Positions 1 to 64,000 of a DNA stretch of 64,000 nucleotides are shown here, piece after piece. Location of the stretch: NCBI GenBank assembly GCA_947499565.1, contig CANMOV010000005.1, forward strand, positions 118,891 through 182,890, given 5' to 3'. Under the pieces are notes generated by a model. That model saw only the letters and a list, made by a program, of their open reading frames with translations, made no database searches and was not told where the DNA came from. The position numbers were made by a program, and so were the translations under genes. The DNA is from an uncultured Croceitalea sp. (GTDB lineage: Bacteria > Bacteroidota > Bacteroidia > Flavobacteriales > Flavobacteriaceae). Numbering within the stretch: the stretch's first letter is position 1; each line of letters begins with the position of its first letter.

Positions 1-190
1 TAGCCGAGTCATAGACTTTTTCATATCTATTTTTATGGTCTTTATAAGCTGGTGTTTTACGAAGTAACTTATCTAATTCTTTAAAATCCTTAGTACAGTC
101 ACATTGCTGGGCAAAGACAAAATTAGAGAAGAATATACCCATAAATATTATGGTATAAAGTAGATATTTCGATTGCTGTTTTCTTATCAT
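1..190 (-). CDS. Secreted protein, 3'-truncated by window edge
   Basis: An open frame starts with ATG at 190 and runs off the left edge, so only about 63 residues are visible. The N-terminus is basic and then hydrophobic (about residues 9-26) and ends in FAQ, a typical flavobacterial signal peptide cut before a Gln. The mature part begins with Cys-x-Cys and a charged helix. This Cys-x-Cys start resembles secreted S41-type peptidases of Flavobacteriia, but no catalytic part is in view, so the family is only a guess. The FAD oxidoreductase gene ends 10 bp upstream of it on the same strand, so the two may be co-transcribed. Confidence 0.5.
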   Translation of the reverse strand, partial: MIRKQQSKYLLYTIIFMGIFFSNFVFAQQCDCTKDFKELDKLLRKTPAYKDHKNRYEKVYDSA

Positions 191-200
191 TTTATAATAT

Positions 201-1754
201 TTATAACCCTGCAACAGCAGCTTCTGCACAGCGCTCCCCATCCATTGCAGCAGAAACAATGCCACCGGCATAGCCGCCACCTTCACCACACGGAAACAAT
301 CCTTCAATTTCAGGGTGTTCTAATTTTTCTGTTCTAGGGATTGTTATAGGTGATGAGGTCCTAGATTCCACACCAACAATATTTGCCTCCTCGGTATAAT
401 AACCTTTCATTTTTTTGCCAAATTGCGCAAAGCCTTTTCGTAAACGACCTCCAATCAATTTTGGAAACAAGGAATGCAAGGGTGCAGCATTTAAACCTGG
501 TTGATACGAAGTCGAGTTCAAATCTTGAGAAATTTTCCCCTCCACAAAATCGGTTAAGCGTTGTGCTGGGGCCGCTTGACTTCTTCCGCCTGCTGTAAAT
601 GCCAATCTTTCTAAGTTTTTTTGATATTCCAAGCCTTTTAAGACACCAAATTTCTCGTACGTTGGCAAATCTTCATCTACATTAATCTCAACCACGATAC
701 CGGAGTTGGCAAATTTGTTATTTCGTTTAGAAGGGGACATTCCATTCACCACTACTTCACTTTCTGCCGTTGCAGCGGGAACAATAAAACCGCCAGGGCA
801 CATACAAAAAGAGTATACACCTCGGTTTTTTACTTGTTGTACCAAGCTATAGGCAGCTGCAGGTAATAATTCGCTGCGTTCACCACGACAATGATATTGA
901 ATGGAATCGATAATATGTTGCGGATGTTCCACCCGAACTCCCATGGCAAAAGACTTTGCTTTAAGTGCGATGTCTTTTTTATGTAGTAGTTCAAAAATAT
1001 CACGAGCGGAGTGACCGGTTGCTAAAATAACACGCTGCGTTTCTAGTTCTTTTTCATCATCTAAAACAATAGCTTTTAGGCGATTATTTTCTAACTTGAA
1101 ATCGGTCACTTTTGCATTAAAATGCACCTCACCGCCAAAATTTAGAATCGTTTCTCGAATGTTTTGAACAATTTTTGGGAGCTTGTTAGTGCCAATATGT
1201 GGATGCGCATCAACCAAAATTTCCTCGGTTGCTCCGTGAAAAACCAAACTCTCAAAAACACGCCGTACATCTCCTCTTTTTAAACTACGGGTATACAATT
1301 TACCATCAGAATAGGTGCCTGCGCCACCTTCTCCAAAACAGTAATTAGAATCTTGATTTACCTTATGGTCTTGATTAATCGCTTTTAGGTCTCGGCGTCT
1401 ATCTTGCACATTTTTACCGCGTTCTAGTACTATAGGTTTATATCCTAATTCTAAGCACCGCAATGCGGCCCACATGCCTGCTGGGCCAAAGCCAATAATG
1501 TGAATTGGTTTGGCATTGGAAACATCTTTATAATTAAAATGATAGTTTGTTTCTTTTGGAGCAGGTTCACTAATATAAACTTCCAGCTTATAATTAAAAT
1601 AGATAGTTGGCTTACGTGCGTCAATAGATTTTCGCTGTACTTTAAATTCAAAGTCATCTTCTGAAACCCCTAAATACGTTGCAGCTCTGGTTTTTAGCCC
1701 ACCTGGTAGTCCCTCTTCTTTTAGTGAAATTCTAAGCTGTATGTTTCTAATCAT
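201..1754 (-). CDS. NAD(P)/FAD-dependent oxidoreductase (COG2509 type)
   Basis: This is a cytosolic flavoprotein of 517 aa. Residues 1-80 form a small alpha/beta N-terminal domain typical of the 'FAD-dependent dehydrogenase' group COG2509. A Rossmann FAD-binding motif GFGPAG (88-93) follows, with the ribose-binding acidic residue E111. A second dinucleotide-contact motif, ATGHSARD, lies near residue 247, and a C-terminal FAD loop GEGGGYAGG lies near 490-500. The length and domain order match full-length family members. The substrate is not known for this family, so no pathway is assigned. The start ATG (1754) gives the complete N-terminal domain. Confidence 0.85.
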   Translation of the reverse strand: MIRNIQLRISLKEEGLPGGLKTRAATYLGVSEDDFEFKVQRKSIDARKPTIYFNYKLEVYISEPAPKETNYHFNYKDVSNAKPIHIIGFGPAGMWAALRCLELGYKPIVLERGKNVQDRRRDLKAINQDHKVNQDSNYCFGEGGAGTYSDGKLYTRSLKRGDVRRVFESLVFHGATEEILVDAHPHIGTNKLPKIVQNIRETILNFGGEVHFNAKVTDFKLENNRLKAIVLDDEKELETQRVILATGHSARDIFELLHKKDIALKAKSFAMGVRVEHPQHIIDSIQYHCRGERSELLPAAAYSLVQQVKNRGVYSFCMCPGGFIVPAATAESEVVVNGMSPSKRNNKFANSGIVVEINVDEDLPTYEKFGVLKGLEYQKNLERLAFTAGGRSQAAPAQRLTDFVEGKISQDLNSTSYQPGLNAAPLHSLFPKLIGGRLRKGFAQFGKKMKGYYTEEANIVGVESRTSSPITIPRTEKLEHPEIEGLFPCGEGGGYAGGIVSAAMDGERCAEAAVAGL

Positions 1755-1777
1755 AAAATAAAATTAGAAGAATTTAA

Positions 1778-2539
1778 TCATTGATTTAGCTTTTCTAATT
1801 CTTCATCAATCTTTGATTTTAATTCTTGGGCATCTTTTTTCATGAAACCCCAACGCATTAGTTGTTCATTGTTGCTGCCAAATTTAAGAAGACACATTCT
1901 CCAAAAATCCTTGTTGTTTCTTAAACTTGCGACATCCAATTCTTCAAGATTAGCAATATCTTGGACCTCCATACCCAATCGGCTAAATGCTTTCTTATTC
2001 ATTAATACAGATTCAACCAATAAAGGAGTGATGACTTCATCGGTAATCTGACGGGCAGTTCCATCAATAAAACTTTCTTTTGCGTTGCGGTAATAATCAA
2101 AAATAGCCTGCGAAAGTTGAGGATTTTTAATGTAGCTCATTTTACCAGAAGAGACGGCTTCATCAAATATGCCACTGTTACTTCTAAAATATTCGTCTAC
2201 AAGAAACTCAAACGAGCGATTTAGAAATTCATCATTTTCAACTGATCTTTCACCTTTTAAAAGGCGCATGGTTTGGTTTAGTCGGTTTAGGCGTTCGGAT
2301 GATTTTTTTGAGTTTGATTCAATTTGTAAAATATCTAATCTTACATCGTTAGAAAGGTTTTGAAGTAATATGATTTCTTGTTTGCGCTTTTTTTGGTCTT
2401 CGCTATAGGTGTTAATTTGCAATGCAATTAAAATTCCGATAACAACAAGCACAATTTCGCCGATTGCATACAAGAGGTACTTTGAAAACTTATTCTCGGA
2501 GAGGAGGTTTTGACGAATTTTTCTAAAGAATTTTATCAT
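1778..2539 (-). CDS. DUF6090 family membrane protein (copy 3 of tandem array)
   Basis: The 253-aa protein begins with the DUF6090 signature: a basic MIKFFRKIRQ head, then one long membrane segment (about residues 22-42, with the core VLVVIGILIALQIN). A charged helical region (KKRKQE) and an all-helical C-terminal domain of about 200 residues follow, probably exposed on one face of the membrane. It is the promoter-distal member of three tandem paralogues on this strand, 5 bp after the previous one. The first 50 residues are nearly identical among the three copies while the C-terminal domains diverge strongly. The function of the family is unknown. Confidence 0.8.
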   Translation of the reverse strand: MIKFFRKIRQNLLSENKFSKYLLYAIGEIVLVVIGILIALQINTYSEDQKKRKQEIILLQNLSNDVRLDILQIESNSKKSSERLNRLNQTMRLLKGERSVENDEFLNRSFEFLVDEYFRSNSGIFDEAVSSGKMSYIKNPQLSQAIFDYYRNAKESFIDGTARQITDEVITPLLVESVLMNKKAFSRLGMEVQDIANLEELDVASLRNNKDFWRMCLLKFGSNNEQLMRWGFMKKDAQELKSKIDEELEKLNQ

Positions 2540-2544
2540 TAAGT

Positions 2545-3273
2545 CTAATTGTTATCAATAAGTTGTTCATCAATAGCTTTCAATATACGTTCACTGCCGT
2601 CTTGAAATTGTTTTAGGGTTGGAGCATAATTGTCATAGTATAAAGTATATCTAAATGCGCATAAATTTTTAAATTCTTGGTCGTTCAATATATAATCTAA
2701 ATAACCCTTGTGGGGGCTGTTTTGTATAATTGATGAATACCAGTCTTTTTGTTTCCACAAATCATTGGTCTTTACTAGATCTTGGAGAATTAAATCTTCA
2801 ATTTTTTGAGTATAGAATATTGAATTTGTGTAAAAGTTGATTATTTGAAAAGAAAGTGAATCTTTTTCTTGATTACTTTGGTAATCAAAATCTTGCAGCA
2901 AATTATATCCTCTTTTTTCAATATTAATTACTCGTAAATCAGTCAATATAGAATTGATATCTTGGTTTTGCGCTACATAATCAATAGTTAGTGAATCACT
3001 GAAAATCATATTAAAGAGTTTCTTTCTATCCTCTATAAATTTTAATGCTGTAGCAGTATCTACTGAGTCACTCTTAATATCTTGCGCTATGATACGATAG
3101 ATATTGTTTAATGTTTCTTTCTGATTCAGCTCTTCATTCCGATTATTAATCTGTAGCGCAATTAAAATGCCTATAACCACTAATATAATTTCACCAATAG
3201 CGTAGAGTAAATATTTACTGAATTTGTTTTCAGTTAGAAGTTGTTGGCGAATTTTACGAAAGAATTTAATCAT
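2545..3273 (-). CDS. DUF6090 family membrane protein (copy 2 of tandem array)
   Basis: This 242-aa protein has the same N-terminal plan as its neighbours (MIKFFRKIRQ, then a single transmembrane helix with ILVVIGILIALQIN around residues 29-43) and a divergent helical C-terminal domain rich in Asp, Asn and Tyr. Its start codon lies inside the end of the upstream paralogue (8-bp overlap), which indicates translational coupling. No enzymatic motif is visible. The family is found in Flavobacteriia as clustered copies of unknown function. Confidence 0.8.
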   Translation of the reverse strand: MIKFFRKIRQQLLTENKFSKYLLYAIGEIILVVIGILIALQINNRNEELNQKETLNNIYRIIAQDIKSDSVDTATALKFIEDRKKLFNMIFSDSLTIDYVAQNQDINSILTDLRVINIEKRGYNLLQDFDYQSNQEKDSLSFQIINFYTNSIFYTQKIEDLILQDLVKTNDLWKQKDWYSSIIQNSPHKGYLDYILNDQEFKNLCAFRYTLYYDNYAPTLKQFQDGSERILKAIDEQLIDNN

Positions 3274-4012
3274 TATGCTCTGGCTCCGTTAGTCTAATAA
3301 TATCATCTATCATATCCACAACACCTTCCTCTTTTACTGTACTTAGCATATTGTCTAAGTCTCCGGCTCTTTTATTGAGAAAGTTTCTATTTCTTTTACT
3401 AAAAAATGCTTTGGTATTTTCTGGGTCATTTGTACTGTCTGGGTCATAATTTTCCCTGGCCCAGGGAGCATATTCGTAAAACAGAAAATTTATTGAAAAG
3501 GCTTCTTCTTCTAAATAATCACCAAGCACATCTTTCCAAGAAATTAATTTGCGCCTAAGGGAGTCGTTTTTAATTAAATCAAAAGAAGAGGAGTTTAAAA
3601 GAGCCTCAACCGCCCCATTTTTTGGATTGAAAGATTTGTTGCGCCAGACCAATCGATTGTAAAATTGTATACTATCTGCCAAATGTTTGTTAGATTCATT
3701 CCTGATAGGATTGTTCAAATCAAAAGTCTGTATAGTTTCTAGGAGTCTAACACCAGCATTAAAACTCACTTTGTTATAACTAACTATGGAATCTAACTGT
3801 TCTTTATTGGATTTAAAATCTAAGTTGATTTCTTTTAAAAAAGCAAGTTCTTTTTCTTGTTGCTTTTTTTCTTCATTCCAATTATTAATCTGAAGCGCGA
3901 TTAGAATACCAATAACCACGAGTATGATTTCGCCTAGAGCATATTTTAAATATTTCGACGTATTGCTTTCCAAAAGCGAATTTTGACGAATTTTTCTGAA
4001 GAATTTTAGCAT
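3266..4012 (-). CDS. DUF6090 family membrane protein (copy 1 of tandem array)
   Basis: The 248-aa protein has the MLKFFRKIRQ head, one membrane helix (about 26-43) and a soluble C-terminal domain with several NFK/NSS motifs but no recognisable catalytic residues. It shares a single base with the stop region of the 183-aa gene upstream (both meet at 4012) and overlaps the next paralogue by 8 bp. The four genes from 4563 down to 1778 therefore look like one operon. The function is unknown; the conserved membrane head with variable domains suggests duplication and divergence. Confidence 0.8.
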   Translation of the reverse strand: MLKFFRKIRQNSLLESNTSKYLKYALGEIILVVIGILIALQINNWNEEKKQQEKELAFLKEINLDFKSNKEQLDSIVSYNKVSFNAGVRLLETIQTFDLNNPIRNESNKHLADSIQFYNRLVWRNKSFNPKNGAVEALLNSSSFDLIKNDSLRRKLISWKDVLGDYLEEEAFSINFLFYEYAPWARENYDPDSTNDPENTKAFFSKRNRNFLNKRAGDLDNMLSTVKEEGVVDMIDDIIRLTEPEHND

Positions 4013-4563
4013 TACTTCACTTTAGTTGGTTGACTGCTATTGCTGGTAACTTTCCACAATTCATCTTCATAAATTGAGGTATAAATCACTTCAATTTCGA
4101 AAGGACCATCATCATCCGGACCAATATTTAAATAGCTAAGAACGCTATCCAATTTTGAGGCTGGCAGATTATAAGTGTAAATAGAACGTTCTTCTTCAGG
4201 AGTTAAAGTGGTGCCACCCCCCAGAGTAGCATGTTGGGATAGATAACCATAATCCAATAATTTCGGAAGCTGAGTACTTAGTAATTTTTCGCTATCCAAA
4301 GAAAATATCTTACCGTTATATCTAAAGTAGATGGAATCAATTATGGCGGGTCCTAAACCTTTATTTTCTATAACTTGTTGAAAAATAACAATCGAATCAT
4401 TACCACCTTGATTTACCGTAAAATCTAATCTTGGCTTTACCGAGAGCTTGCTTTGCTCTCGCATAATATTGGTTTGATAAATAAAAATGATGAGAGTAAG
4501 TAAACTGATAAGCATAGCAGAAACACCCAGCGTACGGTCTGTGCTAATTTTTTTGGCTTTCAT
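4012..4563 (-). CDS. Single-pass membrane protein, unknown function
   Basis: The 183-aa protein has a short basic cytoplasmic head (MKAKKISTDRT) and one transmembrane segment (about 13-33, LGVSAMLISLLTLIIFIYQT). An extracytoplasmic domain of about 145 residues follows, predicted mainly beta (e.g. SVKPRLDF, IENKGLGPAIIDSIYFRYNG). Such 'xKPxLxf ... nxGxGPAxI' patterns are common in small flavobacterial membrane proteins of unknown role. It is the first gene of the DUF6090 operon and its stop touches the start of the next gene. I recognise no named family with certainty. Confidence 0.65.
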   Translation of the reverse strand: MKAKKISTDRTLGVSAMLISLLTLIIFIYQTNIMREQSKLSVKPRLDFTVNQGGNDSIVIFQQVIENKGLGPAIIDSIYFRYNGKIFSLDSEKLLSTQLPKLLDYGYLSQHATLGGGTTLTPEEERSIYTYNLPASKLDSVLSYLNIGPDDDGPFEIEVIYTSIYEDELWKVTSNSSQPTKVK

Positions 4564-4676
4564 AAAATGGTAAAAAGTATGGTTATTGCTTTAAAGATAA
4601 ATGATAAAGTTTAAGAATAGGTGTTTTAAGTAATTTCTGCATTAATTATCTTTAGAAGATTCTTAATTCCATAAAC

Positions 4677-6713
4677 ATGAATAAGCTTCCAGTATTTTTT
4701 TTATTATGCTTGCTAACACTAAATGGGCAAGGACAAAAAACAAACTTCTCTTACCTAGATGTTTTTGATTTACAATATGTACAAGACCCTCAAATTTCTC
4801 CCAATGGAGATTGGGTAGTGTATCGCCGAATGGGTTTTGATGTGATGAAAGACCGCGCTTGGGGTAATCTTTGGATGATAAAAGCCAATGGCAGCCAACA
4901 CCAAAAATTAACTTCAAGAGAAGTAAGCGAAAGTAGCCCTTCCTGGTCCCCCACGGGAGATAGAATAGCATTCAGTAGCAGTACAGAAGAAGGCTCTGAA
5001 ATTTACATGTATTGGTTAAATTCGGGTAAACTGGCGAAACTATCTCAGCTTCCATTTAGCCCAAGCTCTATTATTTGGTCGCCAGATGGAAAGCATTTGG
5101 CATTTTCTATGAATGTAGAAATGTCTGCTCCTGTAATAGCTAAAATGCCAAAGAAACCAAAAGGCGCTAAATGGGCAGATAAGCCTAGGATTACAGATAG
5201 GGTGTATCATGAAGCTGACGGGCGAGGATATATAAAACCAGGCTTTAACCATGTTTTTACTATTCCAGCAGATGGTGGAGCACCTAGGCAATTGACTTCT
5301 GGAAATTGGCACCATAGAGGAACACTATCGTGGTCCAAAGATGGTTCTAAGATTTACTTTTCTGCAAATAGGATTGCTGATTGGGAGTATCGTTTTCGAA
5401 ATAGTGAAATCTATTCTGTTACTGTTAATAGTGGGGAGATTGCCGCTTTAACAGATAGAGACGGTCCAGATTACAGCCCGCAAGTTTCCCCAGATGGAAA
5501 ACATATTGCGTATTTGGGGTATGAAGATAAAGTGCAAGCCTATCAAATTAGAAAGTTACAACTAATGAATGTTGATGGAAGTAACAAAAGGACCATCTCT
5601 AATGCTTTGGACCGTTCTATTTCTGCCATAAAATGGGATGCTAAAAGCAGCGGACTATATTTTAATTATGATGATAAGGGCAATGGAAAAATTGGTCATG
5701 TTTCACTTTCTGGGAAAGTAACCAAACTAGCAGATAATAGGGGAGGAACAACATTAGGGCGCCCTTATGGGAGCGGTTCTTACTCTATTGCTAATAACGG
5801 GACAATTGCCTATACATATTCACGTCCAAACTATCCAGCTGAATTGGCTGTTCTTAAACCAAAAGAAAAATCACCAAGAAAAATCACCAGTTTAAATAAA
5901 GCACTGCTGGATTATAAGACGCTTGGAAAAGTTGAAGAAGTATGGTATAAATCCTCTTTTGATGGTCGTGATATCCAAGGATGGGTAGTCTATCCACCAA
6001 ATTATGATGCTTCTAAAAAGTATCCTTTTATGGTAGAAAACCATGGTGGACCAATTTTAAACTATGGAGACCGGTTTTCTATAGAAATGCAACTCTATGC
6101 TTCCGAAGGGTATGTGGTTTTTTATCCAAATGCTAGAGGAAGTACTAGTTATGGTGAGGAATTTGGTAATCTATTGTTTAATAATTACCCGGGTCAAGAT
6201 TATGATGATACCATGGATGGGGTTGACCATTGCCTAAAGATGGGGATTGCTTATGAAGACCAATTATTTGTAACCGGAGGCAGCGCTGGAGGTATTATGG
6301 CTGCTTGGATGATTGGAAAGAACAAGCGTTTTGAAGCTGCGGTAGTCGCTAAACCAGTTATGAATTGGATTAGCAAAACATTGGTTGCGGATAATTACTT
6401 TGGGTATGCAAATTCTCGTTATCCCGGTCAACCTTGGGAAAATTTTGAAGGGTATTGGAAATTTTCTCCTCTTTCTCTCGTTGGTAATATAGAGACCCCA
6501 ACAATGGTTATGGTAGGTATGAACGATTTGCGCACACCTCCTAGCGAAGCCAAACAACTATACCATGCTTTAAAGCTTAGAAAAATTGAGACTGTTTTGG
6601 TAGAAATACCAGGAGCTAGTCATGGTATTGCCAGCAAACCGAGTAATTTAATTACCAAAATAGCACATACCGTTGCTTGGTTTGATAAGTACAGAACGGA
6701 TAAAGAGGAATAA
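4677..6713 (+). CDS. S9 family peptidase (prolyl oligopeptidase / DPP-like), secreted
   Basis: This 678-aa secreted serine peptidase probably cleaves short peptides in the periplasm. Residues 1-19 are a signal peptide ending GQG-Q. Residues about 25-400 contain repeated PDG/WSPDGK motifs of a WD40-like beta-propeller, and the C-terminal 250 residues form the alpha/beta hydrolase. The catalytic triad is visible: Ser in GGSAGG (about 535), Asp in NDLRTPP (about 617) and His in ASHGI (about 648). Length and order match family S9C-type enzymes. It is transcribed divergently from the DUF6090 operon and appears monocistronic or is followed by the small membrane gene 56 bp downstream. Confidence 0.9.
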   Translation: MNKLPVFFLLCLLTLNGQGQKTNFSYLDVFDLQYVQDPQISPNGDWVVYRRMGFDVMKDRAWGNLWMIKANGSQHQKLTSREVSESSPSWSPTGDRIAFSSSTEEGSEIYMYWLNSGKLAKLSQLPFSPSSIIWSPDGKHLAFSMNVEMSAPVIAKMPKKPKGAKWADKPRITDRVYHEADGRGYIKPGFNHVFTIPADGGAPRQLTSGNWHHRGTLSWSKDGSKIYFSANRIADWEYRFRNSEIYSVTVNSGEIAALTDRDGPDYSPQVSPDGKHIAYLGYEDKVQAYQIRKLQLMNVDGSNKRTISNALDRSISAIKWDAKSSGLYFNYDDKGNGKIGHVSLSGKVTKLADNRGGTTLGRPYGSGSYSIANNGTIAYTYSRPNYPAELAVLKPKEKSPRKITSLNKALLDYKTLGKVEEVWYKSSFDGRDIQGWVVYPPNYDASKKYPFMVENHGGPILNYGDRFSIEMQLYASEGYVVFYPNARGSTSYGEEFGNLLFNNYPGQDYDDTMDGVDHCLKMGIAYEDQLFVTGGSAGGIMAAWMIGKNKRFEAAVVAKPVMNWISKTLVADNYFGYANSRYPGQPWENFEGYWKFSPLSLVGNIETPTMVMVGMNDLRTPPSEAKQLYHALKLRKIETVLVEIPGASHGIASKPSNLITKIAHTVAWFDKYRTDKEE

Positions 6714-6769
6714 GGGAAGTTGTTGGTTTGGGCGTACAGCAGGAGTGTATGGAGAACAAAGATTAAAAA

Positions 6770-7189
6770 ATGAATAAAAGAAACTGGTTTTGGAATATAG
6801 TAATTGTGCTTACGCTCCTTGTTTGTGTTTTAGCGTTTGTATTACATTACAAAAATTGGTCAAAATTTGAAGAAGGGCATTTTCAAGTAGTTTCAGGAAT
6901 TTACAAACAACGGATTTTAATTTCCGATATCGATAGTATTGGGTTTGTTCAAAGATTGCCAGAAATGGAACGTAAGAATGGCTTTTCTTGGTTGGCTAAA
7001 GAGAAAGGTATTTTTAAAGATTCTTTGACAGATTCTAAAGTCTATGTTTTTGTGGATGATTTGCGGCAACAAAAGATTAGATTAGTGCATCATGATTCTT
7101 TAAAATTGTTTCTGAATTTTTCTGATAGCTTAGAAACGAATTCGGTATATGAAAACTTAAAATTAGAACTGGAAAATAGGAATAAATAG
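6770..7189 (+). CDS. Small membrane-anchored protein, PH-like fold possible
   Basis: The 139-aa protein has a basic start (MNKRNW), one transmembrane helix (about 8-27) and a C-terminal domain with alternating beta strands (HFQVVSGIYKQRILISDIDSI). The pattern 'y.i....I.SI.....LP' resembles bacterial PH-domain membrane proteins, in which a strand-turn follows the membrane helix. This assignment is weak. It lies 56 bp after the S9 peptidase on the same strand. Confidence 0.5.
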   Translation: MNKRNWFWNIVIVLTLLVCVLAFVLHYKNWSKFEEGHFQVVSGIYKQRILISDIDSIGFVQRLPEMERKNGFSWLAKEKGIFKDSLTDSKVYVFVDDLRQQKIRLVHHDSLKLFLNFSDSLETNSVYENLKLELENRNK

Positions 7190-7374
7190 ATGGCCTAGAG
7201 AAAGTGATGTCAAGTATATAAAGTGGATATTTTTCTTTTTGATATTCGTGTTTTTTATTTCTGCTATACTTAAATAGTATAATTAATTCTAGAGGTGAGA
7301 TTTAAAATTGTTTTTGTGCATATACTTTTTATGAGAAAAATAAGTTTAGGATATTTGCTACATGTAAACTAATT

Positions 7375-7782
7375 ATGCGAAGATTACTTTTTCTTTTTTT
7401 ATTACTTCCTGCAATGGTCTTATCGCAAAATCTAGTTTCTATTGATGTCCACGATGTACCTTCCTCTAAAGGAAAAATTAGTGTTGCTATTTACAATACC
7501 AAGGAGGGATTTCTAAAATTTGATAAAGTATTTAAATGCGATAGTATTGTTGCTCAAAAAGGAATAACACATATTGCTATTAAAGATATACCAGAAGGGG
7601 AATATGCGCTTGCTATTTTCCATGATGTAAATGGTAATAATAAGTTAGATACCAATTGGTTAGGCATACCAAAAGAAAAAGTAGCATTCTCTAATGCCAA
7701 AATGAGAACTTTTGGCCCTCCATCTTTTAAAGACTGTGCATTTAATGTGGAAAAAGATACTAGAATCTCAGTTTCCCTCTAA
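7375..7782 (+). CDS. DUF2141 domain secreted protein
   Basis: The 135-aa protein has a signal peptide (1-17, ending VLSQ) followed by one DUF2141 domain. The family hallmarks are visible: GKISVAIYN near residue 35, GEYALAIFHDVNGNNKLDTN near 80-95 and GIPKEKVAFSN near 100. The domain is a small beta-sandwich found in exported Bacteroidetes proteins; its role is unknown. About 185 bp separate it from the preceding gene, so it probably has its own promoter. Confidence 0.85.
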   Translation: MRRLLFLFLLLPAMVLSQNLVSIDVHDVPSSKGKISVAIYNTKEGFLKFDKVFKCDSIVAQKGITHIAIKDIPEGEYALAIFHDVNGNNKLDTNWLGIPKEKVAFSNAKMRTFGPPSFKDCAFNVEKDTRISVSL

Positions 7783-7909
7783 AGCTCTTTTAAAAGAACC
7801 CCTTTCCCTATAAAAAGTTAAAATACAGTGCATTAGAAATAATAGCTATAATTCTGCGTTTTAGAATAAGGACACTAACAGAAGTATTTTTCACCAAACC
7901 GCAACCAAG

Positions 7910-8413
7910 ATGAAGATTAAACTGTTATTACTGTGTCTTTTTACATCCTCTTTTTCCTTAAAAGCACAAAAAACTGTTGATATTGATGGTCGTCTACAAC
8001 CATTACTTAATGACTTTTTTGAATATTGCGATACTTACGGGATTGAGTATCATGAGAAATTATTTCAATTAAAAAATATTGATGTTACCAATAGTTTACC
8101 CCTAGAGGAAGGTAATACTGTAATGGGAATGGTTACAAGAGATGCAAATGGCGAAATAGAAAACATTTTAATCAATTGGATTGCCTTAGTAGACCCCGAA
8201 ATACTTAAAGTAGTCGCTTTCCATGAATTTGCCCATCATTTCTTAGAGTACAAGCATACGTGTGCAGATTGTGACGAGATTATGGCTGTTAATAATGCCA
8301 GTTATTTTAATGTAGCCAGAGACTGGGAAAATCAAGTTAAGAAGCTCTTTGTGACCTCGCCAGTATACTTAAGTAAACAAGCTAAGGTGTCTTTTGTTGA
8401 ATCAGAATACTAG
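7910..8413 (+). CDS. Secreted mini-metalloprotease-like protein with HEFAHH
   Basis: The 167-aa protein has a signal peptide (1-19, ending LKAQ). Its core helix carries HEFAH at 105-109, a zincin-type metal-binding motif followed by an extra His. A short downstream segment contains Cys118-x2-Cys121 and the acidic residues D122/E123, which could supply the third ligand (gluzincin- or minigluzincin-like). This would be one of the smallest secreted zincin scaffolds. No named family is recognised. Proteolytic activity is inferred from the motif only; a catalytically silent metal-binding role is possible. Confidence 0.6.
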   Translation: MKIKLLLLCLFTSSFSLKAQKTVDIDGRLQPLLNDFFEYCDTYGIEYHEKLFQLKNIDVTNSLPLEEGNTVMGMVTRDANGEIENILINWIALVDPEILKVVAFHEFAHHFLEYKHTCADCDEIMAVNNASYFNVARDWENQVKKLFVTSPVYLSKQAKVSFVESEY

Positions 8414-8420
8414 GAACTTC

Positions 8421-8816
8421 CTAAAGCGTTGTTATTTTAATAACACCTTTAGAACCCCTGGTTCCATAAAAAGAAGCATCTGCACCAGTTAATAACTCGA
8501 TCTTCTTTATGTTGAAATTATCTACTAATTGGTCAACAGAGCGGAAAGAACTACCAATTATATAGTCATTTAAAATATACAGTGGTTCAGGATTATCAAA
8601 ACTATTAATAGTATTTGCGGTTTTATTGAGGACCGGAACTCCACCCTGCAATGTAATCCCAGGAAGTTGTCGTATTTGGTTTAAAAGGGTAACATTACCG
8701 CGGTTCTTTTGAGTTAGTTCTTCTTTTAGATTTGAAGCTTCAGCATTTTTAGTGGAAGAACAACTTGCTATAGCAAGAAAAGAAAGAACACTTAAGCAGA
8801 AGTATATTTTTTTCAT
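8421..8816 (-). CDS. Lipoprotein consisting of a TonB-receptor plug-like domain
   Basis: The preferred start is the second ATG (8816, MKKIYFCL), because it begins directly with a lipoprotein signal peptide ending at the lipobox ASC. The start at 8837 would add seven charged residues. The mature 110 aa match the plug of SusC/TonB receptors: LLNQIRQLPGITLQGGVPVLN, PLYILNDYIIG, then a segment ending IKKIELLTGADASFYGTRGSKGVIKI. There is no beta-barrel, so this is a plug-only protein rather than a transporter. It lies downstream of the DUF4097/ECF operon but beyond that operon's terminator. Confidence 0.7.
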   Translation of the reverse strand: MKKIYFCLSVLSFLAIASCSSTKNAEASNLKEELTQKNRGNVTLLNQIRQLPGITLQGGVPVLNKTANTINSFDNPEPLYILNDYIIGSSFRSVDQLVDNFNIKKIELLTGADASFYGTRGSKGVIKITTL

Positions 8817-8874
8817 TGAGTTAATTTCTTCACTCAAATTACAAATAATTTTCTAACCGCCGCAGGATATATAA

Positions 8875-8907
8875 AATAAAAAGGCGCTCCTAACATTGGT
8901 GCGCCTT
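8875..8907 (-). terminator. Intrinsic terminator of the ECF-sigma/DUF4097 operon
   Basis: On the minus strand a hairpin with the arms AAGGCGC and GCGCCTT (8881-8887 and 8901-8907) is followed by a TTTTTATTTT run. It is 24 bp after the last DUF4097 gene. Confidence 0.75.
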
Positions 8908-8930
8908 AGTTTATGGATTATTAAGTTTTA

Positions 8931-9644
8931 TTATCTCAAATACATATTACCATTTATAGTATTCAACTTTAATTTGTTCTTAGCTGTTGAATTTTCGCTC
9001 CAAACCTTGCGACCTACATGGCGGTCTTGGCTTACCAAATCTAAACCTTCACTTGCATAAATGTCTCCATGGATAGTTTCTGCAACAAAGCTAGAATTTG
9101 CTACTCTTAAGTCTATTTCTCCATTAATAGTACTTAAATCTAGATGTCCAGAATATTTTTTAATATCAATGTTTCCATTAATAAGATCAGCGGTAAAATC
9201 CCCTTCGATAACTTCGGATTTTAAATCGCCATTTATACTACTAACTTTAAACTTAGCATTTTTAGGAACGTACAGCACGTAATTAAACTCTGTTAAATCA
9301 CCTGTATTATAACAATTTCTTTTCCTGCCAGGGTTTTTTGCTAGGCAGTCTTTACGGTAAGCTTTAAAAACGGGTTCTGCTTCTGAAGTAATTTCAATTA
9401 TACTTGATTTTTCTTCTACATTCAATTTATAGAAATCTTGGAACTGAGAATCTTCCGTATAAACATCTGCTTTAAAATAAACCGTGTTTTTATCCCAGGT
9501 TTTAACTTCTATATTGCTTGCAAATTTTACATCTAAATAGATAGACTGATTCTTATACTGAAAGTTCTTTTCTATGATTTTATTTTGCGCTGTAACTGTT
9601 GTAAGACAGATTAAACTTAATAATAATAGCGTTACTGTTTTCAT
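8931..9644 (-). CDS. DUF4097 family secreted protein
   Basis: The 237-aa protein has a cleavable signal peptide (1-19, TVTAQ). Its beta-helix-like repeats read INGDLKSEVIEGDF, LINGNIDIKKYSG and TINGEIDLRV, the period typical of DUF4097 'putative adhesin' proteins. Cys residues in DCLAKNPGRKRNC may form a disulfide. It is the last gene of an operon with an ECF sigma factor, an anti-sigma factor and a second DUF4097 protein. In this common flavobacterial arrangement the DUF4097 proteins are presumed cell-envelope targets of the sigma factor. Confidence 0.8.
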   Translation of the reverse strand: MKTVTLLLLSLICLTTVTAQNKIIEKNFQYKNQSIYLDVKFASNIEVKTWDKNTVYFKADVYTEDSQFQDFYKLNVEEKSSIIEITSEAEPVFKAYRKDCLAKNPGRKRNCYNTGDLTEFNYVLYVPKNAKFKVSSINGDLKSEVIEGDFTADLINGNIDIKKYSGHLDLSTINGEIDLRVANSSFVAETIHGDIYASEGLDLVSQDRHVGRKVWSENSTAKNKLKLNTINGNMYLR

Positions 9645-9670
9645 GACTGTTTGTTTTTTGATTGGATTGA

Positions 9671-10423
9671 TTATTCTTTTCTTAAATAAATAGTACCATT
9701 GGTAGATTTTAGTTTAATACCTACACCACCCCCGTTAATTGTACTTATAACTTTTTTCCCTGAGACTGATTTAAGTCCTTTTTTGTCTGGTCTTTGTATA
9801 TCGAAATTTGTGTATACTTCGCCGTTCCAGGAGCTAAGTTCAAGGTCCGCAGCTGTACTGCTAGGTAAGGTTACATCTATTTCACCATTAGTTGTACGAA
9901 TTACAATAGGTGCATCTTGATTTACTTTATCAAAATCTACTTGTATGCCCTGGTTTAGAGAATAAGCTGTTACAGAACCAGAAAGGTTTTTCATCTTTAG
10001 CCCACCATTTAGGTTAGCGTTTGCTTCCACTTCTCCAGAGAAACCTTCAATATAAATATCTCCGTTCCAAGAATTAGTAACCGAAACATTTTGGGTTTTT
10101 GGAAGGAAAATTTCAGCTTTTTCTGACCTTCTTAGGTTTTTAACTAACATGGTATTACCGTCTTGTACCACATAAAAACCAACATCGGTATTGTCTGTGC
10201 CGCCAGCACCAACTAGCTTTAATCCTTTAGCCTTTTCAGACCTTTTTTTCATGCCAGAAACTTTGATTAGAAGTTCCTTCTTGTCATGGGTTTTAACACT
10301 TACTCCAGATTTGGTTTCAATCTTAACCCATTCTACGCCGTTTAATGATTTGGTGTAATCCGATTGTGCTTGCATGCTTATAGCAAATACACATGTAAAT
10401 AAAATAGTTGTAAATAATTTCAT
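9671..10423 (-). CDS. DUF4097 family secreted protein
   Basis: The 250-aa protein has a signal peptide (1-19, ISMQAQ) followed by the DUF4097 beta-solenoid: NSWNGDIYIEGFSGEVE, NLNGGLKMKNLSGSV, TTNGEIDVTLP, and a C-terminal STNGTIYLRK. It is paralogous to the next gene, from which it is separated by 26 bp, and follows the anti-sigma gene by 19 bp. An envelope-associated structural or sensory role is presumed from family and operon context; it is not demonstrated. Confidence 0.8.
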   Translation of the reverse strand: MKLFTTILFTCVFAISMQAQSDYTKSLNGVEWVKIETKSGVSVKTHDKKELLIKVSGMKKRSEKAKGLKLVGAGGTDNTDVGFYVVQDGNTMLVKNLRRSEKAEIFLPKTQNVSVTNSWNGDIYIEGFSGEVEANANLNGGLKMKNLSGSVTAYSLNQGIQVDFDKVNQDAPIVIRTTNGEIDVTLPSSTAADLELSSWNGEVYTNFDIQRPDKKGLKSVSGKKVISTINGGGVGIKLKSTNGTIYLRKE

Positions 10424-10442
10424 GATTTTCGTTTTTTGATGT

Positions 10443-11240
10443 TTATATAATTTCTGATAATATTTGATTAATCTCTTCCTTTATAAAGGGTTGCGTATCC
10501 TCTTGCTCTAATAATTTCTGCATAGATTTTACCGCTTTCTTTTCTTGTGTTTTTACTAAATTTTGTATGATTGCTATTTGAACACTTGGATCTTTTTCTG
10601 TTTCTAATGCTTCTATAAAAGCTAATTTCACCAACTCCGATTTGCTAAATTTTGAAAGGGCTTCTGCAGCGGTTAAACGAACATTAGTATTTTCATCCTT
10701 AAGCATTCTGTTAGCTAATGCTTTTACGATAGCTTCATCTGGTTTTTCAAACTCTTCAATAAATTGTACACCTTGTATACGTTTGCTAGCAGATTGATTT
10801 TCCATTAGAGAAATCATAGTTGTTTGCTTTAGCTGTAAACGCTCACTTTCTATAGAAGCGATTTCTTTTTGGGATTCTTCTGATTGAAAGTACCTGCCTC
10901 CTACAAATGCAGCAATTAATAAAGCGATGCTCGCAGCTACTTTCATACTGCTAGAAAACCAGTTTTTAGAACTGCTAGCGCTGCGATTATCTATTGATAC
11001 TACTCTCACGCTGTTGTCCTTCTCATCTGCTAACATTTTTTCAAAGTTTTTGCTAAGTTCAGCAGACGGTTTCATCATTTTTTCTTGTTGAAACCCTTTG
11101 AAAAGGGTACTGTATTCTTCCAATTCTTTAGTACATGCAACACATGTTTTAAGGTGTGCTTCCACTTCCTTTTTCTGAGTTGCCGATAACATATCATCTA
11201 TGTAATCTGGGAGTAAATCTGTAATATGATTTGTATCCAT
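10443..11240 (-). CDS. Anti-sigma factor with zf-HC2 head and HEAT-repeat C-terminus
   Basis: The 265-aa protein should bind and hold the adjacent ECF sigma factor at the membrane. The N-terminal zinc-binding anti-sigma domain has H29-x3-C33-x2-C36 (AHLKTCVAC). One transmembrane helix lies at about 94-112. The periplasmic part starts with a coiled coil and continues with HEAT-like helical repeats (IVKALANRMLKDENTNVRLTAAEALSKF and following). The gap to the sigma gene is 3 bp, indicating translational coupling. The HEAT part could bind the DUF4097 proteins encoded downstream (inference). Confidence 0.85.
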   Translation of the reverse strand: MDTNHITDLLPDYIDDMLSATQKKEVEAHLKTCVACTKELEEYSTLFKGFQQEKMMKPSAELSKNFEKMLADEKDNSVRVVSIDNRSASSSKNWFSSSMKVAASIALLIAAFVGGRYFQSEESQKEIASIESERLQLKQTTMISLMENQSASKRIQGVQFIEEFEKPDEAIVKALANRMLKDENTNVRLTAAEALSKFSKSELVKLAFIEALETEKDPSVQIAIIQNLVKTQEKKAVKSMQKLLEQEDTQPFIKEEINQILSEII

Positions 11241-11243
11241 AAC

Positions 11244-11771
11244 TTATATACTTTCTAAGTAGATTGTTTTTAATTTTTTTAGCGCTCTACTTACTTTAGT
11301 TTTAATAGCACCTGGGGTACTATCCATAATTTCTGCGAGTTCGTTGTATTTAATTTCATTAAACCTATGCATAATTAATACCTCTCTGTCTGAACTCTCT
11401 AACTTGCTTAAAGCACGTTGTAATTGTGTATAATCCTCGTCATTCTCATTTTGATCTTCAGCTAACTGATATTGTACCGCTTCTAAATCACTATGCATCT
11501 CTTTATTTTTTCTAAAATGTGTATTTAGACTGTTGCGAGCAATCGTAAAAATCCAAGACACGAACTTTCCATTCTTATATGACGAACGGTACTTAATTAC
11601 TTTGTAAAAAACGTCTTGCGTTAAATCTTCGCTCAGCATCTTATCACCACTCATTTTATATAAAAAATTGAATATATGTAGGTGATGCCGGTCAAAAAGA
11701 ACTTTTAGCAAGTCTAGATTACCTAGGGCAACTTGGGCCATTAATCGTTCGTCAGTTTCTGTTTTCAACAA
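11244..11771 (-). CDS. ECF-type RNA polymerase sigma factor
   Basis: The 175-aa protein has sigma region 2 (LYKMSGDKMLSEDLTQDVF to WIFTIARN, about 35-95) and region 4 (LSKLESSDREVLIMHRFN, then the helix-turn-helix YNELAEIMDSTPGAIKTKVSRALKKL, about 125-170). It lacks regions 1 and 3, as expected for the ECF group. It heads the operon sigma, anti-sigma, DUF4097, DUF4097 and probably autoregulates it. Confidence 0.9.
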   Translation of the reverse strand: MLKTETDERLMAQVALGNLDLLKVLFDRHHLHIFNFLYKMSGDKMLSEDLTQDVFYKVIKYRSSYKNGKFVSWIFTIARNSLNTHFRKNKEMHSDLEAVQYQLAEDQNENDEDYTQLQRALSKLESSDREVLIMHRFNEIKYNELAEIMDSTPGAIKTKVSRALKKLKTIYLESI

Positions 11772-11900
11772 TGGTTAGTTTTGTTGGTGTTTACACTATA
11801 TAGTCAGAAAAATACAAAAGGTTACATAGCTAGATTATTTTTTTTGAAAATATATCTAGAATGATAGTTTATAAAGGAAAGAAGTTAAAAAGAAAACTAC

Positions 11901-12044
11901 TTACGAACAGCCACAACCACTGTCTGAGCCGCATGCTTTGGAAGATTTTTTAGCTGGGGCAAATAAAGATTTAGGCAATAGAAATTTTTTGGTCAAATAA
12001 CCAACAGCGATAAGTAAAATGATATAAACTAAAACTTCTTGCAT
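11901..12044 (-). CDS. FeoB-associated Cys-rich membrane protein
   Basis: The 47-aa protein starts at ATG 12044, five bases after the feoB stop. A longer frame through the feoB end is rejected because it re-reads the feoB coding strand. It has one membrane helix (MQEVLVYIILLIAVGYLTKK) and a C-terminal tail KACGSDSGCGCS with four Cys in a cluster. This layout is the FeoB-associated Cys-rich protein found after feoB in Bacteroidetes and other phyla, where it is presumed to assist ferrous iron transfer. Confidence 0.8.
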   Translation of the reverse strand: MQEVLVYIILLIAVGYLTKKFLLPKSLFAPAKKSSKACGSDSGCGCS

Positions 12045-12049
12045 GCTAT

Positions 12050-14203
12050 TTACTTTATAATTTGGTATGCTGCTAAGGCCACAATATAGGCAAAAGCACT
12101 CATAAAAACTAGCTGAAACATTGGCCATTTCCATGAATTTGTTTCCCTTTTTACTATTGCTAGGGTACTCATACACTGCATTGCAAAGGCATAAAAAAGC
12201 ATTAAAGAAATGCCAGATGCTAGGTTAAATAATGGTTTTGTACCACTTTCATCTAATTCTGCTGCCATTCTATTTTTTATAGTTTCTTCTTCGTCATTAC
12301 CCACACTATAAATAGTTGCTAAGGTTCCTACGAATACTTCACGTGCAGCAAAAGAAGTAAGCACAGCTATACCAATCTTCCAGTCATAACCCAATGGTTT
12401 TACCAAAGGCTCTATAGCTTTACCGGCATATCCAATATAAGAATGCTCCAATTTATAACTTGCAATTTCTTGAGCAATAGCTCTTTCTTTAGCATCTGAA
12501 TGTGTAGCTAGATTATTGCTTATATAATTTTGACTGTAGGTATTTAAACCTTGTTTTTCTATTCTGTCTTTAACAATTTGTTCCGCGTTATTAAAATCTT
12601 CTGAAAATCCATTGGAGCCTAAAAACCAGAGAATAATAGATATTGCCAATATTATTTTACCCGCACCAAAAACGAAGCTTTTGGTCTTCTCAACAACCGT
12701 ATAGAAAACATTTTTAAATAATGGTAAGCGATAGGTTGGCATTTCTACCATAAAGAGTGATCTGCTTTTAATTTTCAATATTTTATTTAAAGCCATTGCA
12801 GAGAAAATTGCCATTCCAAACCCAAGTAGGTATAAAAACATTAGTGTTAATGCCTGGTAGCTTAACCCTAGAAAATAGCCTTTGGGAATAACCAATGAAA
12901 TTAGGATAAGGTAAACAGGCAGCCTTGCAGAACAGGTTGTAAAAGGAACAACAAGGATAGTAATTAAGCGCTCTTTCCAATTTTCAATAGTCCGGGTTGC
13001 CATAACAGCTGGTATGGCACATGCAGTCCCAGAAATAAGGGGGACAACACTTTTACCGCTTAATCCAAAAGGACGCATTAGTTTGTCCATTAGAAAAACA
13101 ACACGGCTCATATAGCCAGATTCTTCTAATAGCGCTATAAAAAGAAATAGAAAAGCAATTTGTGGGACAAAGACCAGAATCCCTGCAATACCCGCGAAAA
13201 TACCTTCTGCGAGTAAGTTAGTAAACACACCAGCAGGTAGGGTGTTTTTAATCCATTCACCAGCAATGGCCATTTTTTCGTCTATAAAATCTGAAGGATA
13301 ACCACTCCAATCAAAAATTGCCTGAAAAATAAGGAACAGAATAGCCAAGAATATTACATATCCAAAAATTCGGTGTGTTAATACTTTATCTAAAGAGGCT
13401 CGGAATCCTTTTGCAGCTTGTAAATCTACTTTGTACGCTTCTTTAAGAATGCCATTTATAAATTGATAACGTGCTACGGTTTCTTTGTGCTGAAGCCTTT
13501 TTAGCTCATCTTTAGACTTAGTAGAAAAGCTAGTAGCATCCGTAATTCGCTTTTTCTCAAGAGGCATAAAATTTACGTCTTGTGTAATAACCAACCACAA
13601 TTTGTATAAATTTTCCTTAGGGAAAGCTTTACGCAAACGTTCAAAGTAATTAGGAGCAATTACAGTACTATCTATATTAGGTTTTGTAGATAACTGTTTG
13701 TAATTAGTGATTAGTTCCTTAATACGTTCTATACCATTTCCTTTTCGGGTACTTACTAGGGCAACCTTAGTATCCAGTTTTTCTTCAAGCAAATCAATAT
13801 CTAAGGAAATACCTTTTCTAGACATGATATCCGCCATATTAATGACTAGAATAGTAGGAATCTTTAAATCTTTTATCTGGGTAAAAAGGAGTAGATTTCG
13901 TTTTAGGTTTTCAACATCGCTGATAACAACCGCTACATCCGGATAGTCCTTATCATTCTTATTTAGCAACAACTCTACAACAACACTTTCATCAAGAGAA
14001 GTAGTGTTAAGACTATAGGTGCCAGGTAAATCCAAAATATGAGCTTTAATACCTCGTCCTAATTTGCAAATACCTTCCTTTTTTTCAACGGTAATGCCAG
14101 GATAGTTTCCTACTTTTTGGTTAAGACCCGTAAGGCTATTAAAAACGGAAGTTTTTCCAGTATTAGGATTTCCAATTAAAGCAACATTAATGCTCTTGCT
14201 CAT
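12050..14203 (-). CDS. feoB: Ferrous iron transporter FeoB
   Basis: This 717-aa inner-membrane protein imports Fe2+. The N-terminal GTPase has the P-loop GNPNTGKTS (11-19), a DLPGTYSL G3 segment (about 58-65) and NMAD (about 121). A helical linker follows, then the gate-type membrane domain with GTACAIPAVMATRTIENW and FTTCSARLPVYLIL, whose conserved Cys and Pro are expected for FeoB. It overlaps feoA by 4 bp. The length is normal for the Bacteroidetes form. Confidence 0.95.
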   Translation of the reverse strand: MSKSINVALIGNPNTGKTSVFNSLTGLNQKVGNYPGITVEKKEGICKLGRGIKAHILDLPGTYSLNTTSLDESVVVELLLNKNDKDYPDVAVVISDVENLKRNLLLFTQIKDLKIPTILVINMADIMSRKGISLDIDLLEEKLDTKVALVSTRKGNGIERIKELITNYKQLSTKPNIDSTVIAPNYFERLRKAFPKENLYKLWLVITQDVNFMPLEKKRITDATSFSTKSKDELKRLQHKETVARYQFINGILKEAYKVDLQAAKGFRASLDKVLTHRIFGYVIFLAILFLIFQAIFDWSGYPSDFIDEKMAIAGEWIKNTLPAGVFTNLLAEGIFAGIAGILVFVPQIAFLFLFIALLEESGYMSRVVFLMDKLMRPFGLSGKSVVPLISGTACAIPAVMATRTIENWKERLITILVVPFTTCSARLPVYLILISLVIPKGYFLGLSYQALTLMFLYLLGFGMAIFSAMALNKILKIKSRSLFMVEMPTYRLPLFKNVFYTVVEKTKSFVFGAGKIILAISIILWFLGSNGFSEDFNNAEQIVKDRIEKQGLNTYSQNYISNNLATHSDAKERAIAQEIASYKLEHSYIGYAGKAIEPLVKPLGYDWKIGIAVLTSFAAREVFVGTLATIYSVGNDEEETIKNRMAAELDESGTKPLFNLASGISLMLFYAFAMQCMSTLAIVKRETNSWKWPMFQLVFMSAFAYIVALAAYQIIK

Positions 14204-14442
14204 AAAACAGGGGTATCTTCAATGATATCTAATTCTATTTGTGCTGCTACTGAGCGTCTTATTGAAATATGCGAACCGTTCACATTAATATAAATAGGAT
14301 CCTTAAGTGGAGCTACTTGCACTAATTCAACCATATTGCCAGGTAAACAACCTAATTCTAACAACTTAATAGGAAGAAAAGCATCCGAAAATTCTTTGAT
14401 TATTCCTTTCTGTCCCTTTTTAAGTTCTGCAACGGTTGCCAA
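14200..14442 (-). CDS. feoA: Ferrous iron transport protein FeoA
   Basis: The 80-aa SH3-like protein, with motifs LLELGCLPGNMVELV (about 27-41) and ISIRRSVAAQIEL near the C-terminus, belongs to FeoA, the small cytosolic partner of FeoB. It is first in the operon feoA, feoB, Cys-rich protein, and its stop overlaps the feoB start. A shared 19-bp motif (14445-14463) lies directly upstream of the ATG. Confidence 0.9.
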   Translation of the reverse strand: MATVAELKKGQKGIIKEFSDAFLPIKLLELGCLPGNMVELVQVAPLKDPIYINVNGSHISIRRSVAAQIELDIIEDTPVL

Positions 14443-14444
14443 TA

Positions 14445-14463
14445 ATCTTTATTTAGATTCATT
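14445..14463 (-). promoter_or_regulatory. Candidate iron-responsive motif upstream of feoA
   Basis: The minus strand reads AATGAATCTAAATAAAGAT. A nearly identical 19-mer lies over the start of the TonB receptor (45814-45832, 17 of 19 identical), and a related one lies in front of the divergent DUF6607 gene (45869-45887). All three sit at iron/haem uptake genes. The regulator (a Fur- or DtxR/MntR-type protein) is an inference. Confidence 0.35.
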
Positions 14464-14706
14464 ATAAGTAAAGACAAAAGTAAGGGAAAAAGCCAAAAGT
14501 TCTCTATAAAATTTTAAAAAGGAATGCTAAAGTTTTATTTAAGAGTTATCGAAAATTAACCCGTGATGTATTCTGGAATTTATAGCTTATTAAAGTTGTC
14601 AGTTCGAGTTTTTTCTATCAGGAAAAGTATTGAGAACAAGATTTTAAATCAGAAGACTTTGATTCTTAATTATAATTAAGCCAAACTCTGAGCAAAAAAA
14701 TCATTC

Positions 14707-14731
14707 GATTTGATAAAAATTTTATCAAATC
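14707..14731 (-). terminator. 25-bp perfect palindrome, likely terminator of the SCO gene
   Basis: GATTTGATAAAA and its complement TTTTATCAAATC are separated by one base. On the minus strand the repeat is followed by GAATGATTTTTTT, so it can act as a terminator 28 bp after the SCO stop. It could instead be an operator. The rest of 14471-14758 shows no gene. Confidence 0.5.
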
Positions 14732-14758
14732 TACTATAAGTAGAATACTAATTAGGAA

Positions 14759-15433
14759 CTAATTGCTATACAAATCCTTAAGAATAGAAATATCATTTAT
14801 GAGTTTTTCAACTTCATCAGTATTGGTGCCGTCATAAGTACCTCGTATTCTGCCTTCTTTGTCAATTAAAATAAAGTTTTCGGTATGTATCATATCAAAA
14901 GGACCGCCATCACCATCATTTAATACAGCGAAATAGGACTTTCTAGCCAGCTCATAAATTTGCTTTTTATCACCCGTAACCAAATTCCATTTAGTGTCAA
15001 CTACACCTTTTTCTATCGCGTACTTCTTTAATTGTGAGACAGAATCTATTTTAGGAGTCACGGAATGTGATAGAAGCAATACTTCTTCATCTTCAAGTGT
15101 TGCATGCTGTATTTGTGCCATATTTTTGGTCATAATTGGACAAATACTTGGGCAAGTAGTAAAGAAGAAATCAGCAACATAAATTTTTCCCTGGTAATCT
15201 TTTTGGGTGATGATTTCCCCATTTTGGTTGATCAACTCAAAATCAGCAATAGTATGGTACTTCTTTTTATAATGTAATGTACTGTCTACTAATTCTGGAT
15301 TTATCATGGACGGCTGATAAATTGGTAAGCGTTCTTTTGGTTTTAATGCATTGTAGATGAGGTAAATAATTACGATGGATAAAAGCAATAAAACTGTTCC
15401 GAAGAACTTATATTTAGCAAAAAATTTTCGCAT
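14759..15433 (-). CDS. SCO1/SenC family copper chaperone
   Basis: This membrane-anchored thioredoxin-fold protein helps insert copper into haem-copper oxidases. After a basic head there is one membrane helix (about residues 13-31) and a periplasmic domain with the metal ligands CPSIC (C97/C101 counted from the first ATG) and H186 in DMIHTENF. The start chosen is the second ATG (15433). The first ATG (15442) overlaps a perfect TAnnTTTG promoter element (TACTTTTG on the minus strand, 15440-15447). A palindromic terminator follows the gene. Confidence 0.85.
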   Translation of the reverse strand: MRKFFAKYKFFGTVLLLLSIVIIYLIYNALKPKERLPIYQPSMINPELVDSTLHYKKKYHTIADFELINQNGEIITQKDYQGKIYVADFFFTTCPSICPIMTKNMAQIQHATLEDEEVLLLSHSVTPKIDSVSQLKKYAIEKGVVDTKWNLVTGDKKQIYELARKSYFAVLNDGDGGPFDMIHTENFILIDKEGRIRGTYDGTNTDEVEKLINDISILKDLYSN

Positions 15434-15591
15434 GTACTGCAAAAGTAATGCTCAGAACCTCCTCTTTCAAGAAAAAAGAGCCTCATTTCCTGCCAAAAAA
15501 CTCTTAAATACGTCTAATAGCATTCGTAATCCTTTTCAAACATTTGTTAAAAGTTTACTTTTGTCAGCTTAAAACAAATTGATTGTAGCCG

Positions 15592-16908
15592 ATGGGACTT
15601 TTTACGCAGATAGTAATGTTCGTTTTAATCATATCTATACTTGTTATTTTACACGAGTTAGGACACTTTCTTCCTGCAAAATATTTTAAAACTAAAGTTG
15701 AGAAATTTTACCTCTTTTTTGATGTAAAATTTTCACTACTAAAGAAGAAGATAGGAGAGACGGAATATGGTATTGGATGGTTGCCTTTAGGTGGCTATGT
15801 TAAGATTGCCGGTATGATAGACGAAAGTATGGATACCGAGCAAATGAAAAAGGATCCCGAACCATGGGAGTTTCGTAGCAAGCCAGCTTGGCAACGCTTA
15901 ATTATTATGCTAGGTGGAGTTATCGTAAACTTTTTATTGGCTTGGTTAATCTATACCTTTTTACTTTTTAATAATGGCGATACGTATATACCATCTAACA
16001 GCTTAAAATATGGCATTGTAGTAGATTCTATAGGTGAAAAGTTAGGACTTCGTACGGGAGATAAAATCCTTAAGGTAGATGGAAAAAAAGCTACAAAATT
16101 TAATGATGCTGTTTTAGATATTATTCTTGGTGATGATATTACGGTTGATAGAAACGGTCAAGAAGTTACTTTCCCCATTACAGATGAAGGAAAGAAAGAA
16201 GTTTTCCAAACGCAGGGGCGTAATTTTATGACCTATAGGTCTAAACCTGTAATTGCAATCGTTGCAGATTCTTCAGTAGCTAAAAATTCTGGATTGCTAG
16301 CAGGTGATGAGATTGTTGGAGTTAATGGGAAAACTATTGCCTATTGGGATGAATTTAGAAAAACTATTGGGAACTCTGCAAATGAGAATTTAGACATTTC
16401 AGTTCTTAGGGATGGAAGAAAAGAGGAATTAAATTTGACGGTACCCGATGAAGGTGCGATAGGTATCCAATTAGATTTTGAAGATTTAAGAACAACAGAC
16501 ACGTATAGTTTCTTTGAAGCGATACCTGCAGGGTTCACCAAGACTATAAAGGTGTTAACAGATCAAATACGCCAGTTTAAAGTAATTTTTAATTCAAAGA
16601 CAGGCGCATATAAACAAGTAAAAGGCCCAATTGGTATTGTAGAAATGATGCCTACTTCTTGGAACTGGACTTTCTTTTGGAGTTTTATGGCGATGTTCTC
16701 TGTTTGGCTTGCCTTTTTAAATATATTACCAATACCAGCCTTGGATGGTGGTCACGTAATGTTTCTGCTTTATGAAATGATCAGTGGGAAACAACCAAGT
16801 GAAAAAGTATTGGAAAGAGGTCAGATAGTTGGTTTTGTAATATTGATGGGCTTAATGCTCGTTATTTTTGGTAATGATATCTGGAATATCGTTAAACGAT
16901 TTATTTAA
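15592..16908 (+). CDS. rseP: RIP metalloprotease RseP (site-2 protease)
   Basis: This 438-aa inner-membrane zinc protease cleaves membrane-embedded anti-sigma factors. The zinc motif HELGH is at 21-25 in the first membrane helix. Two PDZ domains follow (about 120-205 and 208-290, with GDKILKVDGK and GDEIVGVNGK). The third zinc ligand motif LDGGH lies in the C-terminal membrane domain (about 385). It has no partner gene in the immediate neighbourhood, but the ECF/anti-sigma pair 4 kb away is a plausible substrate (inference). Confidence 0.92.
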   Translation: MGLFTQIVMFVLIISILVILHELGHFLPAKYFKTKVEKFYLFFDVKFSLLKKKIGETEYGIGWLPLGGYVKIAGMIDESMDTEQMKKDPEPWEFRSKPAWQRLIIMLGGVIVNFLLAWLIYTFLLFNNGDTYIPSNSLKYGIVVDSIGEKLGLRTGDKILKVDGKKATKFNDAVLDIILGDDITVDRNGQEVTFPITDEGKKEVFQTQGRNFMTYRSKPVIAIVADSSVAKNSGLLAGDEIVGVNGKTIAYWDEFRKTIGNSANENLDISVLRDGRKEELNLTVPDEGAIGIQLDFEDLRTTDTYSFFEAIPAGFTKTIKVLTDQIRQFKVIFNSKTGAYKQVKGPIGIVEMMPTSWNWTFFWSFMAMFSVWLAFLNILPIPALDGGHVMFLLYEMISGKQPSEKVLERGQIVGFVILMGLMLVIFGNDIWNIVKRFI

Positions 16909-16928
16909 TCAAAAACCTGCTAGAATTG

Positions 16929-16960
16929 TTTGTGGTGTTATAAAGAAAAAATTATATTTG
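16929..16960 (+). promoter_or_regulatory. Housekeeping sigma promoter of tRNA-Asn
   Basis: TTTG (16929-16932), 20 bp, then TATATTTG (16953-16960) match the Bacteroidetes -33/-7 consensus (TTTG and TAnnTTTG). The predicted start is about 90 nt upstream of the tRNA. Confidence 0.6.
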
Positions 16961-16962
16961 CA

Positions 16963-17005
16963 CCCGCCTACGCAAAAAGAATATAGCTTCGGCGGGCAAG
17001 CCCGC
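16963..17005. repeat. GC-rich REP-like palindromes in tRNA leader
   Basis: CCCGCC (16963-16968) and GGCGGG (16991-16996) pair over a 22-nt loop, and GCGGG/CCCGC (16992-16996, 17001-17005) form an alternative hairpin. Such GC-rich palindromes are common intergenic repeats in Flavobacteriia. Here they lie in the transcribed tRNA leader. Confidence 0.4.
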
Positions 17006-17056
17006 AAAAGATAAAAGGGCATATAGTCAAAAAGAGACTTGAAAATAATTACATAT

Positions 17057-17130
17057 TCCTCCTTAGCTCAGTTGGTTAGAGCATCTGACTGTTAATCAGA
17101 GGGTCCTTGGTTCGAGCCCAAGAGGAGGAG
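17057..17130 (+). tRNA. tRNA-Asn (GTT), target site of the island
   Basis: This is a 74-nt cloverleaf. The acceptor stem is TCCTCCT with AGGAGGA and discriminator G. The D-arm follows TAGCTCAG. The anticodon stem TCTGA/TCAGA encloses the loop CTGTTAA with anticodon GTT, and the T-arm is CTTGG-TTCGAGC-CCAAG. CCA is not encoded. The 3' half from 17089 is repeated at 28859-28901, so the present 3' half was supplied by, or is shared with, the integrated element. Confidence 0.97.
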
Positions 17131-17131
17131 C
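17089..17131 (+). repeat. attL: 43-bp direct repeat within tRNA-Asn
   Basis: Identical to 28859-28901. It runs from the anticodon loop through the tRNA 3' end plus one flanking C. Bases directly outside differ (A versus G on the left, G versus A on the right). Confidence 0.93.
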
Positions 17132-17140
17132 GGTTACAGC

Positions 17141-17177
17141 AAGGCTTCAGAGAAATTCACACTCTGGAGCCTTTTTT
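17141..17177 (+). terminator. Terminator after tRNA-Asn, supplied by the island
   Basis: AAGGCTTCAGAG (17141-17152) pairs with CTCTGGAGCCTT (17162-17173) with one mismatch, and is followed by TTTTTATT. It replaces the ancestral terminator now found at 28902. Confidence 0.75.
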
Positions 17178-17199
17178 ATTTGCACGCAATTTGCACGCA
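17178..17199 (+). repeat. Left integrase arm-type tandem repeat (two TTTGCACGCA units)
   Basis: Two copies of ATTTGCACGCA lie head to tail. The same 22 bp recur at 28731-28752 just before the integrase start, in the same orientation. Paired short repeats near both att sites are typical arm-binding sites of tyrosine integrases. Confidence 0.65.
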
Positions 17200-17297
17200 G
17201 ATTGAGAAAAATTTTATTTGGAGTCAAACTTTAACATTTCAGTCTAAATTTTTACAGAATTACTTGCTATTTGTCCCATTTCTTACCTGAATACTTA

Positions 17298-17367
17298 GCG
17301 CATGGATCCTTTTTCAATTTTATAGTATTCGGAAAGATAAGCGTAAAATAAAATTGAAATAGGGCGC
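17298..17367 (+). repeat. Conserved hairpin element, copy A
   Basis: This is a 70-nt unit: GCGC (17298-17301), then arm CCTTTTTCAATTTTA (17308-17322). A 26-nt loop follows that contains TTCGGAAAGATAAGCGT. Then come arm TAAAATTGAAATAGG (17349-17363) and GCGC (17364-17367). Arms pair 14 of 15. Copies B (61968-62037) and C (63845-63913, inverted) flank the mob genes of the second element. The arms differ between copies but stay paired, while the loop is conserved. The 66-aa minus-strand frame overlapping it is not considered a gene. Confidence 0.7.
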
Positions 17368-18414
17368 TCCTACAAATTTTAGTTTTATTACTTTTCTCTT
17401 TCCTGATATTTTAGGAGTACCAATAAGAACCAATTGAGTTGAAAAATTATTTAGTAAAAAACACTGTTCAAAATTCAACAAAGAGTTACAAATATTATTT
17501 TTTGCTACAAAATTCTCCATTGTTTACAGGTGTTTCCTCTCCTTTTGTCGCAATTACTAAAAAATTATAATTTACTTTTAGTATAACAATATGATATTCA
17601 ATCAATTAAAAAAAGTAACATCGCTTTAGCGTGTTACCCTCTTGCTTTACATTCTTAGTCCTTCAAGAAGGGCAAAAACTGTAAACATAAAGTGCCTTTC
17701 ACATCAATCAAATTGAACCAAAACAGTCAAAATTTCATTGATTCATAATATTTAGATAAAATCAGATTATCATAAATAATATATAAACCTATTTAGTAAT
17801 AGTTGAAATCAAAAAATGATAAGAAACAGAATATGCGTACCGAACCATCCCATAAAAGGTCAATTAACGAAACAATTAAAAGAGACCAAGAAAAGGACAC
17901 ATTAATTGTCCAGAAGTTGATTTTGTCATACTGTCCCTTAAAATGGCCTTGCATAAAAACGCCTAAAAAACACGCTAATAATCCAAATTTAAACTTTTGT
18001 CTGTTACCTATATTATATATCTTAAAATATTGAATATCAGTATTTAACATATAATTGGGGCATGTTATACAAATTACGGGTATCTTTATAATGTTAAAAT
18101 TCAGAAAGCCCAGATTCATTTAGTCTTGCCCAATTCTCGATTTATTTTCAGCTCTCTTCATTTTTTAAAGCAATAGTGCAAAAAACAATTTTAAGCTAAA
18201 CATAGGCATAGTGACTGTGGTTGGGACACAGTTTGTACAATTAGATTTTTTTTGTGTCACTCATGCTTCTTATGCCCATAAATGATTCTTAATACCCTGG
18301 GCTAATTAGGATTCAAAATAAAAAAATTAGTAACATGAAAAATCCAAGATTCTCACAAAGAATACTGATTTATCAAGGATACTGAACAAAGTATTAAACA
18401 ATAAATATAAAGTA
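17368..18414. other. About 1 kb without a supported gene
   Basis: The stretch is very AT-rich with many stops. Two overlapping frames of 76 and 108 codons on opposite strands (about 17793-18119) lack a convincing start region and composition. A small hairpin at 17615-17637 (GTAACA/TGTTAC with CGCT/AGCG) is seen. The last part (18180-18414) is probably the long leader of the cold-shock gene. Confidence 0.5.
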
Positions 18415-18609
18415 ATGAAAGAAGGAACAGTAAAATTTTTCAATAGTGCCAAAGGTTTTGGATTTATCAAACCCACAGATTCTGATGAGGATGTCTTTGT
18501 TCATCAAAGCGGTCTAATTGACAAGATTGGTGAAAATGACAACGTCAAATTCACTGTCGAGAGAGGCGAAAAGGGAATGAACGCGGTCAATGTTGAATTG
18601 GTCAAATAA
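18415..18609 (+). CDS. Cold-shock domain protein (CspA family)
   Basis: The 64-aa single cold-shock domain has RNP1 (KGFGFIKP, about 13-20) and RNP2 (VFVHQSGL, about 27-34). It is an RNA/ssDNA chaperone. The long AT-rich region upstream fits a regulated 5' leader, as usual for csp genes. A clear terminator follows 24 bp after the stop. Its presence on a mobile island next to an accessory sigma factor is notable. Confidence 0.95.
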   Translation: MKEGTVKFFNSAKGFGFIKPTDSDEDVFVHQSGLIDKIGENDNVKFTVERGEKGMNAVNVELVK

Positions 18610-18632
18610 ACCTGTTATTTTCCAGAACAGTT

Positions 18633-18660
18633 AAAATGCCATCTTTAAAGATGGCATTTT
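18633..18660 (+). terminator. Terminator of the cold-shock gene
   Basis: AAAATGCCATC and GATGGCATTTT form an 11-bp stem around TTTAAA, ending in a T run. It can work in both directions. Confidence 0.8.
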
Positions 18661-18813
18661 ACATCTTGTCTGTTATTTTCTTAATCAGTAACCCAAACTA
18701 ATAATTGATTGCTGATAATCTAGATTTGAAAATAATCGAGATATCTGGATTATAGGAGGGTTCTTGAACCTAATTCGCAACAGTTAAACTGCCTTTTAAA
18801 CGAAATTAAGATA

Positions 18814-19152
18814 ATGATGAGAACGATGTTGATTTTTATATTTCTGATTTCATCGGGCATTTCCTCTACTCAAGAGGCAAGCAAAATAAAAAAAATAGAG
18901 GGGGTCTTTCTTGGGCGTGTTGAGGATGGATATTCATTTTGTTGCCAAACAGCATTGGCTATGGAAGAAATAGTTGTCTTTGATGAGATTCTATCGGTTA
19001 TACTTGAAAAGCATCCACTACATGAGGATAAACACATTGGAGAAAATTTTATCATTTCGTTTACTGAGCATCTTGGGGTTTGGGAAGACGATAAAAAGGA
19101 AACATCCACTGTGATTCGCTTACAAAAGCTTATGCCAGGGCAACACCTTTAA
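18814..19152 (+). CDS. Small secreted protein, unknown function
   Basis: The 112-aa protein has a signal peptide (about 1-19; hydrophobic core TMLIFIFLISSGISS). The mature part starts KKIEGVFLGRVEDGYSFCCQ and ends LQKLMPGQHL. The central Cys pair (about 43-44) and the GRVEDGY strand suggest a small beta domain. No family is recognised. A start at the second Met (residue 2) or at residue 5 is equally possible. Confidence 0.55.
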   Translation: MMRTMLIFIFLISSGISSTQEASKIKKIEGVFLGRVEDGYSFCCQTALAMEEIVVFDEILSVILEKHPLHEDKHIGENFIISFTEHLGVWEDDKKETSTVIRLQKLMPGQHL

Positions 19153-19382
19153 AAGTTATGTTTCAAAATTGGGCCATTAACCAAAATTTTTAGCGCTAAT
19201 TATGATTGATGCATTAACTATTTCAACATATATTGTGAACTTCAGAGGTTTTGAGTCTTACCAATAGTTGAATCTATAAAATCACTGTTTTTAAACCATC
19301 GTGCTGTGGCATGCTTACAGATAGCATTTTGTATCCAATAATAATTGAATCTCATGGTTGCTTCCTTGTGTTGTTAAGCCAT

Positions 19383-19640
19383 TCATACATTAGAGAATAA
19401 AAATACCATAATAGTCAGCAAAGCTGAAATAAGAAGAGTTGTTGAGCTAAAGAGGCGATTCAGCCAGTTGTGTGCTAGTTTACGCAAAAGATTCGTAGGG
19501 TGGTCGCCATAATAATTGTATTGGTATTTTTCAATCATTAGATGTCTATACAGCCCTCTAATGATGCCCACTGTCAAGTGAATAAATAACAACATCGTAA
19601 TCATGAATCCTGCGTTCAAACCCCCAGATATTCTAATCAT
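19383..19640 (-). CDS. Small membrane protein paired with SPFH protein
   Basis: The 85-aa protein has two predicted membrane helices (about 8-29, GFMITMLLFIHLTVGIIRGLY; and 64-84, SSTTLLISALLTIMVFLF) joined by a basic loop with Tyr residues. Its start overlaps the stop of the SPFH gene by 4 bp, so the two are translationally coupled and probably act together. I do not recognise the family. Confidence 0.55.
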   Translation of the reverse strand: MIRISGGLNAGFMITMLLFIHLTVGIIRGLYRHLMIEKYQYNYYGDHPTNLLRKLAHNWLNRLFSSTTLLISALLTIMVFLFSNV

Positions 19641-20494
19641 TTGTTTTTATTGGCATCACCTACTCCAATAAAAGGAATTGCACCTGCACCGGTCACCTCT
19701 GGTAGAATTCCGTTCCATTTTTCTATGGCCTTAAGGTTTGCTTCTATCTTTCTTAGCTCAATAAGGTCTGGTGAAATATTCATTTTTTGTAATCGTAACG
19801 CCTCGGCTTCGGCTGTTGCCGCAGCAATGGTTTGTTCAGCTTCGACCTTTATCCTATCCAAGTCTCTTTTTGCCTTCAACGCATTTTGTTCAGCCGTTTG
19901 CTTAGCTTCAATGGCATCTGTAAAGGTTTGGGAAAAACTAAATGAGATAATCGAAAAAGCATCAACCGATATGTTGGACGCGAGCAATCTTGAAGTGAGT
20001 GCTTGTTGCATTTCGGTACTGACAGCCGGCCTCTTAGTGATCAATTCCTCGGCTGTATATCTGGCGGACACTGCTTTCATTACTTCCTGAATGGCGGGGT
20101 CAATGATACGTTCTTTAAATTCCATGCCAATGGTTTGATAAACCAAGTTTGCCTTATCGGGTATAATGTGATAATTGAGGGCCACGGATAAATCCACATC
20201 CTGTAAATCAGATGAGGAAGAAGCTGCATCTGTCATAGCCTTTTGAATTTTTACGTCCATTAGAATAACGGTCTGTACAATAGGTATTTTGAAATGGATT
20301 CCCTCATTCAAGACGTTCTCCTGTACAGCACCAAAATTCTGGACAACTCCTCGCTCACCTGCGCCAATCTGAACCCATGGTTTAAATGCAAACAGTAATA
20401 TTATCAATGAACCAATAACGAACAATTTTCTCCATTGACCTTTTTTCAGTATGTTCTTTATTTCGCCCATAGGGTCATTATCCATAATAATCAA
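19637..20494 (-). CDS. SPFH/prohibitin family membrane protein
   Basis: The 285-aa protein has one N-terminal membrane helix (about 24-41) and the Band-7/SPFH domain starting GAGERGVVQNFGAVQENVLNEGIHFKIP (about 45-75). A long Ala/Glu-rich coiled coil follows (about 195-240, AIEAKQTAEQNALKAKRDLD...). The C-terminus is the prohibitin-type IEKWNGILPEVTGAGAIPFI. Such proteins form membrane cages that hold quality-control proteases or structure membrane domains. ATG at 20485 (residue 4) is an alternative start. Confidence 0.88.
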   Translation of the reverse strand: MIIMDNDPMGEIKNILKKGQWRKLFVIGSLIILLFAFKPWVQIGAGERGVVQNFGAVQENVLNEGIHFKIPIVQTVILMDVKIQKAMTDAASSSSDLQDVDLSVALNYHIIPDKANLVYQTIGMEFKERIIDPAIQEVMKAVSARYTAEELITKRPAVSTEMQQALTSRLLASNISVDAFSIISFSFSQTFTDAIEAKQTAEQNALKAKRDLDRIKVEAEQTIAAATAEAEALRLQKMNISPDLIELRKIEANLKAIEKWNGILPEVTGAGAIPFIGVGDANKNK

Positions 20495-20583
20495 GTTTAA
20501 TTATAAAGATAGGATTTCACGTATCCAAGCATGTTGTACTAATCCAGGACAATCTTACATAAATCACACATGCAGAATTTGAG

Positions 20584-20817
20584 ATGAGATGCTATTGGCT
20601 CAAGTCTTGCCAATTAAAAATTTGTTGTCTTAAAAAAGAGGTGATTTTGGCACAAAAGAAAGCATTGGACTATTCGCCCCTAGCGGAAGATTTTTTCAAA
20701 CCAAAAGGGCATTTTAAGATTCAGCAAGGCGTTCTATGGGTGTTTGACAACTATATGGCCTTTTGCGCTTTAGAGAGGTCTTGTCAGCAGGCCGAAAGTG
20801 TCAAGAATTTAAGTTAA
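20584..20817 (+). CDS. Doubtful 77-aa ORF
   Basis: The frame contains a sensible-looking stretch (ALDYSPLAEDFFKPKGHFKIQQGVLWVFDNYMAF), but the N-terminus is irregular and no homologue is recognised. It could be a remnant of a longer gene or chance coding. Confidence 0.22.
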   Translation: MRCYWLKSCQLKICCLKKEVILAQKKALDYSPLAEDFFKPKGHFKIQQGVLWVFDNYMAFCALERSCQQAESVKNLS

Positions 20818-20966
20818 AAAATAGCTCATACTGGCTATTTATATGTTTTAGTATCTTGTTAAACTTACCCTAATCATGTTACATTAGACTATCTTTACTT
20901 CTTATAAAATGTGTAGATAAGGGTGTGTATTACGCCTATCTCAAGCAAGTAAATAGAGAAGGAATT

Positions 20967-21089
20967 ATGAAGCAGATAAAGAAAGGATTTCAGGACAGTA
21001 ATAGTGGTATTGAAAGGCCATTGTCACGCCATGAGAGTTGGAAAAATAACCGTAGGCATACTGCCTTAAAATTAATACGGTTTTCTTAG
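20967..21089 (+). CDS. 40-aa basic small protein
   Basis: ATG at 20967 follows AGAGAAGGAATT, a good purine-rich ribosome site. The 40 residues are basic (MKQIKKGFQDSNSGIERPLS and a HESWKNNRRH segment) and end 14 bp before a strong terminator at 21104. Start region, length and terminator together make a small expressed gene plausible. The function is unknown. Confidence 0.4.
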   Translation: MKQIKKGFQDSNSGIERPLSRHESWKNNRRHTALKLIRFS

Positions 21090-21103
21090 GGACTAGAAAT
21101 GTT

Positions 21104-21129
21104 AAAGAGGGCTTTCGCCCTCTTTTTTG
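21104..21129. terminator. Bidirectional terminator between convergent units
   Basis: AAAGAGGGC and GCCCTCTTT (21104-21112, 21117-21125) with loop TTTC and a T run on the plus strand; A residues before it give a T run on the minus strand too. It lies between the 40-aa ORF (plus) and the end of the dipeptidase operon (minus). Confidence 0.8.
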
Positions 21130-21178
21130 TTGAACATCTTTTTGTCCAACATATCCATTTTCAGTATGCTCTGCACAA

Positions 21179-21853
21179 TCAGGTAATGGGTCCGTAAATG
21201 GCAAATTCCTTTTCTTTTTCAATGGTCCAAATGGTATTGCCATAATCAAAATGCCAATACTCCTTTAGGTCACATGCAAAATCTTCATCTTCAAATAAAT
21301 TGATGAGCAGGGCTCTATTTTTCTTCACCTCGGGACTAATATCCGGATAGTAGGGATAGCACTTTTTTGAAAGGTCAATCTCTAATCCGTTGTTGGTGCC
21401 AAAGTCCATCACACAATCTTCGATCTTATCATATATCAAAGCGTCTACTGCGCCACCTGTCACATGCATGGACTTTGTAGGGCGCGCGATGAAATAACTA
21501 ATGATCTGTTTAATATCGCCAATCGATTTTTCTGGATGGTTTTTTTTAAAGTAAGCAAATGTGGTCTCCCAAAGAAGTTGTTGATGTTCAAAAGACCTCC
21601 AAGCGGAGCGAATTATCAGAATTTTATCTTGTTTGTCCAATACTTTGCTTATCCGGCCTATTTTTTCAATAATAGCCTCCCGGACCAAGTATTGATAATC
21701 CTTCATAATAGATGGTTCAAAAATCAAATTAAAATTCGTGTCCATCAAACTCACCAGTTGCGAATGATTTTCTCGAATCCAAATGGAGGGGGCTAAAAGT
21801 TTATGCTGAAGGTCTTTTGTCTCGACCGCTTCACAGTACGCTTGCACATTCAT
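21179..21853 (-). CDS. M15 family D-Ala-D-Ala dipeptidase-like protein (VanX-like)
   Basis: This zinc dipeptidase-like protein acts on D-amino-acid dipeptides or related linkages. With the start at ATG 21853 (MNVQAYCEAVE) it has 224 aa; the longer start (21892) lies further inside the racemase gene. The M15 zinc site is visible: SMHVTGGAVD (H130, D137) and EYWHFDYG (general base E198, H201). RSAWRS near 85 matches the VanX substrate-Arg region. There is no signal peptide, so it should be cytosolic, as VanX is. It overlaps the racemase gene by about 23 bp and ends the operon. Confidence 0.78.
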   Translation of the reverse strand: MNVQAYCEAVETKDLQHKLLAPSIWIRENHSQLVSLMDTNFNLIFEPSIMKDYQYLVREAIIEKIGRISKVLDKQDKILIIRSAWRSFEHQQLLWETTFAYFKKNHPEKSIGDIKQIISYFIARPTKSMHVTGGAVDALIYDKIEDCVMDFGTNNGLEIDLSKKCYPYYPDISPEVKKNRALLINLFEDEDFACDLKEYWHFDYGNTIWTIEKEKEFAIYGPIT

Positions 21854-22916
21854 ATAGGTTGATCGTGTTTTTTGAAATGTTTGGAGTGCCAAATGCCCTT
21901 AATAGCGCACAATAATTGAGGTCGAAGGCTACGGTATCGCCCACTTTTAAACTTGTTTCGGTATTATCTATCAACATATGATCACTACTAGCCCCCAACA
22001 CAATTATTTTTTGTTTTGGAGTAATTCCTGAAACCATGACATCTTGCATTCCAATCGCGAGAACGGCTCTATCCATCAAGCCTTTATCCTCAAACTTTGG
22101 AGTATCACCATTCGCGTTTTGATATACTTCCCCATAGGGTTGTGATGGTTTTCGTTTTGCTTCGATAACCTCGGCCAGAAGAGTAAAGATATCAGTAAAA
22201 AGTCCTGGTATCGGTTTTCTACAAAGTGCTTCCCTACCTAAAAAAATAGATTCGCCCAATCGTAAGCTATTAATTCTGCCCACATCTTTTGAAGAGGTAA
22301 ACCAGTTATAATTTGCAGAGTTTCCGCCAGAGACTATTGCCAAGGTAATTTTAAATTTTTCTTCCAAACGTATGGCTATTGAAGACAGCAGGTTCATTTT
22401 ATCTGCATCAGGGCTTATTCCGCCAAAGCATGCAAGATTCGTTCCTATGCCTACCAAGGCCAGGCCTTCCAATTTTAGCACCTCTTTTACAATGGCATTC
22501 ATTTCCGAAGGCATAATTCCTTCCCGTAAGTCTCCAAGCTCTACCATAAGAACAACCTTATGTATGATACGGTTTCTTAATGCATATTCCGAGAGTTTCT
22601 TTAGAACTTCCAATTCAGAATTTAGACTTATGTGGGTATGGATAATTACCTCTTCCACTTGACTGAGCGCAGGTGTTCTGAGTAACAGGTATTGTGCCCG
22701 TATACCCGCTTTTCGCATTTTTATAATATTTGAAATTCTAGAGTCTGCAAGAATTTCAATGCCATTCTTGACCAAGATATCAGCAATTATTGGATTCCCT
22801 CCAATCACTTTGGTGACCCCTATTACATTAATTCCCTTAGCACCATACAGTGTTTTTAACTGTTGCACGTTGTGGGCGATTTTTTCCAAATCTATATCTA
22901 TCCTAGGTAGTTTCAA
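21831..22916 (-). CDS. Alanine/ornithine racemase-family PLP enzyme
   Basis: The 361-aa protein has the alanine racemase type III fold: PLP Lys36 in VIGVTKVIGG at the end of the first strand, LMVELGDLREGI (about 125-136), GIGTNLACFGG (about 160) and VSGGNSANY (about 195). Closest in plan to the alanine/ornithine racemase group (Orr-like) rather than the housekeeping Alr. It is expected to interconvert or epimerise an amino acid at C-alpha; the substrate is unknown. It overlaps the DUF1611 gene by 4 bp (ATGA) and the dipeptidase gene at its other end. Confidence 0.8.
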   Translation of the reverse strand: MKLPRIDIDLEKIAHNVQQLKTLYGAKGINVIGVTKVIGGNPIIADILVKNGIEILADSRISNIIKMRKAGIRAQYLLLRTPALSQVEEVIIHTHISLNSELEVLKKLSEYALRNRIIHKVVLMVELGDLREGIMPSEMNAIVKEVLKLEGLALVGIGTNLACFGGISPDADKMNLLSSIAIRLEEKFKITLAIVSGGNSANYNWFTSSKDVGRINSLRLGESIFLGREALCRKPIPGLFTDIFTLLAEVIEAKRKPSQPYGEVYQNANGDTPKFEDKGLMDRAVLAIGMQDVMVSGITPKQKIIVLGASSDHMLIDNTETSLKVGDTVAFDLNYCALLRAFGTPNISKNTINLYECASVL

Positions 22917-23992
22917 ACCAACACCGACTCTCTTTTTAACTCTGGAAATATTTTGATTAATTCCTTTACCAGTTTATCGCATCCATGTATCAACACATCT
23001 GCAACGGGCAGATTATATTCAGATTCATACTGCTGTATAATCTGATTCACTTCAGGCTGGGTCATATTTTCGTGGTTAATGGTGATGGCGATAACTTTTG
23101 ATTTTGAGAATACCTCTATCATTTCAATCTCTTCTAACAAGCCCAGCATTGAAATTTCGGGATAGTCACAATAACTTTTTCGCTTTGGAGGATGTTGTAT
23201 TATGATTGCATCTGGCATTGCTCCTCGTAGAATAGCACTTGAAGAAGTAAACGCAGGGTGGCTTAATGCTCCCTGACCTTCAACAACGATGATGTCTGGT
23301 CCTTCCTCATCATAGGCATTTAAGATGGCATTTTCAACTTCACCGGTAGCGAATCCTGATGTCAATACATCTATGGCAACTCCGTATTTAGAGCCTTGGA
23401 GCAAGCCTGTTTGGCCAGTTGTCACAAAAATAGCGTTCAGACCTTCATTCCGTAAGGCTTCCACTAATACTAACGCTGTAGTTCTTTTACCCACGGCACA
23501 ATCGGTTCCCATTACCGTAATTATCGGAACCTTTACCTCTTGAATACGTCCTGAAAAATTATGAAGGTTTTCACGTTTCGGTGGTTTTCTAATATCCATT
23601 ATGGTTACTCCATAATTACGGGCCATACGAGCAAATTGAGTATTCTCGTTGAAAAATTCAGGAAGACCGTTAACGATATTCATTCCACTTTTCATAGCAG
23701 TAAAAATAACTTCCTTTTGTTCATCGCTTAAAAAGGAAGCGAGCGGGGCGATACCGTAAATAAAATATTCAGGGATAGCGTTTAATTCTTTTAAAGCCAC
23801 GGCGATACTTTCAAAAATAGGAATGGCATTTTTTACTCCATCAAGATATTCTCCTGCATCCAGACCAGCCTTTGAACTATCAATGACTCCAACAATATCA
23901 TAGGTCTCCGATTGCCGTGTAAGTCCATTGGCTACTTTACCGTCTATACAGCCAAATTCATTTTCGCAATAAATCAAAGCCTTAGCTCTCAT
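22913..23992 (-). CDS. DUF1611 / DgcN-like P-loop protein
   Basis: The 359-aa protein has an N-terminal Rossmann-like domain (1-150, YDIVGVIDSSKAGLDAGEY) and a C-terminal P-loop NTPase-like domain with MGTDCAVGKRTTA (161-173) and IIVVEGQGALSHPAF (about 235-250). These are the marks of DUF1611. Family members named DgcN have been reported as D-glutamate N-acetyltransferases. Here the usual partner (an enolase-superfamily epimerase or dehydratase) is absent, and a PLP racemase-like enzyme follows with a 4-bp overlap. Confidence 0.85.
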   Translation of the reverse strand: MRAKALIYCENEFGCIDGKVANGLTRQSETYDIVGVIDSSKAGLDAGEYLDGVKNAIPIFESIAVALKELNAIPEYFIYGIAPLASFLSDEQKEVIFTAMKSGMNIVNGLPEFFNENTQFARMARNYGVTIMDIRKPPKRENLHNFSGRIQEVKVPIITVMGTDCAVGKRTTALVLVEALRNEGLNAIFVTTGQTGLLQGSKYGVAIDVLTSGFATGEVENAILNAYDEEGPDIIVVEGQGALSHPAFTSSSAILRGAMPDAIIIQHPPKRKSYCDYPEISMLGLLEEIEMIEVFSKSKVIAITINHENMTQPEVNQIIQQYESEYNLPVADVLIHGCDKLVKELIKIFPELKRESVLV

Positions 23993-24003
23993 AAGTTTTA
24001 TTA

Positions 24004-24195
24004 TTAGTTGTCCGAAGTGATAGTGCTACCTTCATAAGGTTTTAATTCCCTTTCAAAATAGACCTGTTCATTAACGTTAGGTTCATTCTGGAGGGTACAA
24101 TAATAGACACTGCGAGCATACAATCGTACAACAAGTGCAATTGAAGGACTTACCTTAGTACATACTACATCTCCTATTTCGAACCGTTTTACCAT
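24004..24195 (-). CDS. Small beta-barrel-like protein of the D-amino-acid operon
   Basis: The 63-aa protein begins MVKRFEIGDVVCTKVSPSIA and continues with alternating hydrophobic strands (LVVRLYARSVYYCTL) and FERELKPYE. The 'GDvV..k....p' start resembles SH3/KOW-like folds of the DUF2158 kind. It lies 11 bp before the DUF1611 start and 36 bp after the cupin gene, all on one strand. The function is unknown. Confidence 0.55.
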   Translation of the reverse strand: MVKRFEIGDVVCTKVSPSIALVVRLYARSVYYCTLQNEPNVNEQVYFERELKPYEGSTITSDN

Positions 24196-24231
24196 TGTGC
24201 CAATTCCCTATTATACATTCAAGCGCTACTG

Positions 24232-24561
24232 TTAGTCCTTTACAGTAGTGCAAATCATCTTGAATTTATGATTTGCTTCAATTGAACTGGTAGAATGCCC
24301 GAGTATAAATATCGAGTCTCCCTTTTGCATAAAGGTGGAGTTATCGTTGACAACTACTTCTGCCTTACCCTCAATTATGTAAATAAAACGTGAAAAAGGG
24401 GATTTCTCAAAAGATAGTACTTTACCATAATCGAATACGAATGCTTGTATTACACAGTTGTTTTCGATTATTATGTTTTTTACCACTATCGTATTTGAAA
24501 TATACTCTAGTGCATCTGCCAAGTTAAATTTCTTGGATTCTTCAAATTCACCCTTTTCCAT
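24232..24561 (-). CDS. Cupin-fold protein, first gene of the D-amino-acid operon
   Basis: The 109-aa protein has one beta-barrel of the cupin type: RFIYIIEGKAEVVVNDNSTFMQKGDSIFI (about 58-86) matches cupin motif 1/2 spacing. The metal-binding His residues of motif 1 are replaced, so it may bind a small molecule rather than act as an enzyme. It leads a tight same-strand run with the 63-aa protein, DUF1611, racemase-like and dipeptidase-like genes. Confidence 0.65.
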   Translation of the reverse strand: MEKGEFEESKKFNLADALEYISNTIVVKNIIIENNCVIQAFVFDYGKVLSFEKSPFSRFIYIIEGKAEVVVNDNSTFMQKGDSIFILGHSTSSIEANHKFKMICTTVKD

Positions 24562-24612
24562 AGTTGAGTAATTAAGGCATGAATAAGATATATGACATCT
24601 GCCTTTTTCTCC

Positions 24613-24729
24613 CTATTCCGCTCTGTTTTTGGCATTCCGTTTTGCCCTTTTGGCAGCTTTTTTCTCTTTAGGAGTACTTGATGGTGCCGTTTTTCCCGAT
24701 TTTTGTTTTCCTTCTTTTTCTTTCGACAT
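24613..24729 (-). CDS. 38-aa Lys/Ala-rich small protein
   Basis: The reading frame from ATG 24729 encodes 38 residues, very basic and disordered (MSKEKEGKQKSGKTAPSSTP then KEKKAAKRAKRNAKNRAE). Small Lys/Ala-rich proteins of this kind are widespread in Bacteroidetes and are likely nucleic-acid binding. It lies 51 bp before the cupin gene. A possible 22-codon hydrophobic frame (24750-24818) lies further upstream. Confidence 0.45.
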   Translation of the reverse strand: MSKEKEGKQKSGKTAPSSTPKEKKAAKRAKRNAKNRAE

Positions 24730-24909
24730 AGTTTTTATTTTTTATTGATTTATGGAAGTGAAACGGCGACCACGAACAGTATTAAAAAAAACACAAAACT
24801 GATAACGCATTTTCTCATGGAGTATACTTTATCATTGCTGCTTTCAATATAAAATTGCTTCACATAAACAATGGCTACTGCAACACCAACCCTTTTGCCC
24901 TTTTACGAA

Positions 24910-24944
24910 AAAAGAGCAGTGTTTTTTAGTTCCTGCTCTTTTTT
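24910..24944. terminator. Bidirectional terminator
   Basis: AAAAGAGCAG (24910-24919) and CTGCTCTTTT (24933-24942) form a 10-bp stem. T runs flank it on both strands, so it separates the cupin operon from the genes further right. Confidence 0.75.
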
Positions 24945-25038
24945 GGGCTTTTAAATAATCTAAAAGCACTTATCAATAAACAAAGTTAAATTCTCTTTCT
25001 CCCTGTATTGTTCAGGTCGTATTTGAAATTTCCCCAAA

Positions 25039-25230
25039 TCATTTTTTGATTCTGATTAAATTGGGTTTTAGATTTTTCTCCAATTCCCTCCACCTTGCAG
25101 AATCTTGGCTTGTATTATCGAATACAGGCCTAAAGACATCTCTTAATTTTTTAAGAATACCGTTAACCAAATTGTTCTTTTCGAATATGTCCATACATGT
25201 TGTGTATTTAGTCCTGTTCATTAAAATCAT
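25039..25230 (-). CDS. 63-aa protein, possible regulator fragment
   Basis: The frame encodes an all-helical, charged protein (DIFEKNNLVNGILKKLRDVF ... SARWRELEKNLKP). The pattern recalls the coiled-coil stretch that precedes LuxR-type DNA-binding domains in Bacteroidetes sensors, so it may be a remnant of such a gene. No DNA-binding helix is present. It precedes a bidirectional terminator. Confidence 0.35.
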   Translation of the reverse strand: MILMNRTKYTTCMDIFEKNNLVNGILKKLRDVFRPVFDNTSQDSARWRELEKNLKPNLIRIKK

Positions 25231-25299
25231 AACAGAAGGTAAAGATGCAACAGAACCAAGAGAATTTTGCTATACAAATATTTGTTAACCTTACATATA

Positions 25300-25860
25300 T
25301 CACAGGTTTTCCAGATTTTGCTGTCTTTTTTTCTTCATTTTTTTGAAAAAAGATGGTGTGAGACCAGTAACTTTTTTAAATTGATTTGACAGGTGTGATG
25401 GGCTGCTGTAGTGCAGTTTATAGGCAATTTCCGCCAAGTTAAGCTCATTATATAGCAATAATTCTTTCGCCTTTTCGATTTTATGTTTGATGATATAATG
25501 CTGTATGGTGATTCCTTGCACTTCAGAAAATGTATTCGCCAAATAGGTGTAATCGTATCCCAATTTTTCGCTTAAATAACCAGAATAATTTGTTTTTGGA
25601 ATTTCATCGTTGTAATGAACCATTTCAACTATTACATTTTTTATTCTTTCGATTAATATGCTCTTCTTATCATCCAACAATTCCAATCCAGACCTGAGCA
25701 GATTATTCTTGAGTTGAATTCGCTTTTCATGGGTAATTTCCCCCATAGTTTCTACCATGCCTAGATTCAATTTAACGTAATCCAGTCCCAACTTTTTCAA
25801 TTCTTCCTCTACTAACATTTTACAGCGAAGACTGACCATGTATTTTATGTATAATCTCAT
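25300..25860 (-). CDS. AraC-family transcriptional regulator
   Basis: The 186-aa protein has a short helical N-terminal part and a C-terminal pair of helix-turn-helices (about 95-180): LSEKLGYDYTYLANTFSEVQGITIQHYIIKHKIEKAKELL, then LNLAEIAYKLHYSSPSHLSNQFKKVTGLTPSFFKK. The second motif is the AraC signature. No ligand domain is present. The N-terminal pattern (KYMVSLRCKMLVEEELKKLGL) is that of small AraC proteins often carried on flavobacterial mobile elements. It may regulate the island operon (inference). Confidence 0.85.
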   Translation of the reverse strand: MRLYIKYMVSLRCKMLVEEELKKLGLDYVKLNLGMVETMGEITHEKRIQLKNNLLRSGLELLDDKKSILIERIKNVIVEMVHYNDEIPKTNYSGYLSEKLGYDYTYLANTFSEVQGITIQHYIIKHKIEKAKELLLYNELNLAEIAYKLHYSSPSHLSNQFKKVTGLTPSFFKKMKKKRQQNLENL

Positions 25861-26147
25861 ATCCTTAGTTAAAGGTAAAGGTGGTCACCTAGCTGGTGCA
25901 TAACGATGAATGGACTTTTACATTTTAAATCCTGGACAGTTAAAAACAGGTTTTCTGCCTGATTAATAGGATTCTAATGCCCTTGAAAAAAGTGAAAGTA
26001 ATTGCTTCTTAAAGGTAGTCAATAAATGGTGTTTTGATGTATTAACATAAAATTATTTTTTAACTTTTGAATCCAACCTAAAAAGATATTGGATGTTTAA
26101 AAATGAGACTTGTTCTTATTGATAAAGCAACTATTCAAAAACAGAAC

Positions 26148-27014
26148 CTATTCCAAATATTCCTTAAGGAAATTGCACTTTGAGGATTCCCTAAGACGCA
26201 TCAATGCCTTCGTTTTTATCTGTCTTATCCGTTCCTTCGTAATACCTAGTTGGTAGGCAATTTGATCCATTCCCATTGCGGTATTGGTTCCGATGCCGTA
26301 ATACTTCTTGATAACGTAGGTCTCACGATCTGAAAGGACATCGAGCAACCCCTCCAATTCTGTCTTTAATGAATTTTCAATAAGACCCGTTTCAGGGTTA
26401 TCTAAATTGTCTGAACTTAGAACTTCATACAGCGTAAAGTTGTCACCTTCCGTATTTAATGTTTCATCCATTGACATGGGCCACATAGAATGCTGCATAC
26501 AGAGTTGGACCTCAGCAAGGGAAATGTCAATCAATTCTGAGATTTCCTCGGCTTGTGGGAGTCGTTGGTGGGTTTGTTCGAAATTGGAGGAAGCTTTGGT
26601 TATCTTGTTGATCACGCTTATTTTGTTCAAAGGCAATCTCACCATTCTTGTGGTTTCTGTCAACGCCTGAAGTATCCCTTGGCGTATCCACCAAACGGCA
26701 TAAGAAATGAATTTAAAACCACGGGTCTCATCGAATCGGGTTGCGGCCCTAACCAAGCCGAGATTTCCTTCGTTTATCAAATCGAGTAATTTCAAGCCCC
26801 GACCTTGATATTGTTTGGCCACTGATATAACAAATCTTAAATTGGAATTGACCAACTTTTCAAAGGCCAGATTGTCTCCATTTCTTATAAGAATTGCCAA
26901 TTCGACCTCTTCGTCTTCCGTAATCATAGGGATACGGCTTACATCAACCAGATATCTTTTAAGTGATTCACCATCCCTATTGGTAACTTGTTTTGCAATT
27001 GAAAGTGGTCTCAT
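26148..27014 (-). CDS. Accessory RpoD-like sigma-70 factor on the island
   Basis: The 288-aa protein has region 1.2 (LKRYLVDVSRIPMITEDEEVEL, about 19-40), region 2 (NLRFVISVAKQYQ, then LLDLINEGNLGLVRAATRFD and FKFISYAVWWIRQGILQAL), region 3, and region 4 with helix-turn-helix MDQIAYQLGITKERIRQIK (about 250-270). Size and order are those of the primary sigma factor of Flavobacteriia. This copy has divergent segments (e.g. SSNFEQTHQRLPQAEEISEL) and sits inside the tRNA-Asn island, so it is inferred to be a horizontally acquired group 2 sigma factor, not the housekeeping RpoD. Confidence 0.88.
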   Translation of the reverse strand: MRPLSIAKQVTNRDGESLKRYLVDVSRIPMITEDEEVELAILIRNGDNLAFEKLVNSNLRFVISVAKQYQGRGLKLLDLINEGNLGLVRAATRFDETRGFKFISYAVWWIRQGILQALTETTRMVRLPLNKISVINKITKASSNFEQTHQRLPQAEEISELIDISLAEVQLCMQHSMWPMSMDETLNTEGDNFTLYEVLSSDNLDNPETGLIENSLKTELEGLLDVLSDRETYVIKKYYGIGTNTAMGMDQIAYQLGITKERIRQIKTKALMRLRESSKCNFLKEYLE

Positions 27015-27490
27015 AGTATTTGGTGTTTAATCATAACGCGCTTAGGACATAAAATAGATTTCCGGTGTCTTTAGGGTCGTTGCTTTGTCCAATTTCAATT
27101 TTGCCTATTGATTTGGCCAAGGGGGCAATGCAAAAGCAGTAACAACGTAAGTCTTTACGGTATTTGGTAGATGAATGCTGAAACTTTCAAAAAATAACTC
27201 AGATTGGACCCCTAGTGATAATTGGAAAATGGCAATAGCGAGGACTCTCTTTTTATTTCAAGACTGACTCAATTTTCGTTGGTAGTCTGTAAAGTTTGGT
27301 AAAGAAACGGATATTAATTGAATATAATGGTTTAATTCCATTTATTATATTTCGTCAAAACCATTAAATCAGAAAATCTGATATATTATGCTTCGGGGAT
27401 TGTAAAAGGAACGTTTATGGAGCCTTAGAAAATTATATATTAATTTTTGTATGTACTGGTCGATATTTAGAAGAAAGATTTATAATCAAA
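27015..27490. other. 476-bp intergenic region in the island
   Basis: No convincing ORF, RNA or strong hairpin is seen. It presumably holds the promoter of the sigma gene at its left end and untranslated sequence behind the integrase gene. Confidence 0.5.
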
Positions 27491-28711
27491 TCATAGGGAG
27501 TTCAATTCTAACTGATAGGAATCAAGTATGTTGCTTGGTAAGGACTTAAGATAAATTTGTGTAGTACTTAATTTATTGTGCCCCATCATAGCGGAAATTG
27601 CCTCTAAAGGAACTTTTTTGAACATAGCATGTGTTGCAAAACTATGTCTGGAGACGTAGGATGTCAAACGTTCTTCAATACCACATTTTTTAGCTATTTC
27701 TTTCAGCCCAATATTATATCTTCTTAGTTCCCATTGAGCATCTTTGTACTGTAACTCTATAGTGTCTCTATAAATTATAGGTAATAAAAAACCAGATGGA
27801 TTGGGATAATCCAAATAGTATTGAATTATGGGTTTAATCTGATTTGTAATAATTATATCATAGCGTTTTCCTGTTTTTCGTCTTTGAAATTTGACACGAC
27901 CATCGATAAAATTATCTCTTCTCAAAAAAGCCATATCAATAAAGGACATGCCTAACATGAGGTAGGAGAGGATAAAATAATTTCGATAGTGAAAATGATT
28001 TGAACCTACCTCGGTTTTCATTTCTAATATTTTCTTTACACTCTCAATTTTAATTGCTCTTTTTTCTGTTGGCTTTGTTTTAATGATGTAGTATTTAAAA
28101 GGATATAGAGATTCATCAACCATACCTTCCTTGATGCCCTTGTTGTAAATTGCCTTTATTGTCCTCATGTAAGATGCTATTCCATTAATGGAATTACCCG
28201 GTTTTGATAAATGGTGTCTTTCAAACCGTTTTAAGAATTCAATGTTGAGCTCATTGAATTTTAGATCCCTGTTGTTTGTAAATCCTTTTAGTCTGCCAAT
28301 GATTCCCGAGTAATTTCTGGAAGTTCCAATTCGTTTTTCTTTTTTAAGCTCTTCAGCCTTTTTAAGACCAAATTCATAGAAGGAATTGAATCGCTTTCGG
28401 TTAACTATTTTATCGGCAATATCTTTGGCGGTAAGTCTATCTAGTTGATCATTATCGGCCAGTTTATTGATAACCTCTTGTGCTTTAACTTGTTTTTTCA
28501 ATAAAAGAGTATTCAATAGGTGAACTGAGTCAATATCTGGAAAATTTCTTTTTATTTTACATCTGTGATGATCCCAGTATTCCTCTGGTACATAATGGCC
28601 TGTTTTTATCGAAGTGGTTTTTCTAAAATGGGTCAGTCTCAAAATGATGGGAAAACATCCACTTTGGGTCATTCTACGGGTGTCCAAACTTAGTTTTATA
28701 CTCGTGTTCAT
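27491..28711 (-). CDS. Tyrosine recombinase / phage-type integrase of the island
   Basis: This enzyme catalyses integration and excision at tRNA-Asn. With the start at ATG 28711 (MNTSIKLSLDTRR) it has 406 aa; the upstream ATG (28753) overlaps the 22-bp arm repeats and is less likely. It has an N-terminal arm-binding domain, a SAM-like core-binding domain (about 90-185) and a C-terminal catalytic domain. That domain contains the SRHSFATHAM box (Arg and His), MMGHNKLSTTQIYL and the nucleophile Tyr about 20 residues from the end. The gene lies directly inside attR. Confidence 0.93.
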   Translation of the reverse strand: MNTSIKLSLDTRRMTQSGCFPIILRLTHFRKTTSIKTGHYVPEEYWDHHRCKIKRNFPDIDSVHLLNTLLLKKQVKAQEVINKLADNDQLDRLTAKDIADKIVNRKRFNSFYEFGLKKAEELKKEKRIGTSRNYSGIIGRLKGFTNNRDLKFNELNIEFLKRFERHHLSKPGNSINGIASYMRTIKAIYNKGIKEGMVDESLYPFKYYIIKTKPTEKRAIKIESVKKILEMKTEVGSNHFHYRNYFILSYLMLGMSFIDMAFLRRDNFIDGRVKFQRRKTGKRYDIIITNQIKPIIQYYLDYPNPSGFLLPIIYRDTIELQYKDAQWELRRYNIGLKEIAKKCGIEERLTSYVSRHSFATHAMFKKVPLEAISAMMGHNKLSTTQIYLKSLPSNILDSYQLELNSL

Positions 28712-28730
28712 GAACATAAGGTATAAAAAA

Positions 28731-28752
28731 ATTTGCACGCAATTTGCACGCA
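28731..28752 (+). repeat. Right integrase arm-type tandem repeat
   Basis: A 22-bp copy identical to 17178-17199 (two TTTGCACGCA units), located between the integrase start and attR. Confidence 0.65.
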
Positions 28753-28858
28753 AAAAGTTGGTTTCAATTGATTTTGTTTGACAACAAAAATTATTAAAAC
28801 ACTGATATTCAATAAAATATACAATTTTTAAAACTTACTTGTACCCCATTCGCCAACG

Positions 28859-28901
28859 CTGTTAATCAGAGGGTCCTTGGTTCGAGCCCAAGAGGAGGAG
28901 C
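28859..28901 (+). repeat. attR: 43-bp copy of the tRNA-Asn 3' part
   Basis: Perfect copy of 17089-17131 without the 5' half of the tRNA. It is followed immediately by the ancestral tRNA terminator. Confidence 0.93.
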
Positions 28902-28947
28902 AAAAACAAAAAGAGCAACACGAAAGTGTGGCTCTTTTTGTTTTTTG
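28902..28947 (+). terminator. Ancestral tRNA-Asn terminator
   Basis: AAAAACAAAAAGAGC (28902-28916) pairs with GCTCTTTTTGTTTTT (28931-28945), with an inner CAC/GTG stem and a GAAA loop. It originally followed the tRNA before the island inserted. Confidence 0.85.
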
Positions 28948-28972
28948 TATTTTGAAGTCTAAAATTTTTATA

Positions 28973-29449
28973 ATGAAAAGAATTGTATTGTTCATCATTA
29001 TTACGCTACCATTTATAGGATTCACTCAGAATTCAGAATATAAAATTGGTTCTTATAAAGATAGGGGTGTGAAAGCGCCTAATACACATTATATCGGAGA
29101 AGCATGGCTAAATCGTTTATTAAGCGCCAACGAAAATTTAGAGTACAATATCACCAAAGCAACTTTTAAAGCAAATTCTACTTTAAATTGGCACAAACAT
29201 GCAACGCCACAAGTTTTAATTGTTGTGGATGGAATAGGATATTATCAAGAGCGTGGAAATGTTCCTATAACCATAAAAGAGGGTGATGTAATAAAGTGTG
29301 AAAAAAATGTGGAACATTGGCATTCTTCATCAAAAGAACATGACGTTACCTATTTGGCTATCTATGGCGGAGGTAAGCCTACAGAATGGACTCAAGTACT
29401 TTCTCAAAAGGAATATGATGACGTTGCATCAAAATTGAAAAATGATTAA
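28973..29449 (+). CDS. Secreted cupin-domain protein
   Basis: The start is ATG 28973 (MKRIVLFIII), because the longer frame would read through the tRNA terminator. The 158-aa protein has a signal peptide (1-18, GFTQ) and one cupin domain. Metal ligands LNWHKHATPQVLIVVDG (two His and a Gln in motif 1) and NVEHWHSS (motif 2) are intact, as in small cupins of the carboxymuconolactone-decarboxylase-associated type. The substrate is unknown. A terminator follows. Confidence 0.8.
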   Translation: MKRIVLFIIITLPFIGFTQNSEYKIGSYKDRGVKAPNTHYIGEAWLNRLLSANENLEYNITKATFKANSTLNWHKHATPQVLIVVDGIGYYQERGNVPITIKEGDVIKCEKNVEHWHSSSKEHDVTYLAIYGGGKPTEWTQVLSQKEYDDVASKLKND

Positions 29450-29480
29450 ATATTTATTCAGCTACTTTAGAAATTAATTT

Positions 29481-29511
29481 AAAAAACCTTACAATTTATG
29501 GTAAGTTTTTT
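29481..29511 (+). terminator. Terminator after cupin gene
   Basis: An A-run/CTTAC arm pairs with GTAAG/T-run around AATTTATG with one bulged base. The plus strand ends in a T6 run. Confidence 0.6.
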
Positions 29512-29533
29512 ATGTAATTAAAATTTCCATACC

Positions 29534-29576
29534 TGATAAAAGTCATATTTTTAAAAGTAGGCTAGGACTAGTTTTG
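29534..29576 (+). promoter_or_regulatory. Fnr-type site plus -7 element of hemN-usp
   Basis: TGATAAAAGTCA (29534-29545, TGA-N6-TCA), then 23 nt, then TAGTTTTG (29569-29576, perfect TAnnTTTG). The site centre falls near -41, class II activator geometry. The same architecture recurs at 38571-38613, 41045-41118 and 41858-41900. Confidence 0.7.
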
Positions 29577-29594
29577 CACTAAACTTATAGAAAT

Positions 29595-30956
29595 ATGTGC
29601 AGTCTTCTCCAGAAGTATAATATTCCCGGCCCACGTTATACAAGTTATCCTACGGTCCCTTATTGGAATATGGAAACTTTTTCTGGAAAGAAATGGGAAG
29701 CTACTTTAAAGAAAAGCTTTAAAGAAAGTAACACTAAAGAAGGGATTAGCCTATATATTCATTTACCTTTTTGTGAAAGTATGTGTACGTTTTGTGGCTG
29801 CCATAAGCGTATTACAAAAAGACATGATGTAGAGCTGCCTTATATTAATTCGGTTTTAAAAGAATGGCAACTGTATTGCGAATTATTTTCTGATAGACCT
29901 ATTGTAAAAGAATTGCATATAGGGGGTGGTACGCCAACATTCTTTTCGCCAGAAAACCTAAAAATGCTTATCAAAGGAATCTTCGAGAGGGCAGAAAAAG
30001 CTGAAGATTATGAACTTAGTTTTGAAGGTCATCCTAATAATACTACACAAGAACATTTACAAGCTTTATTTGATGTAGGCTTTAGACGTGTTAGTTATGG
30101 CGTGCAAGACTATAACAAAACTGTTCAAAAAGCTATCCATAGAGTACAGTCTTTTGAGAATGTAAAGAATGTAACAGAATGGGCTCGTAAAATCGGCTAT
30201 ACCTCCGTTGGCCATGATATCATCTTTGGCCTACCGCACCAAAAATTGGAGCATGTTATAGATACTATTGCAATGACCAAAGCTTTAATGCCAGACCGCT
30301 TAGCATTTTATAGTTATGCGCACGTTCCGTGGTTAAAAGGAAATGGACAACGAGGCTATAAAGATGCTGATTTACCTACTGTTGATGAAAAACGTCAACA
30401 GTACGAAACTGGAAAGAAACTATTAGCAGAAGTTGGTTACACCGAAATAGGGATGGACCACTTTGCCTTAAAGAATGATAGTCTATACCAATCGATGGTA
30501 ACGGAAAAATTACATCGAAACTTTATGGGCTACACAGCATCTAAAACACAGTTGATGGTAGGACTTGGCGCGTCAAGTATAAGTGATAGTTGGTACAGTT
30601 TTGCACAAAATGTAAAAAGTATTGGAGAGTATACGCATTTAGTAGCGAATGGGATTATTCCCATTTATAGAGGACATATTTTGACAGAGGAAGATAGTAT
30701 CATAAGAAAACATATTCTGAATTTGATGTGCCATATGGAAACGTATTGGCAAGAAACCGAGACTAATTTTGATGGCTTATCCCAAGTTTTGGAAAAGCTA
30801 GAGCCAATGCGGAAAGATAATCTTATTTCGATCCACAAAAACGGCATTAAAGTCGCAAGAAAAGGTAGGCCTTATATTAGAAATGTTTGTATGGCTTTTG
30901 ACCTTAGGTTACATCGTAAAAAACCGGAAACCCGATTGTTCTCAATGACTGTTTAA
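29595..30956 (+). CDS. hemN: Oxygen-independent coproporphyrinogen III oxidase
   Basis: This radical-SAM enzyme makes protoporphyrinogen IX when oxygen is low. The 453-aa protein begins with the HemN signature YNIPGPRYTSYPT (8-20). The 4Fe-4S motif is C60-x3-C64-x2-C67, followed by C69, and GGGTPTF lies near 120. The C-terminal HemN domain is complete. It is preceded by an Fnr-type promoter and followed 16 bp later by a Usp gene, so both probably belong to the Fnr regulon that also supplies haem for the cbb3 oxidase next door. Confidence 0.95.
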   Translation: MCSLLQKYNIPGPRYTSYPTVPYWNMETFSGKKWEATLKKSFKESNTKEGISLYIHLPFCESMCTFCGCHKRITKRHDVELPYINSVLKEWQLYCELFSDRPIVKELHIGGGTPTFFSPENLKMLIKGIFERAEKAEDYELSFEGHPNNTTQEHLQALFDVGFRRVSYGVQDYNKTVQKAIHRVQSFENVKNVTEWARKIGYTSVGHDIIFGLPHQKLEHVIDTIAMTKALMPDRLAFYSYAHVPWLKGNGQRGYKDADLPTVDEKRQQYETGKKLLAEVGYTEIGMDHFALKNDSLYQSMVTEKLHRNFMGYTASKTQLMVGLGASSISDSWYSFAQNVKSIGEYTHLVANGIIPIYRGHILTEEDSIIRKHILNLMCHMETYWQETETNFDGLSQVLEKLEPMRKDNLISIHKNGIKVARKGRPYIRNVCMAFDLRLHRKKPETRLFSMTV

Positions 30957-30972
30957 CCTTTAAATTAAAAAG

Positions 30973-31794
30973 ATGAAAAGCATTATAGTACCTGTAGATT
31001 TTTCCAAACAATCTGAAATTGCCCTAAAAGTAGCCGCAAAAATTGCAATAAAGCATAATGCAGAACTATACGTACTACATATGTTAGAACTTTCGCCGGT
31101 TATTATGTCAGACACTGGTTATGTTTCTCAGGAGCATATTGTCCATCTAATAAAAACCGGAGAAAAACGTTTTGTAGATTTTTTGGATAAGCCCTACTTA
31201 AAGGATGTAATTGTATTTCCTATAATAAAACATTATAAGGTGTTTAGTGAGGTTAATGAGATAGTAGAAAAACACGAAGCGGATTTAGTGGTTATGGGTT
31301 CTCATGGTACAGATGGTCTAAAAGAGATTTTTATTGGATCAAATACAGAAAAGGTTGTTCGTAATTCTGATGTTCCTGTCCTTGTTGTTAAGGGAGAGGT
31401 AACCAATTTTAAATATGAAAGAATGGTTTTTGCCAGTGATTTTAAAAAGGAGAGTGTTAGCGCAATATTAAATGCGATGGCATTTGCAAAATTGCTAGGT
31501 GCAGCACTTAATTTGGTATATGTAAATACACCCGCAGATGCTTTTTTAAGCAATAAAGATGCCCATAGAAGAATCTCTAATACCCTTGATAAAGCCAAGT
31601 TAGAACTAGAGGTAGCTATTTATAATGATTACACTGTAGAAAAAGGAATATTTAATTATGCAGAATCCATTAATGCTGATATCATTGGAATTCCTACTCA
31701 TGGCCGTAAAGGATTGTCGCACTTTTTTATGGGCAGTATAGGAGAAGATGTTGCTAACCACTCTAAAATACCAGTGGTTACATTTAAGATTTAG
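30973..31794 (+). CDS. Universal stress protein, tandem Usp domains
   Basis: The 273-aa protein has two Usp domains. Domain 1 (1-140) has the ATP-binding loop GSHGTDGLKEIFIGS (G-x2-G-x9-G-S). Domain 2 (about 148-273) ends with GIPTHGRKGLSHFFMGS, again the full motif. It is likely co-transcribed with hemN and controlled by Fnr. Usp proteins of this type are induced under oxygen limitation in many bacteria. Confidence 0.9.
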   Translation: MKSIIVPVDFSKQSEIALKVAAKIAIKHNAELYVLHMLELSPVIMSDTGYVSQEHIVHLIKTGEKRFVDFLDKPYLKDVIVFPIIKHYKVFSEVNEIVEKHEADLVVMGSHGTDGLKEIFIGSNTEKVVRNSDVPVLVVKGEVTNFKYERMVFASDFKKESVSAILNAMAFAKLLGAALNLVYVNTPADAFLSNKDAHRRISNTLDKAKLELEVAIYNDYTVEKGIFNYAESINADIIGIPTHGRKGLSHFFMGSIGEDVANHSKIPVVTFKI

Positions 31795-31819
31795 CCGCAA
31801 GGTTATTTTGTTAGTTTTT

Positions 31820-31853
31820 AAAGGAGGGAGTTTGGGGGAACTTCCTCCTTTTT
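31820..31853 (+). terminator. Terminator between convergent usp and cco operons
   Basis: AAAGGAGG (31820-31827) and CCTCCTTT (31844-31851) with a T run on the plus strand. Confidence 0.75.
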
Positions 31854-31862
31854 ATAGGATAT

Positions 31863-32363
31863 TTAGTGTTGGAGTGCTACTAGTGTATCTATCAAAAATT
31901 GATGTAATAATTTCATTTGTGGTTTTCCTTTTTGCCTACCTATTCTTCCGAAAATGTAGAAGGAAGCCCAAAGTATAAGCATAATTATCATAAGACCTAT
32001 TTGAATTACGTAAGGTTTGCCTATTGAAGCTATTGAATAGGCCCATATCCCTAGAATTATAAAAATCGTTGCAACGCCAAAATGAAGAAACATAAAGAAG
32101 GTCCAAAGCGTGGGATTTGGACCAAAAACACCAAAGATTTTACTGTTCTTTTTATCTAGTTCTTCAACTTCTATATGTAGCTGTGGTGACCAGAAATGAT
32201 TTTCTTTTTGGTCAAATTTTATGAAAATATGTTCGTCAATGCGTTTTACTAAAAAGGGGGCTTTCTCAGACTTTTCTAAAGCTGCTAAAACCTTCTCTTT
32301 TACTTCAGTTATTTCTAATTGAAACCTAGGACGTAATACAATATCATTTGATGTTATTTTCAC
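31863..32363 (-). CDS. Two-helix membrane protein at the end of the cco operon
   Basis: The 166-aa protein has a soluble N-terminal half (about 1-85, beta-rich, FWSPQLHIEVEEL) and two membrane helices (about 88-110 and 120-142) ending in a basic, Gln-rich tail. It follows the TauE-like gene by 10 bp and is the last gene of the cbb3 assembly operon. The family is not named; a role in oxidase assembly is suggested only by position. Confidence 0.6.
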   Translation of the reverse strand: MKITSNDIVLRPRFQLEITEVKEKVLAALEKSEKAPFLVKRIDEHIFIKFDQKENHFWSPQLHIEVEELDKKNSKIFGVFGPNPTLWTFFMFLHFGVATIFIILGIWAYSIASIGKPYVIQIGLMIIMLILWASFYIFGRIGRQKGKPQMKLLHQFLIDTLVALQH

Positions 32364-32373
32364 AGCATATAGC

Positions 32374-33078
32374 TCAATTATGGCATTGTATTTCTGCTGA
32401 AACCAATTCTACAACTGGTTCTGGTGATATATAAGGAATACCTAAACCTAGCCCCCTGATGATAAAGAGCACACTAATTATCACAACAAAAACAGGAACC
32501 ATGCTTTGCACTTTTTTTCGAAGATTGCCTTTAAGGATTCCACTAAAATAGATAGCAGTAGTCATTAGTGGTATGGTCCCTAATCCAAAAAGTAACATGT
32601 ATAGCGAACCTTCTAAAGCATTGCCCATAGCTATAGCTCCAAAAAGAGCCATATAGACCAATCCACATGGTAGAAATCCATTTAAAAAGCCAATAGTAAG
32701 AAAGGTGTCTGGAGATTTCTTTTTTAGCGCTTCTCCCAATCCACTTTTAACTTTTGAAATGACTTTGTAGATAGGTTTGGACAAATTGTATTTTGCAAAT
32801 GTTCTGTAAGGAATTATAACAATTAGTATCATTAAAATGCCAATTGCAATTGAGAGTTTTTGTTGCATTCCAAAGACATAAAGGCCTTTTCCTAGCAAAC
32901 CAAATACTAATCCGATTATTCCATAAGCTAGTAATCTGCCAAAGTGATAAATTAATACCTGATAGAACTTTTTAGTCTTGTTTGTTCTATCTACCGGAAG
33001 CATAAAAGCGATAGGGCCACACATTCCTACACAGTGCAGACTTCCTAGTAACCCCATTATGATAGCGGATAAAATCAT
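32374..33078 (-). CDS. Sulfite exporter TauE/SafE-type protein (COG2836)
   Basis: The 234-aa polytopic membrane protein starts with the motif GLLGSLHCVGMCGPIAFML (about 9-26), in which His-Cys and Met-Cys could bind metal, and repeats it as FLNGFLPCGLVYMALFGA in the middle. Members of COG2836 sit next to cbb3 oxidase genes and are linked to copper delivery rather than sulfite export. It is 1 bp from the FixH-type gene and belongs to the same operon. Confidence 0.82.
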   Translation of the reverse strand: MILSAIIMGLLGSLHCVGMCGPIAFMLPVDRTNKTKKFYQVLIYHFGRLLAYGIIGLVFGLLGKGLYVFGMQQKLSIAIGILMILIVIIPYRTFAKYNLSKPIYKVISKVKSGLGEALKKKSPDTFLTIGFLNGFLPCGLVYMALFGAIAMGNALEGSLYMLLFGLGTIPLMTTAIYFSGILKGNLRKKVQSMVPVFVVIISVLFIIRGLGLGIPYISPEPVVELVSAEIQCHN

Positions 33079-33079
33079 A

Positions 33080-33523
33080 TTAATAGATTATACTTTCTTT
33101 TTGTAAATAGGCTTCTCCTTCATATTCCCAGGAGATTTTAATGTCCCAACGACCATCCAACAAACGTTTGTCAGGTATGAGCAAATGTGCATTGGATAGA
33201 TTTAAAGCTAAATCAAAATCCAAGTGTTTGTTAGATGGTCTATATAGAGACACTTTGCCTTTTATTTTTTCGGTACTATAATAAGTGGGAAAGGTTAAAA
33301 CCAAACCTTGTGAAGTTCTTTTAATGCTCAAATTTCCCTTATTAGCAGCGTTAGCAGCAGCATCAATTTCATTTTGATATTCAAGCTCTGCTTTATAATA
33401 TTCTTCCGTAACCAAATCGTGGTTTGCGCGGTTGTCCATGCTCATTCTAATGACAAAAAATAGAATGAAACTTATAAACCCAATAAATGAAATTACGATG
33501 GCAGTTCCCCAGTTTATTTTCAT
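33080..33523 (-). CDS. ccoH: FixH/CcoH family oxidase assembly protein
   Basis: The 147-aa protein has one N-terminal membrane helix (about 7-27) and a periplasmic beta-rich domain. The FixH pattern is visible in NHDLVTEEYYKAELEYQNEIDA (about 34-55) and DGRWDIKISWEYEGEAY near the end. It helps assemble or stabilise the cbb3 oxidase. It lies 6 bp after ccoG. Confidence 0.85.
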   Translation of the reverse strand: MKINWGTAIVISFIGFISFILFFVIRMSMDNRANHDLVTEEYYKAELEYQNEIDAAANAANKGNLSIKRTSQGLVLTFPTYYSTEKIKGKVSLYRPSNKHLDFDLALNLSNAHLLIPDKRLLDGRWDIKISWEYEGEAYLQKESIIY

Positions 33524-33529
33524 GATTTT

Positions 33530-34948
33530 CTATTTATAACTTCTAGGTGCTAAAAATGCAGCGATTGTAGTTTCAATTAACACATCATTGCTATAGACAC
33601 CTATTTTCACTTTTTCTTTATCACTTTTTATAGCGGCATTGTTTATCTCTATGAAAAGTGTTCCCTCTGCTAGATCTTGCGACGGAACTTTAAAATCTTT
33701 ACCCCTTACCAATACAATGGTGCCTTTATGGGAGAGTAATTTAAAATTCACATTTTCAATATCATCAATAGTCTTATTAACCAGTTTAAAGGTGTATACG
33801 TTGCTGATAATATTGCCTTCTTTACGCTCATACAATTGTCCGGGAAGCCTAAGAATATTGGCTTCCAAATCATTTCTTAAGAAAAGCATTCCAACTAATA
33901 TTCCTGTTAAAATTATTAGGACCGCGGTGTATCCTTTTAACCTGAGGGTAAATTTGAATTTCTCCTTTTTTGTTATTTCATCTTCGCTTGCATAACGTAT
34001 TAGCCCTTTTGGCAAGTTCACCTTCTCCATAATGGTATCACATTCGTCTATACATGCGGTGCAATTAACGCATTCTAGTTGTGTTCCATTTCTAATATCA
34101 ATACCTGTAGGGCAAACATTTACACATTGAAAGCAGTCGATACAATCACCATGACCTAAGGCCACTCTATCTTCATTTTTACGGAATTTTTTTCTGCCAT
34201 TTTCTAATTCTCCACGTTTGTGATCATAGGCAACTACAATGGATTTATTGTCTAATAAAACTCCTTGCATTCTTCCATAAGGGCAAGCTATAATGCATAC
34301 TTGCTCTCTAAACCACACAAATACCCAATAAAAGACCGCTGTAAAAATCAATAGTGCAATCATTGTGCTAAGGTGCTTTAATGGGCCATCGTTTACATAG
34401 GCTATTAACGTATCGCTTCCTATTAAATAGGCTAAGAAGACATTGGCAATTAAAAAGGAAATGATGAAAAAGATAATCCACTTAATAACTCGTTTCCTAA
34501 TTTTTTCAGCATTCCATTCTTGGCGTTCTAATTTAATTTGAGCGCCACGGTCACCATCAATCCAATACTCTATTCGTCTAAACACCATCTCCAGAAAAAT
34601 GGTTTGTGGGCACATCCATCCGCAGAAAATACGCCCAAACGCAACTGTAAATAAGGCTATAAAAATGACCCCGATAATCATGGAAATAACAAATAAATGA
34701 AAGTCTTGAGGCCAGAAGGGAAAACCAAATATATTGAATCTGCGTTCTAATACATTAAACATTAAAAACTGGTTTCCATTGATTTTTACAAATGGCGCAG
34801 CAAACAAAAAAGTGAGTAGAAAGTAACTAACATATTTTCTGTAGGTATACCACTTTCCGCTTGGCTTTTTTGTATAAATCCATGCACGCTTACCCTCTTC
34901 ATTAATGGTGCCAATGCTATCTCTAAAATTTTCTTGGTCTTGCGCCAT
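33530..34948 (-). CDS. ccoG: Cytochrome oxidase accessory protein CcoG (FixG/RdxA)
   Basis: The 472-aa membrane iron-sulfur protein has membrane helices about residues 40-60, 85-105, 155-175, 195-212 and 335-355. Two 4Fe-4S clusters are marked by CIDCFQCVNVCP and CVNCTACIDEC (about 260-305). FCGWMCPQTIFLE (about 108-120) is the conserved first Cys pair. A periplasmic Ig-like domain ends the protein. CcoG has been implicated in copper reduction for cbb3 assembly. Confidence 0.93.
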   Translation of the reverse strand: MAQDQENFRDSIGTINEEGKRAWIYTKKPSGKWYTYRKYVSYFLLTFLFAAPFVKINGNQFLMFNVLERRFNIFGFPFWPQDFHLFVISMIIGVIFIALFTVAFGRIFCGWMCPQTIFLEMVFRRIEYWIDGDRGAQIKLERQEWNAEKIRKRVIKWIIFFIISFLIANVFLAYLIGSDTLIAYVNDGPLKHLSTMIALLIFTAVFYWVFVWFREQVCIIACPYGRMQGVLLDNKSIVVAYDHKRGELENGRKKFRKNEDRVALGHGDCIDCFQCVNVCPTGIDIRNGTQLECVNCTACIDECDTIMEKVNLPKGLIRYASEDEITKKEKFKFTLRLKGYTAVLIILTGILVGMLFLRNDLEANILRLPGQLYERKEGNIISNVYTFKLVNKTIDDIENVNFKLLSHKGTIVLVRGKDFKVPSQDLAEGTLFIEINNAAIKSDKEKVKIGVYSNDVLIETTIAAFLAPRSYK

Positions 34949-34968
34949 GTTATCTCTCTTAATTGCTA

Positions 34969-34998
34969 ACTATTAGCAACTGCGTTGCTGCTAATAGT
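34969..34998. promoter_or_regulatory. Intercistronic hairpin between ccoP and ccoG
   Basis: ACTATTAGCA (34969-34978) and TGCTAATAGT (34989-34998) are perfect complements. No T run follows on the minus strand, so it is more likely an RNA-processing or stability structure separating oxidase subunits from assembly genes than a full terminator. Confidence 0.5.
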
Positions 34999-35033
34999 GA
35001 AAATCTCAGTTTTTATTGTATTACCACTGTGGT

Positions 35034-35951
35034 TTAATCTTTTGCCTGTTCAAGCGTTGGTGCTTCTTTTTCGGCATTTTCAGCTACCCAAATATCTCCT
35101 TCGGGGTCTTTAGGATTTGCAGCTGCTGTACCTTGAAAAGTAAGTACATAACTTGCTACTTGAGCCATTTCTGCTGGCTTTAGAATTTGCTTCCAAGCTA
35201 CCATACCTTTACCATCTCTACCGCCTTCTGAAATCGTGTTAAAGACATTTTTAATACCTCCACCTAAAATCCAATTCTGGTCAGTTAGGTTAGGTCCTAT
35301 TCCACCTCCACCATCTGCCATATGACAGGCAACACAGGTGGTTTCAAAGATTGCTTTTCCAGCATTAAGGTCTGCCGCATCTGTTAATAGTTTAACAGTA
35401 TTTACATCAACCAAGTCCTTTGCAGTCTTTTTATACGCTTCGATGGCTATTTGGGCAGCTGCCACTTCTTGTTCGTATTCCATATCTTGGTTATAATCAT
35501 TAAACACATGGAAACGAGCCAAATAAATCACTCCAAAAATGATGGTTGCATAGAACATATAGACCCACCATGGTGGTAGTTTATTATCCAATTCTCTAAT
35601 ACCATCATAATTATGGTCAAGAATTATTTCGCCTTCTTCTTCAATAGGTTTAGAACCCAAAAGTTTTTTGTACATCCGTTTTCCCCAAGACCATTCCCAT
35701 GATTTTGACTTTGAAGCTAAGTAGCGTTCCTTAGCTTCATCCGAAAGGATTTGATACATTACATTTTCTACCGCTTGTACAATTAATTCTATGGCGATTA
35801 ATAACACCAATACAAAGAGCAAAAAGAATTGCGCCACTTGGTTTTCTATAAATGCAGGTTTATCACCGGAGTCAATAAAATATTCCATCAATCCAAAAAT
35901 TAGAAAGAATAGAACAAGAACTCTAAGCCAACTTATGGAGCTATATTTCAT
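35034..35951 (-). CDS. ccoP: cbb3 oxidase subunit CcoP (mono-haem form)
   Basis: This 305-aa cytochrome c subunit is membrane-anchored. Helices lie at about 8-25, 40-60 and 129-148, followed by a periplasmic c-type domain with CVACH (206-210) and Met-rich GKGMVAWK (about 255) for the axial ligand. Only one CxxCH is present, whereas classical proteobacterial CcoP has two. The extra N-terminal helices and the LPPWWVYMF motif are the usual Bacteroidetes form. Its start overlaps ccoQ by 4 bp. Confidence 0.92.
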   Translation of the reverse strand: MKYSSISWLRVLVLFFLIFGLMEYFIDSGDKPAFIENQVAQFFLLFVLVLLIAIELIVQAVENVMYQILSDEAKERYLASKSKSWEWSWGKRMYKKLLGSKPIEEEGEIILDHNYDGIRELDNKLPPWWVYMFYATIIFGVIYLARFHVFNDYNQDMEYEQEVAAAQIAIEAYKKTAKDLVDVNTVKLLTDAADLNAGKAIFETTCVACHMADGGGGIGPNLTDQNWILGGGIKNVFNTISEGGRDGKGMVAWKQILKPAEMAQVASYVLTFQGTAAANPKDPEGDIWVAENAEKEAPTLEQAKD

Positions 35952-36139
35952 AGTTCAAATTTTTCTTGGTTATTTTCATCTAAGGGTAGGTTGCTCATTT
36001 CTTTGATATGGCTTTTAGTAGCGGTAAATACCCACAAACCCAAAATCACAAAAAAGAGAAAGAATATAAGAAGTGATATCATAGGGTATGTGGCAATGCC
36101 TTCCATACTTTCCATGTGATTCTTTACAAACTTTAGCAT
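35948..36139 (-). CDS. ccoQ: cbb3 oxidase small subunit CcoQ-like
   Basis: The 63-aa protein has one membrane helix (about 20-43, MISLLIFFLFFVILGLWVFTA) and a short charged cytoplasmic tail. Position between ccoNO (6 bp) and ccoP (4-bp overlap) and this topology identify it as the CcoQ/FixQ component, which stabilises the complex. Confidence 0.8.
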   Translation of the reverse strand: MLKFVKNHMESMEGIATYPMISLLIFFLFFVILGLWVFTATKSHIKEMSNLPLDENNQEKFEL

Positions 36140-36145
36140 GATGTA

Positions 36146-38344
36146 TTAGTTTTTTGAAATTATTTCTTTAGTTTCTTTTATTTTAATATCCGTGCCTAAA
36201 CGTTGTAAATAGGCTATCATAGCGATAATCTCACGATCGCGCATTTGAATAAACTCCTCACCATTTTCAGCTGCGTACTTTTTATCTGCCTCGTAGGTTC
36301 TTGCGAAATCGGGGTCTGTGTATAGGCTCTTTTCAATTTCAATAGCCTGTTCATCCATAGTTATTGCTGCATTTGTAATATCTTCTTCAGTATATGGAAC
36401 TCCTAAAGCGACCATAGCCTTCATTTTGTCTTGTATGCCACTACGGTCATGTTCATCTCGAATCAACCATGAATAAGAGGGCATTATAGATCCTGAAGAG
36501 GTACTTTGAGGGTCGTACATATGATTAAGATGCCAGCTATCTGAGTACTTACCACCAATTCTTAATAAATCTGGACCGGTGCGTTTACTTCCCCATAGGA
36601 AAGGATGGTCGTACACAAATTCCCCTGCCTTCGCATATTCTCCGTAACGTTCTACTTCACTACGGAAGGGACGAACCATCTGGGAGTGACATCCTACACA
36701 GCCTTCCCTTATGTAGAGGTCACGCCCTTCTAATTCCAAAGGAGTATAGGGTTTAACACTGGTTATTGTGGGGATGTTTGACTTCACCAAAATTGTAGGT
36801 ACAATCTGGATAATGCCTCCAATTAAAATGGCAACAGTAGCTAAAATGGTCAATTGTATAGGTTTGCGTTCTAACCAAGTATGAAAAGTTTCCCCAGCAG
36901 TTCTCTTTTTAGACACTCTGGTTAAAGGTGCAGCTTCGGCCAATTCATCATCAACCTTACTTCCTGAACGCATTGTCATAACAACATTATAAATCATCAC
37001 ACAAGCACCTATAATAAACATACTTCCACCAATGGCTCGCATCCAATACATAGGCATAATTTCATTTACAGTTTCCAAGAAATTTCCGTAAACAAGCGTG
37101 CCATCTGGGTTAAAATCTTTCCACATTAAGGCTTGTGTAAATCCAGCAACATACATTGGTAATGCATAAAGGATGATTCCTAGGGTTCCTATCCAGAAAT
37201 GTAAGTTTGCCAATCCTTTTGAGTAAAGTCGAGTTTTAGTCATTTTTGGAATTAACCAATAAATCATACCAAAGGTTAAGAAACCATTCCACGCTAGTGC
37301 GCCAACATGGACATGAGCAATAATCCAATCGCTAAAGTGCGCAATAGCATTAACGTTTTTAAGGGATAACATCGGCCCTTCAAAAGTGGCCATACCGTAA
37401 CCAGTAATAGCGACCACCATAAATTTTAGGGTGGGGTCTGTTCTAACTTTATCCCAAGCCCCACGTAGGGTTAGTAGTCCATTAATCATACCACCCCAAG
37501 AAGGAGCAATCAGCATTATGGAAAAGGCTACACCTAGGTTTTGTGCCCAATCTGGGAGCGAAGAATACAATAAGTGATGTGGACCAGCCCAGATATATAT
37601 AAATATTAATGACCAGAAATGAACTATAGATAGCCTATAAGAATAAATAGGTCTATTTGCCGCTTTAGGAACAAAATAATACATGAGTCCCAAGAATGGG
37701 GTAGTAAGGAAAAATGCAACTGCATTATGCCCATACCACCATTGCACCAATGCATCTTGCACTCCTGCATAAACCGAGTAACTTTTTAAAGCACTTACAG
37801 GAAGTTCCAAACTATTGAAAATATGTAACACGGCAACAGTGACAAAAGTTGCTAGGTAAAACCATATGGCAACATACAAATGGCGCTGTCTACGCTTAAT
37901 CATAGTGCCAATTAGATTTACACCAAAAGCTACCCATACCAAGGCAATGGCGATATCTATTGGCCACTCTAGCTCTGCATATTCTTTAGAGGTAGTATAA
38001 CCTAAGGGAAGCGTTATTGCTGCTGCTACAATAATTGCCTGCCATCCCCAAAAATTAAAATTACTCAGGGCATCGCTGAACATTCTAGCCTTAAGCAGAC
38101 GTTGCGTAGAATAGTAGACCCCCGCAAAAATGGCATTACCTACAAATGCAAAGATGACGGCATTGGTGTGTAGTGGTCTTAAACGTCCAAAACTAAGCCA
38201 AGAGATACCGTCTGTAAGATTTGGAAACATAAACATAAAAGCGATGAGTAGGCCCACAGCCATTCCCACTATTCCCCAAAGCATTGTTGCATAGAGGAAT
38301 TTCTTCACAATTTTATTGTCATAGTAAAACTGCTGTACTTCCAT
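36146..38344 (-). CDS. ccoNO: cbb3 oxidase fused catalytic and mono-haem subunits CcoN-CcoO
   Basis: The 732-aa fusion makes the core of the high-affinity terminal oxidase. The N-terminal part (about 1-470) is the 12-helix haem-copper subunit I. Haem and CuB ligands lie in WWYGHNAVAFFLTTP (about 207-221), GPHHLLYSS (about 255) and HVHVGALAWNGF (about 340-351). The C-terminal part is CcoO with one extra helix (about 500-520) and haem motif CVGCH (549-553). Fusion of the two subunits is common in Bacteroidetes. Confidence 0.95.
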   Translation of the reverse strand: MEVQQFYYDNKIVKKFLYATMLWGIVGMAVGLLIAFMFMFPNLTDGISWLSFGRLRPLHTNAVIFAFVGNAIFAGVYYSTQRLLKARMFSDALSNFNFWGWQAIIVAAAITLPLGYTTSKEYAELEWPIDIAIALVWVAFGVNLIGTMIKRRQRHLYVAIWFYLATFVTVAVLHIFNSLELPVSALKSYSVYAGVQDALVQWWYGHNAVAFFLTTPFLGLMYYFVPKAANRPIYSYRLSIVHFWSLIFIYIWAGPHHLLYSSLPDWAQNLGVAFSIMLIAPSWGGMINGLLTLRGAWDKVRTDPTLKFMVVAITGYGMATFEGPMLSLKNVNAIAHFSDWIIAHVHVGALAWNGFLTFGMIYWLIPKMTKTRLYSKGLANLHFWIGTLGIILYALPMYVAGFTQALMWKDFNPDGTLVYGNFLETVNEIMPMYWMRAIGGSMFIIGACVMIYNVVMTMRSGSKVDDELAEAAPLTRVSKKRTAGETFHTWLERKPIQLTILATVAILIGGIIQIVPTILVKSNIPTITSVKPYTPLELEGRDLYIREGCVGCHSQMVRPFRSEVERYGEYAKAGEFVYDHPFLWGSKRTGPDLLRIGGKYSDSWHLNHMYDPQSTSSGSIMPSYSWLIRDEHDRSGIQDKMKAMVALGVPYTEEDITNAAITMDEQAIEIEKSLYTDPDFARTYEADKKYAAENGEEFIQMRDREIIAMIAYLQRLGTDIKIKETKEIISKN

Positions 38345-38350
38345 AATTAC

Positions 38351-38551
38351 TTATTTAGTTGGATTTGTATTTTTAGTTTGTTCTTGCTCTGTAACTGAGT
38401 TTTCTGCAACTAATTCATCTTCAAAAAGCATGCGCACAGATGGTGTATAAGAATCATCATACTGCCCACTTCTGACCGAAACAATAAATGCTGTGAAAAA
38501 GATGACCGCGACAATAATGCTTATGGTCAGCAACACATAAATAACACTCAT
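38351..38551 (-). CDS. ccoS: cbb3 oxidase maturation protein CcoS
   Basis: The 66-aa protein has one membrane helix (1-24, MSVIYVLLTISIIVAVIFFT) and the CcoS signature around AFIVSVRSGQYDDSYTPSVRMLFED. It is required for cofactor insertion into CcoN. It is the first gene of the cco operon, 51 bp from the Fnr-type site at 38602. Confidence 0.88.
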   Translation of the reverse strand: MSVIYVLLTISIIVAVIFFTAFIVSVRSGQYDDSYTPSVRMLFEDELVAENSVTEQEQTKNTNPTK

Positions 38552-38570
38552 ACCTACCTGTATTATGGTG

Positions 38571-38613
38571 TAAAAATATATGTGTGATTACGTAATAAAT
38601 ATGATATTTATCA
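38571..38613 (-). promoter_or_regulatory. Fnr-type site plus -7 element of the cco operon
   Basis: On the minus strand TGATAAATATCA (38602-38613; TGA-N6-TCA) is followed by 23 nt and TATTTTTA (38578-38571), a TAnnTTTG element with one mismatch. The geometry is the same as at hemN. Confidence 0.68.
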
Positions 38614-38623
38614 GGTTTGAGAA

Positions 38624-41020
38624 CTATTTTAGCTTTCTTCCCAATAGGTTTGTCATTAGTGTGGCAAATGCCACTACGCTAATGGAACTTAAGGGCATTA
38701 AAATAGCCGCAATAACAGGTTGCAGTTGACCCGTTACCGCAAAATATAACCCTACGACATTGTACAAAAGAGATAGTATAAAACTCAGTTTTATAATCTT
38801 TATCGCTTGTTTAGAAGCTAAGATATATTGATATAATTCGCGGAATTTTGTTGCATCCAAAATAGCGTCGCAAGCTGGAGAAAAAATATTCACATTTTCA
38901 GATATAGCAATGCCCACATTTGCTTGTGCAAGCGCTCCTGCATCATTTAATCCATCACCAACCATAAGTACTTTTTTATCCTGATTTTGGAGTGATTCAA
39001 TAAACTCTAACTTGTCTTTTGGTTTTTGATTAAAATAGAGTGGAGTCAATTTTGGCAGTAGTTTTTCTAAGGTTGTTTTTTCGCCCGAATTATCGCCTGA
39101 TAAAATCGCTAATTGAAATGTTTCTGACATGTCTTTAAATAACTCCGCAATACCTTTTCTATAGGTATTCGCGAAAATAAAACGCCCTTTGTAACTATTA
39201 TTGCTGCTAATATGAACGGAAGTGTTTTCCGCATTTTTAGTTTCAGTATTTCCAGTAAAAGAAGAAGATCCTATTTTCATGTGCTGGTCCCTAATTGTCC
39301 CTTCGATACCTTCACCTGTATGCTCTTTATATTCATCCAAGGGTACTATGTTATATTCTTCAAGCAAATTGTAAAGACTCCTGCTTAATTGGTGATTAGA
39401 TATGCGCAAGGTATTTTTTAAGAGCAACTGTTCTTCTAGAGTTAATGCTATTCCCTCATATACGGCGGTACTCTTTTTAGAGGTGGTTATAGTACCAGTT
39501 TTATCAAAAATAGCAGTATCAACTTTTGCCAATTGCTCAATGGTTTCCGTATCCTTTAAATAGAATTTCTTTCGTCCAAAAATCCGAAGCATATTACCTA
39601 ATGTGAATGGTGATGCTAATGCTATAGCACAAGGACAGGCTATGATAAGAACAGCCGTAAAGACGTTTAAAGCTTTACTGGAATCAAAAAACAACCAATA
39701 ACTAGTCGCTACAAATGCAATTGTTAATACAGAAAGGGTAAAACGTTTGCCAATACTATCAGTCAAGGTTTGGAAAGTGTTGGATGTATCTTTTTGAAAA
39801 ACAGAGTTGCTCCATAATTGTGTTAAATAACTTTGGGAGACCGATTTTAAAACCTCAATTTCAATGGCGCTGTTCATTTGTTTTCCACCTGCAAAAACTT
39901 TAGCTCCAGATTCTTTGTACACAGCTTCGGATTCTCCGGTTACAAAACTATAATCGATTCGAGCAATTCCATTGATAAGAATCCCATCAACAGGGATTAA
40001 TTCTTCATTTCGTATTAATAATCGGTCACCTCTTTTAATATCATAAACCTGTGCGGTTTCTTCTTTTCCATTGGGTAATATTTTAGTGACTGCGATAGGA
40101 AAATACGATTTGTAATCCCGCTCAAAAGAGAGGAAAGAATAAGTTTTCTGTTGAAAGAATTTCCCTAAGAGTAAAAAGAAAACCAACCCTGTTAAGGAAT
40201 CAAAAAACCCTGGACCCCAATTAAAACTAATCTCTAAGGTACTGCGAATAAATAGCACAGATATTCCTAATGCAATAGGAACATCAATATTCAATATGTT
40301 ATTTTTTAATCCCTTAAATGCGGAAATAAAATAGTCTTTACCTGCATAAAAAACCACCGGTAAAGAAAATGCAAACATCAACCATCTAAATACATTTTGG
40401 TATTTATTGAGCCAGAATTCACCTCCACTAGATTCGCTTGATGCCAAATCAAAATACTCGGGAAAAGAAAGAAACATCACATTCCCAAAAGCAAAACCGG
40501 CGATGCCAACTTTATAAATGAGACTTCGGTCAACACCTTTCTTTATAGTATCGTAATCATCTAAAGAGATATAGGGCTCATAACCGATTTTAGCTAGAAG
40601 AACTGCCACATCTTTTAAAGAAATGTCCGAAACGCGATAGGTGACTCTAACAGTCTTCTTAGGGAAGTCTACTTGGGAATTATTTATGTATGGATTAAGC
40701 TTATTTAGGTTTTCTAAAACCCAAATACAAGAACTACAATGTATATGTGGTACGTAAAGGTTGACAATTTGTAAATCGCCGTCGTTAAACTCCGTTAATC
40801 TTTCAACAATAGGAGTAGTATCGAGAAAATCGTACTTTCCTTCAACCGTTTTTGGAGTGGCACCAGCAGCTGCTTGTAAGTCATAATAATAGGATAGGTC
40901 GTTACTAGAAAAAATTTCATAGACAGTTTTGCATCCATTACAACAGAAGTTTTTTTCATCAAATTCAATGATTGTTTTAGCGCAATCATCACCACAGTGA
41001 TAACAGTTGGTCGTATTCAT
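38624..41020 (-). CDS. ccoI: Copper-exporting P1B-type ATPase CcoI (FixI)
   Basis: The 798-aa ATPase supplies copper to the cbb3 oxidase. ATG 41020 is preferred to 41026 because the protein then starts with the zinc/copper-finger-like MNTTNCYHCGDDC. A Cys-rich head (CYHCGDDC ... CCNGCKTVYE) and a metal-binding domain with CSSC come first. They are followed by eight membrane helices including CPC (IIACPCAIA), the actuator motif TGES, the phosphorylation motif DKTGT (about 500) and GDGLNDAGAL. It ends 73 bp before ccoS on the same strand but has its own divergent Fnr promoter. Confidence 0.92.
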   Translation of the reverse strand: MNTTNCYHCGDDCAKTIIEFDEKNFCCNGCKTVYEIFSSNDLSYYYDLQAAAGATPKTVEGKYDFLDTTPIVERLTEFNDGDLQIVNLYVPHIHCSSCIWVLENLNKLNPYINNSQVDFPKKTVRVTYRVSDISLKDVAVLLAKIGYEPYISLDDYDTIKKGVDRSLIYKVGIAGFAFGNVMFLSFPEYFDLASSESSGGEFWLNKYQNVFRWLMFAFSLPVVFYAGKDYFISAFKGLKNNILNIDVPIALGISVLFIRSTLEISFNWGPGFFDSLTGLVFFLLLGKFFQQKTYSFLSFERDYKSYFPIAVTKILPNGKEETAQVYDIKRGDRLLIRNEELIPVDGILINGIARIDYSFVTGESEAVYKESGAKVFAGGKQMNSAIEIEVLKSVSQSYLTQLWSNSVFQKDTSNTFQTLTDSIGKRFTLSVLTIAFVATSYWLFFDSSKALNVFTAVLIIACPCAIALASPFTLGNMLRIFGRKKFYLKDTETIEQLAKVDTAIFDKTGTITTSKKSTAVYEGIALTLEEQLLLKNTLRISNHQLSRSLYNLLEEYNIVPLDEYKEHTGEGIEGTIRDQHMKIGSSSFTGNTETKNAENTSVHISSNNSYKGRFIFANTYRKGIAELFKDMSETFQLAILSGDNSGEKTTLEKLLPKLTPLYFNQKPKDKLEFIESLQNQDKKVLMVGDGLNDAGALAQANVGIAISENVNIFSPACDAILDATKFRELYQYILASKQAIKIIKLSFILSLLYNVVGLYFAVTGQLQPVIAAILMPLSSISVVAFATLMTNLLGRKLK

Positions 41021-41044
41021 ATACAATTGCTGACATACCTAGGA

Positions 41045-41118
41045 CAAAGTTGCATACTCTACTTGTTTTAAAACATGATATATGTCAGTTTTTGTTTAAC
41101 TTGTTGGAGCTACCTTTG
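41045..41118. promoter_or_regulatory. Shared Fnr-type site between ccoI and fnr
   Basis: One dyad TGATATATGTCA (41076-41087) serves both directions. Rightwards, 23 nt then TACCTTTG (41111-41118, perfect -7) precedes the Fnr gene. Leftwards, 23 nt then CAACTTTG (41052-41045, one mismatch) precedes ccoI. Equal spacing on both sides indicates divergent class II activation and autoregulation. Confidence 0.75.
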
Positions 41119-41144
41119 TGAATATCAGGTATAAATAAAAGGGT

Positions 41145-41834
41145 ATGGAAAGTAGATGTGAAAATTGTATAGTCCGACAGTTCAATGCCTTACGAGCAAT
41201 GAATAAAGAGGAATTAAAGCAAGTGTCGGATTCCAAAACTTACAAAACCATTAAGAAAGGCGAAGCACTTTTTGAAGAAGGTGAGAAGCTAGATGGCATC
41301 TATTGTGTGCGTAATGGAGTCTCCAAACTCTCCAAACTCAGCGCAAATGGAAAAGACCAGATTGTAAAATTGGCTACTAAAGGAGAAGTTATAGGTCAAC
41401 GTTCCGTGATTGCCGAGGAGCATACGAATTTAAGGGCCACTGCTGTTAACGATATGGAAGTCTGTTTTATACCTAAAGAGACTATTACCAATACGATGCA
41501 TAAAAACCCCAACTTTACTTTAGAAGTATTGCGTCATATGGCTCATGACTTAAAAGAGGCTGACGATGTTATTGTAAATATGAGTCAAAAAACAGTAAAG
41601 CAACGCGTAGCTGAAGCTTTTCTTTATTTAAAAAACAATTTTGGAGAAACTGAAGATGCATTTCTCTCACTCACCTTGTCTCGAGAAGATATCGCTAATG
41701 TGGTTGGTACGGCTACGGAATCTTGTATCCGTATTATTTCTGAATTTAAAAAGAAAGGTTATTTAAAGACTTCAGGAAAGAAAATAGGTATCATCGATGA
41801 AAAAGGGCTTCAGAATTTAGTAAACGGTTTCTAA
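41145..41834 (+). CDS. Crp/Fnr family regulator, Fnr-like
   Basis: The 229-aa protein has a cyclic-nucleotide-binding-type beta-barrel (about 25-125), a dimer helix and a winged helix-turn-helix (LSREDIANVVGTATESCIRIISEFKKKGYL, about 170-205). The recognition helix ATESCIRIISE resembles the E-x2-S/C-R pattern that reads TGA/TCA half sites. C5 and C8 at the N-terminus plus C107 and C54 could bind an oxygen-sensing iron-sulfur cluster, but the spacing differs from E. coli FNR. Sites in its own promoter and before hemN, cco and usp suggest it is the oxygen regulator of the locus. Confidence 0.88.
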   Translation: MESRCENCIVRQFNALRAMNKEELKQVSDSKTYKTIKKGEALFEEGEKLDGIYCVRNGVSKLSKLSANGKDQIVKLATKGEVIGQRSVIAEEHTNLRATAVNDMEVCFIPKETITNTMHKNPNFTLEVLRHMAHDLKEADDVIVNMSQKTVKQRVAEAFLYLKNNFGETEDAFLSLTLSREDIANVVGTATESCIRIISEFKKKGYLKTSGKKIGIIDEKGLQNLVNGF

Positions 41835-41857
41835 TAGAAAATTAGATTTTAAAAACC

Positions 41858-41900
41858 TGACAATTGTCATAGTTCTTCTTTTACCGCTATTTTAATTTTA
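41858..41900 (+). promoter_or_regulatory. Fnr-type site plus -7 element of usp2
   Basis: Perfect palindrome TGACAATTGTCA (41858-41869), 23 nt, then TAATTTTA (41893-41900; TAnnTTTG with one mismatch). It would give a leader of about 180 nt before the Usp gene at 42087. Confidence 0.62.
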
Positions 41901-41999
41901 CCCTATTGTACTTTAAAAATAGGATGAAACGAATGTGAATTTTTTTAATCAAAAACTACACCCAGTAAACTGATTAAAATAAATTCATGCGAGAACGAG

Positions 42000-42030
42000 T
42001 GCAACCCTGCCTGTCGCAGGCAGGGTTGCA
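42000..42030 (+). repeat. 14-bp perfect hairpin in the usp2 leader
   Basis: TGCAACCCTGCCTG and CAGGCAGGGTTGCA enclose TCG. Flanking GAAC/GTTC bases can extend it. No T run follows. The GC content is far above its surroundings; it is either a REP-like repeat or a 5'-UTR structure. Confidence 0.65.
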
Positions 42031-42086
42031 TGGGTTCTTAAATTTTTAGACAGCTTATTTAAAGGCAGTTAAAAAATTTTAAACAC

Positions 42087-42986
42087 ATGAAAAACATATT
42101 AATACCAACAGACTTTTCGGAAAATGCTTGGAATGCCGCAAAATATGCAATAGCATTATTTAAAGATGAACAGTGTGTTTTTCATTTGCTAAATACCTAT
42201 ACCCCAAGTATTGCCCATAGTCGTTTTATGGCAGCTTCTATGAATGGGAGTGCAACAGATGTTATACAGCACAATTCCCAAAAAGAGCTTGAAAAGCTGG
42301 TTGCAAGTATTAAAGAAATATATAATAATCCCAATCATAGCTTTAAAACTATTTCTTCATTTAGTCTTTTGATTGATGAAGTAAAAGAACTGGTTGCTGC
42401 TGAAAATATGGACCTTGTTGTAATGGGAACTAAAGGCGCATCAGGATTGGAAGAAGTATTCATGGGAAGCAATACAGTCCGCGTCATAAAATCTGTAAAA
42501 GAGTGTCCAGTACTGGCCATTCCACAGTTTTTTGAGTTTAAAAAACCCTCTGAAATAGCTTTCGCAACAGATTTTAATCGGTTTTACACACTTTCGGAGT
42601 TGCAACCGTTACTGGATATGGCGAACACTTTTAATGCAACAATACGTATTGTTCATGTGCAATATGAAATAAAGGCTTTGACAGAAATACAGCAGTTCAA
42701 CCTAAGTATGTTGCGTAAATATTTAAGGGAAGTTGAATATTATATACACACCGTTACGGAACTTAATTCGGTATCTAGAACGCTAGAAGTGTTCACTAAT
42801 GAATTGGATATTCATTTATTAGCAATGTTACATTATCAGCATAGCTATATGGAAAGGATGACACGTGAACCTGTAGTAAAACGTTTAGCTTTTCATACGC
42901 AGATTCCCTTATTGGTTATACCAGAGTTGGGTATGGGAACGTATGCTAAAGAGAAGAAAGAATCGTCTTTTTCTTTTAGTGACTAG
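42087..42986 (+). CDS. Universal stress protein (second Fnr-linked copy)
   Basis: The 299-aa protein has an intact N-terminal Usp domain with GTKGASGLEEVFMGSNTVRV (ATP loop, about 112-131). Its C-terminal Usp-like domain has lost the glycine loop (LHYQHSYMERMTREPVVKRLAFH). It follows a long leader with an Fnr-type promoter. A decayed copy of its last 25 codons is found at 47921-48002. Confidence 0.87.
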   Translation: MKNILIPTDFSENAWNAAKYAIALFKDEQCVFHLLNTYTPSIAHSRFMAASMNGSATDVIQHNSQKELEKLVASIKEIYNNPNHSFKTISSFSLLIDEVKELVAAENMDLVVMGTKGASGLEEVFMGSNTVRVIKSVKECPVLAIPQFFEFKKPSEIAFATDFNRFYTLSELQPLLDMANTFNATIRIVHVQYEIKALTEIQQFNLSMLRKYLREVEYYIHTVTELNSVSRTLEVFTNELDIHLLAMLHYQHSYMERMTREPVVKRLAFHTQIPLLVIPELGMGTYAKEKKESSFSFSD

Positions 42987-43009
42987 CGTTTTTATTTTCT
43001 TAAATAAAA

Positions 43010-43034
43010 AGCCCCTTCGATTAAAGAAGGGGCT
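43010..43034 (-). terminator. Terminator of the HmuY/TonB receptor operon
   Basis: AGCCCCTTC and GAAGGGGCT form a 9-bp stem. On the minus strand it is followed by TTTTTATTT, so it serves the leftward genes. Confidence 0.78.
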
Positions 43035-43080
43035 AGAACCTAAACTAACTCAAACCAAACTAACTTGTCTATTTTGTATA

Positions 43081-43719
43081 TTATAACGCCAAGGTGGTCT
43101 CGCCATCATTAGGGTTATAGGTATAATTAAATGTGTAGAAACGCGAAGGGTCACTCATGGCATCGGGATTAGCAGGGGCGTTTTCATAGTAACTTAAAAA
43201 TTCAACTTTGGCATATTTACCATCATGAGTTCTAATAACGAAAATCTGACCTGGAATAGGCGTTACTAAAAATAGTTGAGGGTTGTAGTTGTACCAGCCA
43301 TTATCACTTCCTGTAGGAATTGCAAAGGCACCGTCAGCATCTTGGTTAAAAGTTAATCCATCTGCGGAAGTAATACTAGCAAAAGTGCCTGTCTGTATAG
43401 ATACTCCGCCATTACCATTTCTTGCAGGTTCATCTGCAGTACCAGTTACGGCACCACCATTTAAGGCAATTGTTGTTCCTCTAAATGCTAAATCCCATTC
43501 TGTATCACTAGTGGTAACAGCACCTGTAGCAAAACTGAATTTAGTAAAATCACCACCCACAGGCTGACCTTGGCCTCCAGTTTGTGGCGCTGGGATATTT
43601 GAAGCCGTATTGCTCTCTACGGCAATTAAATTTGGTCCTTCATCATCATCACTGCAGCTTACAAATGCAAATAGCACAAATAGAAGGGTAAAAAGTTTAA
43701 TAGTTGTTTTCATCATCAT
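43081..43719 (-). CDS. HmuY family haem-binding lipoprotein
   Basis: The 212-aa protein has a lipoprotein signal with lipobox VSC (Cys about 22) and an Asp-rich linker. The HmuY domain contains the pattern FSFATGAVTTSDTEWDLAFRGTTIALNGG (about 61-89) and ends GKYAKVEFLSYYENA...FTFNYTYN. HmuY proteins bind haem at the surface and hand it to the TonB receptor, which is encoded 6 bp upstream in the same operon. Confidence 0.85.
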   Translation of the reverse strand: MMMKTTIKLFTLLFVLFAFVSCSDDDEGPNLIAVESNTASNIPAPQTGGQGQPVGGDFTKFSFATGAVTTSDTEWDLAFRGTTIALNGGAVTGTADEPARNGNGGVSIQTGTFASITSADGLTFNQDADGAFAIPTGSDNGWYNYNPQLFLVTPIPGQIFVIRTHDGKYAKVEFLSYYENAPANPDAMSDPSRFYTFNYTYNPNDGETTLAL

Positions 43720-43725
43720 GGTAAT

Positions 43726-45831
43726 TTAAAATTGTACATTAAGTTTTAAGAATAATTGAATTCCAGGATTTATAAGTATTTCGCTATCCTGAGCGGTGAG
43801 AGGATTTTCTCCTTGAAAATCCAAAAGGTTATTCGCACCAACTTGAAGTTGATAGTGATTGTAAAATGTTTTTCCAAAAGAAAGATTTACTATTGCATAT
43901 CCATCCACGAAGGAATCATCAAATTCATCTAACAGTCCGTTTCCATTTCTATCGGTTAATCCAAAACGACTGCGATAAACGACACGAAGGTTTCCGTTAG
44001 CACTCCATTTAGGAACTTCGTAAAAAGCCTTAAAGTTTAAAGTATGACGGGAACGATTTTCCAACCCGAAATAATCGGATTGTGCTAACTGCAAAGTCTG
44101 CAGTGTTAAAGGATCTCTTGCAAAGACATTGCCATTAGCCACATCTTCTCGTTGGGTTTTATCGTAGGCATATAACAACTGATATCCGCCTGAAATATTG
44201 AGATTTTCTAAAGCGTTGTATTGTAAGTCTAATTCAATTCCTTGTGTAAAAACACTTTCGCGATTTATATAACCAAATACATTTTGTCCATTGGTTTTGG
44301 CTGCCAAGATTCTAGTATCGATAAGATTTTTAAAGTCGTTTCGGAAAAGGTTGATTTCGGAAGAAAGCTTCCCTTTTTTATATGCAAACCCCAAGTTATA
44401 GCCAATTGAACTTTCCGCATCTAAAGGTTCTCCAAGCTCAGATGAATTCACTTGTAGCGTAGCAATTTCATTATTGTCTTGTAACCGTTGGATTCCTGCA
44501 ACTTCTACCTCTTTTCCAAAAACGGAATAACCACCCCCTGCGGCATTGGTAAAATCGATATAAAGTTGTCTAAAATCGGGAGCTTTAAAACCGCTGCCAA
44601 CAGAACCTTTAATCGCAAAATGATTAGTTAACTGATATCGTGCAGATAATTTTGGACTTAGTTGTGAATTATACTCGCTATGATTGTCGAATCGTGCTCC
44701 TGCGATAATATTAATTTTTTCTAAAGGCTTGTAATCGTATTGAACAAAAATGTATTGCGAATTAAAAGTTACTTGCTCAGCAAAAAGTGAGCGATCTAAG
44801 CTTTCAAAATTATATCCCGCACCAACAGTCAGTGTATTTTCAGGACCAAAAGAATAATTAAATCTAATTTCTGGTCGGAACAACTTTTGGTCAAAATCGT
44901 TTTCTATCAGAAGCTCATCATCTATAGGGTCTATCGTTCTTTCATCGGTAATGTAATTGGTATAGTAAAATTCGTATTGAAGGTTAGTTTTTTTAGATGG
45001 ACTATGATTAATGCGCAATTGTGCATTGGCATCTTTTTCTTCGCTTGTACTTGGGGAGATATCAAATTCTTGAAAAAAGTAACGACCAGAGGCAAAAACA
45101 TCCAATTTTTCAGAGGCTTTAAAAAAAGCTCTACCGCTAAACGTATAATTAAAGAAGGGATTTATGGTCTGCCCATCAGAAGAAGGAGCCAAATCATATC
45201 CATCTGTACTAAGTCTATCTGCAAAAATGGAGTAACCAAATTTACCTTTTCGTTGGTTGAAGCTAACATTGGTATTTTGGTTGTTAAACGACGCACCTCG
45301 ATGTGATACCTGACCAGAAATATTCTTGGTGGTTGGTTTTTCGGTAATTATGTTTATTACACCACCTAAAGCTTCTGAGCCAAAGAGACTAGAGGAAGGA
45401 CCTTTTACAACCTCAATCTGTTTAATATTACCAATGGCAAAACGACTTAAATCTAAATTACCAGAGCTTCTACCTACTATAGGAACACCGTCGATTAAGA
45501 CTAAAATATAATCGGAAGATATTCCTTGAATTTGAACGCCTTCTCCGCCTCCTATAGTGGCATCCGGAGTCATTACAATTCCTGTTTGCTCGTTTAAAAT
45601 CTCATTTAGACGAGTTACTCCGGTCTGCTGCAATTGTTTTTTCGGAATTAATGTCACCGGAAGAGGCAAGGACGAAAGCTGTCGTATAGTTCTCGTTGCA
45701 GTGACTATAACCTCTTCTAAATCTTGCGTAATAATAGAGTCGTTTTTCTGCTCATTTCTTTTTTGTGCCAAGGATAAACTACAGAAAAAAACTAAAAAAT
45801 AAATTGCTAAATTATTTTTATTTAGACTCAT
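43726..45831 (-). CDS. TonB-dependent receptor (haem/iron type)
   Basis: The 701-aa outer-membrane receptor has a signal peptide (1-22, SLAQ), then a TonB box region (DLEEVIVTATRTIRQLSSLP, about 36-55). The plug domain is about 55-165 (PVTLIPKKQLQQTGVTRLNEIL) and includes GEGVQIQGISSDYILVLIDGVP. A 22-strand barrel ends in aromatic LKLNVQF. Co-location with HmuY points to haem as the ligand. A motif shared with feoA overlaps its start codon. Confidence 0.9.
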   Translation of the reverse strand: MSLNKNNLAIYFLVFFCSLSLAQKRNEQKNDSIITQDLEEVIVTATRTIRQLSSLPLPVTLIPKKQLQQTGVTRLNEILNEQTGIVMTPDATIGGGEGVQIQGISSDYILVLIDGVPIVGRSSGNLDLSRFAIGNIKQIEVVKGPSSSLFGSEALGGVINIITEKPTTKNISGQVSHRGASFNNQNTNVSFNQRKGKFGYSIFADRLSTDGYDLAPSSDGQTINPFFNYTFSGRAFFKASEKLDVFASGRYFFQEFDISPSTSEEKDANAQLRINHSPSKKTNLQYEFYYTNYITDERTIDPIDDELLIENDFDQKLFRPEIRFNYSFGPENTLTVGAGYNFESLDRSLFAEQVTFNSQYIFVQYDYKPLEKINIIAGARFDNHSEYNSQLSPKLSARYQLTNHFAIKGSVGSGFKAPDFRQLYIDFTNAAGGGYSVFGKEVEVAGIQRLQDNNEIATLQVNSSELGEPLDAESSIGYNLGFAYKKGKLSSEINLFRNDFKNLIDTRILAAKTNGQNVFGYINRESVFTQGIELDLQYNALENLNISGGYQLLYAYDKTQREDVANGNVFARDPLTLQTLQLAQSDYFGLENRSRHTLNFKAFYEVPKWSANGNLRVVYRSRFGLTDRNGNGLLDEFDDSFVDGYAIVNLSFGKTFYNHYQLQVGANNLLDFQGENPLTAQDSEILINPGIQLFLKLNVQF

Positions 45832-45887
45832 TCCAATTAAATTTGATGCAAATATATATGTTATTTTAAATTAGTCTAAATAATAAT
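45814..45887. promoter_or_regulatory. Divergent iron-uptake control region with two related motifs
   Basis: On the minus strand AATGAGTCTAAATAAAAAT (45814-45832) covers the receptor start codon. On the plus strand AATTAGTCTAAATAATAAT (45869-45887) precedes the DUF6607 gene. Both match the feoA motif at 14445-14463. The first overlaps coding sequence, so chance resemblance cannot be excluded. Confidence 0.35.
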
Positions 45888-45933
45888 AAATAAAATTTTA
45901 TAATATTTAATTACTCAAAAACAAATTTTAAAA

Positions 45934-46860
45934 ATGAAAAGAGCATCAATTTTATCAACCTTTAGTTTAGTGTTTATCTTAACGTTAAATGGACAGGACA
46001 AAAAAGAATTAGACAAAAAAGCCATAAAGGATATGTGCGGTTGTTATGATATTACTTTTAAGTATACAGAAACTTTTGCTCCAGAAGTTGATTATGAAAA
46101 GAGGCTGGACTATACTGCAGGAGCGATAGAATTGGCATTACCTATTGTTGATCAAGAGGATAAAATATCCATCCAACACCTCTTGGTAATTAATGATACT
46201 ACTGTGATTAAGCATTGGCGTCAAGATTGGGAATTTGAGAATCAGAAAGTTTTCTATTACGACAAAGACAACAATTGGGTATTTCAAACATTACCTATGG
46301 ACGAGGTGAAAGGACAGTGGACGCAAAAAGTATTTCAGGTAGATGATAGTCCACGTTATTCTGGATCGGCTACATGGGTCCATACTGATGGAAAGCACTA
46401 TTGGGAAAATAAGGCATCTTCCCCATTACCAAGAAGAGAGTATACTAAAAGAAAAGATTATAATGTAATGTTCCGCGGAAATAGACAAGAAATAACTAAA
46501 TATGGATGGTTGCATGAGCAGGATAATGATAAGATTGTGCGCAAAGACGGAAAAGAGGATGTTTTACTAGTTCAAGAAAAAGGTTTTAATGTTTACACAA
46601 AGGTTGCAGACGACAAATGTAAAGTTGCTATGGATTGGTGGAAAGAGCATAATGGTTTTTGGGCAGACGTTCGGACATCTTGGGATGAACTATACGATAG
46701 AGAAGGAAACTTAACCTTAGCCAAAAAAGTTGAGGGAAAGCCACTATTTATGCATTTGTATCCTTTAGAAAAGATGAATGCTGATAGTAGTGAAATTTCT
46801 GAGTTACTTTCAAAGTTTGTAGTAACAAAAAAAATGAACTCTGATGTTGAAGGAAAATAA
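45934..46860 (+). CDS. DUF6607 family secreted protein
   Basis: The 308-aa protein has a signal peptide (1-20, LNGQ) and a mature domain starting KDMCGCYDITFKYTETFAP, typical of DUF6607. The domain is rich in Trp and charged residues (IKHWRQDWEFENQKVFYYDKDNNWVFQTL). The family co-occurs with haem/iron receptors in Flavobacteriia; its function is unknown. It overlaps the FMN-binding gene by 17 bp and is divergent from the haem receptor. Confidence 0.8.
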   Translation: MKRASILSTFSLVFILTLNGQDKKELDKKAIKDMCGCYDITFKYTETFAPEVDYEKRLDYTAGAIELALPIVDQEDKISIQHLLVINDTTVIKHWRQDWEFENQKVFYYDKDNNWVFQTLPMDEVKGQWTQKVFQVDDSPRYSGSATWVHTDGKHYWENKASSPLPRREYTKRKDYNVMFRGNRQEITKYGWLHEQDNDKIVRKDGKEDVLLVQEKGFNVYTKVADDKCKVAMDWWKEHNGFWADVRTSWDELYDREGNLTLAKKVEGKPLFMHLYPLEKMNADSSEISELLSKFVVTKKMNSDVEGK

Positions 46861-47398
46861 GATAGCAAGCTTAAAACTACTAGTCCCTTGTATGTTTTTT
46901 TTGATGCTTGGATTTACACCAGTTCAGTTATCACCTAGGTTAAAAGAAAAGCTACATAATGCGGTACAATCTACTTTTGCGATTGATGGTTTTAATCTAG
47001 AATTACTGGAAGTAAGTAAGGATATTAACGCCAAAACTGCTGTAGAACTTGGAGGTGAAAACTTATTTAGGATTAAAAAAGATGAAAAATTGCTTGGTTT
47101 TGTCTATTTGGGTGAAGCTCCAAGTATGAAAAATGTTTTTGATTATGTTATACTTTTTAATCCAGATTTAAGCGTTAAAAAATCAAAGGTTTTAATTTAT
47201 AGAGAAAATCATGGTAGGCAAATCGGCAGTCAGCGTTGGCTAAAACAATTTATTGGATTAAAAGTTGGTGATTCTGTTACGTATGGAAAAGAAATAGATG
47301 CAATAGCAGGAGCTACTATTTCAGCAAAATCAATGACAAATGCTATTGCTGAAGTTTTAGAAAGTATGACAGTATTACATGACGAAAAAGTCTTGTGA
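46844..47398 (+). CDS. FMN-binding domain protein (RnfG/NosR-type)
   Basis: The 184-aa protein has an N-terminal membrane/signal helix (about 8-26) and a periplasmic FMN-binding domain. The motif DAIAGATISAKS (about 151-162) is the flavin attachment signature, with the Ser/Thr after GAT-x as the predicted link to FMN. Position between DUF6607 and a membrane protein in a haem-uptake locus suggests a role in reductive iron or haem handling (inference). Confidence 0.85.
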   Translation: MLKENKIASLKLLVPCMFFLMLGFTPVQLSPRLKEKLHNAVQSTFAIDGFNLELLEVSKDINAKTAVELGGENLFRIKKDEKLLGFVYLGEAPSMKNVFDYVILFNPDLSVKKSKVLIYRENHGRQIGSQRWLKQFIGLKVGDSVTYGKEIDAIAGATISAKSMTNAIAEVLESMTVLHDEKVL

Positions 47399-47895
47399 TG
47401 GAATTAAAAGGTCAAATTTTAAAACTCTCAAAAGAGGTTAGATGGCTAATTGCTCTATATCTATTGGTTACCAGTATAGGCTTTATATCTGCGCTACAAT
47501 TTGTAAACGTCACAACAGAAAATTCCCCTAAGGGAATTGAAGAAAATTACTTAGGAAATGAAGATGATTTAGAGGCAACAGAATTAAAATTTGCCAAAAG
47601 CGAAAAACAAATACTTAATATTGTGCATGCTCATATGCTTTCCATGAGCATGCTTTTTTTGATTTTAGCCTTATTGGTAGCAACCACTCCACTATCTGGC
47701 TTTTTCAGAAAGTTTTTGTTGTTAGAGCCAATGGTTTCAGTATTGCTCACTTTTGGCAGTATTTACTTCTTAACAAAAGGGATTCTTTGGATGAAATATG
47801 TAATCATGATTTCTGGAGTATTAATGACTTTGTCGTTTGTCGCTTCAACGGGAGTAATTTATTATTGGTTATTCAAGTTCAAAAAATACCAATAA
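47395..47895 (+). CDS. Four-helix membrane protein of the haem/iron operon
   Basis: The 166-aa protein has membrane helices at about 17-36, 79-98, 107-127 and 133-158. A conserved-looking NIVHAHMLSMSMLFLIL segment puts two His and several Met at the start of helix 2, possibly a haem or metal site. It overlaps the FMN-binding gene by 4 bp. Together they resemble a membrane electron-transfer pair. I do not recognise a named family. Confidence 0.65.
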   Translation: MMELKGQILKLSKEVRWLIALYLLVTSIGFISALQFVNVTTENSPKGIEENYLGNEDDLEATELKFAKSEKQILNIVHAHMLSMSMLFLILALLVATTPLSGFFRKFLLLEPMVSVLLTFGSIYFLTKGILWMKYVIMISGVLMTLSFVASTGVIYYWLFKFKKYQ

Positions 47896-47920
47896 ATGTA
47901 TATAAGTGCTATTAGGTGGA

Positions 47921-48002
47921 GCGGATGACATGCGAGAACCTGTTGTAAAACATTTGACTTTTCATGCACAAATTTTGTTATTGGTAATTTTCAAATCATG
48001 GC
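47921..48002 (+). pseudogene. Remnant of a universal stress protein 3' end
   Basis: Translated from 47924 the stretch reads DDMREPVVKHLTFHAQILLLVI, matching MTREPVVKRLAFHTQIPLLVI near the end of the Usp at 42087. No start or upstream domain is present. It is the decayed tail of a second Usp copy. Confidence 0.65.
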
Positions 48003-48132
48003 TGGGTAAGACTGCGAAACATGTCTTATATCCCCCTATGACACATACACAATTAAAAATTTGGTATTTTGTACTATATGGGTAAAATGTGATTTTACTA
48101 ATGAAGGGAATGGTAAAAAAAGAAATAAAGTT

Positions 48133-48663
48133 ATGACTCGATTTATATTTTTTTCAATGTTTGTTTTGTGTTCCTGTCAGCCTACCGCAGATTCTAAGTC
48201 GGGATGGCAAAAAGTTTTCCAAAATGATGCTAATGGGCAAGTTACTTTTGGAGATAAATCAAAACTAATAGATGCTGTTAGGCTTGGATATCCTGTTAGA
48301 ATTGGATGGGGTAGTAATCGGATAGAGCATATAGCAGATGCTGATTTTCTAACTATTTTTCAAGGAGAAGAGGTTTTTGCCCAAATAAATACAATCATAG
48401 GTCAGCAACCGCTGGTTGATGGGGATTCTTTAAAAATAAGGTTTAGAATGAATACCAATTGGACAAAGATTTCCGGAACCAACGGGTATTCTACTGGTTT
48501 CATGACAGATTATTTTAAAGACACCATAGTTGGCGGTGGTGTAGATAGAAATACCGCCACTACTTGGTATGTACTCTATCCCAATCATCATTTAAGTATA
48601 GAAGCGCGACCCCTTTGGAGAAAAGAATCTCCCAACTGGGAAAAATGGAACAGTTCTGAATAG
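48133..48663 (+). CDS. Lipoprotein, unknown function
   Basis: ATG 48133 (MTRFIFFSMFVLCSC) is chosen because the signal peptide and lipobox CSC follow at once; the longer frame adds 24 residues without such logic. The 176-aa protein has a beta-rich domain (VRIGWGSNRIEHIADADFLTIF ... TTWYVLYPNHHLSIEARPLW) that looks compact. No family is recognised. Confidence 0.65.
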   Translation: MTRFIFFSMFVLCSCQPTADSKSGWQKVFQNDANGQVTFGDKSKLIDAVRLGYPVRIGWGSNRIEHIADADFLTIFQGEEVFAQINTIIGQQPLVDGDSLKIRFRMNTNWTKISGTNGYSTGFMTDYFKDTIVGGGVDRNTATTWYVLYPNHHLSIEARPLWRKESPNWEKWNSSE

Positions 48664-48719
48664 GATATTCGTTTTTTAAATAAATTGACTTTGTGTAACT
48701 TTAATTGAAAATCATAACA

Positions 48720-48881
48720 ATGAAATCTATAGTCCTAGTATTCTTTTGCATTTTATTGGCTAGCTGTGGTAGCACAAAATCTTCCGTGAGAACAGCTAAA
48801 AGTGATGACAACAAAGTGATTTTACCACCAGATGTGCCATCAAATAAGTACTCCAAAACGAGACAAACTAAAAGAAATTAA
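48720..48881 (+). CDS. 53-aa lipoprotein
   Basis: The frame ATG 48720 to TAA 48881 encodes a short lipoprotein: hydrophobic head IVLVFFCILLASC with lipobox LASC (Cys 16), then a Ser/Lys-rich tail. It converges with the sterol-desaturase gene and overlaps its end by 4 bp. Small lipoproteins of this kind are common in Flavobacteriaceae; no role is known. Confidence 0.6.
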   Translation: MKSIVLVFFCILLASCGSTKSSVRTAKSDDNKVILPPDVPSNKYSKTRQTKRN

Positions 48882-49753
48882 GGTTTTGTTTTTTTAAACC
48901 CATGGACTATTTGTCCCAAAAAATCTTTTGGTAATTTTTCGTCTCCAGGAAAGCCTAATTCTAAATTCCCACTGTCTTCAGGAATATAATTGGTTTTAAA
49001 CAGATAATCCCAAAGGCTAAGACTTATTCCAAAATTAACCCCATATTTCCCCTCGGGTAGTTCATAGGAGTGATGGTATAAATGCATCACAGGGTTATTT
49101 AAAAGATATTTTAAGGGTCCCCAAGTAATTTTAATATTAGAATGGTTAAAATGCCCAATAGTAATAGCTGCAAAATGGACAATATAAGCTTGTTCAGGCT
49201 CAAAACCACCTAGCACCATTACACCAAAGGTTTTTAAGGGTTTATAGAAAATATTTTCCATCCAATGGTAACGTAAATGTGCGGCAAACCCCATTTCTTT
49301 TACGCTATGGTGTACTTTATGAAACTGCCATAGAAAAGTATATTTATGCAATAAAATATGGGTAAACCATTGTACAAAATCCAGTACTATAAAAAAGACT
49401 ACTAACTGTAGCCACATTGGCCAGGAAGAGGGGTCTATAAAAGCTAAACTTTTGGCAGTAATACCAATATCATTGAACAACACCCCTAGCATTTTATATA
49501 CACCACTTATGGCAATAGCAAAGAGGAAGAAGTTGAAAAACATATAAAAACCATCTAACCAAAAGTCTTTTCTAAAAATGGACTGCTCTTTACGCCAAGG
49601 GAAAACAATCTCTAAAATCCAGACAAAAAGTGAGATAATAATTAGACCCCAAAAATAATTGTTATACCAGGGCACTTCAAAGAGTATGGATTTCCAGGTC
49701 CAACTTAATGTGCCATTAAATGCACTTATGAATGCGTCAATATATTTTTCCAT
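48878..49753 (-). CDS. Sterol desaturase / fatty acid hydroxylase family protein
   Basis: The 291-aa integral membrane di-iron enzyme has four helices and the His boxes of the superfamily: HILLH (about 132), HKVHH (about 145), HLRYHW (about 158) and HLYHHS (about 225-230). The substrate is probably a lipid or carotenoid acyl or ring carbon but cannot be fixed from sequence. Its first bases are duplicated at 51089, beside the sulfurtransferase gene, showing that the two genes were once neighbours. Confidence 0.88.
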   Translation of the reverse strand: MEKYIDAFISAFNGTLSWTWKSILFEVPWYNNYFWGLIIISLFVWILEIVFPWRKEQSIFRKDFWLDGFYMFFNFFLFAIAISGVYKMLGVLFNDIGITAKSLAFIDPSSWPMWLQLVVFFIVLDFVQWFTHILLHKYTFLWQFHKVHHSVKEMGFAAHLRYHWMENIFYKPLKTFGVMVLGGFEPEQAYIVHFAAITIGHFNHSNIKITWGPLKYLLNNPVMHLYHHSYELPEGKYGVNFGISLSLWDYLFKTNYIPEDSGNLELGFPGDEKLPKDFLGQIVHGFKKTKP

Positions 49754-49845
49754 AGCTATTGTAAAGTTACGGTAATACTATCTTTTTCTAAAGGTAAGTC
49801 TTTGTAGTAGCTCCATTCTGACCAAGACCTATCATAATTTTTCAT
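49743..49845. repeat. About 103-bp direct repeat, left copy
   Basis: It resembles 51089-51193 at roughly 80 percent by eye. It spans the desaturase start and the end of the sulfurtransferase. The two copies flank a 1.24-kb insertion carrying a toxin/immunity-like gene pair. Confidence 0.75.
49756..49845 (-). pseudogene. Duplicated 3' fragment of the two-domain sulfurtransferase
   Basis: Translated on the minus strand it reads MKNYDRSWSEWSYYKDLPLE and continues to VTLQ, which matches the C-terminus NYDGSWVEWSYYGDLPIK...VILQ of the gene at 51102. The stop is at 49756-49758. Only about 29 codons remain. Confidence 0.8.
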
Positions 49846-50069
49846 CTTAATAAATTAACAAGGGGAGTAATACTAAATTGTAGTTCAAAACTTTAAGGGG
49901 AAGAAATAAGTGTAATAAATCTATTAGTACAAGGCTTCATATGAAGTTAATATAATAATTCTTACATTTAATAGACTTAAAATTAAAAAGGTGAGAAAAT
50001 TAATTAGACTTTTACAAAGTAGGAGGGACAGGTGTTCAAGTAGCAGGAGTATCTGGCATATGGGATGTC

Positions 50070-50405
50070 GTGTATAGTTTTGATAGAATGTGCCCTGGGA
50101 CTGGAATAGCTGCAGCATACCAGAATTATTATTTTCATCTTCCTGCTCATTGGAATTCTAATTTTGCAGCAGAAAAATCAGCTGATGCATTAGCTGGAGC
50201 GTTTTTCGATTTACAAAAATGGTTTCGTACAAAAACATGTGGTCATTTAGATCAGACCGCTCTCGCTTTCAAATTAGACGAATTTATTAAAGACAATTTT
50301 AAAGAAATTGGTGGTCAAGCAACAAGAAGTGCACCATTAGGTTGGTCGGGAACTGTAAGAGCGTATAAGGAAGATTGGATGGGAAGTGATGATTGCTATA
50401 ACTAA
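50070..50405 (+). CDS. 5'-truncated domain, polymorphic-toxin-like
   Basis: The frame is open from 50004 but has no ATG; GTG 50070 is the first possible start, ATG 50088 the next. The open part upstream encodes VGGTGVQVAGVSGIWDVV, which looks internal to a larger protein. The domain (about 130 aa) is rich in Trp and His with Cys pairs (MCPGTGIAAAYQNYYFHLPA; KTCGHLDQTALAFKLDEF). A 204-aa gene starts inside its end (20-bp overlap). This is the layout of an orphan C-terminal toxin domain with its immunity gene; the family itself is not recognised. Confidence 0.4.
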   Translation: MYSFDRMCPGTGIAAAYQNYYFHLPAHWNSNFAAEKSADALAGAFFDLQKWFRTKTCGHLDQTALAFKLDEFIKDNFKEIGGQATRSAPLGWSGTVRAYKEDWMGSDDCYN

Positions 50406-51000
50406 GACTAAATTTCTAATCTTAATTTTTTCAATATTGCATACAATAAATATTGATGAGAACATATTAGGTAGCTCTTTTATTGATTTATTTCAAGGAA
50501 GTCAATATATAAAACTTTCGATGTCTGATTATAAAGAAGATGGTCTTTCACCTTATGACTATTGTTCCTCAGAAACAATGATTGGTCAATATTCATTTTT
50601 AGATTTTGATGTTGAAAAAGTAGCTGTAAAAATCAATCAAGATAAACAATTGAAAGAAGTTATGTTGAAGCTAAAAGTATGGGACGGACAGCATTTTTAT
50701 GAAAAAGTAACAGAAAAATATGGCATGCCCGATACTTCTAGCTTATCTAAATATTACATCGAAAAACATGGATTTGAAATACCTACTACAATAAAAATAG
50801 ACTCTGTAAATAATTACTATAACAACCTGCCTAAGCCAAGAATAAAAGATTTCCCGGAAGTTAGAAGTTTATCATGGTATGATGTGAATAATAAGTCTGG
50901 TAAAGTGTTAGCAGATTTAGTAATAAAGAATAAATCTAATCCTTCAAATAAATTTCAGAAGCAGGAAATATGGGTGGTTTTCAGGCGAGCCAAAAAGTAG
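50386..51000 (+). CDS. Immunity-like protein of unknown family
   Basis: The 204-aa protein has a hydrophobic N-terminus (KTKFLILIFSILHTINI, about 7-23) that could be a signal or anchor. The mixed alpha/beta domain that follows has SSFIDLFQGSQYIKLSMSDY and VTEKYGMPDTSS motifs. The start overlaps the truncated domain upstream by 20 bp, as in toxin/immunity pairs. No known immunity family is recognised, so the role is inferred from arrangement only. Confidence 0.5.
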   Translation: MMIAITKTKFLILIFSILHTINIDENILGSSFIDLFQGSQYIKLSMSDYKEDGLSPYDYCSSETMIGQYSFLDFDVEKVAVKINQDKQLKEVMLKLKVWDGQHFYEKVTEKYGMPDTSSLSKYYIEKHGFEIPTTIKIDSVNNYYNNLPKPRIKDFPEVRSLSWYDVNNKSGKVLADLVIKNKSNPSNKFQKQEIWVVFRRAKK

Positions 51001-51088
51001 TTGTTAATTTCTTTTTCTTTTGAGAAGAACTTACCTTTCTATTCGTTGCAAACTCATAAAATAAAAATGAGTAAAAAATGCCTTCAAG

Positions 51089-51193
51089 TATTTTTCCATA
51101 GCTATTGTAAAATTACGGTACTACTATCTTTTTTTATGGGTAAATCCCCATAATAACTCCATTCTACCCATGAGCCATCATAATTTTTTACAT
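51089..51193. repeat. About 105-bp direct repeat, right copy
   Basis: This is the intact end of the sulfurtransferase gene plus a remnant of the desaturase start (CAT at 51097-51099 matching 49751-49753). See the left copy. Confidence 0.75.
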
Positions 51194-52040
51194 TTTTGAA
51201 GCCTAATAACTGCGTTAAAACAAAAGTGGTATGTGCAGAGCGCACTCCGGTGTGACAATAGGTTACAATAGTATCATTTTTAGTGACACCTGATTTGTTA
51301 TATAACTGTGCTAATTCTTGTAAAGATTTGAACTTCATTGTTCCTTCGTAGTCAACAGTTTCTGACCAATCTAAAAACCTACTGTTAGGAATTCTCCCTG
51401 CCTTGGAAGCTCCAAGCTTTTGTCGCTTCCCTGAAAACTCCTCATGGGTTCTAGCATCAATAAGAATCCAATTGGATTTCTGCTTAATTTCTTCTTTAGT
51501 GGTGTAAAATAACATTTCTTTTTTTGCAGAAAGCTTAAAATTGCTTTGTCCTCTAGTTTGTATTTCGGTAGTTAACTGTCCGCCCGCTTTTTGCCATGCA
51601 CGTAAGCCTCCATTCAATAATTTTACCTTGGTAAAATTATAAGCGCTTAAAACCCACCATAATCGAGCTGCATCGCATAATCCTCGGTCATCATAGATTA
51701 GTAGGGTGTCTTCATTTTTAATACTAAGTTTTGAAAACAACTTTTCTAGTTGCTCTTTGGAAGCTATTACTCCTTTGTATGGGAAATCAGGATTTTCAAT
51801 ATCATTTCGCCATATATTAATTGCATTGGGGAGATGACCTTTCTTAAATTGCTCGGGCTTTCTAAAATCCACAATTGTATATGCTACATTATTGAGATTG
51901 GACTTTAATTGTTCTGCTTCAACTAAAGGGGATTTTTGAACATGAATTATAGGATTAGTATCTTTTGAAGATTCCTCTTGCTGTTTGCAGGAAACCCCTA
52001 GAATAAAAAGAAGTACGAAAGTGCTAATCCTCCAATTCAT
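51102..52040 (-). CDS. Two-domain sulfurtransferase (rhodanese) lipoprotein
   Basis: ATG 52040 (MNWRISTFVLLFILGVSC) is chosen because a lipoprotein signal with lipobox VSC follows; ATG 52055 is the alternative and overlaps the cytochrome gene further. Two rhodanese domains: the first (about 30-155) contains YDDRGLCDAARLWW, the second (about 165-300) has the active-site loop YCHTGVRS (Cys about 262). TST/SseA-type enzymes move sulfane sulfur to thiols or cyanide. It is the last gene of the sulfite-oxidase operon. Confidence 0.85.
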   Translation of the reverse strand: MNWRISTFVLLFILGVSCKQQEESSKDTNPIIHVQKSPLVEAEQLKSNLNNVAYTIVDFRKPEQFKKGHLPNAINIWRNDIENPDFPYKGVIASKEQLEKLFSKLSIKNEDTLLIYDDRGLCDAARLWWVLSAYNFTKVKLLNGGLRAWQKAGGQLTTEIQTRGQSNFKLSAKKEMLFYTTKEEIKQKSNWILIDARTHEEFSGKRQKLGASKAGRIPNSRFLDWSETVDYEGTMKFKSLQELAQLYNKSGVTKNDTIVTYCHTGVRSAHTTFVLTQLLGFKNVKNYDGSWVEWSYYGDLPIKKDSSTVILQ

Positions 52041-52518
52041 ACCATTCAATAGCATTTAAATTCTTACGTCTGCCTTCTTCGGTAGGAGTGTAATAGGTGG
52101 CCAGATAGTTTACGATAGGTTCTTCGTTAAGTCCTAAATCCCAAAGGTTTTGTGTTTCTTGCATCCATCTAATTGTTGCTAACCAGCGTTCCTTACTCAT
52201 GCGATTTTGAGTTACCAATTTAGCTGAATGGCAATTGGTACAGTTGTTTACCACAAGCATTAAACCGTCTCCTTCAACAAAACCTGTTCGTACATGAACT
52301 CCGTTTTCAATCTTATCAAAATCGGCATCACTTTCTGGAACAGATACATATTCGTTGGTAGTAGCTTTTTTGCCAGAATCAAACTTAAAAGCAGACAGTG
52401 TAGGGTCAACCAAAAGATACAAGAGCATAACGGCCATTGCCATAAAAACACAGAAAATGCCTATGGCTAAATGGCGTATCTGTTTAAAGCTATTTTGGAC
52501 TTTTTCCTTGTTTTCCAT
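52024..52518 (-). CDS. Membrane-anchored cytochrome c of the sulfite dehydrogenase
   Basis: The 164-aa protein has one N-terminal helix (about 17-38) and a mono-haem domain with CTNCH (93-97). Met in the WMQETQNLWDL segment is a likely axial ligand. Its gene abuts the molybdoenzyme gene (1-bp overlap at 52518), so it is the natural electron acceptor, comparable to SorB or SoxD. Confidence 0.85.
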   Translation of the reverse strand: MENKEKVQNSFKQIRHLAIGIFCVFMAMAVMLLYLLVDPTLSAFKFDSGKKATTNEYVSVPESDADFDKIENGVHVRTGFVEGDGLMLVVNNCTNCHSAKLVTQNRMSKERWLATIRWMQETQNLWDLGLNEEPIVNYLATYYTPTEEGRRKNLNAIEWYELED

Positions 52519-53738
52519 TAGCTGATTTTTATTGCAATTCTATGACAAGCATTGTTTAAATATCCTTTAGGGTTCCACCCAGGCAGCACCATAGGTTGTG
52601 CGATTCCTTTGGAGTCGGTTGCTTTAGCCCAAACCTCATAATACCCTTTTTTAGGAAATTGTATAGTAGCGCTAAAATGTTGCCACGCTAATCTATTCGT
52701 TGGAGCTTCTAGTGCACAGGTTTTCCATGTGCTACCAAAATCAATAGAATATTCAACTTTTGCCACTTTAAGCTCTCCGGCCCATGCATGCCCATTAATG
52801 TCTAATGATTTCCCTTCTTTTAGTATTGCACCTGTTTTTGGTGAGGTAATAAGGGACTTAACAGGCATGGACTCTATAATACACATATCCTCATCCTTAA
52901 CTTTATCACCTGGAGCTACGGCATTACAGGGAACACGATATGCTGTGCCTGTCATTTTAGTACCATCATGAACTTTGTTTCTAACACTTATACCGTTTAT
53001 CCATTTTCCAGATGCAGATGCGGGCCAGCCACCTGCAACTAAACGCAAGGGGTAGCCATGTGCTAGAGGAATAGCTGCACCATTCATTTTAAAGGCTAAT
53101 AAGGTTTCATCCTGTAGTGCTTTGGCCATAGGAACACCTCTAGAAATAGGTTCTTTTTTAGGGTCACCACTTAGGTGGGTGTCAGCTGCATGATATCCAA
53201 TATATACAGCATCATCTTTTATACCAATAGCTTCTAATACATCTCTAAGTCTAACGCCTGTCCACGTAGCACAGGAAACTGCACCTATAGTCCATTGATT
53301 TCCCTTTGCAGGAGGGTTAAATTCGCTTCTGCCATTTCCGCCGCATTCTAAAGTAAGTTGGTAGGTATACTGTTTAAATTTAGATTTTAATTCATCCAAC
53401 GAATAGGTTTTCTTTTGCTTAACAGATTCTCCATCAAAAGTGATTGTCCAATTTGCAAGATCTATGTCTTCTGGGATTTTGCCATTATTCCGAATGAACA
53501 TGTATTTGTTTGGTGTAATCGTATCATTCAATAAATGAGCCTGGGCCTCAATATTCCACGGTTTATCATTAAGCACAACCATCTGGCTATCTTTATTGAA
53601 CATCTTAAAAGGGTCTGGATCCTGTAACCCAAGAAGCTTATAATCTATGGGCAAGTTTTTACCAAATACAATATCTGCTCCCACAATACTTGCTAAAGCG
53701 GTTAAAGTTCCTTTTTTTACAAATTTTCTTCTATGCAT
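52518..53738 (-). CDS. Sulfite oxidase / SoxC-type molybdopterin enzyme
   Basis: This 406-aa exported molybdoenzyme is expected to oxidise sulfite to sulfate. A twin-arginine-like signal (HRRKFVKKG, residues 2-10) leads. The molybdopterin domain has the catalytic Cys132 in LECGGNGRSEF, then GYHAADTH and RLVAGGWPASASGKW. The C-terminal dimerisation (Mo-co) domain contains VEYSIDFGSTWKTC and AWQHFSA. It is the first gene of an operon with cytochrome c and rhodanese, with a TGTAAC-type site upstream (53786-53801). Confidence 0.9.
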   Translation of the reverse strand: MHRRKFVKKGTLTALASIVGADIVFGKNLPIDYKLLGLQDPDPFKMFNKDSQMVVLNDKPWNIEAQAHLLNDTITPNKYMFIRNNGKIPEDIDLANWTITFDGESVKQKKTYSLDELKSKFKQYTYQLTLECGGNGRSEFNPPAKGNQWTIGAVSCATWTGVRLRDVLEAIGIKDDAVYIGYHAADTHLSGDPKKEPISRGVPMAKALQDETLLAFKMNGAAIPLAHGYPLRLVAGGWPASASGKWINGISVRNKVHDGTKMTGTAYRVPCNAVAPGDKVKDEDMCIIESMPVKSLITSPKTGAILKEGKSLDINGHAWAGELKVAKVEYSIDFGSTWKTCALEAPTNRLAWQHFSATIQFPKKGYYEVWAKATDSKGIAQPMVLPGWNPKGYLNNACHRIAIKIS

Positions 53739-53757
53739 TGGTTGGATTTTGGTGTCT

Positions 53758-53801
53758 CAAAATAGTATTTGTTTAATCCCTAATCAGTAACAAAAGTTAC
53801 A
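53758..53801 (-). promoter_or_regulatory. Crp-type site S1 and -7-like element of the sulfite dehydrogenase operon
   Basis: The minus strand reads TGTAACTTTTGTTACT (53786-53801), then a TATTTTG (53764-53758) whose TA is 29.5 nt from the dyad centre, as in the sister sites, but the element is one base short. Confidence 0.58.
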
Positions 53802-53849
53802 ATGTGTCTTTAAAACTACGAAACACTTTCTTTATAATTTATATGTAGG

Positions 53850-53894
53850 TGTAACCAATGTTACAGTGCAAGACTATTGGATAAATTATTTTTG
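53850..53894 (+). promoter_or_regulatory. Crp-type site S2 and -7 element, rightward
   Basis: TGTAACCAATGTTACA (53850-53865), then TATTTTTG (53887-53894, perfect TAnnTTTG) 29.5 nt from the dyad centre. Transcription would start near 53900 and run to the DUF2892 gene. Confidence 0.68.
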
Positions 53895-53897
53895 ACT

Positions 53898-53996
53898 ATG
53901 AAATTAACCAAGGGAATCAAGCTTTTACTAGTTTGCTTAACCTGTATTGGTTTGGTGACGGTAACGATTTTATTAATAGAATTAGTTAAAAATTAA
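53898..53996 (+). CDS. 32-aa hydrophobic peptide
   Basis: The frame encodes MKLTKGIKLLLVCLTCIGLV and a further hydrophobic stretch ending IELVKN, one membrane helix. The ATG lies only 4 nt after the -7 element, so it would have to be leaderless or it is not translated. It ends 11 bp before the DUF2892 gene. Confidence 0.35.
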   Translation: MKLTKGIKLLLVCLTCIGLVTVTILLIELVKN

Positions 53997-54007
53997 ATTA
54001 AGGAATT

Positions 54008-54214
54008 ATGAAAAAGAATATGGGAAACACTGATCGTATGATTAGAATTATCGCCGCTTTAGCAGTAATAGGATTGTACTATTTTAATGTTCTAGAAGGT
54101 ACTATAGCTTATGTATTACTTGCATTATCAGGTATTTTTGCGCTTACAAGTTTTATAAGCTTTTGTCCATTGTATTCCATTTTTGGACTAAATACTTGCA
54201 AGGTTAAAAAGTAG
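54008..54214 (+). CDS. YgaP-type DUF2892 membrane protein
   Basis: The 68-aa protein has the DUF2892 pattern: MKKNMGNTDRMIRIIAALAV, two helices (about 11-27 and 32-50) and the end motif FCPLYSIFGLNTCK. This domain is the membrane part of YgaP-like rhodaneses and is often encoded next to sulfurtransferases. It lies downstream of site S2 within the sulfur locus. Confidence 0.88.
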   Translation: MKKNMGNTDRMIRIIAALAVIGLYYFNVLEGTIAYVLLALSGIFALTSFISFCPLYSIFGLNTCKVKK

Positions 54215-54248
54215 TTGAACTAATGTAAGCTAATTAGAGCTGTCCATT

Positions 54249-55619
54249 TTAAAATAGGTGTTTCATTTTTTTTACCCATTGTATTGGGATTTTATATGGT
54301 GGGTATCTTAGCGGAACATCTAACCAGTTTGCCCGTTTTAAAATTGATTTTTTATGTGAAAACAAATCAAAAGAATGTTTGCCATGATATCCTCCGTTGC
54401 CAGAATTGCCAACTCCACCAAACGGTATTTTCTTGTTGGTGATTTGCATTACGGTATCGTTGATAACCCCGCCTCCAAAGCTATACTTGTTAAGTAGTCT
54501 TTTTTGAAATTTCTTATTTGTAGAGAACACGTACAATGCAAGAGATTTTCCATATTTGGAGATATACTTATCCAAATCAAGTTCGTTTTCGTAAGCTAGT
54601 ATGGGTAGAATAGGACCAAATATCTCGTCTTCCATTACTTTGCTATGCATACTGGGAGAATCCACCAAAGTAGGGCTAATGTATCTTTCCGAATCATTGA
54701 AGTCTCCTCCAAAAATGACATTTTCCCCAGTGAGCATTTCTTTTAATCTGGTATAATGATTTGAAGTGCAAATACGGGCAAAATCTTTTGAGTTTTGAAT
54801 GTTTTCTCCAAATGATTTTATGATATTTTCTTTTAGCGCAGCAATAAACTTACTTTTCACATTTTTGTGTACTAAAATGTAGTCCGAAGCAATACAAGTT
54901 TGTCCTGCATTTAAAAATTTACCCCATACTATCCTTTTGGCAGCTAGTTTTATGTTTGCCGTATCGTCAACTATGCAAGGATTCTTTCCACTTAATTCTA
55001 GGGTTACTGGAGTAAGATGCTCCGCAGCACTTTTGTAAACTATTTTACCAACTCTTGAGCTACCAGTAAAAAATATATAGTTCCATTTTTGTTTTAAAAG
55101 TTCTTGGGATTCTTTCACACCACCCTCAACAACAGTAACATAGTCTTCTTCAAATACATTTTTAATTATTTTGGCAATAATACCAGAGGTTTTTGCAGTT
55201 AATTCTGATGGTTTTAGCACAACCGTATTACCAGCTGTAATTGCGCCAATTAAAGGCGACATAGAAAGGAGGAAAGGGTAGTTCCAAGGCGATATTATCA
55301 AAACATTTCCATAAGGTTCTGAATGGATATAGCTGGAAGAAGGAAAATTTACCAAATTAGATGAAGTTCTTTCGGGTTTGCTCCAGAGGTCTATCTTATT
55401 AATGACATACTGAAGTTCTGAAAGTACAAACTGCGTTTCTGTCGCTAGGCTTTCAAACCTTGGTTTTTTAAAATCTTGATATAGCGCATTACTGATTTCA
55501 TCTTCAGATTTAACGATTTCTTTTTTTAATCTTATTAATGCCTCTTTGCGGAACTTAATGCTCTTTGTCTTTTGTGTTTCAAAAAAACTGCGATGACTCT
55601 CTATCATTTTATTTTCCAT
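54249..55619 (-). CDS. Aldehyde dehydrogenase (ALDH3-like)
   Basis: The 456-aa NAD(P)-dependent enzyme oxidises aldehydes. The visible catalytic residues are E208 (LELSGK) and C242 (NAGQTC), with cofactor loop FTGSSRVGK (184-192) and IISPWNYP (108-115). The short N-terminus and the C-terminal hydrophobic region (WLDVPLRYPPYK) match class 3 enzymes. It is divergent from the Crp regulator, sharing a 49-bp intergenic region with a palindrome. A link to sulfur metabolism is not evident. Confidence 0.9.
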   Translation of the reverse strand: MENKMIESHRSFFETQKTKSIKFRKEALIRLKKEIVKSEDEISNALYQDFKKPRFESLATETQFVLSELQYVINKIDLWSKPERTSSNLVNFPSSSYIHSEPYGNVLIISPWNYPFLLSMSPLIGAITAGNTVVLKPSELTAKTSGIIAKIIKNVFEEDYVTVVEGGVKESQELLKQKWNYIFFTGSSRVGKIVYKSAAEHLTPVTLELSGKNPCIVDDTANIKLAAKRIVWGKFLNAGQTCIASDYILVHKNVKSKFIAALKENIIKSFGENIQNSKDFARICTSNHYTRLKEMLTGENVIFGGDFNDSERYISPTLVDSPSMHSKVMEDEIFGPILPILAYENELDLDKYISKYGKSLALYVFSTNKKFQKRLLNKYSFGGGVINDTVMQITNKKIPFGGVGNSGNGGYHGKHSFDLFSHKKSILKRANWLDVPLRYPPYKIPIQWVKKMKHLF

Positions 55620-55646
55620 TGCAAACTACTTTTGAGCATTATAAAG

Positions 55647-55665
55647 ACTAAATATATAATTTAGT
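55647..55665. promoter_or_regulatory. 19-bp palindrome between ALDH and Crp genes
   Basis: ACTAAAT-ATATA-ATTTAGT is a perfect inverted repeat ending 3 bp before the Crp start codon. It differs from the TGTAAC-type sites and may be an operator for one or both divergent genes. Confidence 0.4.
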
Positions 55666-55668
55666 TTT

Positions 55669-56301
55669 ATGGTTAATGAATTAAATAAAAGCTTTGGTGA
55701 ATTTTTTGAATCAGATTTAATACAAGAAATCGCGAAATCTTCAAGCTTAAAGGAATTTTCTTCTGGGACTAAAATAATTGAAATAGGGGACTACATTAAA
55801 GGTATGCCGCTTCTCATTTCTGGAGCTATAAAGATTCTTAGAGAAGATAATGAGGGGGATGAACTTTTATTGTATTACTTGGAACACGGTGATACCTGCA
55901 GTATGACCATGGCATGCTGTTTGGGCGATACGAAAAGTGAAATTAGAGCTGTAGCAGAAACAGATATTAAGCTTGTTATGGTACCAATTAAGAAAATGGA
56001 AGACTGGATAGGAAAGTACAGGTCCTGGCGAAATTTTGTGTTCGATAGTTACCACAATCGGCTTAACGAATTATTGCATACGGTAGATAGTATAGCCTTT
56101 ATGAAAATGGATGAGCGATTGATAGAATATCTTAGAGAAAAATCGAGAATAACGCAGGCAAAAATCATTAATAATACCCATCAAGAGATAGCATATGACC
56201 TACATAGTTCCAGAGTAGTTATTTCAAGATTGCTTAAAAAGTTGGAGCAAATGGGTAAAATTAGTCTGCACCGTAACCATATTGAAATTATTGATTTATA
56301 G
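55669..56301 (+). CDS. Crp/Fnr family regulator of the sulfur locus
   Basis: The 210-aa protein has a cyclic-nucleotide-type sensor barrel (about 20-130) and a winged helix-turn-helix with recognition region HQEIAYDLHSSRVVISRLLKKLEQMGKISL (about 168-198), where SSRVVISR is the DNA-reading helix. Cys residues in TCSMTMACCLG (about 78-88) might sense sulfur species or redox state (inference). It sits directly upstream of sulP. The four dyads in this locus are the likely targets. Confidence 0.85.
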   Translation: MVNELNKSFGEFFESDLIQEIAKSSSLKEFSSGTKIIEIGDYIKGMPLLISGAIKILREDNEGDELLLYYLEHGDTCSMTMACCLGDTKSEIRAVAETDIKLVMVPIKKMEDWIGKYRSWRNFVFDSYHNRLNELLHTVDSIAFMKMDERLIEYLREKSRITQAKIINNTHQEIAYDLHSSRVVISRLLKKLEQMGKISLHRNHIEIIDL

Positions 56302-56305
56302 GCTT

Positions 56306-56350
56306 TGTGACTACAGTTACAATAGTTTTTGTAAATGCATAGTACATTTG
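56306..56350 (+). promoter_or_regulatory. Crp-type site S3 and -7 element of sulP
   Basis: TGTGACTACAGTTACA (56306-56321), then TACATTTG (56343-56350, perfect). The dyad centre is 29.5 nt from the -7 element and the site ends 46 nt before the ATG. Confidence 0.72.
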
Positions 56351-56367
56351 CAATGAGATTCTTATAA

Positions 56368-58086
56368 ATGCTAAAACGTTTTTTTCCAATATTAGAATGG
56401 TTGCCTAAATATAAAAAGGCATACTTAGCGGGTGATTTCTCCGCAGGAATCACTGTTGGGATTATGTTGATTCCCCAAGGGATGGCTTATGCTTTAATAG
56501 CTGGCTTACCACCAATTTATGGACTTTACGCCGCTTTGGTTCCCAATTTAATATACGCTTTCACTGGTTCTAGCAGAAAACTAGCGGTAGGCCCTGTTGC
56601 CTTAGATTCCTTAATAGTAGCGTCTAGTTTGGCCGCAATGAAGTTGGCAAATATTGATGATTACATCAGCATGGCCATCTTTTTAGCACTATTTGTTGGT
56701 GTAATTCAATTGGTAATGGGTTTTATGCGTTTGGGTTTTTTATCGAACTTCTTGTCTAGACCTGTAGTTGGTGGTTTTACTTCTGCCGCAGCATTGGTTA
56801 TTGGAATAAGTCAATTAAAACACTTTTTTGGTTTAGAAATTTCGACGAACAATACCTTAAAAACACTTCAGGCAATTGTAAGTCAAATTTCAGAAACCAA
56901 TTTTTATGATTTAGCCATTGGTATAGCAGCAATATTGGTGATTTTAGGATTAAAAAGCTTACATAAAAAATTACCAGCTGCTATGGTTGTAGTTGTGTTA
57001 TCTATCATAGGCATTTATTTTTTTATGGTCAATGAAACGGATGTTCATATTGTAGGCCAAGTCCCCAAAGGACTTCCTGGGTTTTTAATGCCTCAAATAG
57101 ATATGGACTTACTCATAAAAGCTTTTCCAACGGCCATGGCATTAGCTTTTATTGCATTTGCTGAAGAAATGACTATTGCAAAAGCCGTTGAAGATAAGAG
57201 TAACGAGTATCACACAGACGCTAATCAGGAATTACGTGCCTTGGGTATTTCAAATATTGTAGGCTCATTATTTCAATCTTTTCCAGCCAACGCTGGGTTA
57301 TCAAGAACTGCGGTTAATGTTGATGAAGGTGCCAAAACGGGAATCGCCTCTTTGGTAAGCGTAATTGTAGTTGGAGTTACCTTATTATTTCTTACACCAT
57401 TCTTCTATTACTTACCAAAATCTGTGCTTGGCGCTATTATTTTGTTGGCAGTCTACGGCCTTATCGACTTAAAATACCCTAAACAACTTTGGAATCAGGG
57501 GAAAGACGAGTTTTACCTCTTTTTGGTAACATTTTTAACCACTTTACTAATAGGAATTTCCCAAGGAATTATTTTTGGAGTACTATTTTCACTACTGTTA
57601 TTAGTAAATAGAACTTCACGGCCTCATATTGCTATTTTGGGAAAAATAAAGGGGATGGAGTACTTTAAAAACTTAAAGCGCTTTCCAGAAGACGTTGAGG
57701 TGGTTGATGAGATTTTAATGATTCGGTTTGATGCGCAACTATTTTTTGCCAATGTTCATTATTTTAAAAAATCGCTGTTAAAAGAAGTAGATAAAAAAGG
57801 AGAGGTTTTAAAATATGTAATCTTAAATGCCGAGCCAATTAACTATATAGACAATACTGCAGTAAATCAGTTAAAGAAAATTATAGAGAAGTTAAAGGAA
57901 CAAGGGATTACCTTTAAAATAGCAGGAGCAATTGGCCCAACTAGAGATATTCTTCATAAGAATGGTTTGGTAAATTTTATAGGAAAAGAAAATATTTATG
58001 TAAGAACTGCGGAAGCATATTCTGATAGTTTAGAGAAAATAGGAAAATCAAAGATTCAGGAGAAAGTTTCACTCCAATATCGATAA
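56368..58086 (+). CDS. SulP family anion (sulfate) transporter with STAS domain
   Basis: The 572-aa membrane protein has the SulP start (YKKAYLAGDFSAGITVGIMLIPQGMAYALIAGLPPIYGLYAAL, about 14-56), 12-14 helices, and a C-terminal STAS domain (about 440-560, containing YVILNAEPINYIDNTAVNQLKKI). It moves sulfate or a related anion; next to sulfite-oxidising enzymes it could export the sulfate produced or import anions. The gene has its own S3 promoter and is followed by the MBL-rhodanese gene with an identical promoter. Confidence 0.9.
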   Translation: MLKRFFPILEWLPKYKKAYLAGDFSAGITVGIMLIPQGMAYALIAGLPPIYGLYAALVPNLIYAFTGSSRKLAVGPVALDSLIVASSLAAMKLANIDDYISMAIFLALFVGVIQLVMGFMRLGFLSNFLSRPVVGGFTSAAALVIGISQLKHFFGLEISTNNTLKTLQAIVSQISETNFYDLAIGIAAILVILGLKSLHKKLPAAMVVVVLSIIGIYFFMVNETDVHIVGQVPKGLPGFLMPQIDMDLLIKAFPTAMALAFIAFAEEMTIAKAVEDKSNEYHTDANQELRALGISNIVGSLFQSFPANAGLSRTAVNVDEGAKTGIASLVSVIVVGVTLLFLTPFFYYLPKSVLGAIILLAVYGLIDLKYPKQLWNQGKDEFYLFLVTFLTTLLIGISQGIIFGVLFSLLLLVNRTSRPHIAILGKIKGMEYFKNLKRFPEDVEVVDEILMIRFDAQLFFANVHYFKKSLLKEVDKKGEVLKYVILNAEPINYIDNTAVNQLKKIIEKLKEQGITFKIAGAIGPTRDILHKNGLVNFIGKENIYVRTAEAYSDSLEKIGKSKIQEKVSLQYR

Positions 58087-58096
58087 TGAGAGTTTG

Positions 58097-58141
58097 TGTA
58101 ACTGAAGTCACAATAATTACGAGTTACTTTCAATAAATTTG
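58097..58141 (+). promoter_or_regulatory. Crp-type site S4 and -7 element of the MBL-rhodanese operon
   Basis: TGTAACTGAAGTCACA (58097-58112), then TAAATTTG (58134-58141, perfect). Spacing to the -7 element and to the ATG (46 nt) is the same as at sulP. Confidence 0.72.
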
Positions 58142-58158
58142 TATAGAAATAGAGAAGG

Positions 58159-59568
58159 ATGAATATAGAACAGATATATACAGGATGTTTGGCTCAAGGA
58201 GCTTATTATATAGAGAGTGAGGGGGAAGTTGCGATTATTGACCCGCTTAGAGAAGTGAAACCCTATTTAGAGCGTGCGAAAAGAGATAATGCAAAAATCA
58301 AATATATTTTTGAGACCCATTTTCACGCAGATTTTGTTAGTGGCCATGTTACCCTCTCGAAGGAAACAGGAGCACCTATTGTTTATGGCCCTAATGCTAA
58401 CCCTTCTTTTAAAGCTACCATAGCTACGGATAATCAAGAATTTAAATTGGGTAAGATTACAATAACAGCATTGCATACTCCAGGGCATACTATGGAGAGT
58501 ACTACCTATCTTCTTAAGGATGAGAATGGGAAAGATCATGCGATTTTTAGTGGTGACACGCTGTTTTTAGGTGATGTAGGGCGACCAGATTTAGCGCAGA
58601 AAGCTGCAACAATGACTCAGGAAGAATTAGCAGGAATACTTTATGATAGTTTACGTACTAAGATTATGCCCTTGGCAGATGATGTAACAGTTTATCCAGC
58701 TCACGGAGCGGGATCAGCATGTGGTAAAAACATGATGAAAGAGACGGTTGATAGTTTGGGCAATCAAAAGCAAATGAATTATGCTTTACGCGCTAATATG
58801 ACCAAAGAGGAATTTGTGAAAGAAGTTACGGACGGGCTTTTACCACCACCGCAATATTTTCCTTTAAATGTAAAAATGAACAAAGAAGGCTATGAAGATA
58901 TTCATGAGGTCATTGAAAGAGGGATAACAGCACTTTCGCCCAATGCATTTGAAACTGCTGCAAATGAAACTGGAGCTATAGTGCTTGATGTGCGTCACCA
59001 AAACGATTTTGCTAAATCACACATACCACGTTCCATTTTTATTGGTTTAAAAGGAGGTTTTGCTCCATGGGTAGGTGCATTAATAGCAGATGTAAAACAA
59101 CCGTTGCTTTTGGTTACAGATAAAGGAACAGAAGAAGAGGCAATAACACGATTGTCACGTGTTGGATTCGATGGTACATTAGGATATTTAGATGGCGGAA
59201 TTGAAGCCTGGGAAAAAGCGGGTAAAGAAATTGATACTGTAGAAAGTATCTCTGCGGACACCTTTAAGGAAAGACTAGAAAGTACTATCCCTGTATTTGA
59301 TGTTAGAAAGGAAGCTGAGTTTAGTGCTGAGCATATTGAAAATGCAAAACTGACACCGCTAGATTTTCTAAATAATCATTTATCAGAATTTCCTCAGAAA
59401 GAGACTTTTTATGTGCATTGCGCAGGAGGCTATCGTAGTATGATAGCGGCCTCTATTTTAAAAAGTAGGGGAATTCACAATTTAATTGATGTTGCCGGTG
59501 GAATGGCTTCCATAAAAAAAGCAGGAATTCCGGTAACTGATTTTGTATGCCCAACCACTCTAAAATAG
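58159..59568 (+). CDS. MBL-fold persulfide-dioxygenase-like protein with two rhodanese domains
   Basis: In the 469-aa protein the N-terminal metallo-beta-lactamase domain has THFHADFVSGH (His54, His56, Asp58), TPGHT (about 112) and SGDTLFLGDVGRPD (about 130-143), as in ETHE1/Blh persulfide dioxygenases. Rhodanese domain 1 (about 265-360) has no active Cys (VTDKGTEEEA). Domain 2 (about 370-469) has the loop HCAGGYRS (Cys421). It is likely to oxidise glutathione- or protein-bound sulfane sulfur to sulfite, the substrate of the molybdoenzyme encoded nearby. Confidence 0.9.
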   Translation: MNIEQIYTGCLAQGAYYIESEGEVAIIDPLREVKPYLERAKRDNAKIKYIFETHFHADFVSGHVTLSKETGAPIVYGPNANPSFKATIATDNQEFKLGKITITALHTPGHTMESTTYLLKDENGKDHAIFSGDTLFLGDVGRPDLAQKAATMTQEELAGILYDSLRTKIMPLADDVTVYPAHGAGSACGKNMMKETVDSLGNQKQMNYALRANMTKEEFVKEVTDGLLPPPQYFPLNVKMNKEGYEDIHEVIERGITALSPNAFETAANETGAIVLDVRHQNDFAKSHIPRSIFIGLKGGFAPWVGALIADVKQPLLLVTDKGTEEEAITRLSRVGFDGTLGYLDGGIEAWEKAGKEIDTVESISADTFKERLESTIPVFDVRKEAEFSAEHIENAKLTPLDFLNNHLSEFPQKETFYVHCAGGYRSMIAASILKSRGIHNLIDVAGGMASIKKAGIPVTDFVCPTTLK

Positions 59569-59575
59569 TTTTAAA

Positions 59576-59950
59576 ATGAATACATCCAAACTCACTTTTT
59601 TTATTTTAAGCATGTTTCTTTTTGCCTGCCAAACTAATAAAGGACAAACCATTAAAATTGTAAACAAAGAAGCTATTAAAGCTGATGTTATAGGGAAACA
59701 AACGCAGCTTATAGATGTGCGAACTGCTGAAGAATATGAATCTGGGCATATTGATAATGCGGTAAATTATAACATTATTAATAGAGATACTTTTCTAATC
59801 CAAGTTCAAAAACTTGATAAAAACCAACCTGTTTACCTGTATTGTAAAATGGGAGGTAGAAGTAATAGAGCGGCAAACTTACTGAAAGAGCAAGGCTTTA
59901 AAAAAATATATGATTATTCTGGGGGCTATAATGATTGGGTTACAGAATAA
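59576..59950 (+). CDS. Single-domain rhodanese lipoprotein
   Basis: The 124-aa protein has a lipoprotein signal (lipobox FAC, Cys 18) and one rhodanese domain with active loop YCKMGGRSN (Cys90). It starts 8 bp after the MBL-rhodanese gene and should accept or deliver sulfane sulfur in the periplasm. Confidence 0.88.
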   Translation: MNTSKLTFFILSMFLFACQTNKGQTIKIVNKEAIKADVIGKQTQLIDVRTAEEYESGHIDNAVNYNIINRDTFLIQVQKLDKNQPVYLYCKMGGRSNRAANLLKEQGFKKIYDYSGGYNDWVTE

Positions 59951-59983
59951 CTACACCAATACTTCTTTAATAATTTTTTAAAT

Positions 59984-60541
59984 ATGGAAAGAATACTACA
60001 ACCATGGCCTTGGTATGTATCAGGGCCTTTAATTGCTTTAATCATGGCAATTTTAATGCTATTAGGCAAGCGTTTTGGAATGTCCTCAAATCTAAGAACA
60101 CTATGCAGTGTTGCTGGTGGAGGTAAGGCTGCGGAGTTGTTCCGATTTGACTGGAAAGCACAGCGCTGGAACCTAATTGTGGCTATGGGAGCAGTAATAG
60201 GTGGTTACATAGCTATTAATTTTTTAAGTGGCGATACGGCAGTTGCTATAAATGAAAACACTGTCGAAGCATTAAAAGAACTTGGCGTTAAAGATGGTGG
60301 AAAAGAATATATGCCATCTCTATTATTTGGTGTAGAAGCATTTTCTAGTATAAAAACATTAGGATTGTTACTTATTGGAGGATTTTTGGTAGGTTTTGGT
60401 GCTAGATACGCCGGGGGATGCACCTCAGGTCATGCGATATCAGGATTAAGTAATCTGCAATTACCATCTCTAATTGCAGTTATTGGTTTTTTTGCAGGGG
60501 GTTTATTGATGGTACATTTTATTTTCCCTTTAATTTTTTAG
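59984..60541 (+). CDS. YeeE/YedE family sulfur transporter half
   Basis: The 185-aa membrane protein has about five helices and the signature GFGARYAGGCTSGHAISGLS (about 137-156), whose Cys relays thiosulfate or persulfide sulfur in TsuA-like proteins. It is paired with the next gene (4-bp gap), so the two halves probably make one transporter. Confidence 0.88.
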   Translation: MERILQPWPWYVSGPLIALIMAILMLLGKRFGMSSNLRTLCSVAGGGKAAELFRFDWKAQRWNLIVAMGAVIGGYIAINFLSGDTAVAINENTVEALKELGVKDGGKEYMPSLLFGVEAFSSIKTLGLLLIGGFLVGFGARYAGGCTSGHAISGLSNLQLPSLIAVIGFFAGGLLMVHFIFPLIF

Positions 60542-60545
60542 TGTT

Positions 60546-60959
60546 ATGCGAAGTGTAATTTATTTAGTGGTAGGGGTCTTTTTTGGGATTGTTATGTTCA
60601 AATCTGAGGCTGCCTCTTGGTTTAGAATATATGAGATGTTCAGATTCGACACTTTTCATATGTATGGAATTATTGGCTCTGCCTTGTTTATAGGAGTGAT
60701 TTTCACCCAATGGATTAAAAAAGCAGGAACAAAATCAGTTTTTGGAGAGAAGATTATAATTGCAGCTAAGGAAAAATCTTTTGCACGTTATGCACTAGGC
60801 GGAATATTATTTGGTTTAGGTTGGGCATTAGCTGGTGCTTGTCCAGGACCTATGTATACCTTATTAGGAGCCGGCTTTTTACCTATTCTTATTGTAATTA
60901 TTGGCGCACTTTTAGGAACATTTTGTTATGGTTTGTTAAAAAAGCGATTACCTCATTAG
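60546..60959 (+). CDS. YeeE/YedE (DUF6691-type) second half-transporter
   Basis: The 137-aa membrane protein has four helices (about 4-21, 38-54, 76-99, 108-128) and the motif ALAGACPGPMYTLLGAG (about 95-111), the counterpart of the Cys motif in the preceding half. The pair is found next to rhodanese and MBL-rhodanese genes in many bacteria. It ends the sulfur operon. The 274-bp stretch downstream to 61233 has no gene. Confidence 0.87.
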   Translation: MRSVIYLVVGVFFGIVMFKSEAASWFRIYEMFRFDTFHMYGIIGSALFIGVIFTQWIKKAGTKSVFGEKIIIAAKEKSFARYALGGILFGLGWALAGACPGPMYTLLGAGFLPILIVIIGALLGTFCYGLLKKRLPH

Positions 60960-61233
60960 GGTCCATTTTTTAATTAAAAATGCCACTATGCATTTCAATG
61001 AAAATTGATCAATTCGAATGATTTTTCTAGGCAACATTTAGAAAAATTGTACCTGCCTGCCTGTAGGCTGGTCGAGAATCAGAATTTTTAGATTAAAAAC
61101 TTTTTCCTCTGAATAAAACTCCAATATATATCGGTCAAAAGGTGTTTTTTACATCACATAGGGACTTTATGACCTTAAAACGAGTATTTAGTACGCAAAC
61201 AAAAGTATCGTTTTAGCTTTGTAAGCGAATTAG

Positions 61234-61677
61234 ATGGGTCCCCAAATCATCCAACAAAAGCTTATGCAACGTAACATCTGTATTATCGATGATGATTTAG
61301 TATCACAATTTGCTACCCGCTATTGTATAGAACAGTATAGTGAGAACTTTGCTATTTCGACATGTGCAGACGCGGAAGAGGCCTTAGTGGTACTATCCGA
61401 ATTGATACTTCAAAATAAAGAACTCCCTGATATTATTTTTCTGGATTTAATAATGGGAGATATGAATGGTTGGGAGTTTCTAGATAACCTAAAAAAACTT
61501 TCTAAGGGCAAGAAATTGCCAGAAATATATGTTTTATCTGCCTTTGTAAATTCGAAAGATAGGGCAATAGCTAAAGAGCATGCGTTAATCGATGGTTATA
61601 TAGATAAACCACTTTCTAGAAATAGTTTGGATAAGATTTTTGCAGCTAAGACGAATAGTGAATCTTCTTCTATGTAG
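61234..61677 (+). CDS. Stand-alone response regulator receiver
   Basis: The 147-aa receiver domain has acidic pocket D19-D21 (CIIDDD), phosphoacceptor D71 (IIFLDLIMGDMNGW) and Lys in YIDKPLSRN. No output domain. ATG 61264 (MQRNICIIDDD) is an equally likely start and is the usual form in Flavobacteriia. The stop codon lies inside the first att-like repeat at 61673-61690, so the element integrated right at the gene's end. Confidence 0.85.
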   Translation: MGPQIIQQKLMQRNICIIDDDLVSQFATRYCIEQYSENFAISTCADAEEALVVLSELILQNKELPDIIFLDLIMGDMNGWEFLDNLKKLSKGKKLPEIYVLSAFVNSKDRAIAKEHALIDGYIDKPLSRNSLDKIFAAKTNSESSSM

Positions 61678-61690
61678 CCCCGGCAAGAAT
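61673..61690 (-). repeat. tRNA-3'-like att sequence, copy 1
   Basis: The 18-bp TGTAGCCCCGGCAAGAAT is repeated at 61767-61784. It overlaps the response regulator stop codon. On the minus strand it reads like a tRNA 3' end. Confidence 0.55.
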
Positions 61691-61766
61691 TATTTCGACA
61701 GGCTCAATATAGACTTCGATTCAAAAGCTTTGCTTTTCCATACTTCGTATGATTGCGTGTCTACTT

Positions 61767-61790
61767 TGTAGCCCCGGCAAGAATCGAACC
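61767..61790 (-). repeat. tRNA-3'-like att sequence, copy 2
   Basis: The minus strand carries a T-loop sequence GGTTCGATTC followed by TTGCCGGGGCTACA, as at the 3' end of a tRNA (Arg-type by resemblance). The rest of the cloverleaf is missing. A complete tRNA is expected at the far end of the element, beyond 64000. Confidence 0.6.
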
Positions 61791-61967
61791 TTTCCCTTAG
61801 ACTCCTTTATTTAAAAGACTTTCAGTTTTTTAAGATTTTCAATGTTGACGATTTGTGAACTTTTTTGATGACTATACTTTCGTAATTATAAATGTAGTCA
61901 AAAGAACCTAAATGGGATAAATTTCATTTAGAACTAGAAACTTTCCCAAATCTTACCTTTGAACTTT

Positions 61968-62037
61968 GCGCGTGGATCCTGTTCTAATTTTATAGTGTTC
62001 GGGAAGATAAGCGTCAAGTAAAATTGGAACAGGGCGC
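61968..62037 (+). repeat. Conserved hairpin element, copy B
   Basis: A 70-nt unit of the same length and layout as copy A: GCGC, arm CCTGTTCTAATTTTA (61978-61992), loop containing GTTCGGGAAGATAAGCGT, arm TAAAATTGGAACAGG (62019-62033), GCGC. It lies directly behind the last gene of the mob operon. Confidence 0.7.
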
Positions 62038-62040
62038 ATT

Positions 62041-62421
62041 CTACTTTTGATTTTGGAACTCTATTTTTTGCTCCTCATGAAGTATTACTTCTTTTTTGTT
62101 TTGCACTACTTGGAAACTTAAATAACCGATAACAATGATTAGCATTATTAGTGCAGATAAAAAGAGTACCAACAACCATTTCAGAATAAGCTTTGCTCGT
62201 TTAAGCTTTTGGTTGATTTCATTCAGTCGCTGTTGATTTTGTGATTGAATCTGTTCCAGTTTTCTGAAGTGTTCTTTTATGTGGTATTCTATATTGGAAG
62301 TATCCGCTTTCACCTTTACCTCATTTAGGTTTTTTGAAAGACTCGCTAACTTTTTAATTGACTTTTGAAAACTATTGATTTCGTCCGTCAACAGTTCCAT
62401 TATTTCATCCATTTTTTTCAT
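62041..62421 (-). CDS. Coiled-coil membrane protein of the mob operon (DUF6730-like)
   Basis: The 126-aa protein has a long helical, Gln/Lys/Glu-rich region (about 1-75, coiled coil) and one membrane helix (about 79-104, ILKWLLVLFLSALIMLIIVIGYL), then a charged tail. It follows the relaxase gene by 12 bp and is a regular partner of relaxase genes in flavobacterial elements. It may link the relaxosome to the membrane (inference). Confidence 0.7.
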   Translation of the reverse strand: MKKMDEIMELLTDEINSFQKSIKKLASLSKNLNEVKVKADTSNIEYHIKEHFRKLEQIQSQNQQRLNEINQKLKRAKLILKWLLVLFLSALIMLIIVIGYLSFQVVQNKKEVILHEEQKIEFQNQK

Positions 62422-62433
62422 AACATTCTCTTT

Positions 62434-63303
62434 TTAAATTCCCATTCCCAGATCAATTACCTTCTTAATTGTTTTCTTTACTATTCGCTTCGCTAATACT
62501 GTGGCGATATTGGTGCTAAGTTGAACCGCTTTTCCTTCAAGTTTCATCGTTGGTATGTTTTGTTTGGTTATTCCTTTATTTCTGTTATTTGAAATTTGAA
62601 AGATTATTTTTCCTCCCGACATGGAACGATGAACTTCACTTCCCTTTAGGTTCTGTCCTTTGTACTCAAATCGAAAGCCCTGAAGCTTGTTTTGTTTGTT
62701 TATACTTGGGATTACTTTGATGTTCTTTTCTTTCATCAGTTTGATATAGGCATCCAGGCTTTTCGGTCTTTCAGTTTTTATTAACTCCTCATGTGTTTGT
62801 TTTATCTCGTTTCTTTTCTGTTTGATTTGGTAAAGTCTTTGGTGCTGGATGTCCCTTGCATTGGTCAGTCCCATTTCCCTTGCTACTTCATAAGCTTTCT
62901 GTTGGCTTCTTTTTCCAATAAAGCTGTCCTTATATGTCTTTCCATCAAATCCTACCCTGTTTACATATAAATGGATATGGACGTGTTCTTTGTTCCGATG
63001 TACAAAAGCGATTGCCTGTCTTTCTTTCAAGTCCATTGCCTTAATGAATTTTTTTGTGAGTTCCTTCAACTCTTGTTTGGATAGTCTTTTGCCATCTTCA
63101 ATACTTGGACTTAAAACAAAGCTTAAAGTGTTTCTTTGTGTTCTTTGGTTCTGCGATTGGATGATTTTGAACTCTTCTGTTATCTCTTTGGGATTCTCCC
63201 CAGCCAAATGTTGGCTATGGATAATCTCTGCATCCTTCTCTTGGTTCCAACCATAAGAGATGGAAGCCTTGGTGTGTGATATGGATTTTCCCTTTCCTAT
63301 CAT
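62434..63303 (-). CDS. Relaxase / mobilisation nuclease
   Basis: The 289-aa HUH endonuclease nicks DNA at the transfer origin. The metal-binding motif HVHIHLYVNR (H107, H109, H111) is clear, preceded by AFVHRNKE. The N-terminus MIGKGKSISHTKASISYGWN holds a Tyr (residue 17) suited as the nucleophile. It is the short Bacteroidetes-type MobA/MobB protein. It overlaps mobC by 4 bp. Confidence 0.9.
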   Translation of the reverse strand: MIGKGKSISHTKASISYGWNQEKDAEIIHSQHLAGENPKEITEEFKIIQSQNQRTQRNTLSFVLSPSIEDGKRLSKQELKELTKKFIKAMDLKERQAIAFVHRNKEHVHIHLYVNRVGFDGKTYKDSFIGKRSQQKAYEVAREMGLTNARDIQHQRLYQIKQKRNEIKQTHEELIKTERPKSLDAYIKLMKEKNIKVIPSINKQNKLQGFRFEYKGQNLKGSEVHRSMSGGKIIFQISNNRNKGITKQNIPTMKLEGKAVQLSTNIATVLAKRIVKKTIKKVIDLGMGI

Positions 63304-63596
63304 TTATTGAAGTTGTAAAGATGGTTTCGTATTTCATTGGCCAAGTCTTCTACTTCTTTGGAAAGCTTTGGGTTCCTTTTCTTGAACATATTGCTTATCC
63401 GTTTAAAGTTGTTCTTGTACTTGACCAACAGGGCATAACGTTCCAATTGTTCTGGGGTCAAACGTTCGATAATATTATGGCCAAAAGCGGAACTACGGCA
63501 ATATTCGGATAGGGAAAGTCCAGCTCGTTTTGCTTTGAGCTTGAGCATCTTTTTTTCATAGATGCTACACCGGAACTGGATGAACTCCCTTTTCAT
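63300..63596 (-). CDS. mobC: Relaxosome accessory protein MobC
   Basis: ATG 63596 (MKREFIQFRCSIYEKK) is preferred, giving 98 aa with the ribbon-helix-helix MobC domain: FIQFRCSIYEKKMLKLKAKRAGLSLSEYCRSSAFGHNI, then a helical C-terminus. The longer frame from 63680 adds a non-matching stretch. MobC binds the transfer origin and helps the relaxase nick it. Confidence 0.85.
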   Translation of the reverse strand: MKREFIQFRCSIYEKKMLKLKAKRAGLSLSEYCRSSAFGHNIIERLTPEQLERYALLVKYKNNFKRISNMFKKRNPKLSKEVEDLANEIRNHLYNFNK

Positions 63597-63844
63597 TTTC
63601 TTTTTTTCTTTTGCGACCTTCGGGAGAAAAAGCAAGATTGTCATGACAATGACACATCTTGAATTGACTCTCAACTTCAAAGTAGCCTTAAAGTCAAATG
63701 AGAATAAAAAGTGCCAATATTTTAACTAGAAAAGAGGAGTTCTTTTAGAATAAGTTCAATGAAAGAAAAGATTCAATGTGATTTTAAAAAAGAGAATGTC
63801 TAGTCTAAGATAAAAGACTACTATAAAACAAAATACCAACATAT

Positions 63845-63913
63845 GCGCCCTATTTGATTTTTGATTTACGCTTATCTACCGGAACACTATAAAAATCAAA
63901 CAGGTTCCTGCGC
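63845..63913 (-). repeat. Conserved hairpin element, copy C, inverted
   Basis: The minus-strand unit has GCGC, arm CCTGTTTGATTTTTA, loop containing TAGTGTTCCGGTAGATAAGCGT, and the right arm with AATCAAATAGG, GCGC. It lies upstream of mobC, a usual position of a transfer origin. An 8-bp inverted repeat TGGTAAGT/ACTTACCA (63924-63931, 63941-63948) adjoins it. Confidence 0.7.
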
Positions 63914-64000
63914 AGCTAAGTCCTGGTAAGTATTCTATGGACTTACCAAATAAAATATGAACTTTTTTAGCTATTATTTTTCCTTCAACCCACCCTGTCT

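Follow-up and report, generated by a model that had tools for sequence, protein, structure and literature searches.

A conserved hairpin that appears separate from the candidate transfer origins of mobilizable islands in Flavobacteriaceae

Introduction

Frpo and the ssiA and ssiB sites of RSF1010 are hairpins of single-stranded DNA (ssDNA) that are recognised by RNA polymerase or primase. During conjugation, the mob genes are normally the last to enter the recipient. In ICEBs1, a stem-loop region named sso1, which works in an orientation-specific manner, helps the element to be stably acquired; the same report stated in 2015 that almost nothing was known, for any ICE, about conversion to the double-stranded form after entry (PMC4595007). 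Concerning origins of transfer, BtgA, which belongs to the same protein family as BfmA, reportedly binds the oriT of pBFTM10 (PMC10865816).

The window considered here is a 64,000-nucleotide stretch of an uncultured Croceitalea sp. (contig CANMOV010000005.1), in which a first-pass annotation had described a hairpin shared by a mob operon and a tRNA-Asn island and had suggested that it might be a transfer origin. The analysis presented here suggests that the hairpin is a distinct, previously undescribed component of the island transfer machinery and not the transfer start site.

Results

Hairpin unit and selected structure

All three copies that had been reported in the window were recovered (Table 1), with stems of ~14-15 pairs whose letters differ among the copies, a common loop, TATAGTnTTCnGnnAGATAAGCGT, and a conserved outer GCGC/GCGC pair. 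Allowing up to three mismatches, the loop pattern matches the window only in these copies (0.02 matches expected by chance), and the DNA folding z-scores of the hairpins are -2.9, -4.2 and -3.5. The conserved unit is wider than 70 nt, spanning about 105-123 nt; the extension consists of two further conserved segments, a box on the left, CCCCAAATCTTACC, and a weaker flank on the right, CCTACTTTTG. An outer CCAAATC/GATTTGG helix was rejected as a general part of the unit, as at least six exact pairs form in only 18/86 cases and the helix overlaps coding sequence.

Table 1. Coordinates of the hairpin units, candidate origins and associated genes in the window
Feature	Position	Strand	Remarks
Hairpin unit, copy 1 (stem-loop 17298-17367)	17264-17388	+	118 bits; in tRNA-Asn island
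Hairpin unit, copy 2 (stem-loop 61968-62037)	61934-62056	+	127.4 bits
Hairpin unit, copy 3 (stem-loop 63845-63913)	63824-63948	-	97.6 bits
oriT1 candidate	63608-63661	-	CAAGATGTGTCATTGTCATGACAATCTTG inverted repeat, then CTTTTTCTCCCGAAGGTCGCAAAAG; conserved upstream of nikA/mbpA
oriT2 candidate of tRNA-Asn island	17615-17649	-	AGCAAGAGGGTAACACGCTAAAGCGATGTTAC; motif shared with DUF5712 operons, there upstream of bfmA
NikA-like/MbpA mobilization protein	63300-63680	-	MbpA above cutoff
Relaxase, PF03432, MbpB-like	62434-63303	-	91 bits vs MbpB cutoff of 400
DUF6730 protein, last mob operon gene	62041-62421	-	place taken by mbpC in a Bacteroides plasmid
tRNA-Asn	17057-17131	+	3' 43 bp (17089-17131) repeated at 28859-28901 = island ends
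Tyrosine integrase of tRNA-Asn island	27491-28753	-	

Copy 1 lies ~133 bp from the tRNA end, copy 2 at the 3' end of the mob operon and convergent with it, and copy 3 upstream of oriT1 and nikA in the same orientation as both; the right end of the window is also the contig end, where the view past copy 3 stops. The inverted arrangement of two copies around the mob operon, already pointed out for the window, recurs at two further loci (L049 and L084); for the island at L049, no direct repeat was found within 7.5 kb. Terminal inverted repeats of a transposon were rejected as an identity for the hairpin boxes: 87 loci gave 10 further boxes, four of them inverted after bfmA.

The earlier proposal that the structure is under selection is borne out by compensatory changes. 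Among nine copies of the own genome (MAFFT alignment), double changes occur at 8/20 pairs. In a structure-free MAFFT alignment of 100 copies, 2058 of 2196 cells are paired (94%) and 18 of 22 pairs show double changes; when the pairing is slid by 1-2 positions, paired cells drop to 44-51% and double-change cells from 320 to 33-117, the slid versions still having 11-18 double-change pairs. A hidden pair within the loop is Watson-Crick in 100/100 copies, in three forms. G-T cells outnumber A-C mispairs 147 to 30, a single conserved G-T pair supplying 75 of the former, and within the variable stem core of the structure-free alignment the ratio is 35 to 2. G-T far exceeds A-C, so folding takes place on the GATAAGCGT strand; secondary structure selected on one strand, as sought in sso/ssi sites, is thus found here.

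Distribution

The own genome holds 10 copies, not three, and 107 matches occur in 37/299 family genomes. Seven of these (five genomes; not fetched, or weak) were left out of the 100 copies analysed, and many loci are related by descent, such that locus counts are not independent. Rather than being scattered at random, the hairpins are associated with mob genes and with islands in which no relaxase is recognised, as the first-pass annotation had anticipated. Searches at order and phylum level returned the own genome only (1/196 and 1/296), among listed genomes largely of the same family and under stricter filters, and blastn against plasmids gave no hairpin match. A phage origin was discarded, the single loop-pattern stretch in viral contigs (L259) being unconfirmed by the model, as was the Elusimicrobium-labelled contig L211. 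The hairpin is dispensable, because some operons of the window's kind lack it yet keep the left box (3/13 hairpin-less DUF6730 loci). Thirty sampled DUF5712 loci of ~4 kb contained no hairpin; four other DUF5712-type genes adjoin one (L052, L063, L067 and L123).

Transcription and the chromosomal array

The hairpin could be a structured RNA or 3'-UTR regulator at the end of integrase or mob mRNAs, with flanks that pair with or mimic a multicopy host small RNA, and this explanation, though rather unlikely, is the best preserved of the alternatives. The flanks, CCCCAAATCTTACC..CCTACTTTTG, correspond to the 39-nt core of a hyperconserved, small-RNA-like chromosomal array with promoter and terminator, present in 99/299 genomes, and a one-base-shorter box occurs in both the arrays and the hairpins of the same six genomes. 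G-U tolerance is compatible with RNA, and an integrase in the same direction as the hairpin ends just upstream in 23/97 cases. However, a search for sigma-A type promoters over 110-130 nt revealed none at a fixed place on either strand (mean mismatches, hairpin vs shuffled: plus strand 3.14 vs 3.33, minus strand 3.01 vs 3.27), whereas the array, used as control, has its promoter at a single fixed place in 17/31; the idea of an RNA gene driven from a sigma-A promoter of its own was therefore rejected. Integrases excluded, left neighbours are near random in orientation (39 same, 34 opposite). Furthermore, the strand that folds is complementary to the small RNA, whereas mob mRNAs contain the opposite strand, and the window hairpins matched no Rfam family. 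A single-strand site is favoured over a structured RNA because neither strand has a fixed promoter or a consistent transcriptional context.

The array itself was not assigned to FopS (RF04319): resemblance to the FopS seed is local and weak, being equalled by 55 and 58 of 2000 shuffles, and the Rfam score is 18 bits vs 56 needed. The small-RNA-like flanks are a feature for which a model of the hairpin as an ssDNA site does not account.

Candidate origins of transfer

Two other conserved repeats, oriT1 and oriT2, can be regarded as candidate origins of transfer. The former lies upstream of nikA in 26 of all 27 relaxase operons of the window's type, tested by distance, the 27th being cut by a contig end. 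Because oriT1 falls inside the long nikA open reading frame, the real start of the NikA-like/MbpA protein is probably the ATG at 63594-63596. BfmA/DUF5712 systems have a different conserved repeat, oriT2, and one hairpin type accompanies both.

That the hairpin itself is the origin, nicked by the relaxase of the island or of a helper, had been the suggestion of the first-pass annotation and is now improbable. Its location would suit an origin, adjacent to relaxase and accessory genes or on elements without a recognised relaxase that might be mobilised in trans, and the stem base carries GGATCCTG|T, which is similar to the MOBP nic consensus, YATCCTG|Y. Moreover, 30/100 hairpins have neither oriT1 nor oriT2 within 8 kb, among which are hairpins beside ~760 aa relaxases, which lack oriT1. 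Against this, better-placed conserved candidates are found within that distance of the remaining 70/100, and the same hairpin occurs with two mobilization systems whose motifs differ. Operons without the hairpin in three genomes, as well as two plasmid stretches, also contain oriT1, and the model gave no convincing hairpin match there; hairpin-less operons retain oriT1 or its tail, and the hairpin was accordingly rejected as oriT of the mbp-type operon. Eight plasmid stretches encoding MbpB-type relaxases gave 25 matches to the model at E up to 10, none of them better than E 0.6.

Hairpin and origin show a characteristic arrangement: the origin is on the 3' side of the hairpin in 75 of 76 pairs, and the hairpin strand is antiparallel to it in 55 (33/38 for oriT1, 22/38 for oriT2). 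The 21 parallel pairs (16 oriT2, 5 oriT1), which cluster in some loop types, imply that one strand rule does not cover all hairpins. Of 80 loci chosen by loop pattern alone, a set partly overlapping the 76 pairs, 50 have an origin, on the 3' side in 50/50 and antiparallel in 49/50.

The tRNA-Asn island encodes an integrase and is bounded by direct repeats at a tRNA gene, as mobilizable islands are. For this island, the results divide the earlier idea of mobilisation in trans: the idea gains support through the oriT2 motif that this relaxase-less island carries, but not through the hairpin. A helper might be provided by the DUF5712, coupling-protein and Tra-type genes that lie elsewhere in the own genome.

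Recombination and termination

An attC-like site of single-strand recombination that swaps integrase and mobilization modules is slightly less probable still. The hairpin does sit between diverse integrase/att sides and diverse mob modules, and three related junctions without hairpin retain the left box; yet the junction showed no recognisable dedicated recombinase, and the integrases are of the ordinary island type, some of them far away. That the hairpin terminates or insulates transcription at the edge of the island is very improbable: hairpins often lie between convergent genes, in the window near the tRNA end, and a Tn916 end terminator, which acts as an insulator (PMC11658703), is a precedent, but a T-run directly after the stem is absent, and conserved loop letters, loop pair and flanks would not be expected of a terminator.

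Discussion

The hairpin is probably not the transfer origin. The best explanation, to which we assign a probability of roughly 40%, is a folded ssDNA site used during transfer, perhaps a start of complementary-strand synthesis. It would be a module of mobilizable islands, beside but distinct from the origin of transfer, and the hairpin strand would usually be the transferred one. On entry, this strand may fold and recruit RNA polymerase or a primase, supplied by the host or the island, which would start complementary-strand synthesis in the manner of a single-strand origin (sso/ssi); with copies in opposite orientation on either side of the window mob operon, both strands would be served.

Three parts of island transfer can be told apart in this group of Flavobacteriaceae: two candidate origin families and a common hairpin module. 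This separation offers a way to predict which helper could mobilise which relaxase-less island, and a concrete site for asking how islands become double-stranded after entry. An unexpected question concerns the connection of the hairpin flanks with a small RNA that the host has in multiple copies. The incoming single strand would display the complement of this RNA on both sides of the hairpin, and, in a scenario that we consider highly improbable, the RNA would anneal across the hairpin base, licensing or priming second-strand synthesis or marking the strand for silencing; if true, a host small RNA would act directly on conjugated ssDNA.

Comparison with known systems

Like the oriT of MbpA/MbpB-type Bacteroides plasmids, the hairpin adjoins an mbpA/mbpB-type operon, but the usual oriT position is held by a separate conserved repeat. 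With integron attC sites it shares an imperfect hairpin, one-strand selection and compensatory stem change; R/L boxes were not visible by eye, no adjoining integron integrase was recognised, and the hairpins do not lie in cassette arrays. The multicopy small RNAs of the FopS family in Bacteroides offer a parallel in that the hairpin flanks resemble a chromosomal array that is likewise multicopy and has promoters of the Bacteroidetes type. The loop motif TAGYGT presumably bears a weak resemblance to the CS-6 motif of ssoA. No match between the hairpin and known sso sequences was shown; the hairpin is one long stem-loop where sso has three, its orientation rule is not universal, and the phylum differs. 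The likeness to ICEBs1 sso1 and pBAA1 sso (PMC4595007) is that of a stem-loop on a mobile element that is active as ssDNA and orientation-specific, the last two properties being presumed for the hairpin. From Frpo and ssi the hairpin differs in that no cognate primase was identified and many loci are without a primase gene among labelled clusters, but the ssiA and ssiB sites of RSF1010 are inverted on opposite strands, like the hairpin pair of the window.

The hairpin and its distribution

The three copies of the hairpin that the first-pass annotation had reported, one in a tRNA-Asn island with no recognised relaxase and two bracketing the mob operon (DUF6730-relaxase-NikA), were confirmed at their positions. 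Their DNA folding z-scores against shuffles are -2.9, -4.2 and -3.5, and the loop pattern matches the window 3 times (0.02 expected); just beyond the third copy, the right end of the window coincides with the end of the contig. A covariance model built from nine copies of the window's own genome, in which it has ten matches, retrieved 107 matches in 37 of 299 genomes of the family, of which 100 were analysed. In the order (1/196) and phylum (1/296) samples, whose listed genomes are largely of the same family, only the own genome was matched. The exact loop pattern occurs in 115 stretches from named genomes; the 80 examined are mostly from Flavobacteriaceae genera (Maribacter, Muricauda/Allomuricauda, Arenibacter, Kriegella and kin), with a few from broadly labelled MAGs.

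Positions of the hairpin copies, candidate transfer origins and array
Feature	Position	Remark
Hairpin, copy 1	17298-17367	tRNA-Asn island
Hairpin, copy 2	61968-62037	mob operon
Hairpin, copy 3	63845-63913	mob operon, inverted
oriT2 candidate of tRNA-Asn island	17615-17649	about 315 bp from hairpin centre
oriT1 candidate of window	63608-63661	
Tandem array with hyperconserved 39-nt core	L350:5560-6420 (G000:C3:413631-414298)	equivalents in other genomes

The window also carries a 103-nt direct repeat in three copies (2380-3955; 62-78% identity, spacing about 735) within three consecutive genes, which are probably tandem paralogues, and a 112-nt direct repeat pair (49731-49842 and 51077-51188; 80% identity, 1346 apart).

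Structure and folding strand

In order, the unit comprises the left box CCCCAAATCTTACC, a short spacer, the outer GCGC helix, a bulge on the left, a stem of 15 pairs, a structured loop and CCTACTTTTG. Variable mid-stem pairs show up to six pair types in the model-fitted alignment, which is biased towards structure. In a structure-free MAFFT alignment, 2058 of 2196 cells are paired (1905 Watson-Crick, 153 G-T), compared with 44-51% when the alignment is slid by 1-2; one pair within the loop is retained in 100/100 copies (T-A 83, C-G 10, A-T 7). G-T cells outnumber A-C cells by 147 to 30, with 75 G-T from one conserved pair, and by 35 to 2 in the variable stem core. Since G-T pairs would become A-C on the opposite strand, selection for folding acts on the GATAAGCGT strand, and the covariation and G-T evidence for this is strong but not independent, because many copies are related.

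Genomic neighbourhood

Some hairpins lie where a DUF6730-relaxase-NikA operon ends (3'); others adjoin bfmA or immediately follow a tyrosine integrase gene. When only neighbours of 100 aa or more are counted, which 97 hairpins have, the protein on the right is DUF6730 (26), BfmA (18), relaxase (6), NikA (3), integrase (3) or unlabelled (41), and 24 hairpins have an integrase on their left. By our own tally, DUF6730 is present in 18/37 hairpin genomes versus 17/262 others, and DUF5712 in 23/37 versus 60/262. Inverted copies flank a mob operon in the window and at two further loci (L049, L084). A weak match (56 bits) lies upstream of a DUF5712-type gene on a 40 kb plasmid-like contig (L123, G222:C3). 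Two hairpins (L117, L126) lie near the 3' end of a gene that reads in translation as trmE/mnmE-like; trmE/mnmE is a known insertion point of islands elsewhere.

Candidate transfer origins

The first-pass annotation had proposed that the hairpin could itself be an origin of transfer. This is probably not the case: separate conserved candidates lie upstream of nikA/mbpA (oriT1) and of bfmA (oriT2). The former is a conserved inverted repeat of variable centre with a conserved tail, CAAGATGTGTCATTGTCATGACAATCTTG-CTTTTnCTCCCGAnGGTCGCAAA. Among 27 relaxases similar in size to that of the window, 26 have oriT1 no more than 900 nt upstream, and the upstream sequence of the remaining one is shorter than 400 nt. 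OriT1 was absent upstream of four relaxases of about 760 aa. Hairpins at L094, L102 and L121 adjoin relaxases of this length, with neither origin motif found, and perhaps represent a third mobilization system with a common hairpin. A loose tail pattern, used to find oriT1 across loci, matched 30/87 hairpin loci and 7/12 others, the latter being L356-L360, from three genomes without hairpin matches, and plasmid stretches of Tenacibaculum (L127) and Myroides (L128). Genomes that lack the hairpin contributed 13 DUF6730 loci; all 13 carry the tail, and 5 of them a well-placed repeat.

The second candidate is a different motif, AATAGCAAGAGGGTAACACGCTAAAGCGATGTTAC, whose core 10-mer occurs in 17/20 hairpin-linked bfmA upstream regions and in 27/30 DUF5712 operons. 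Either motif lies within 8 kb of 70/100 hairpins (reversed-letter controls, 0). The same distance holds for 36 of 59 hairpins without a recognised nearby relaxase (29 oriT2, 1 oriT1, 6 both), an approximate class because relaxases were recognised by two sequence clusters and contigs are cut. Five of the 30 oriT1-tail hairpin loci (L013, L068, L072, L080, L106) have no recognised relaxase and carry both candidates, as would suit mobilisation by two kinds of helper. A plausible helper for mobilisation of the island is encoded elsewhere in the own genome, where an oriT2-like motif, a gene placed as bfmA would be, DUF5712 and the gene for a coupling protein stand in a row (L390), with TraG-, TraM- and DUF4138-type genes 11-17 kb beyond (L391).

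We infer a transfer-origin function for both motifs from their position, inverted repeats and conservation; the literature adds a single pointer, in that BtgA is reported to bind the pBFTM10 oriT (PMC10865816). Among the matches listed, no published account was found of such a hairpin, of the oriT1/oriT2 strings or of DUF5712/BfmA origins; work on pIP421, cLV25, pBFTM10 and Tn4399 may describe related Bacteroides origins.

Polarity of hairpin and origin

When the nearest origin of each kind is taken per hairpin (76 pairs, 38 for each motif), it lies 3' of the hairpin in 75/76 (oriT1 37/38, oriT2 38/38) and is antiparallel to it in 33/38 and 22/38, respectively. Among 80 loci picked by one loop type alone, a set partly overlapping the first (e.g. 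Kriegella), 50 have an origin, 50/50 on the 3' side and 49/50 antiparallel (controls, 0); parallel pairs gather in other loop types. The polarity rule is strong but not universal.

A chromosomal array with similar flanks

The left box and right flank, minus the hairpin, form the core of a multicopy chromosomal array, located in the own genome between sodB- and purF-like genes (named from their translations). Its core CCCAAATCTTACCATGAACTTAACCTACTTATGCTATGG occurs with up to 3 mismatches in 99/299 genomes, with one to seven copies per genome that are commonly spaced by about 200 bp (0 for the reversed control); by our tally it is present in 28/37 hairpin genomes, and a shorter core in 8/9 of the remainder. 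On the opposite strand, each unit reads promoter, core, terminator-like hairpin, which suggests tandem small-RNA-like genes. Genome G129 has a second tandem array (L352, G129:C9 about 58824-59430), with a terminator-like hairpin after each unit. Its box lies on the strand that would be complementary to the RNA of the first array, of which it is possibly an antisense or sponge counterpart.

No Rfam family reaches threshold for five arrays; the strongest match, STnc40 (43.4 bits versus 45 needed, both strands), probably stems from the terminator hairpins. The FopS match is weak (18 of 56 bits), and kinship with Bacteroides FopS (PMC11697453) is a lead only, because similarity to its seed is marginal (equalled by 55 and 58 of 2000 shuffles).

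In six genomes with a one-base-shorter array box, the eight analysed hairpins have 5 short boxes, 3 unclear by rule (shortened on reading) and 0 long; elsewhere (n=91), 3 are short, 80 long and 8 unclear. This match in box length may reflect coupling or shared descent. Among the 13 hairpin-less DUF6730 loci, the left box adjoins the DUF6730 end in 3, with no hairpin there, and no such box is present in the other 10. A second, inverted box without hairpin lies 31 bp past the bfmA stop codon at L012:10606, L015:8960, L016:9082 and L050:9070.

RNA or single-stranded DNA

The hairpin must be single-stranded to fold, as an RNA or as DNA. Neither strand of the hairpin loci has a promoter at a constant position; in the chromosomal array, taken as control, one lies at 11 nt in 17/31. 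Non-integrase left neighbours point either way (39 versus 34). Lacking consistent transcription and being associated with elements that have a single-stranded stage, the hairpin is most simply a single-stranded DNA site, and we put the probability that it acts by a single-strand-origin-like mechanism at roughly 0.4. In function, its nearest precedent is the single-strand origin, which is orientation-specific and aids stable acquisition (PMC4595007).
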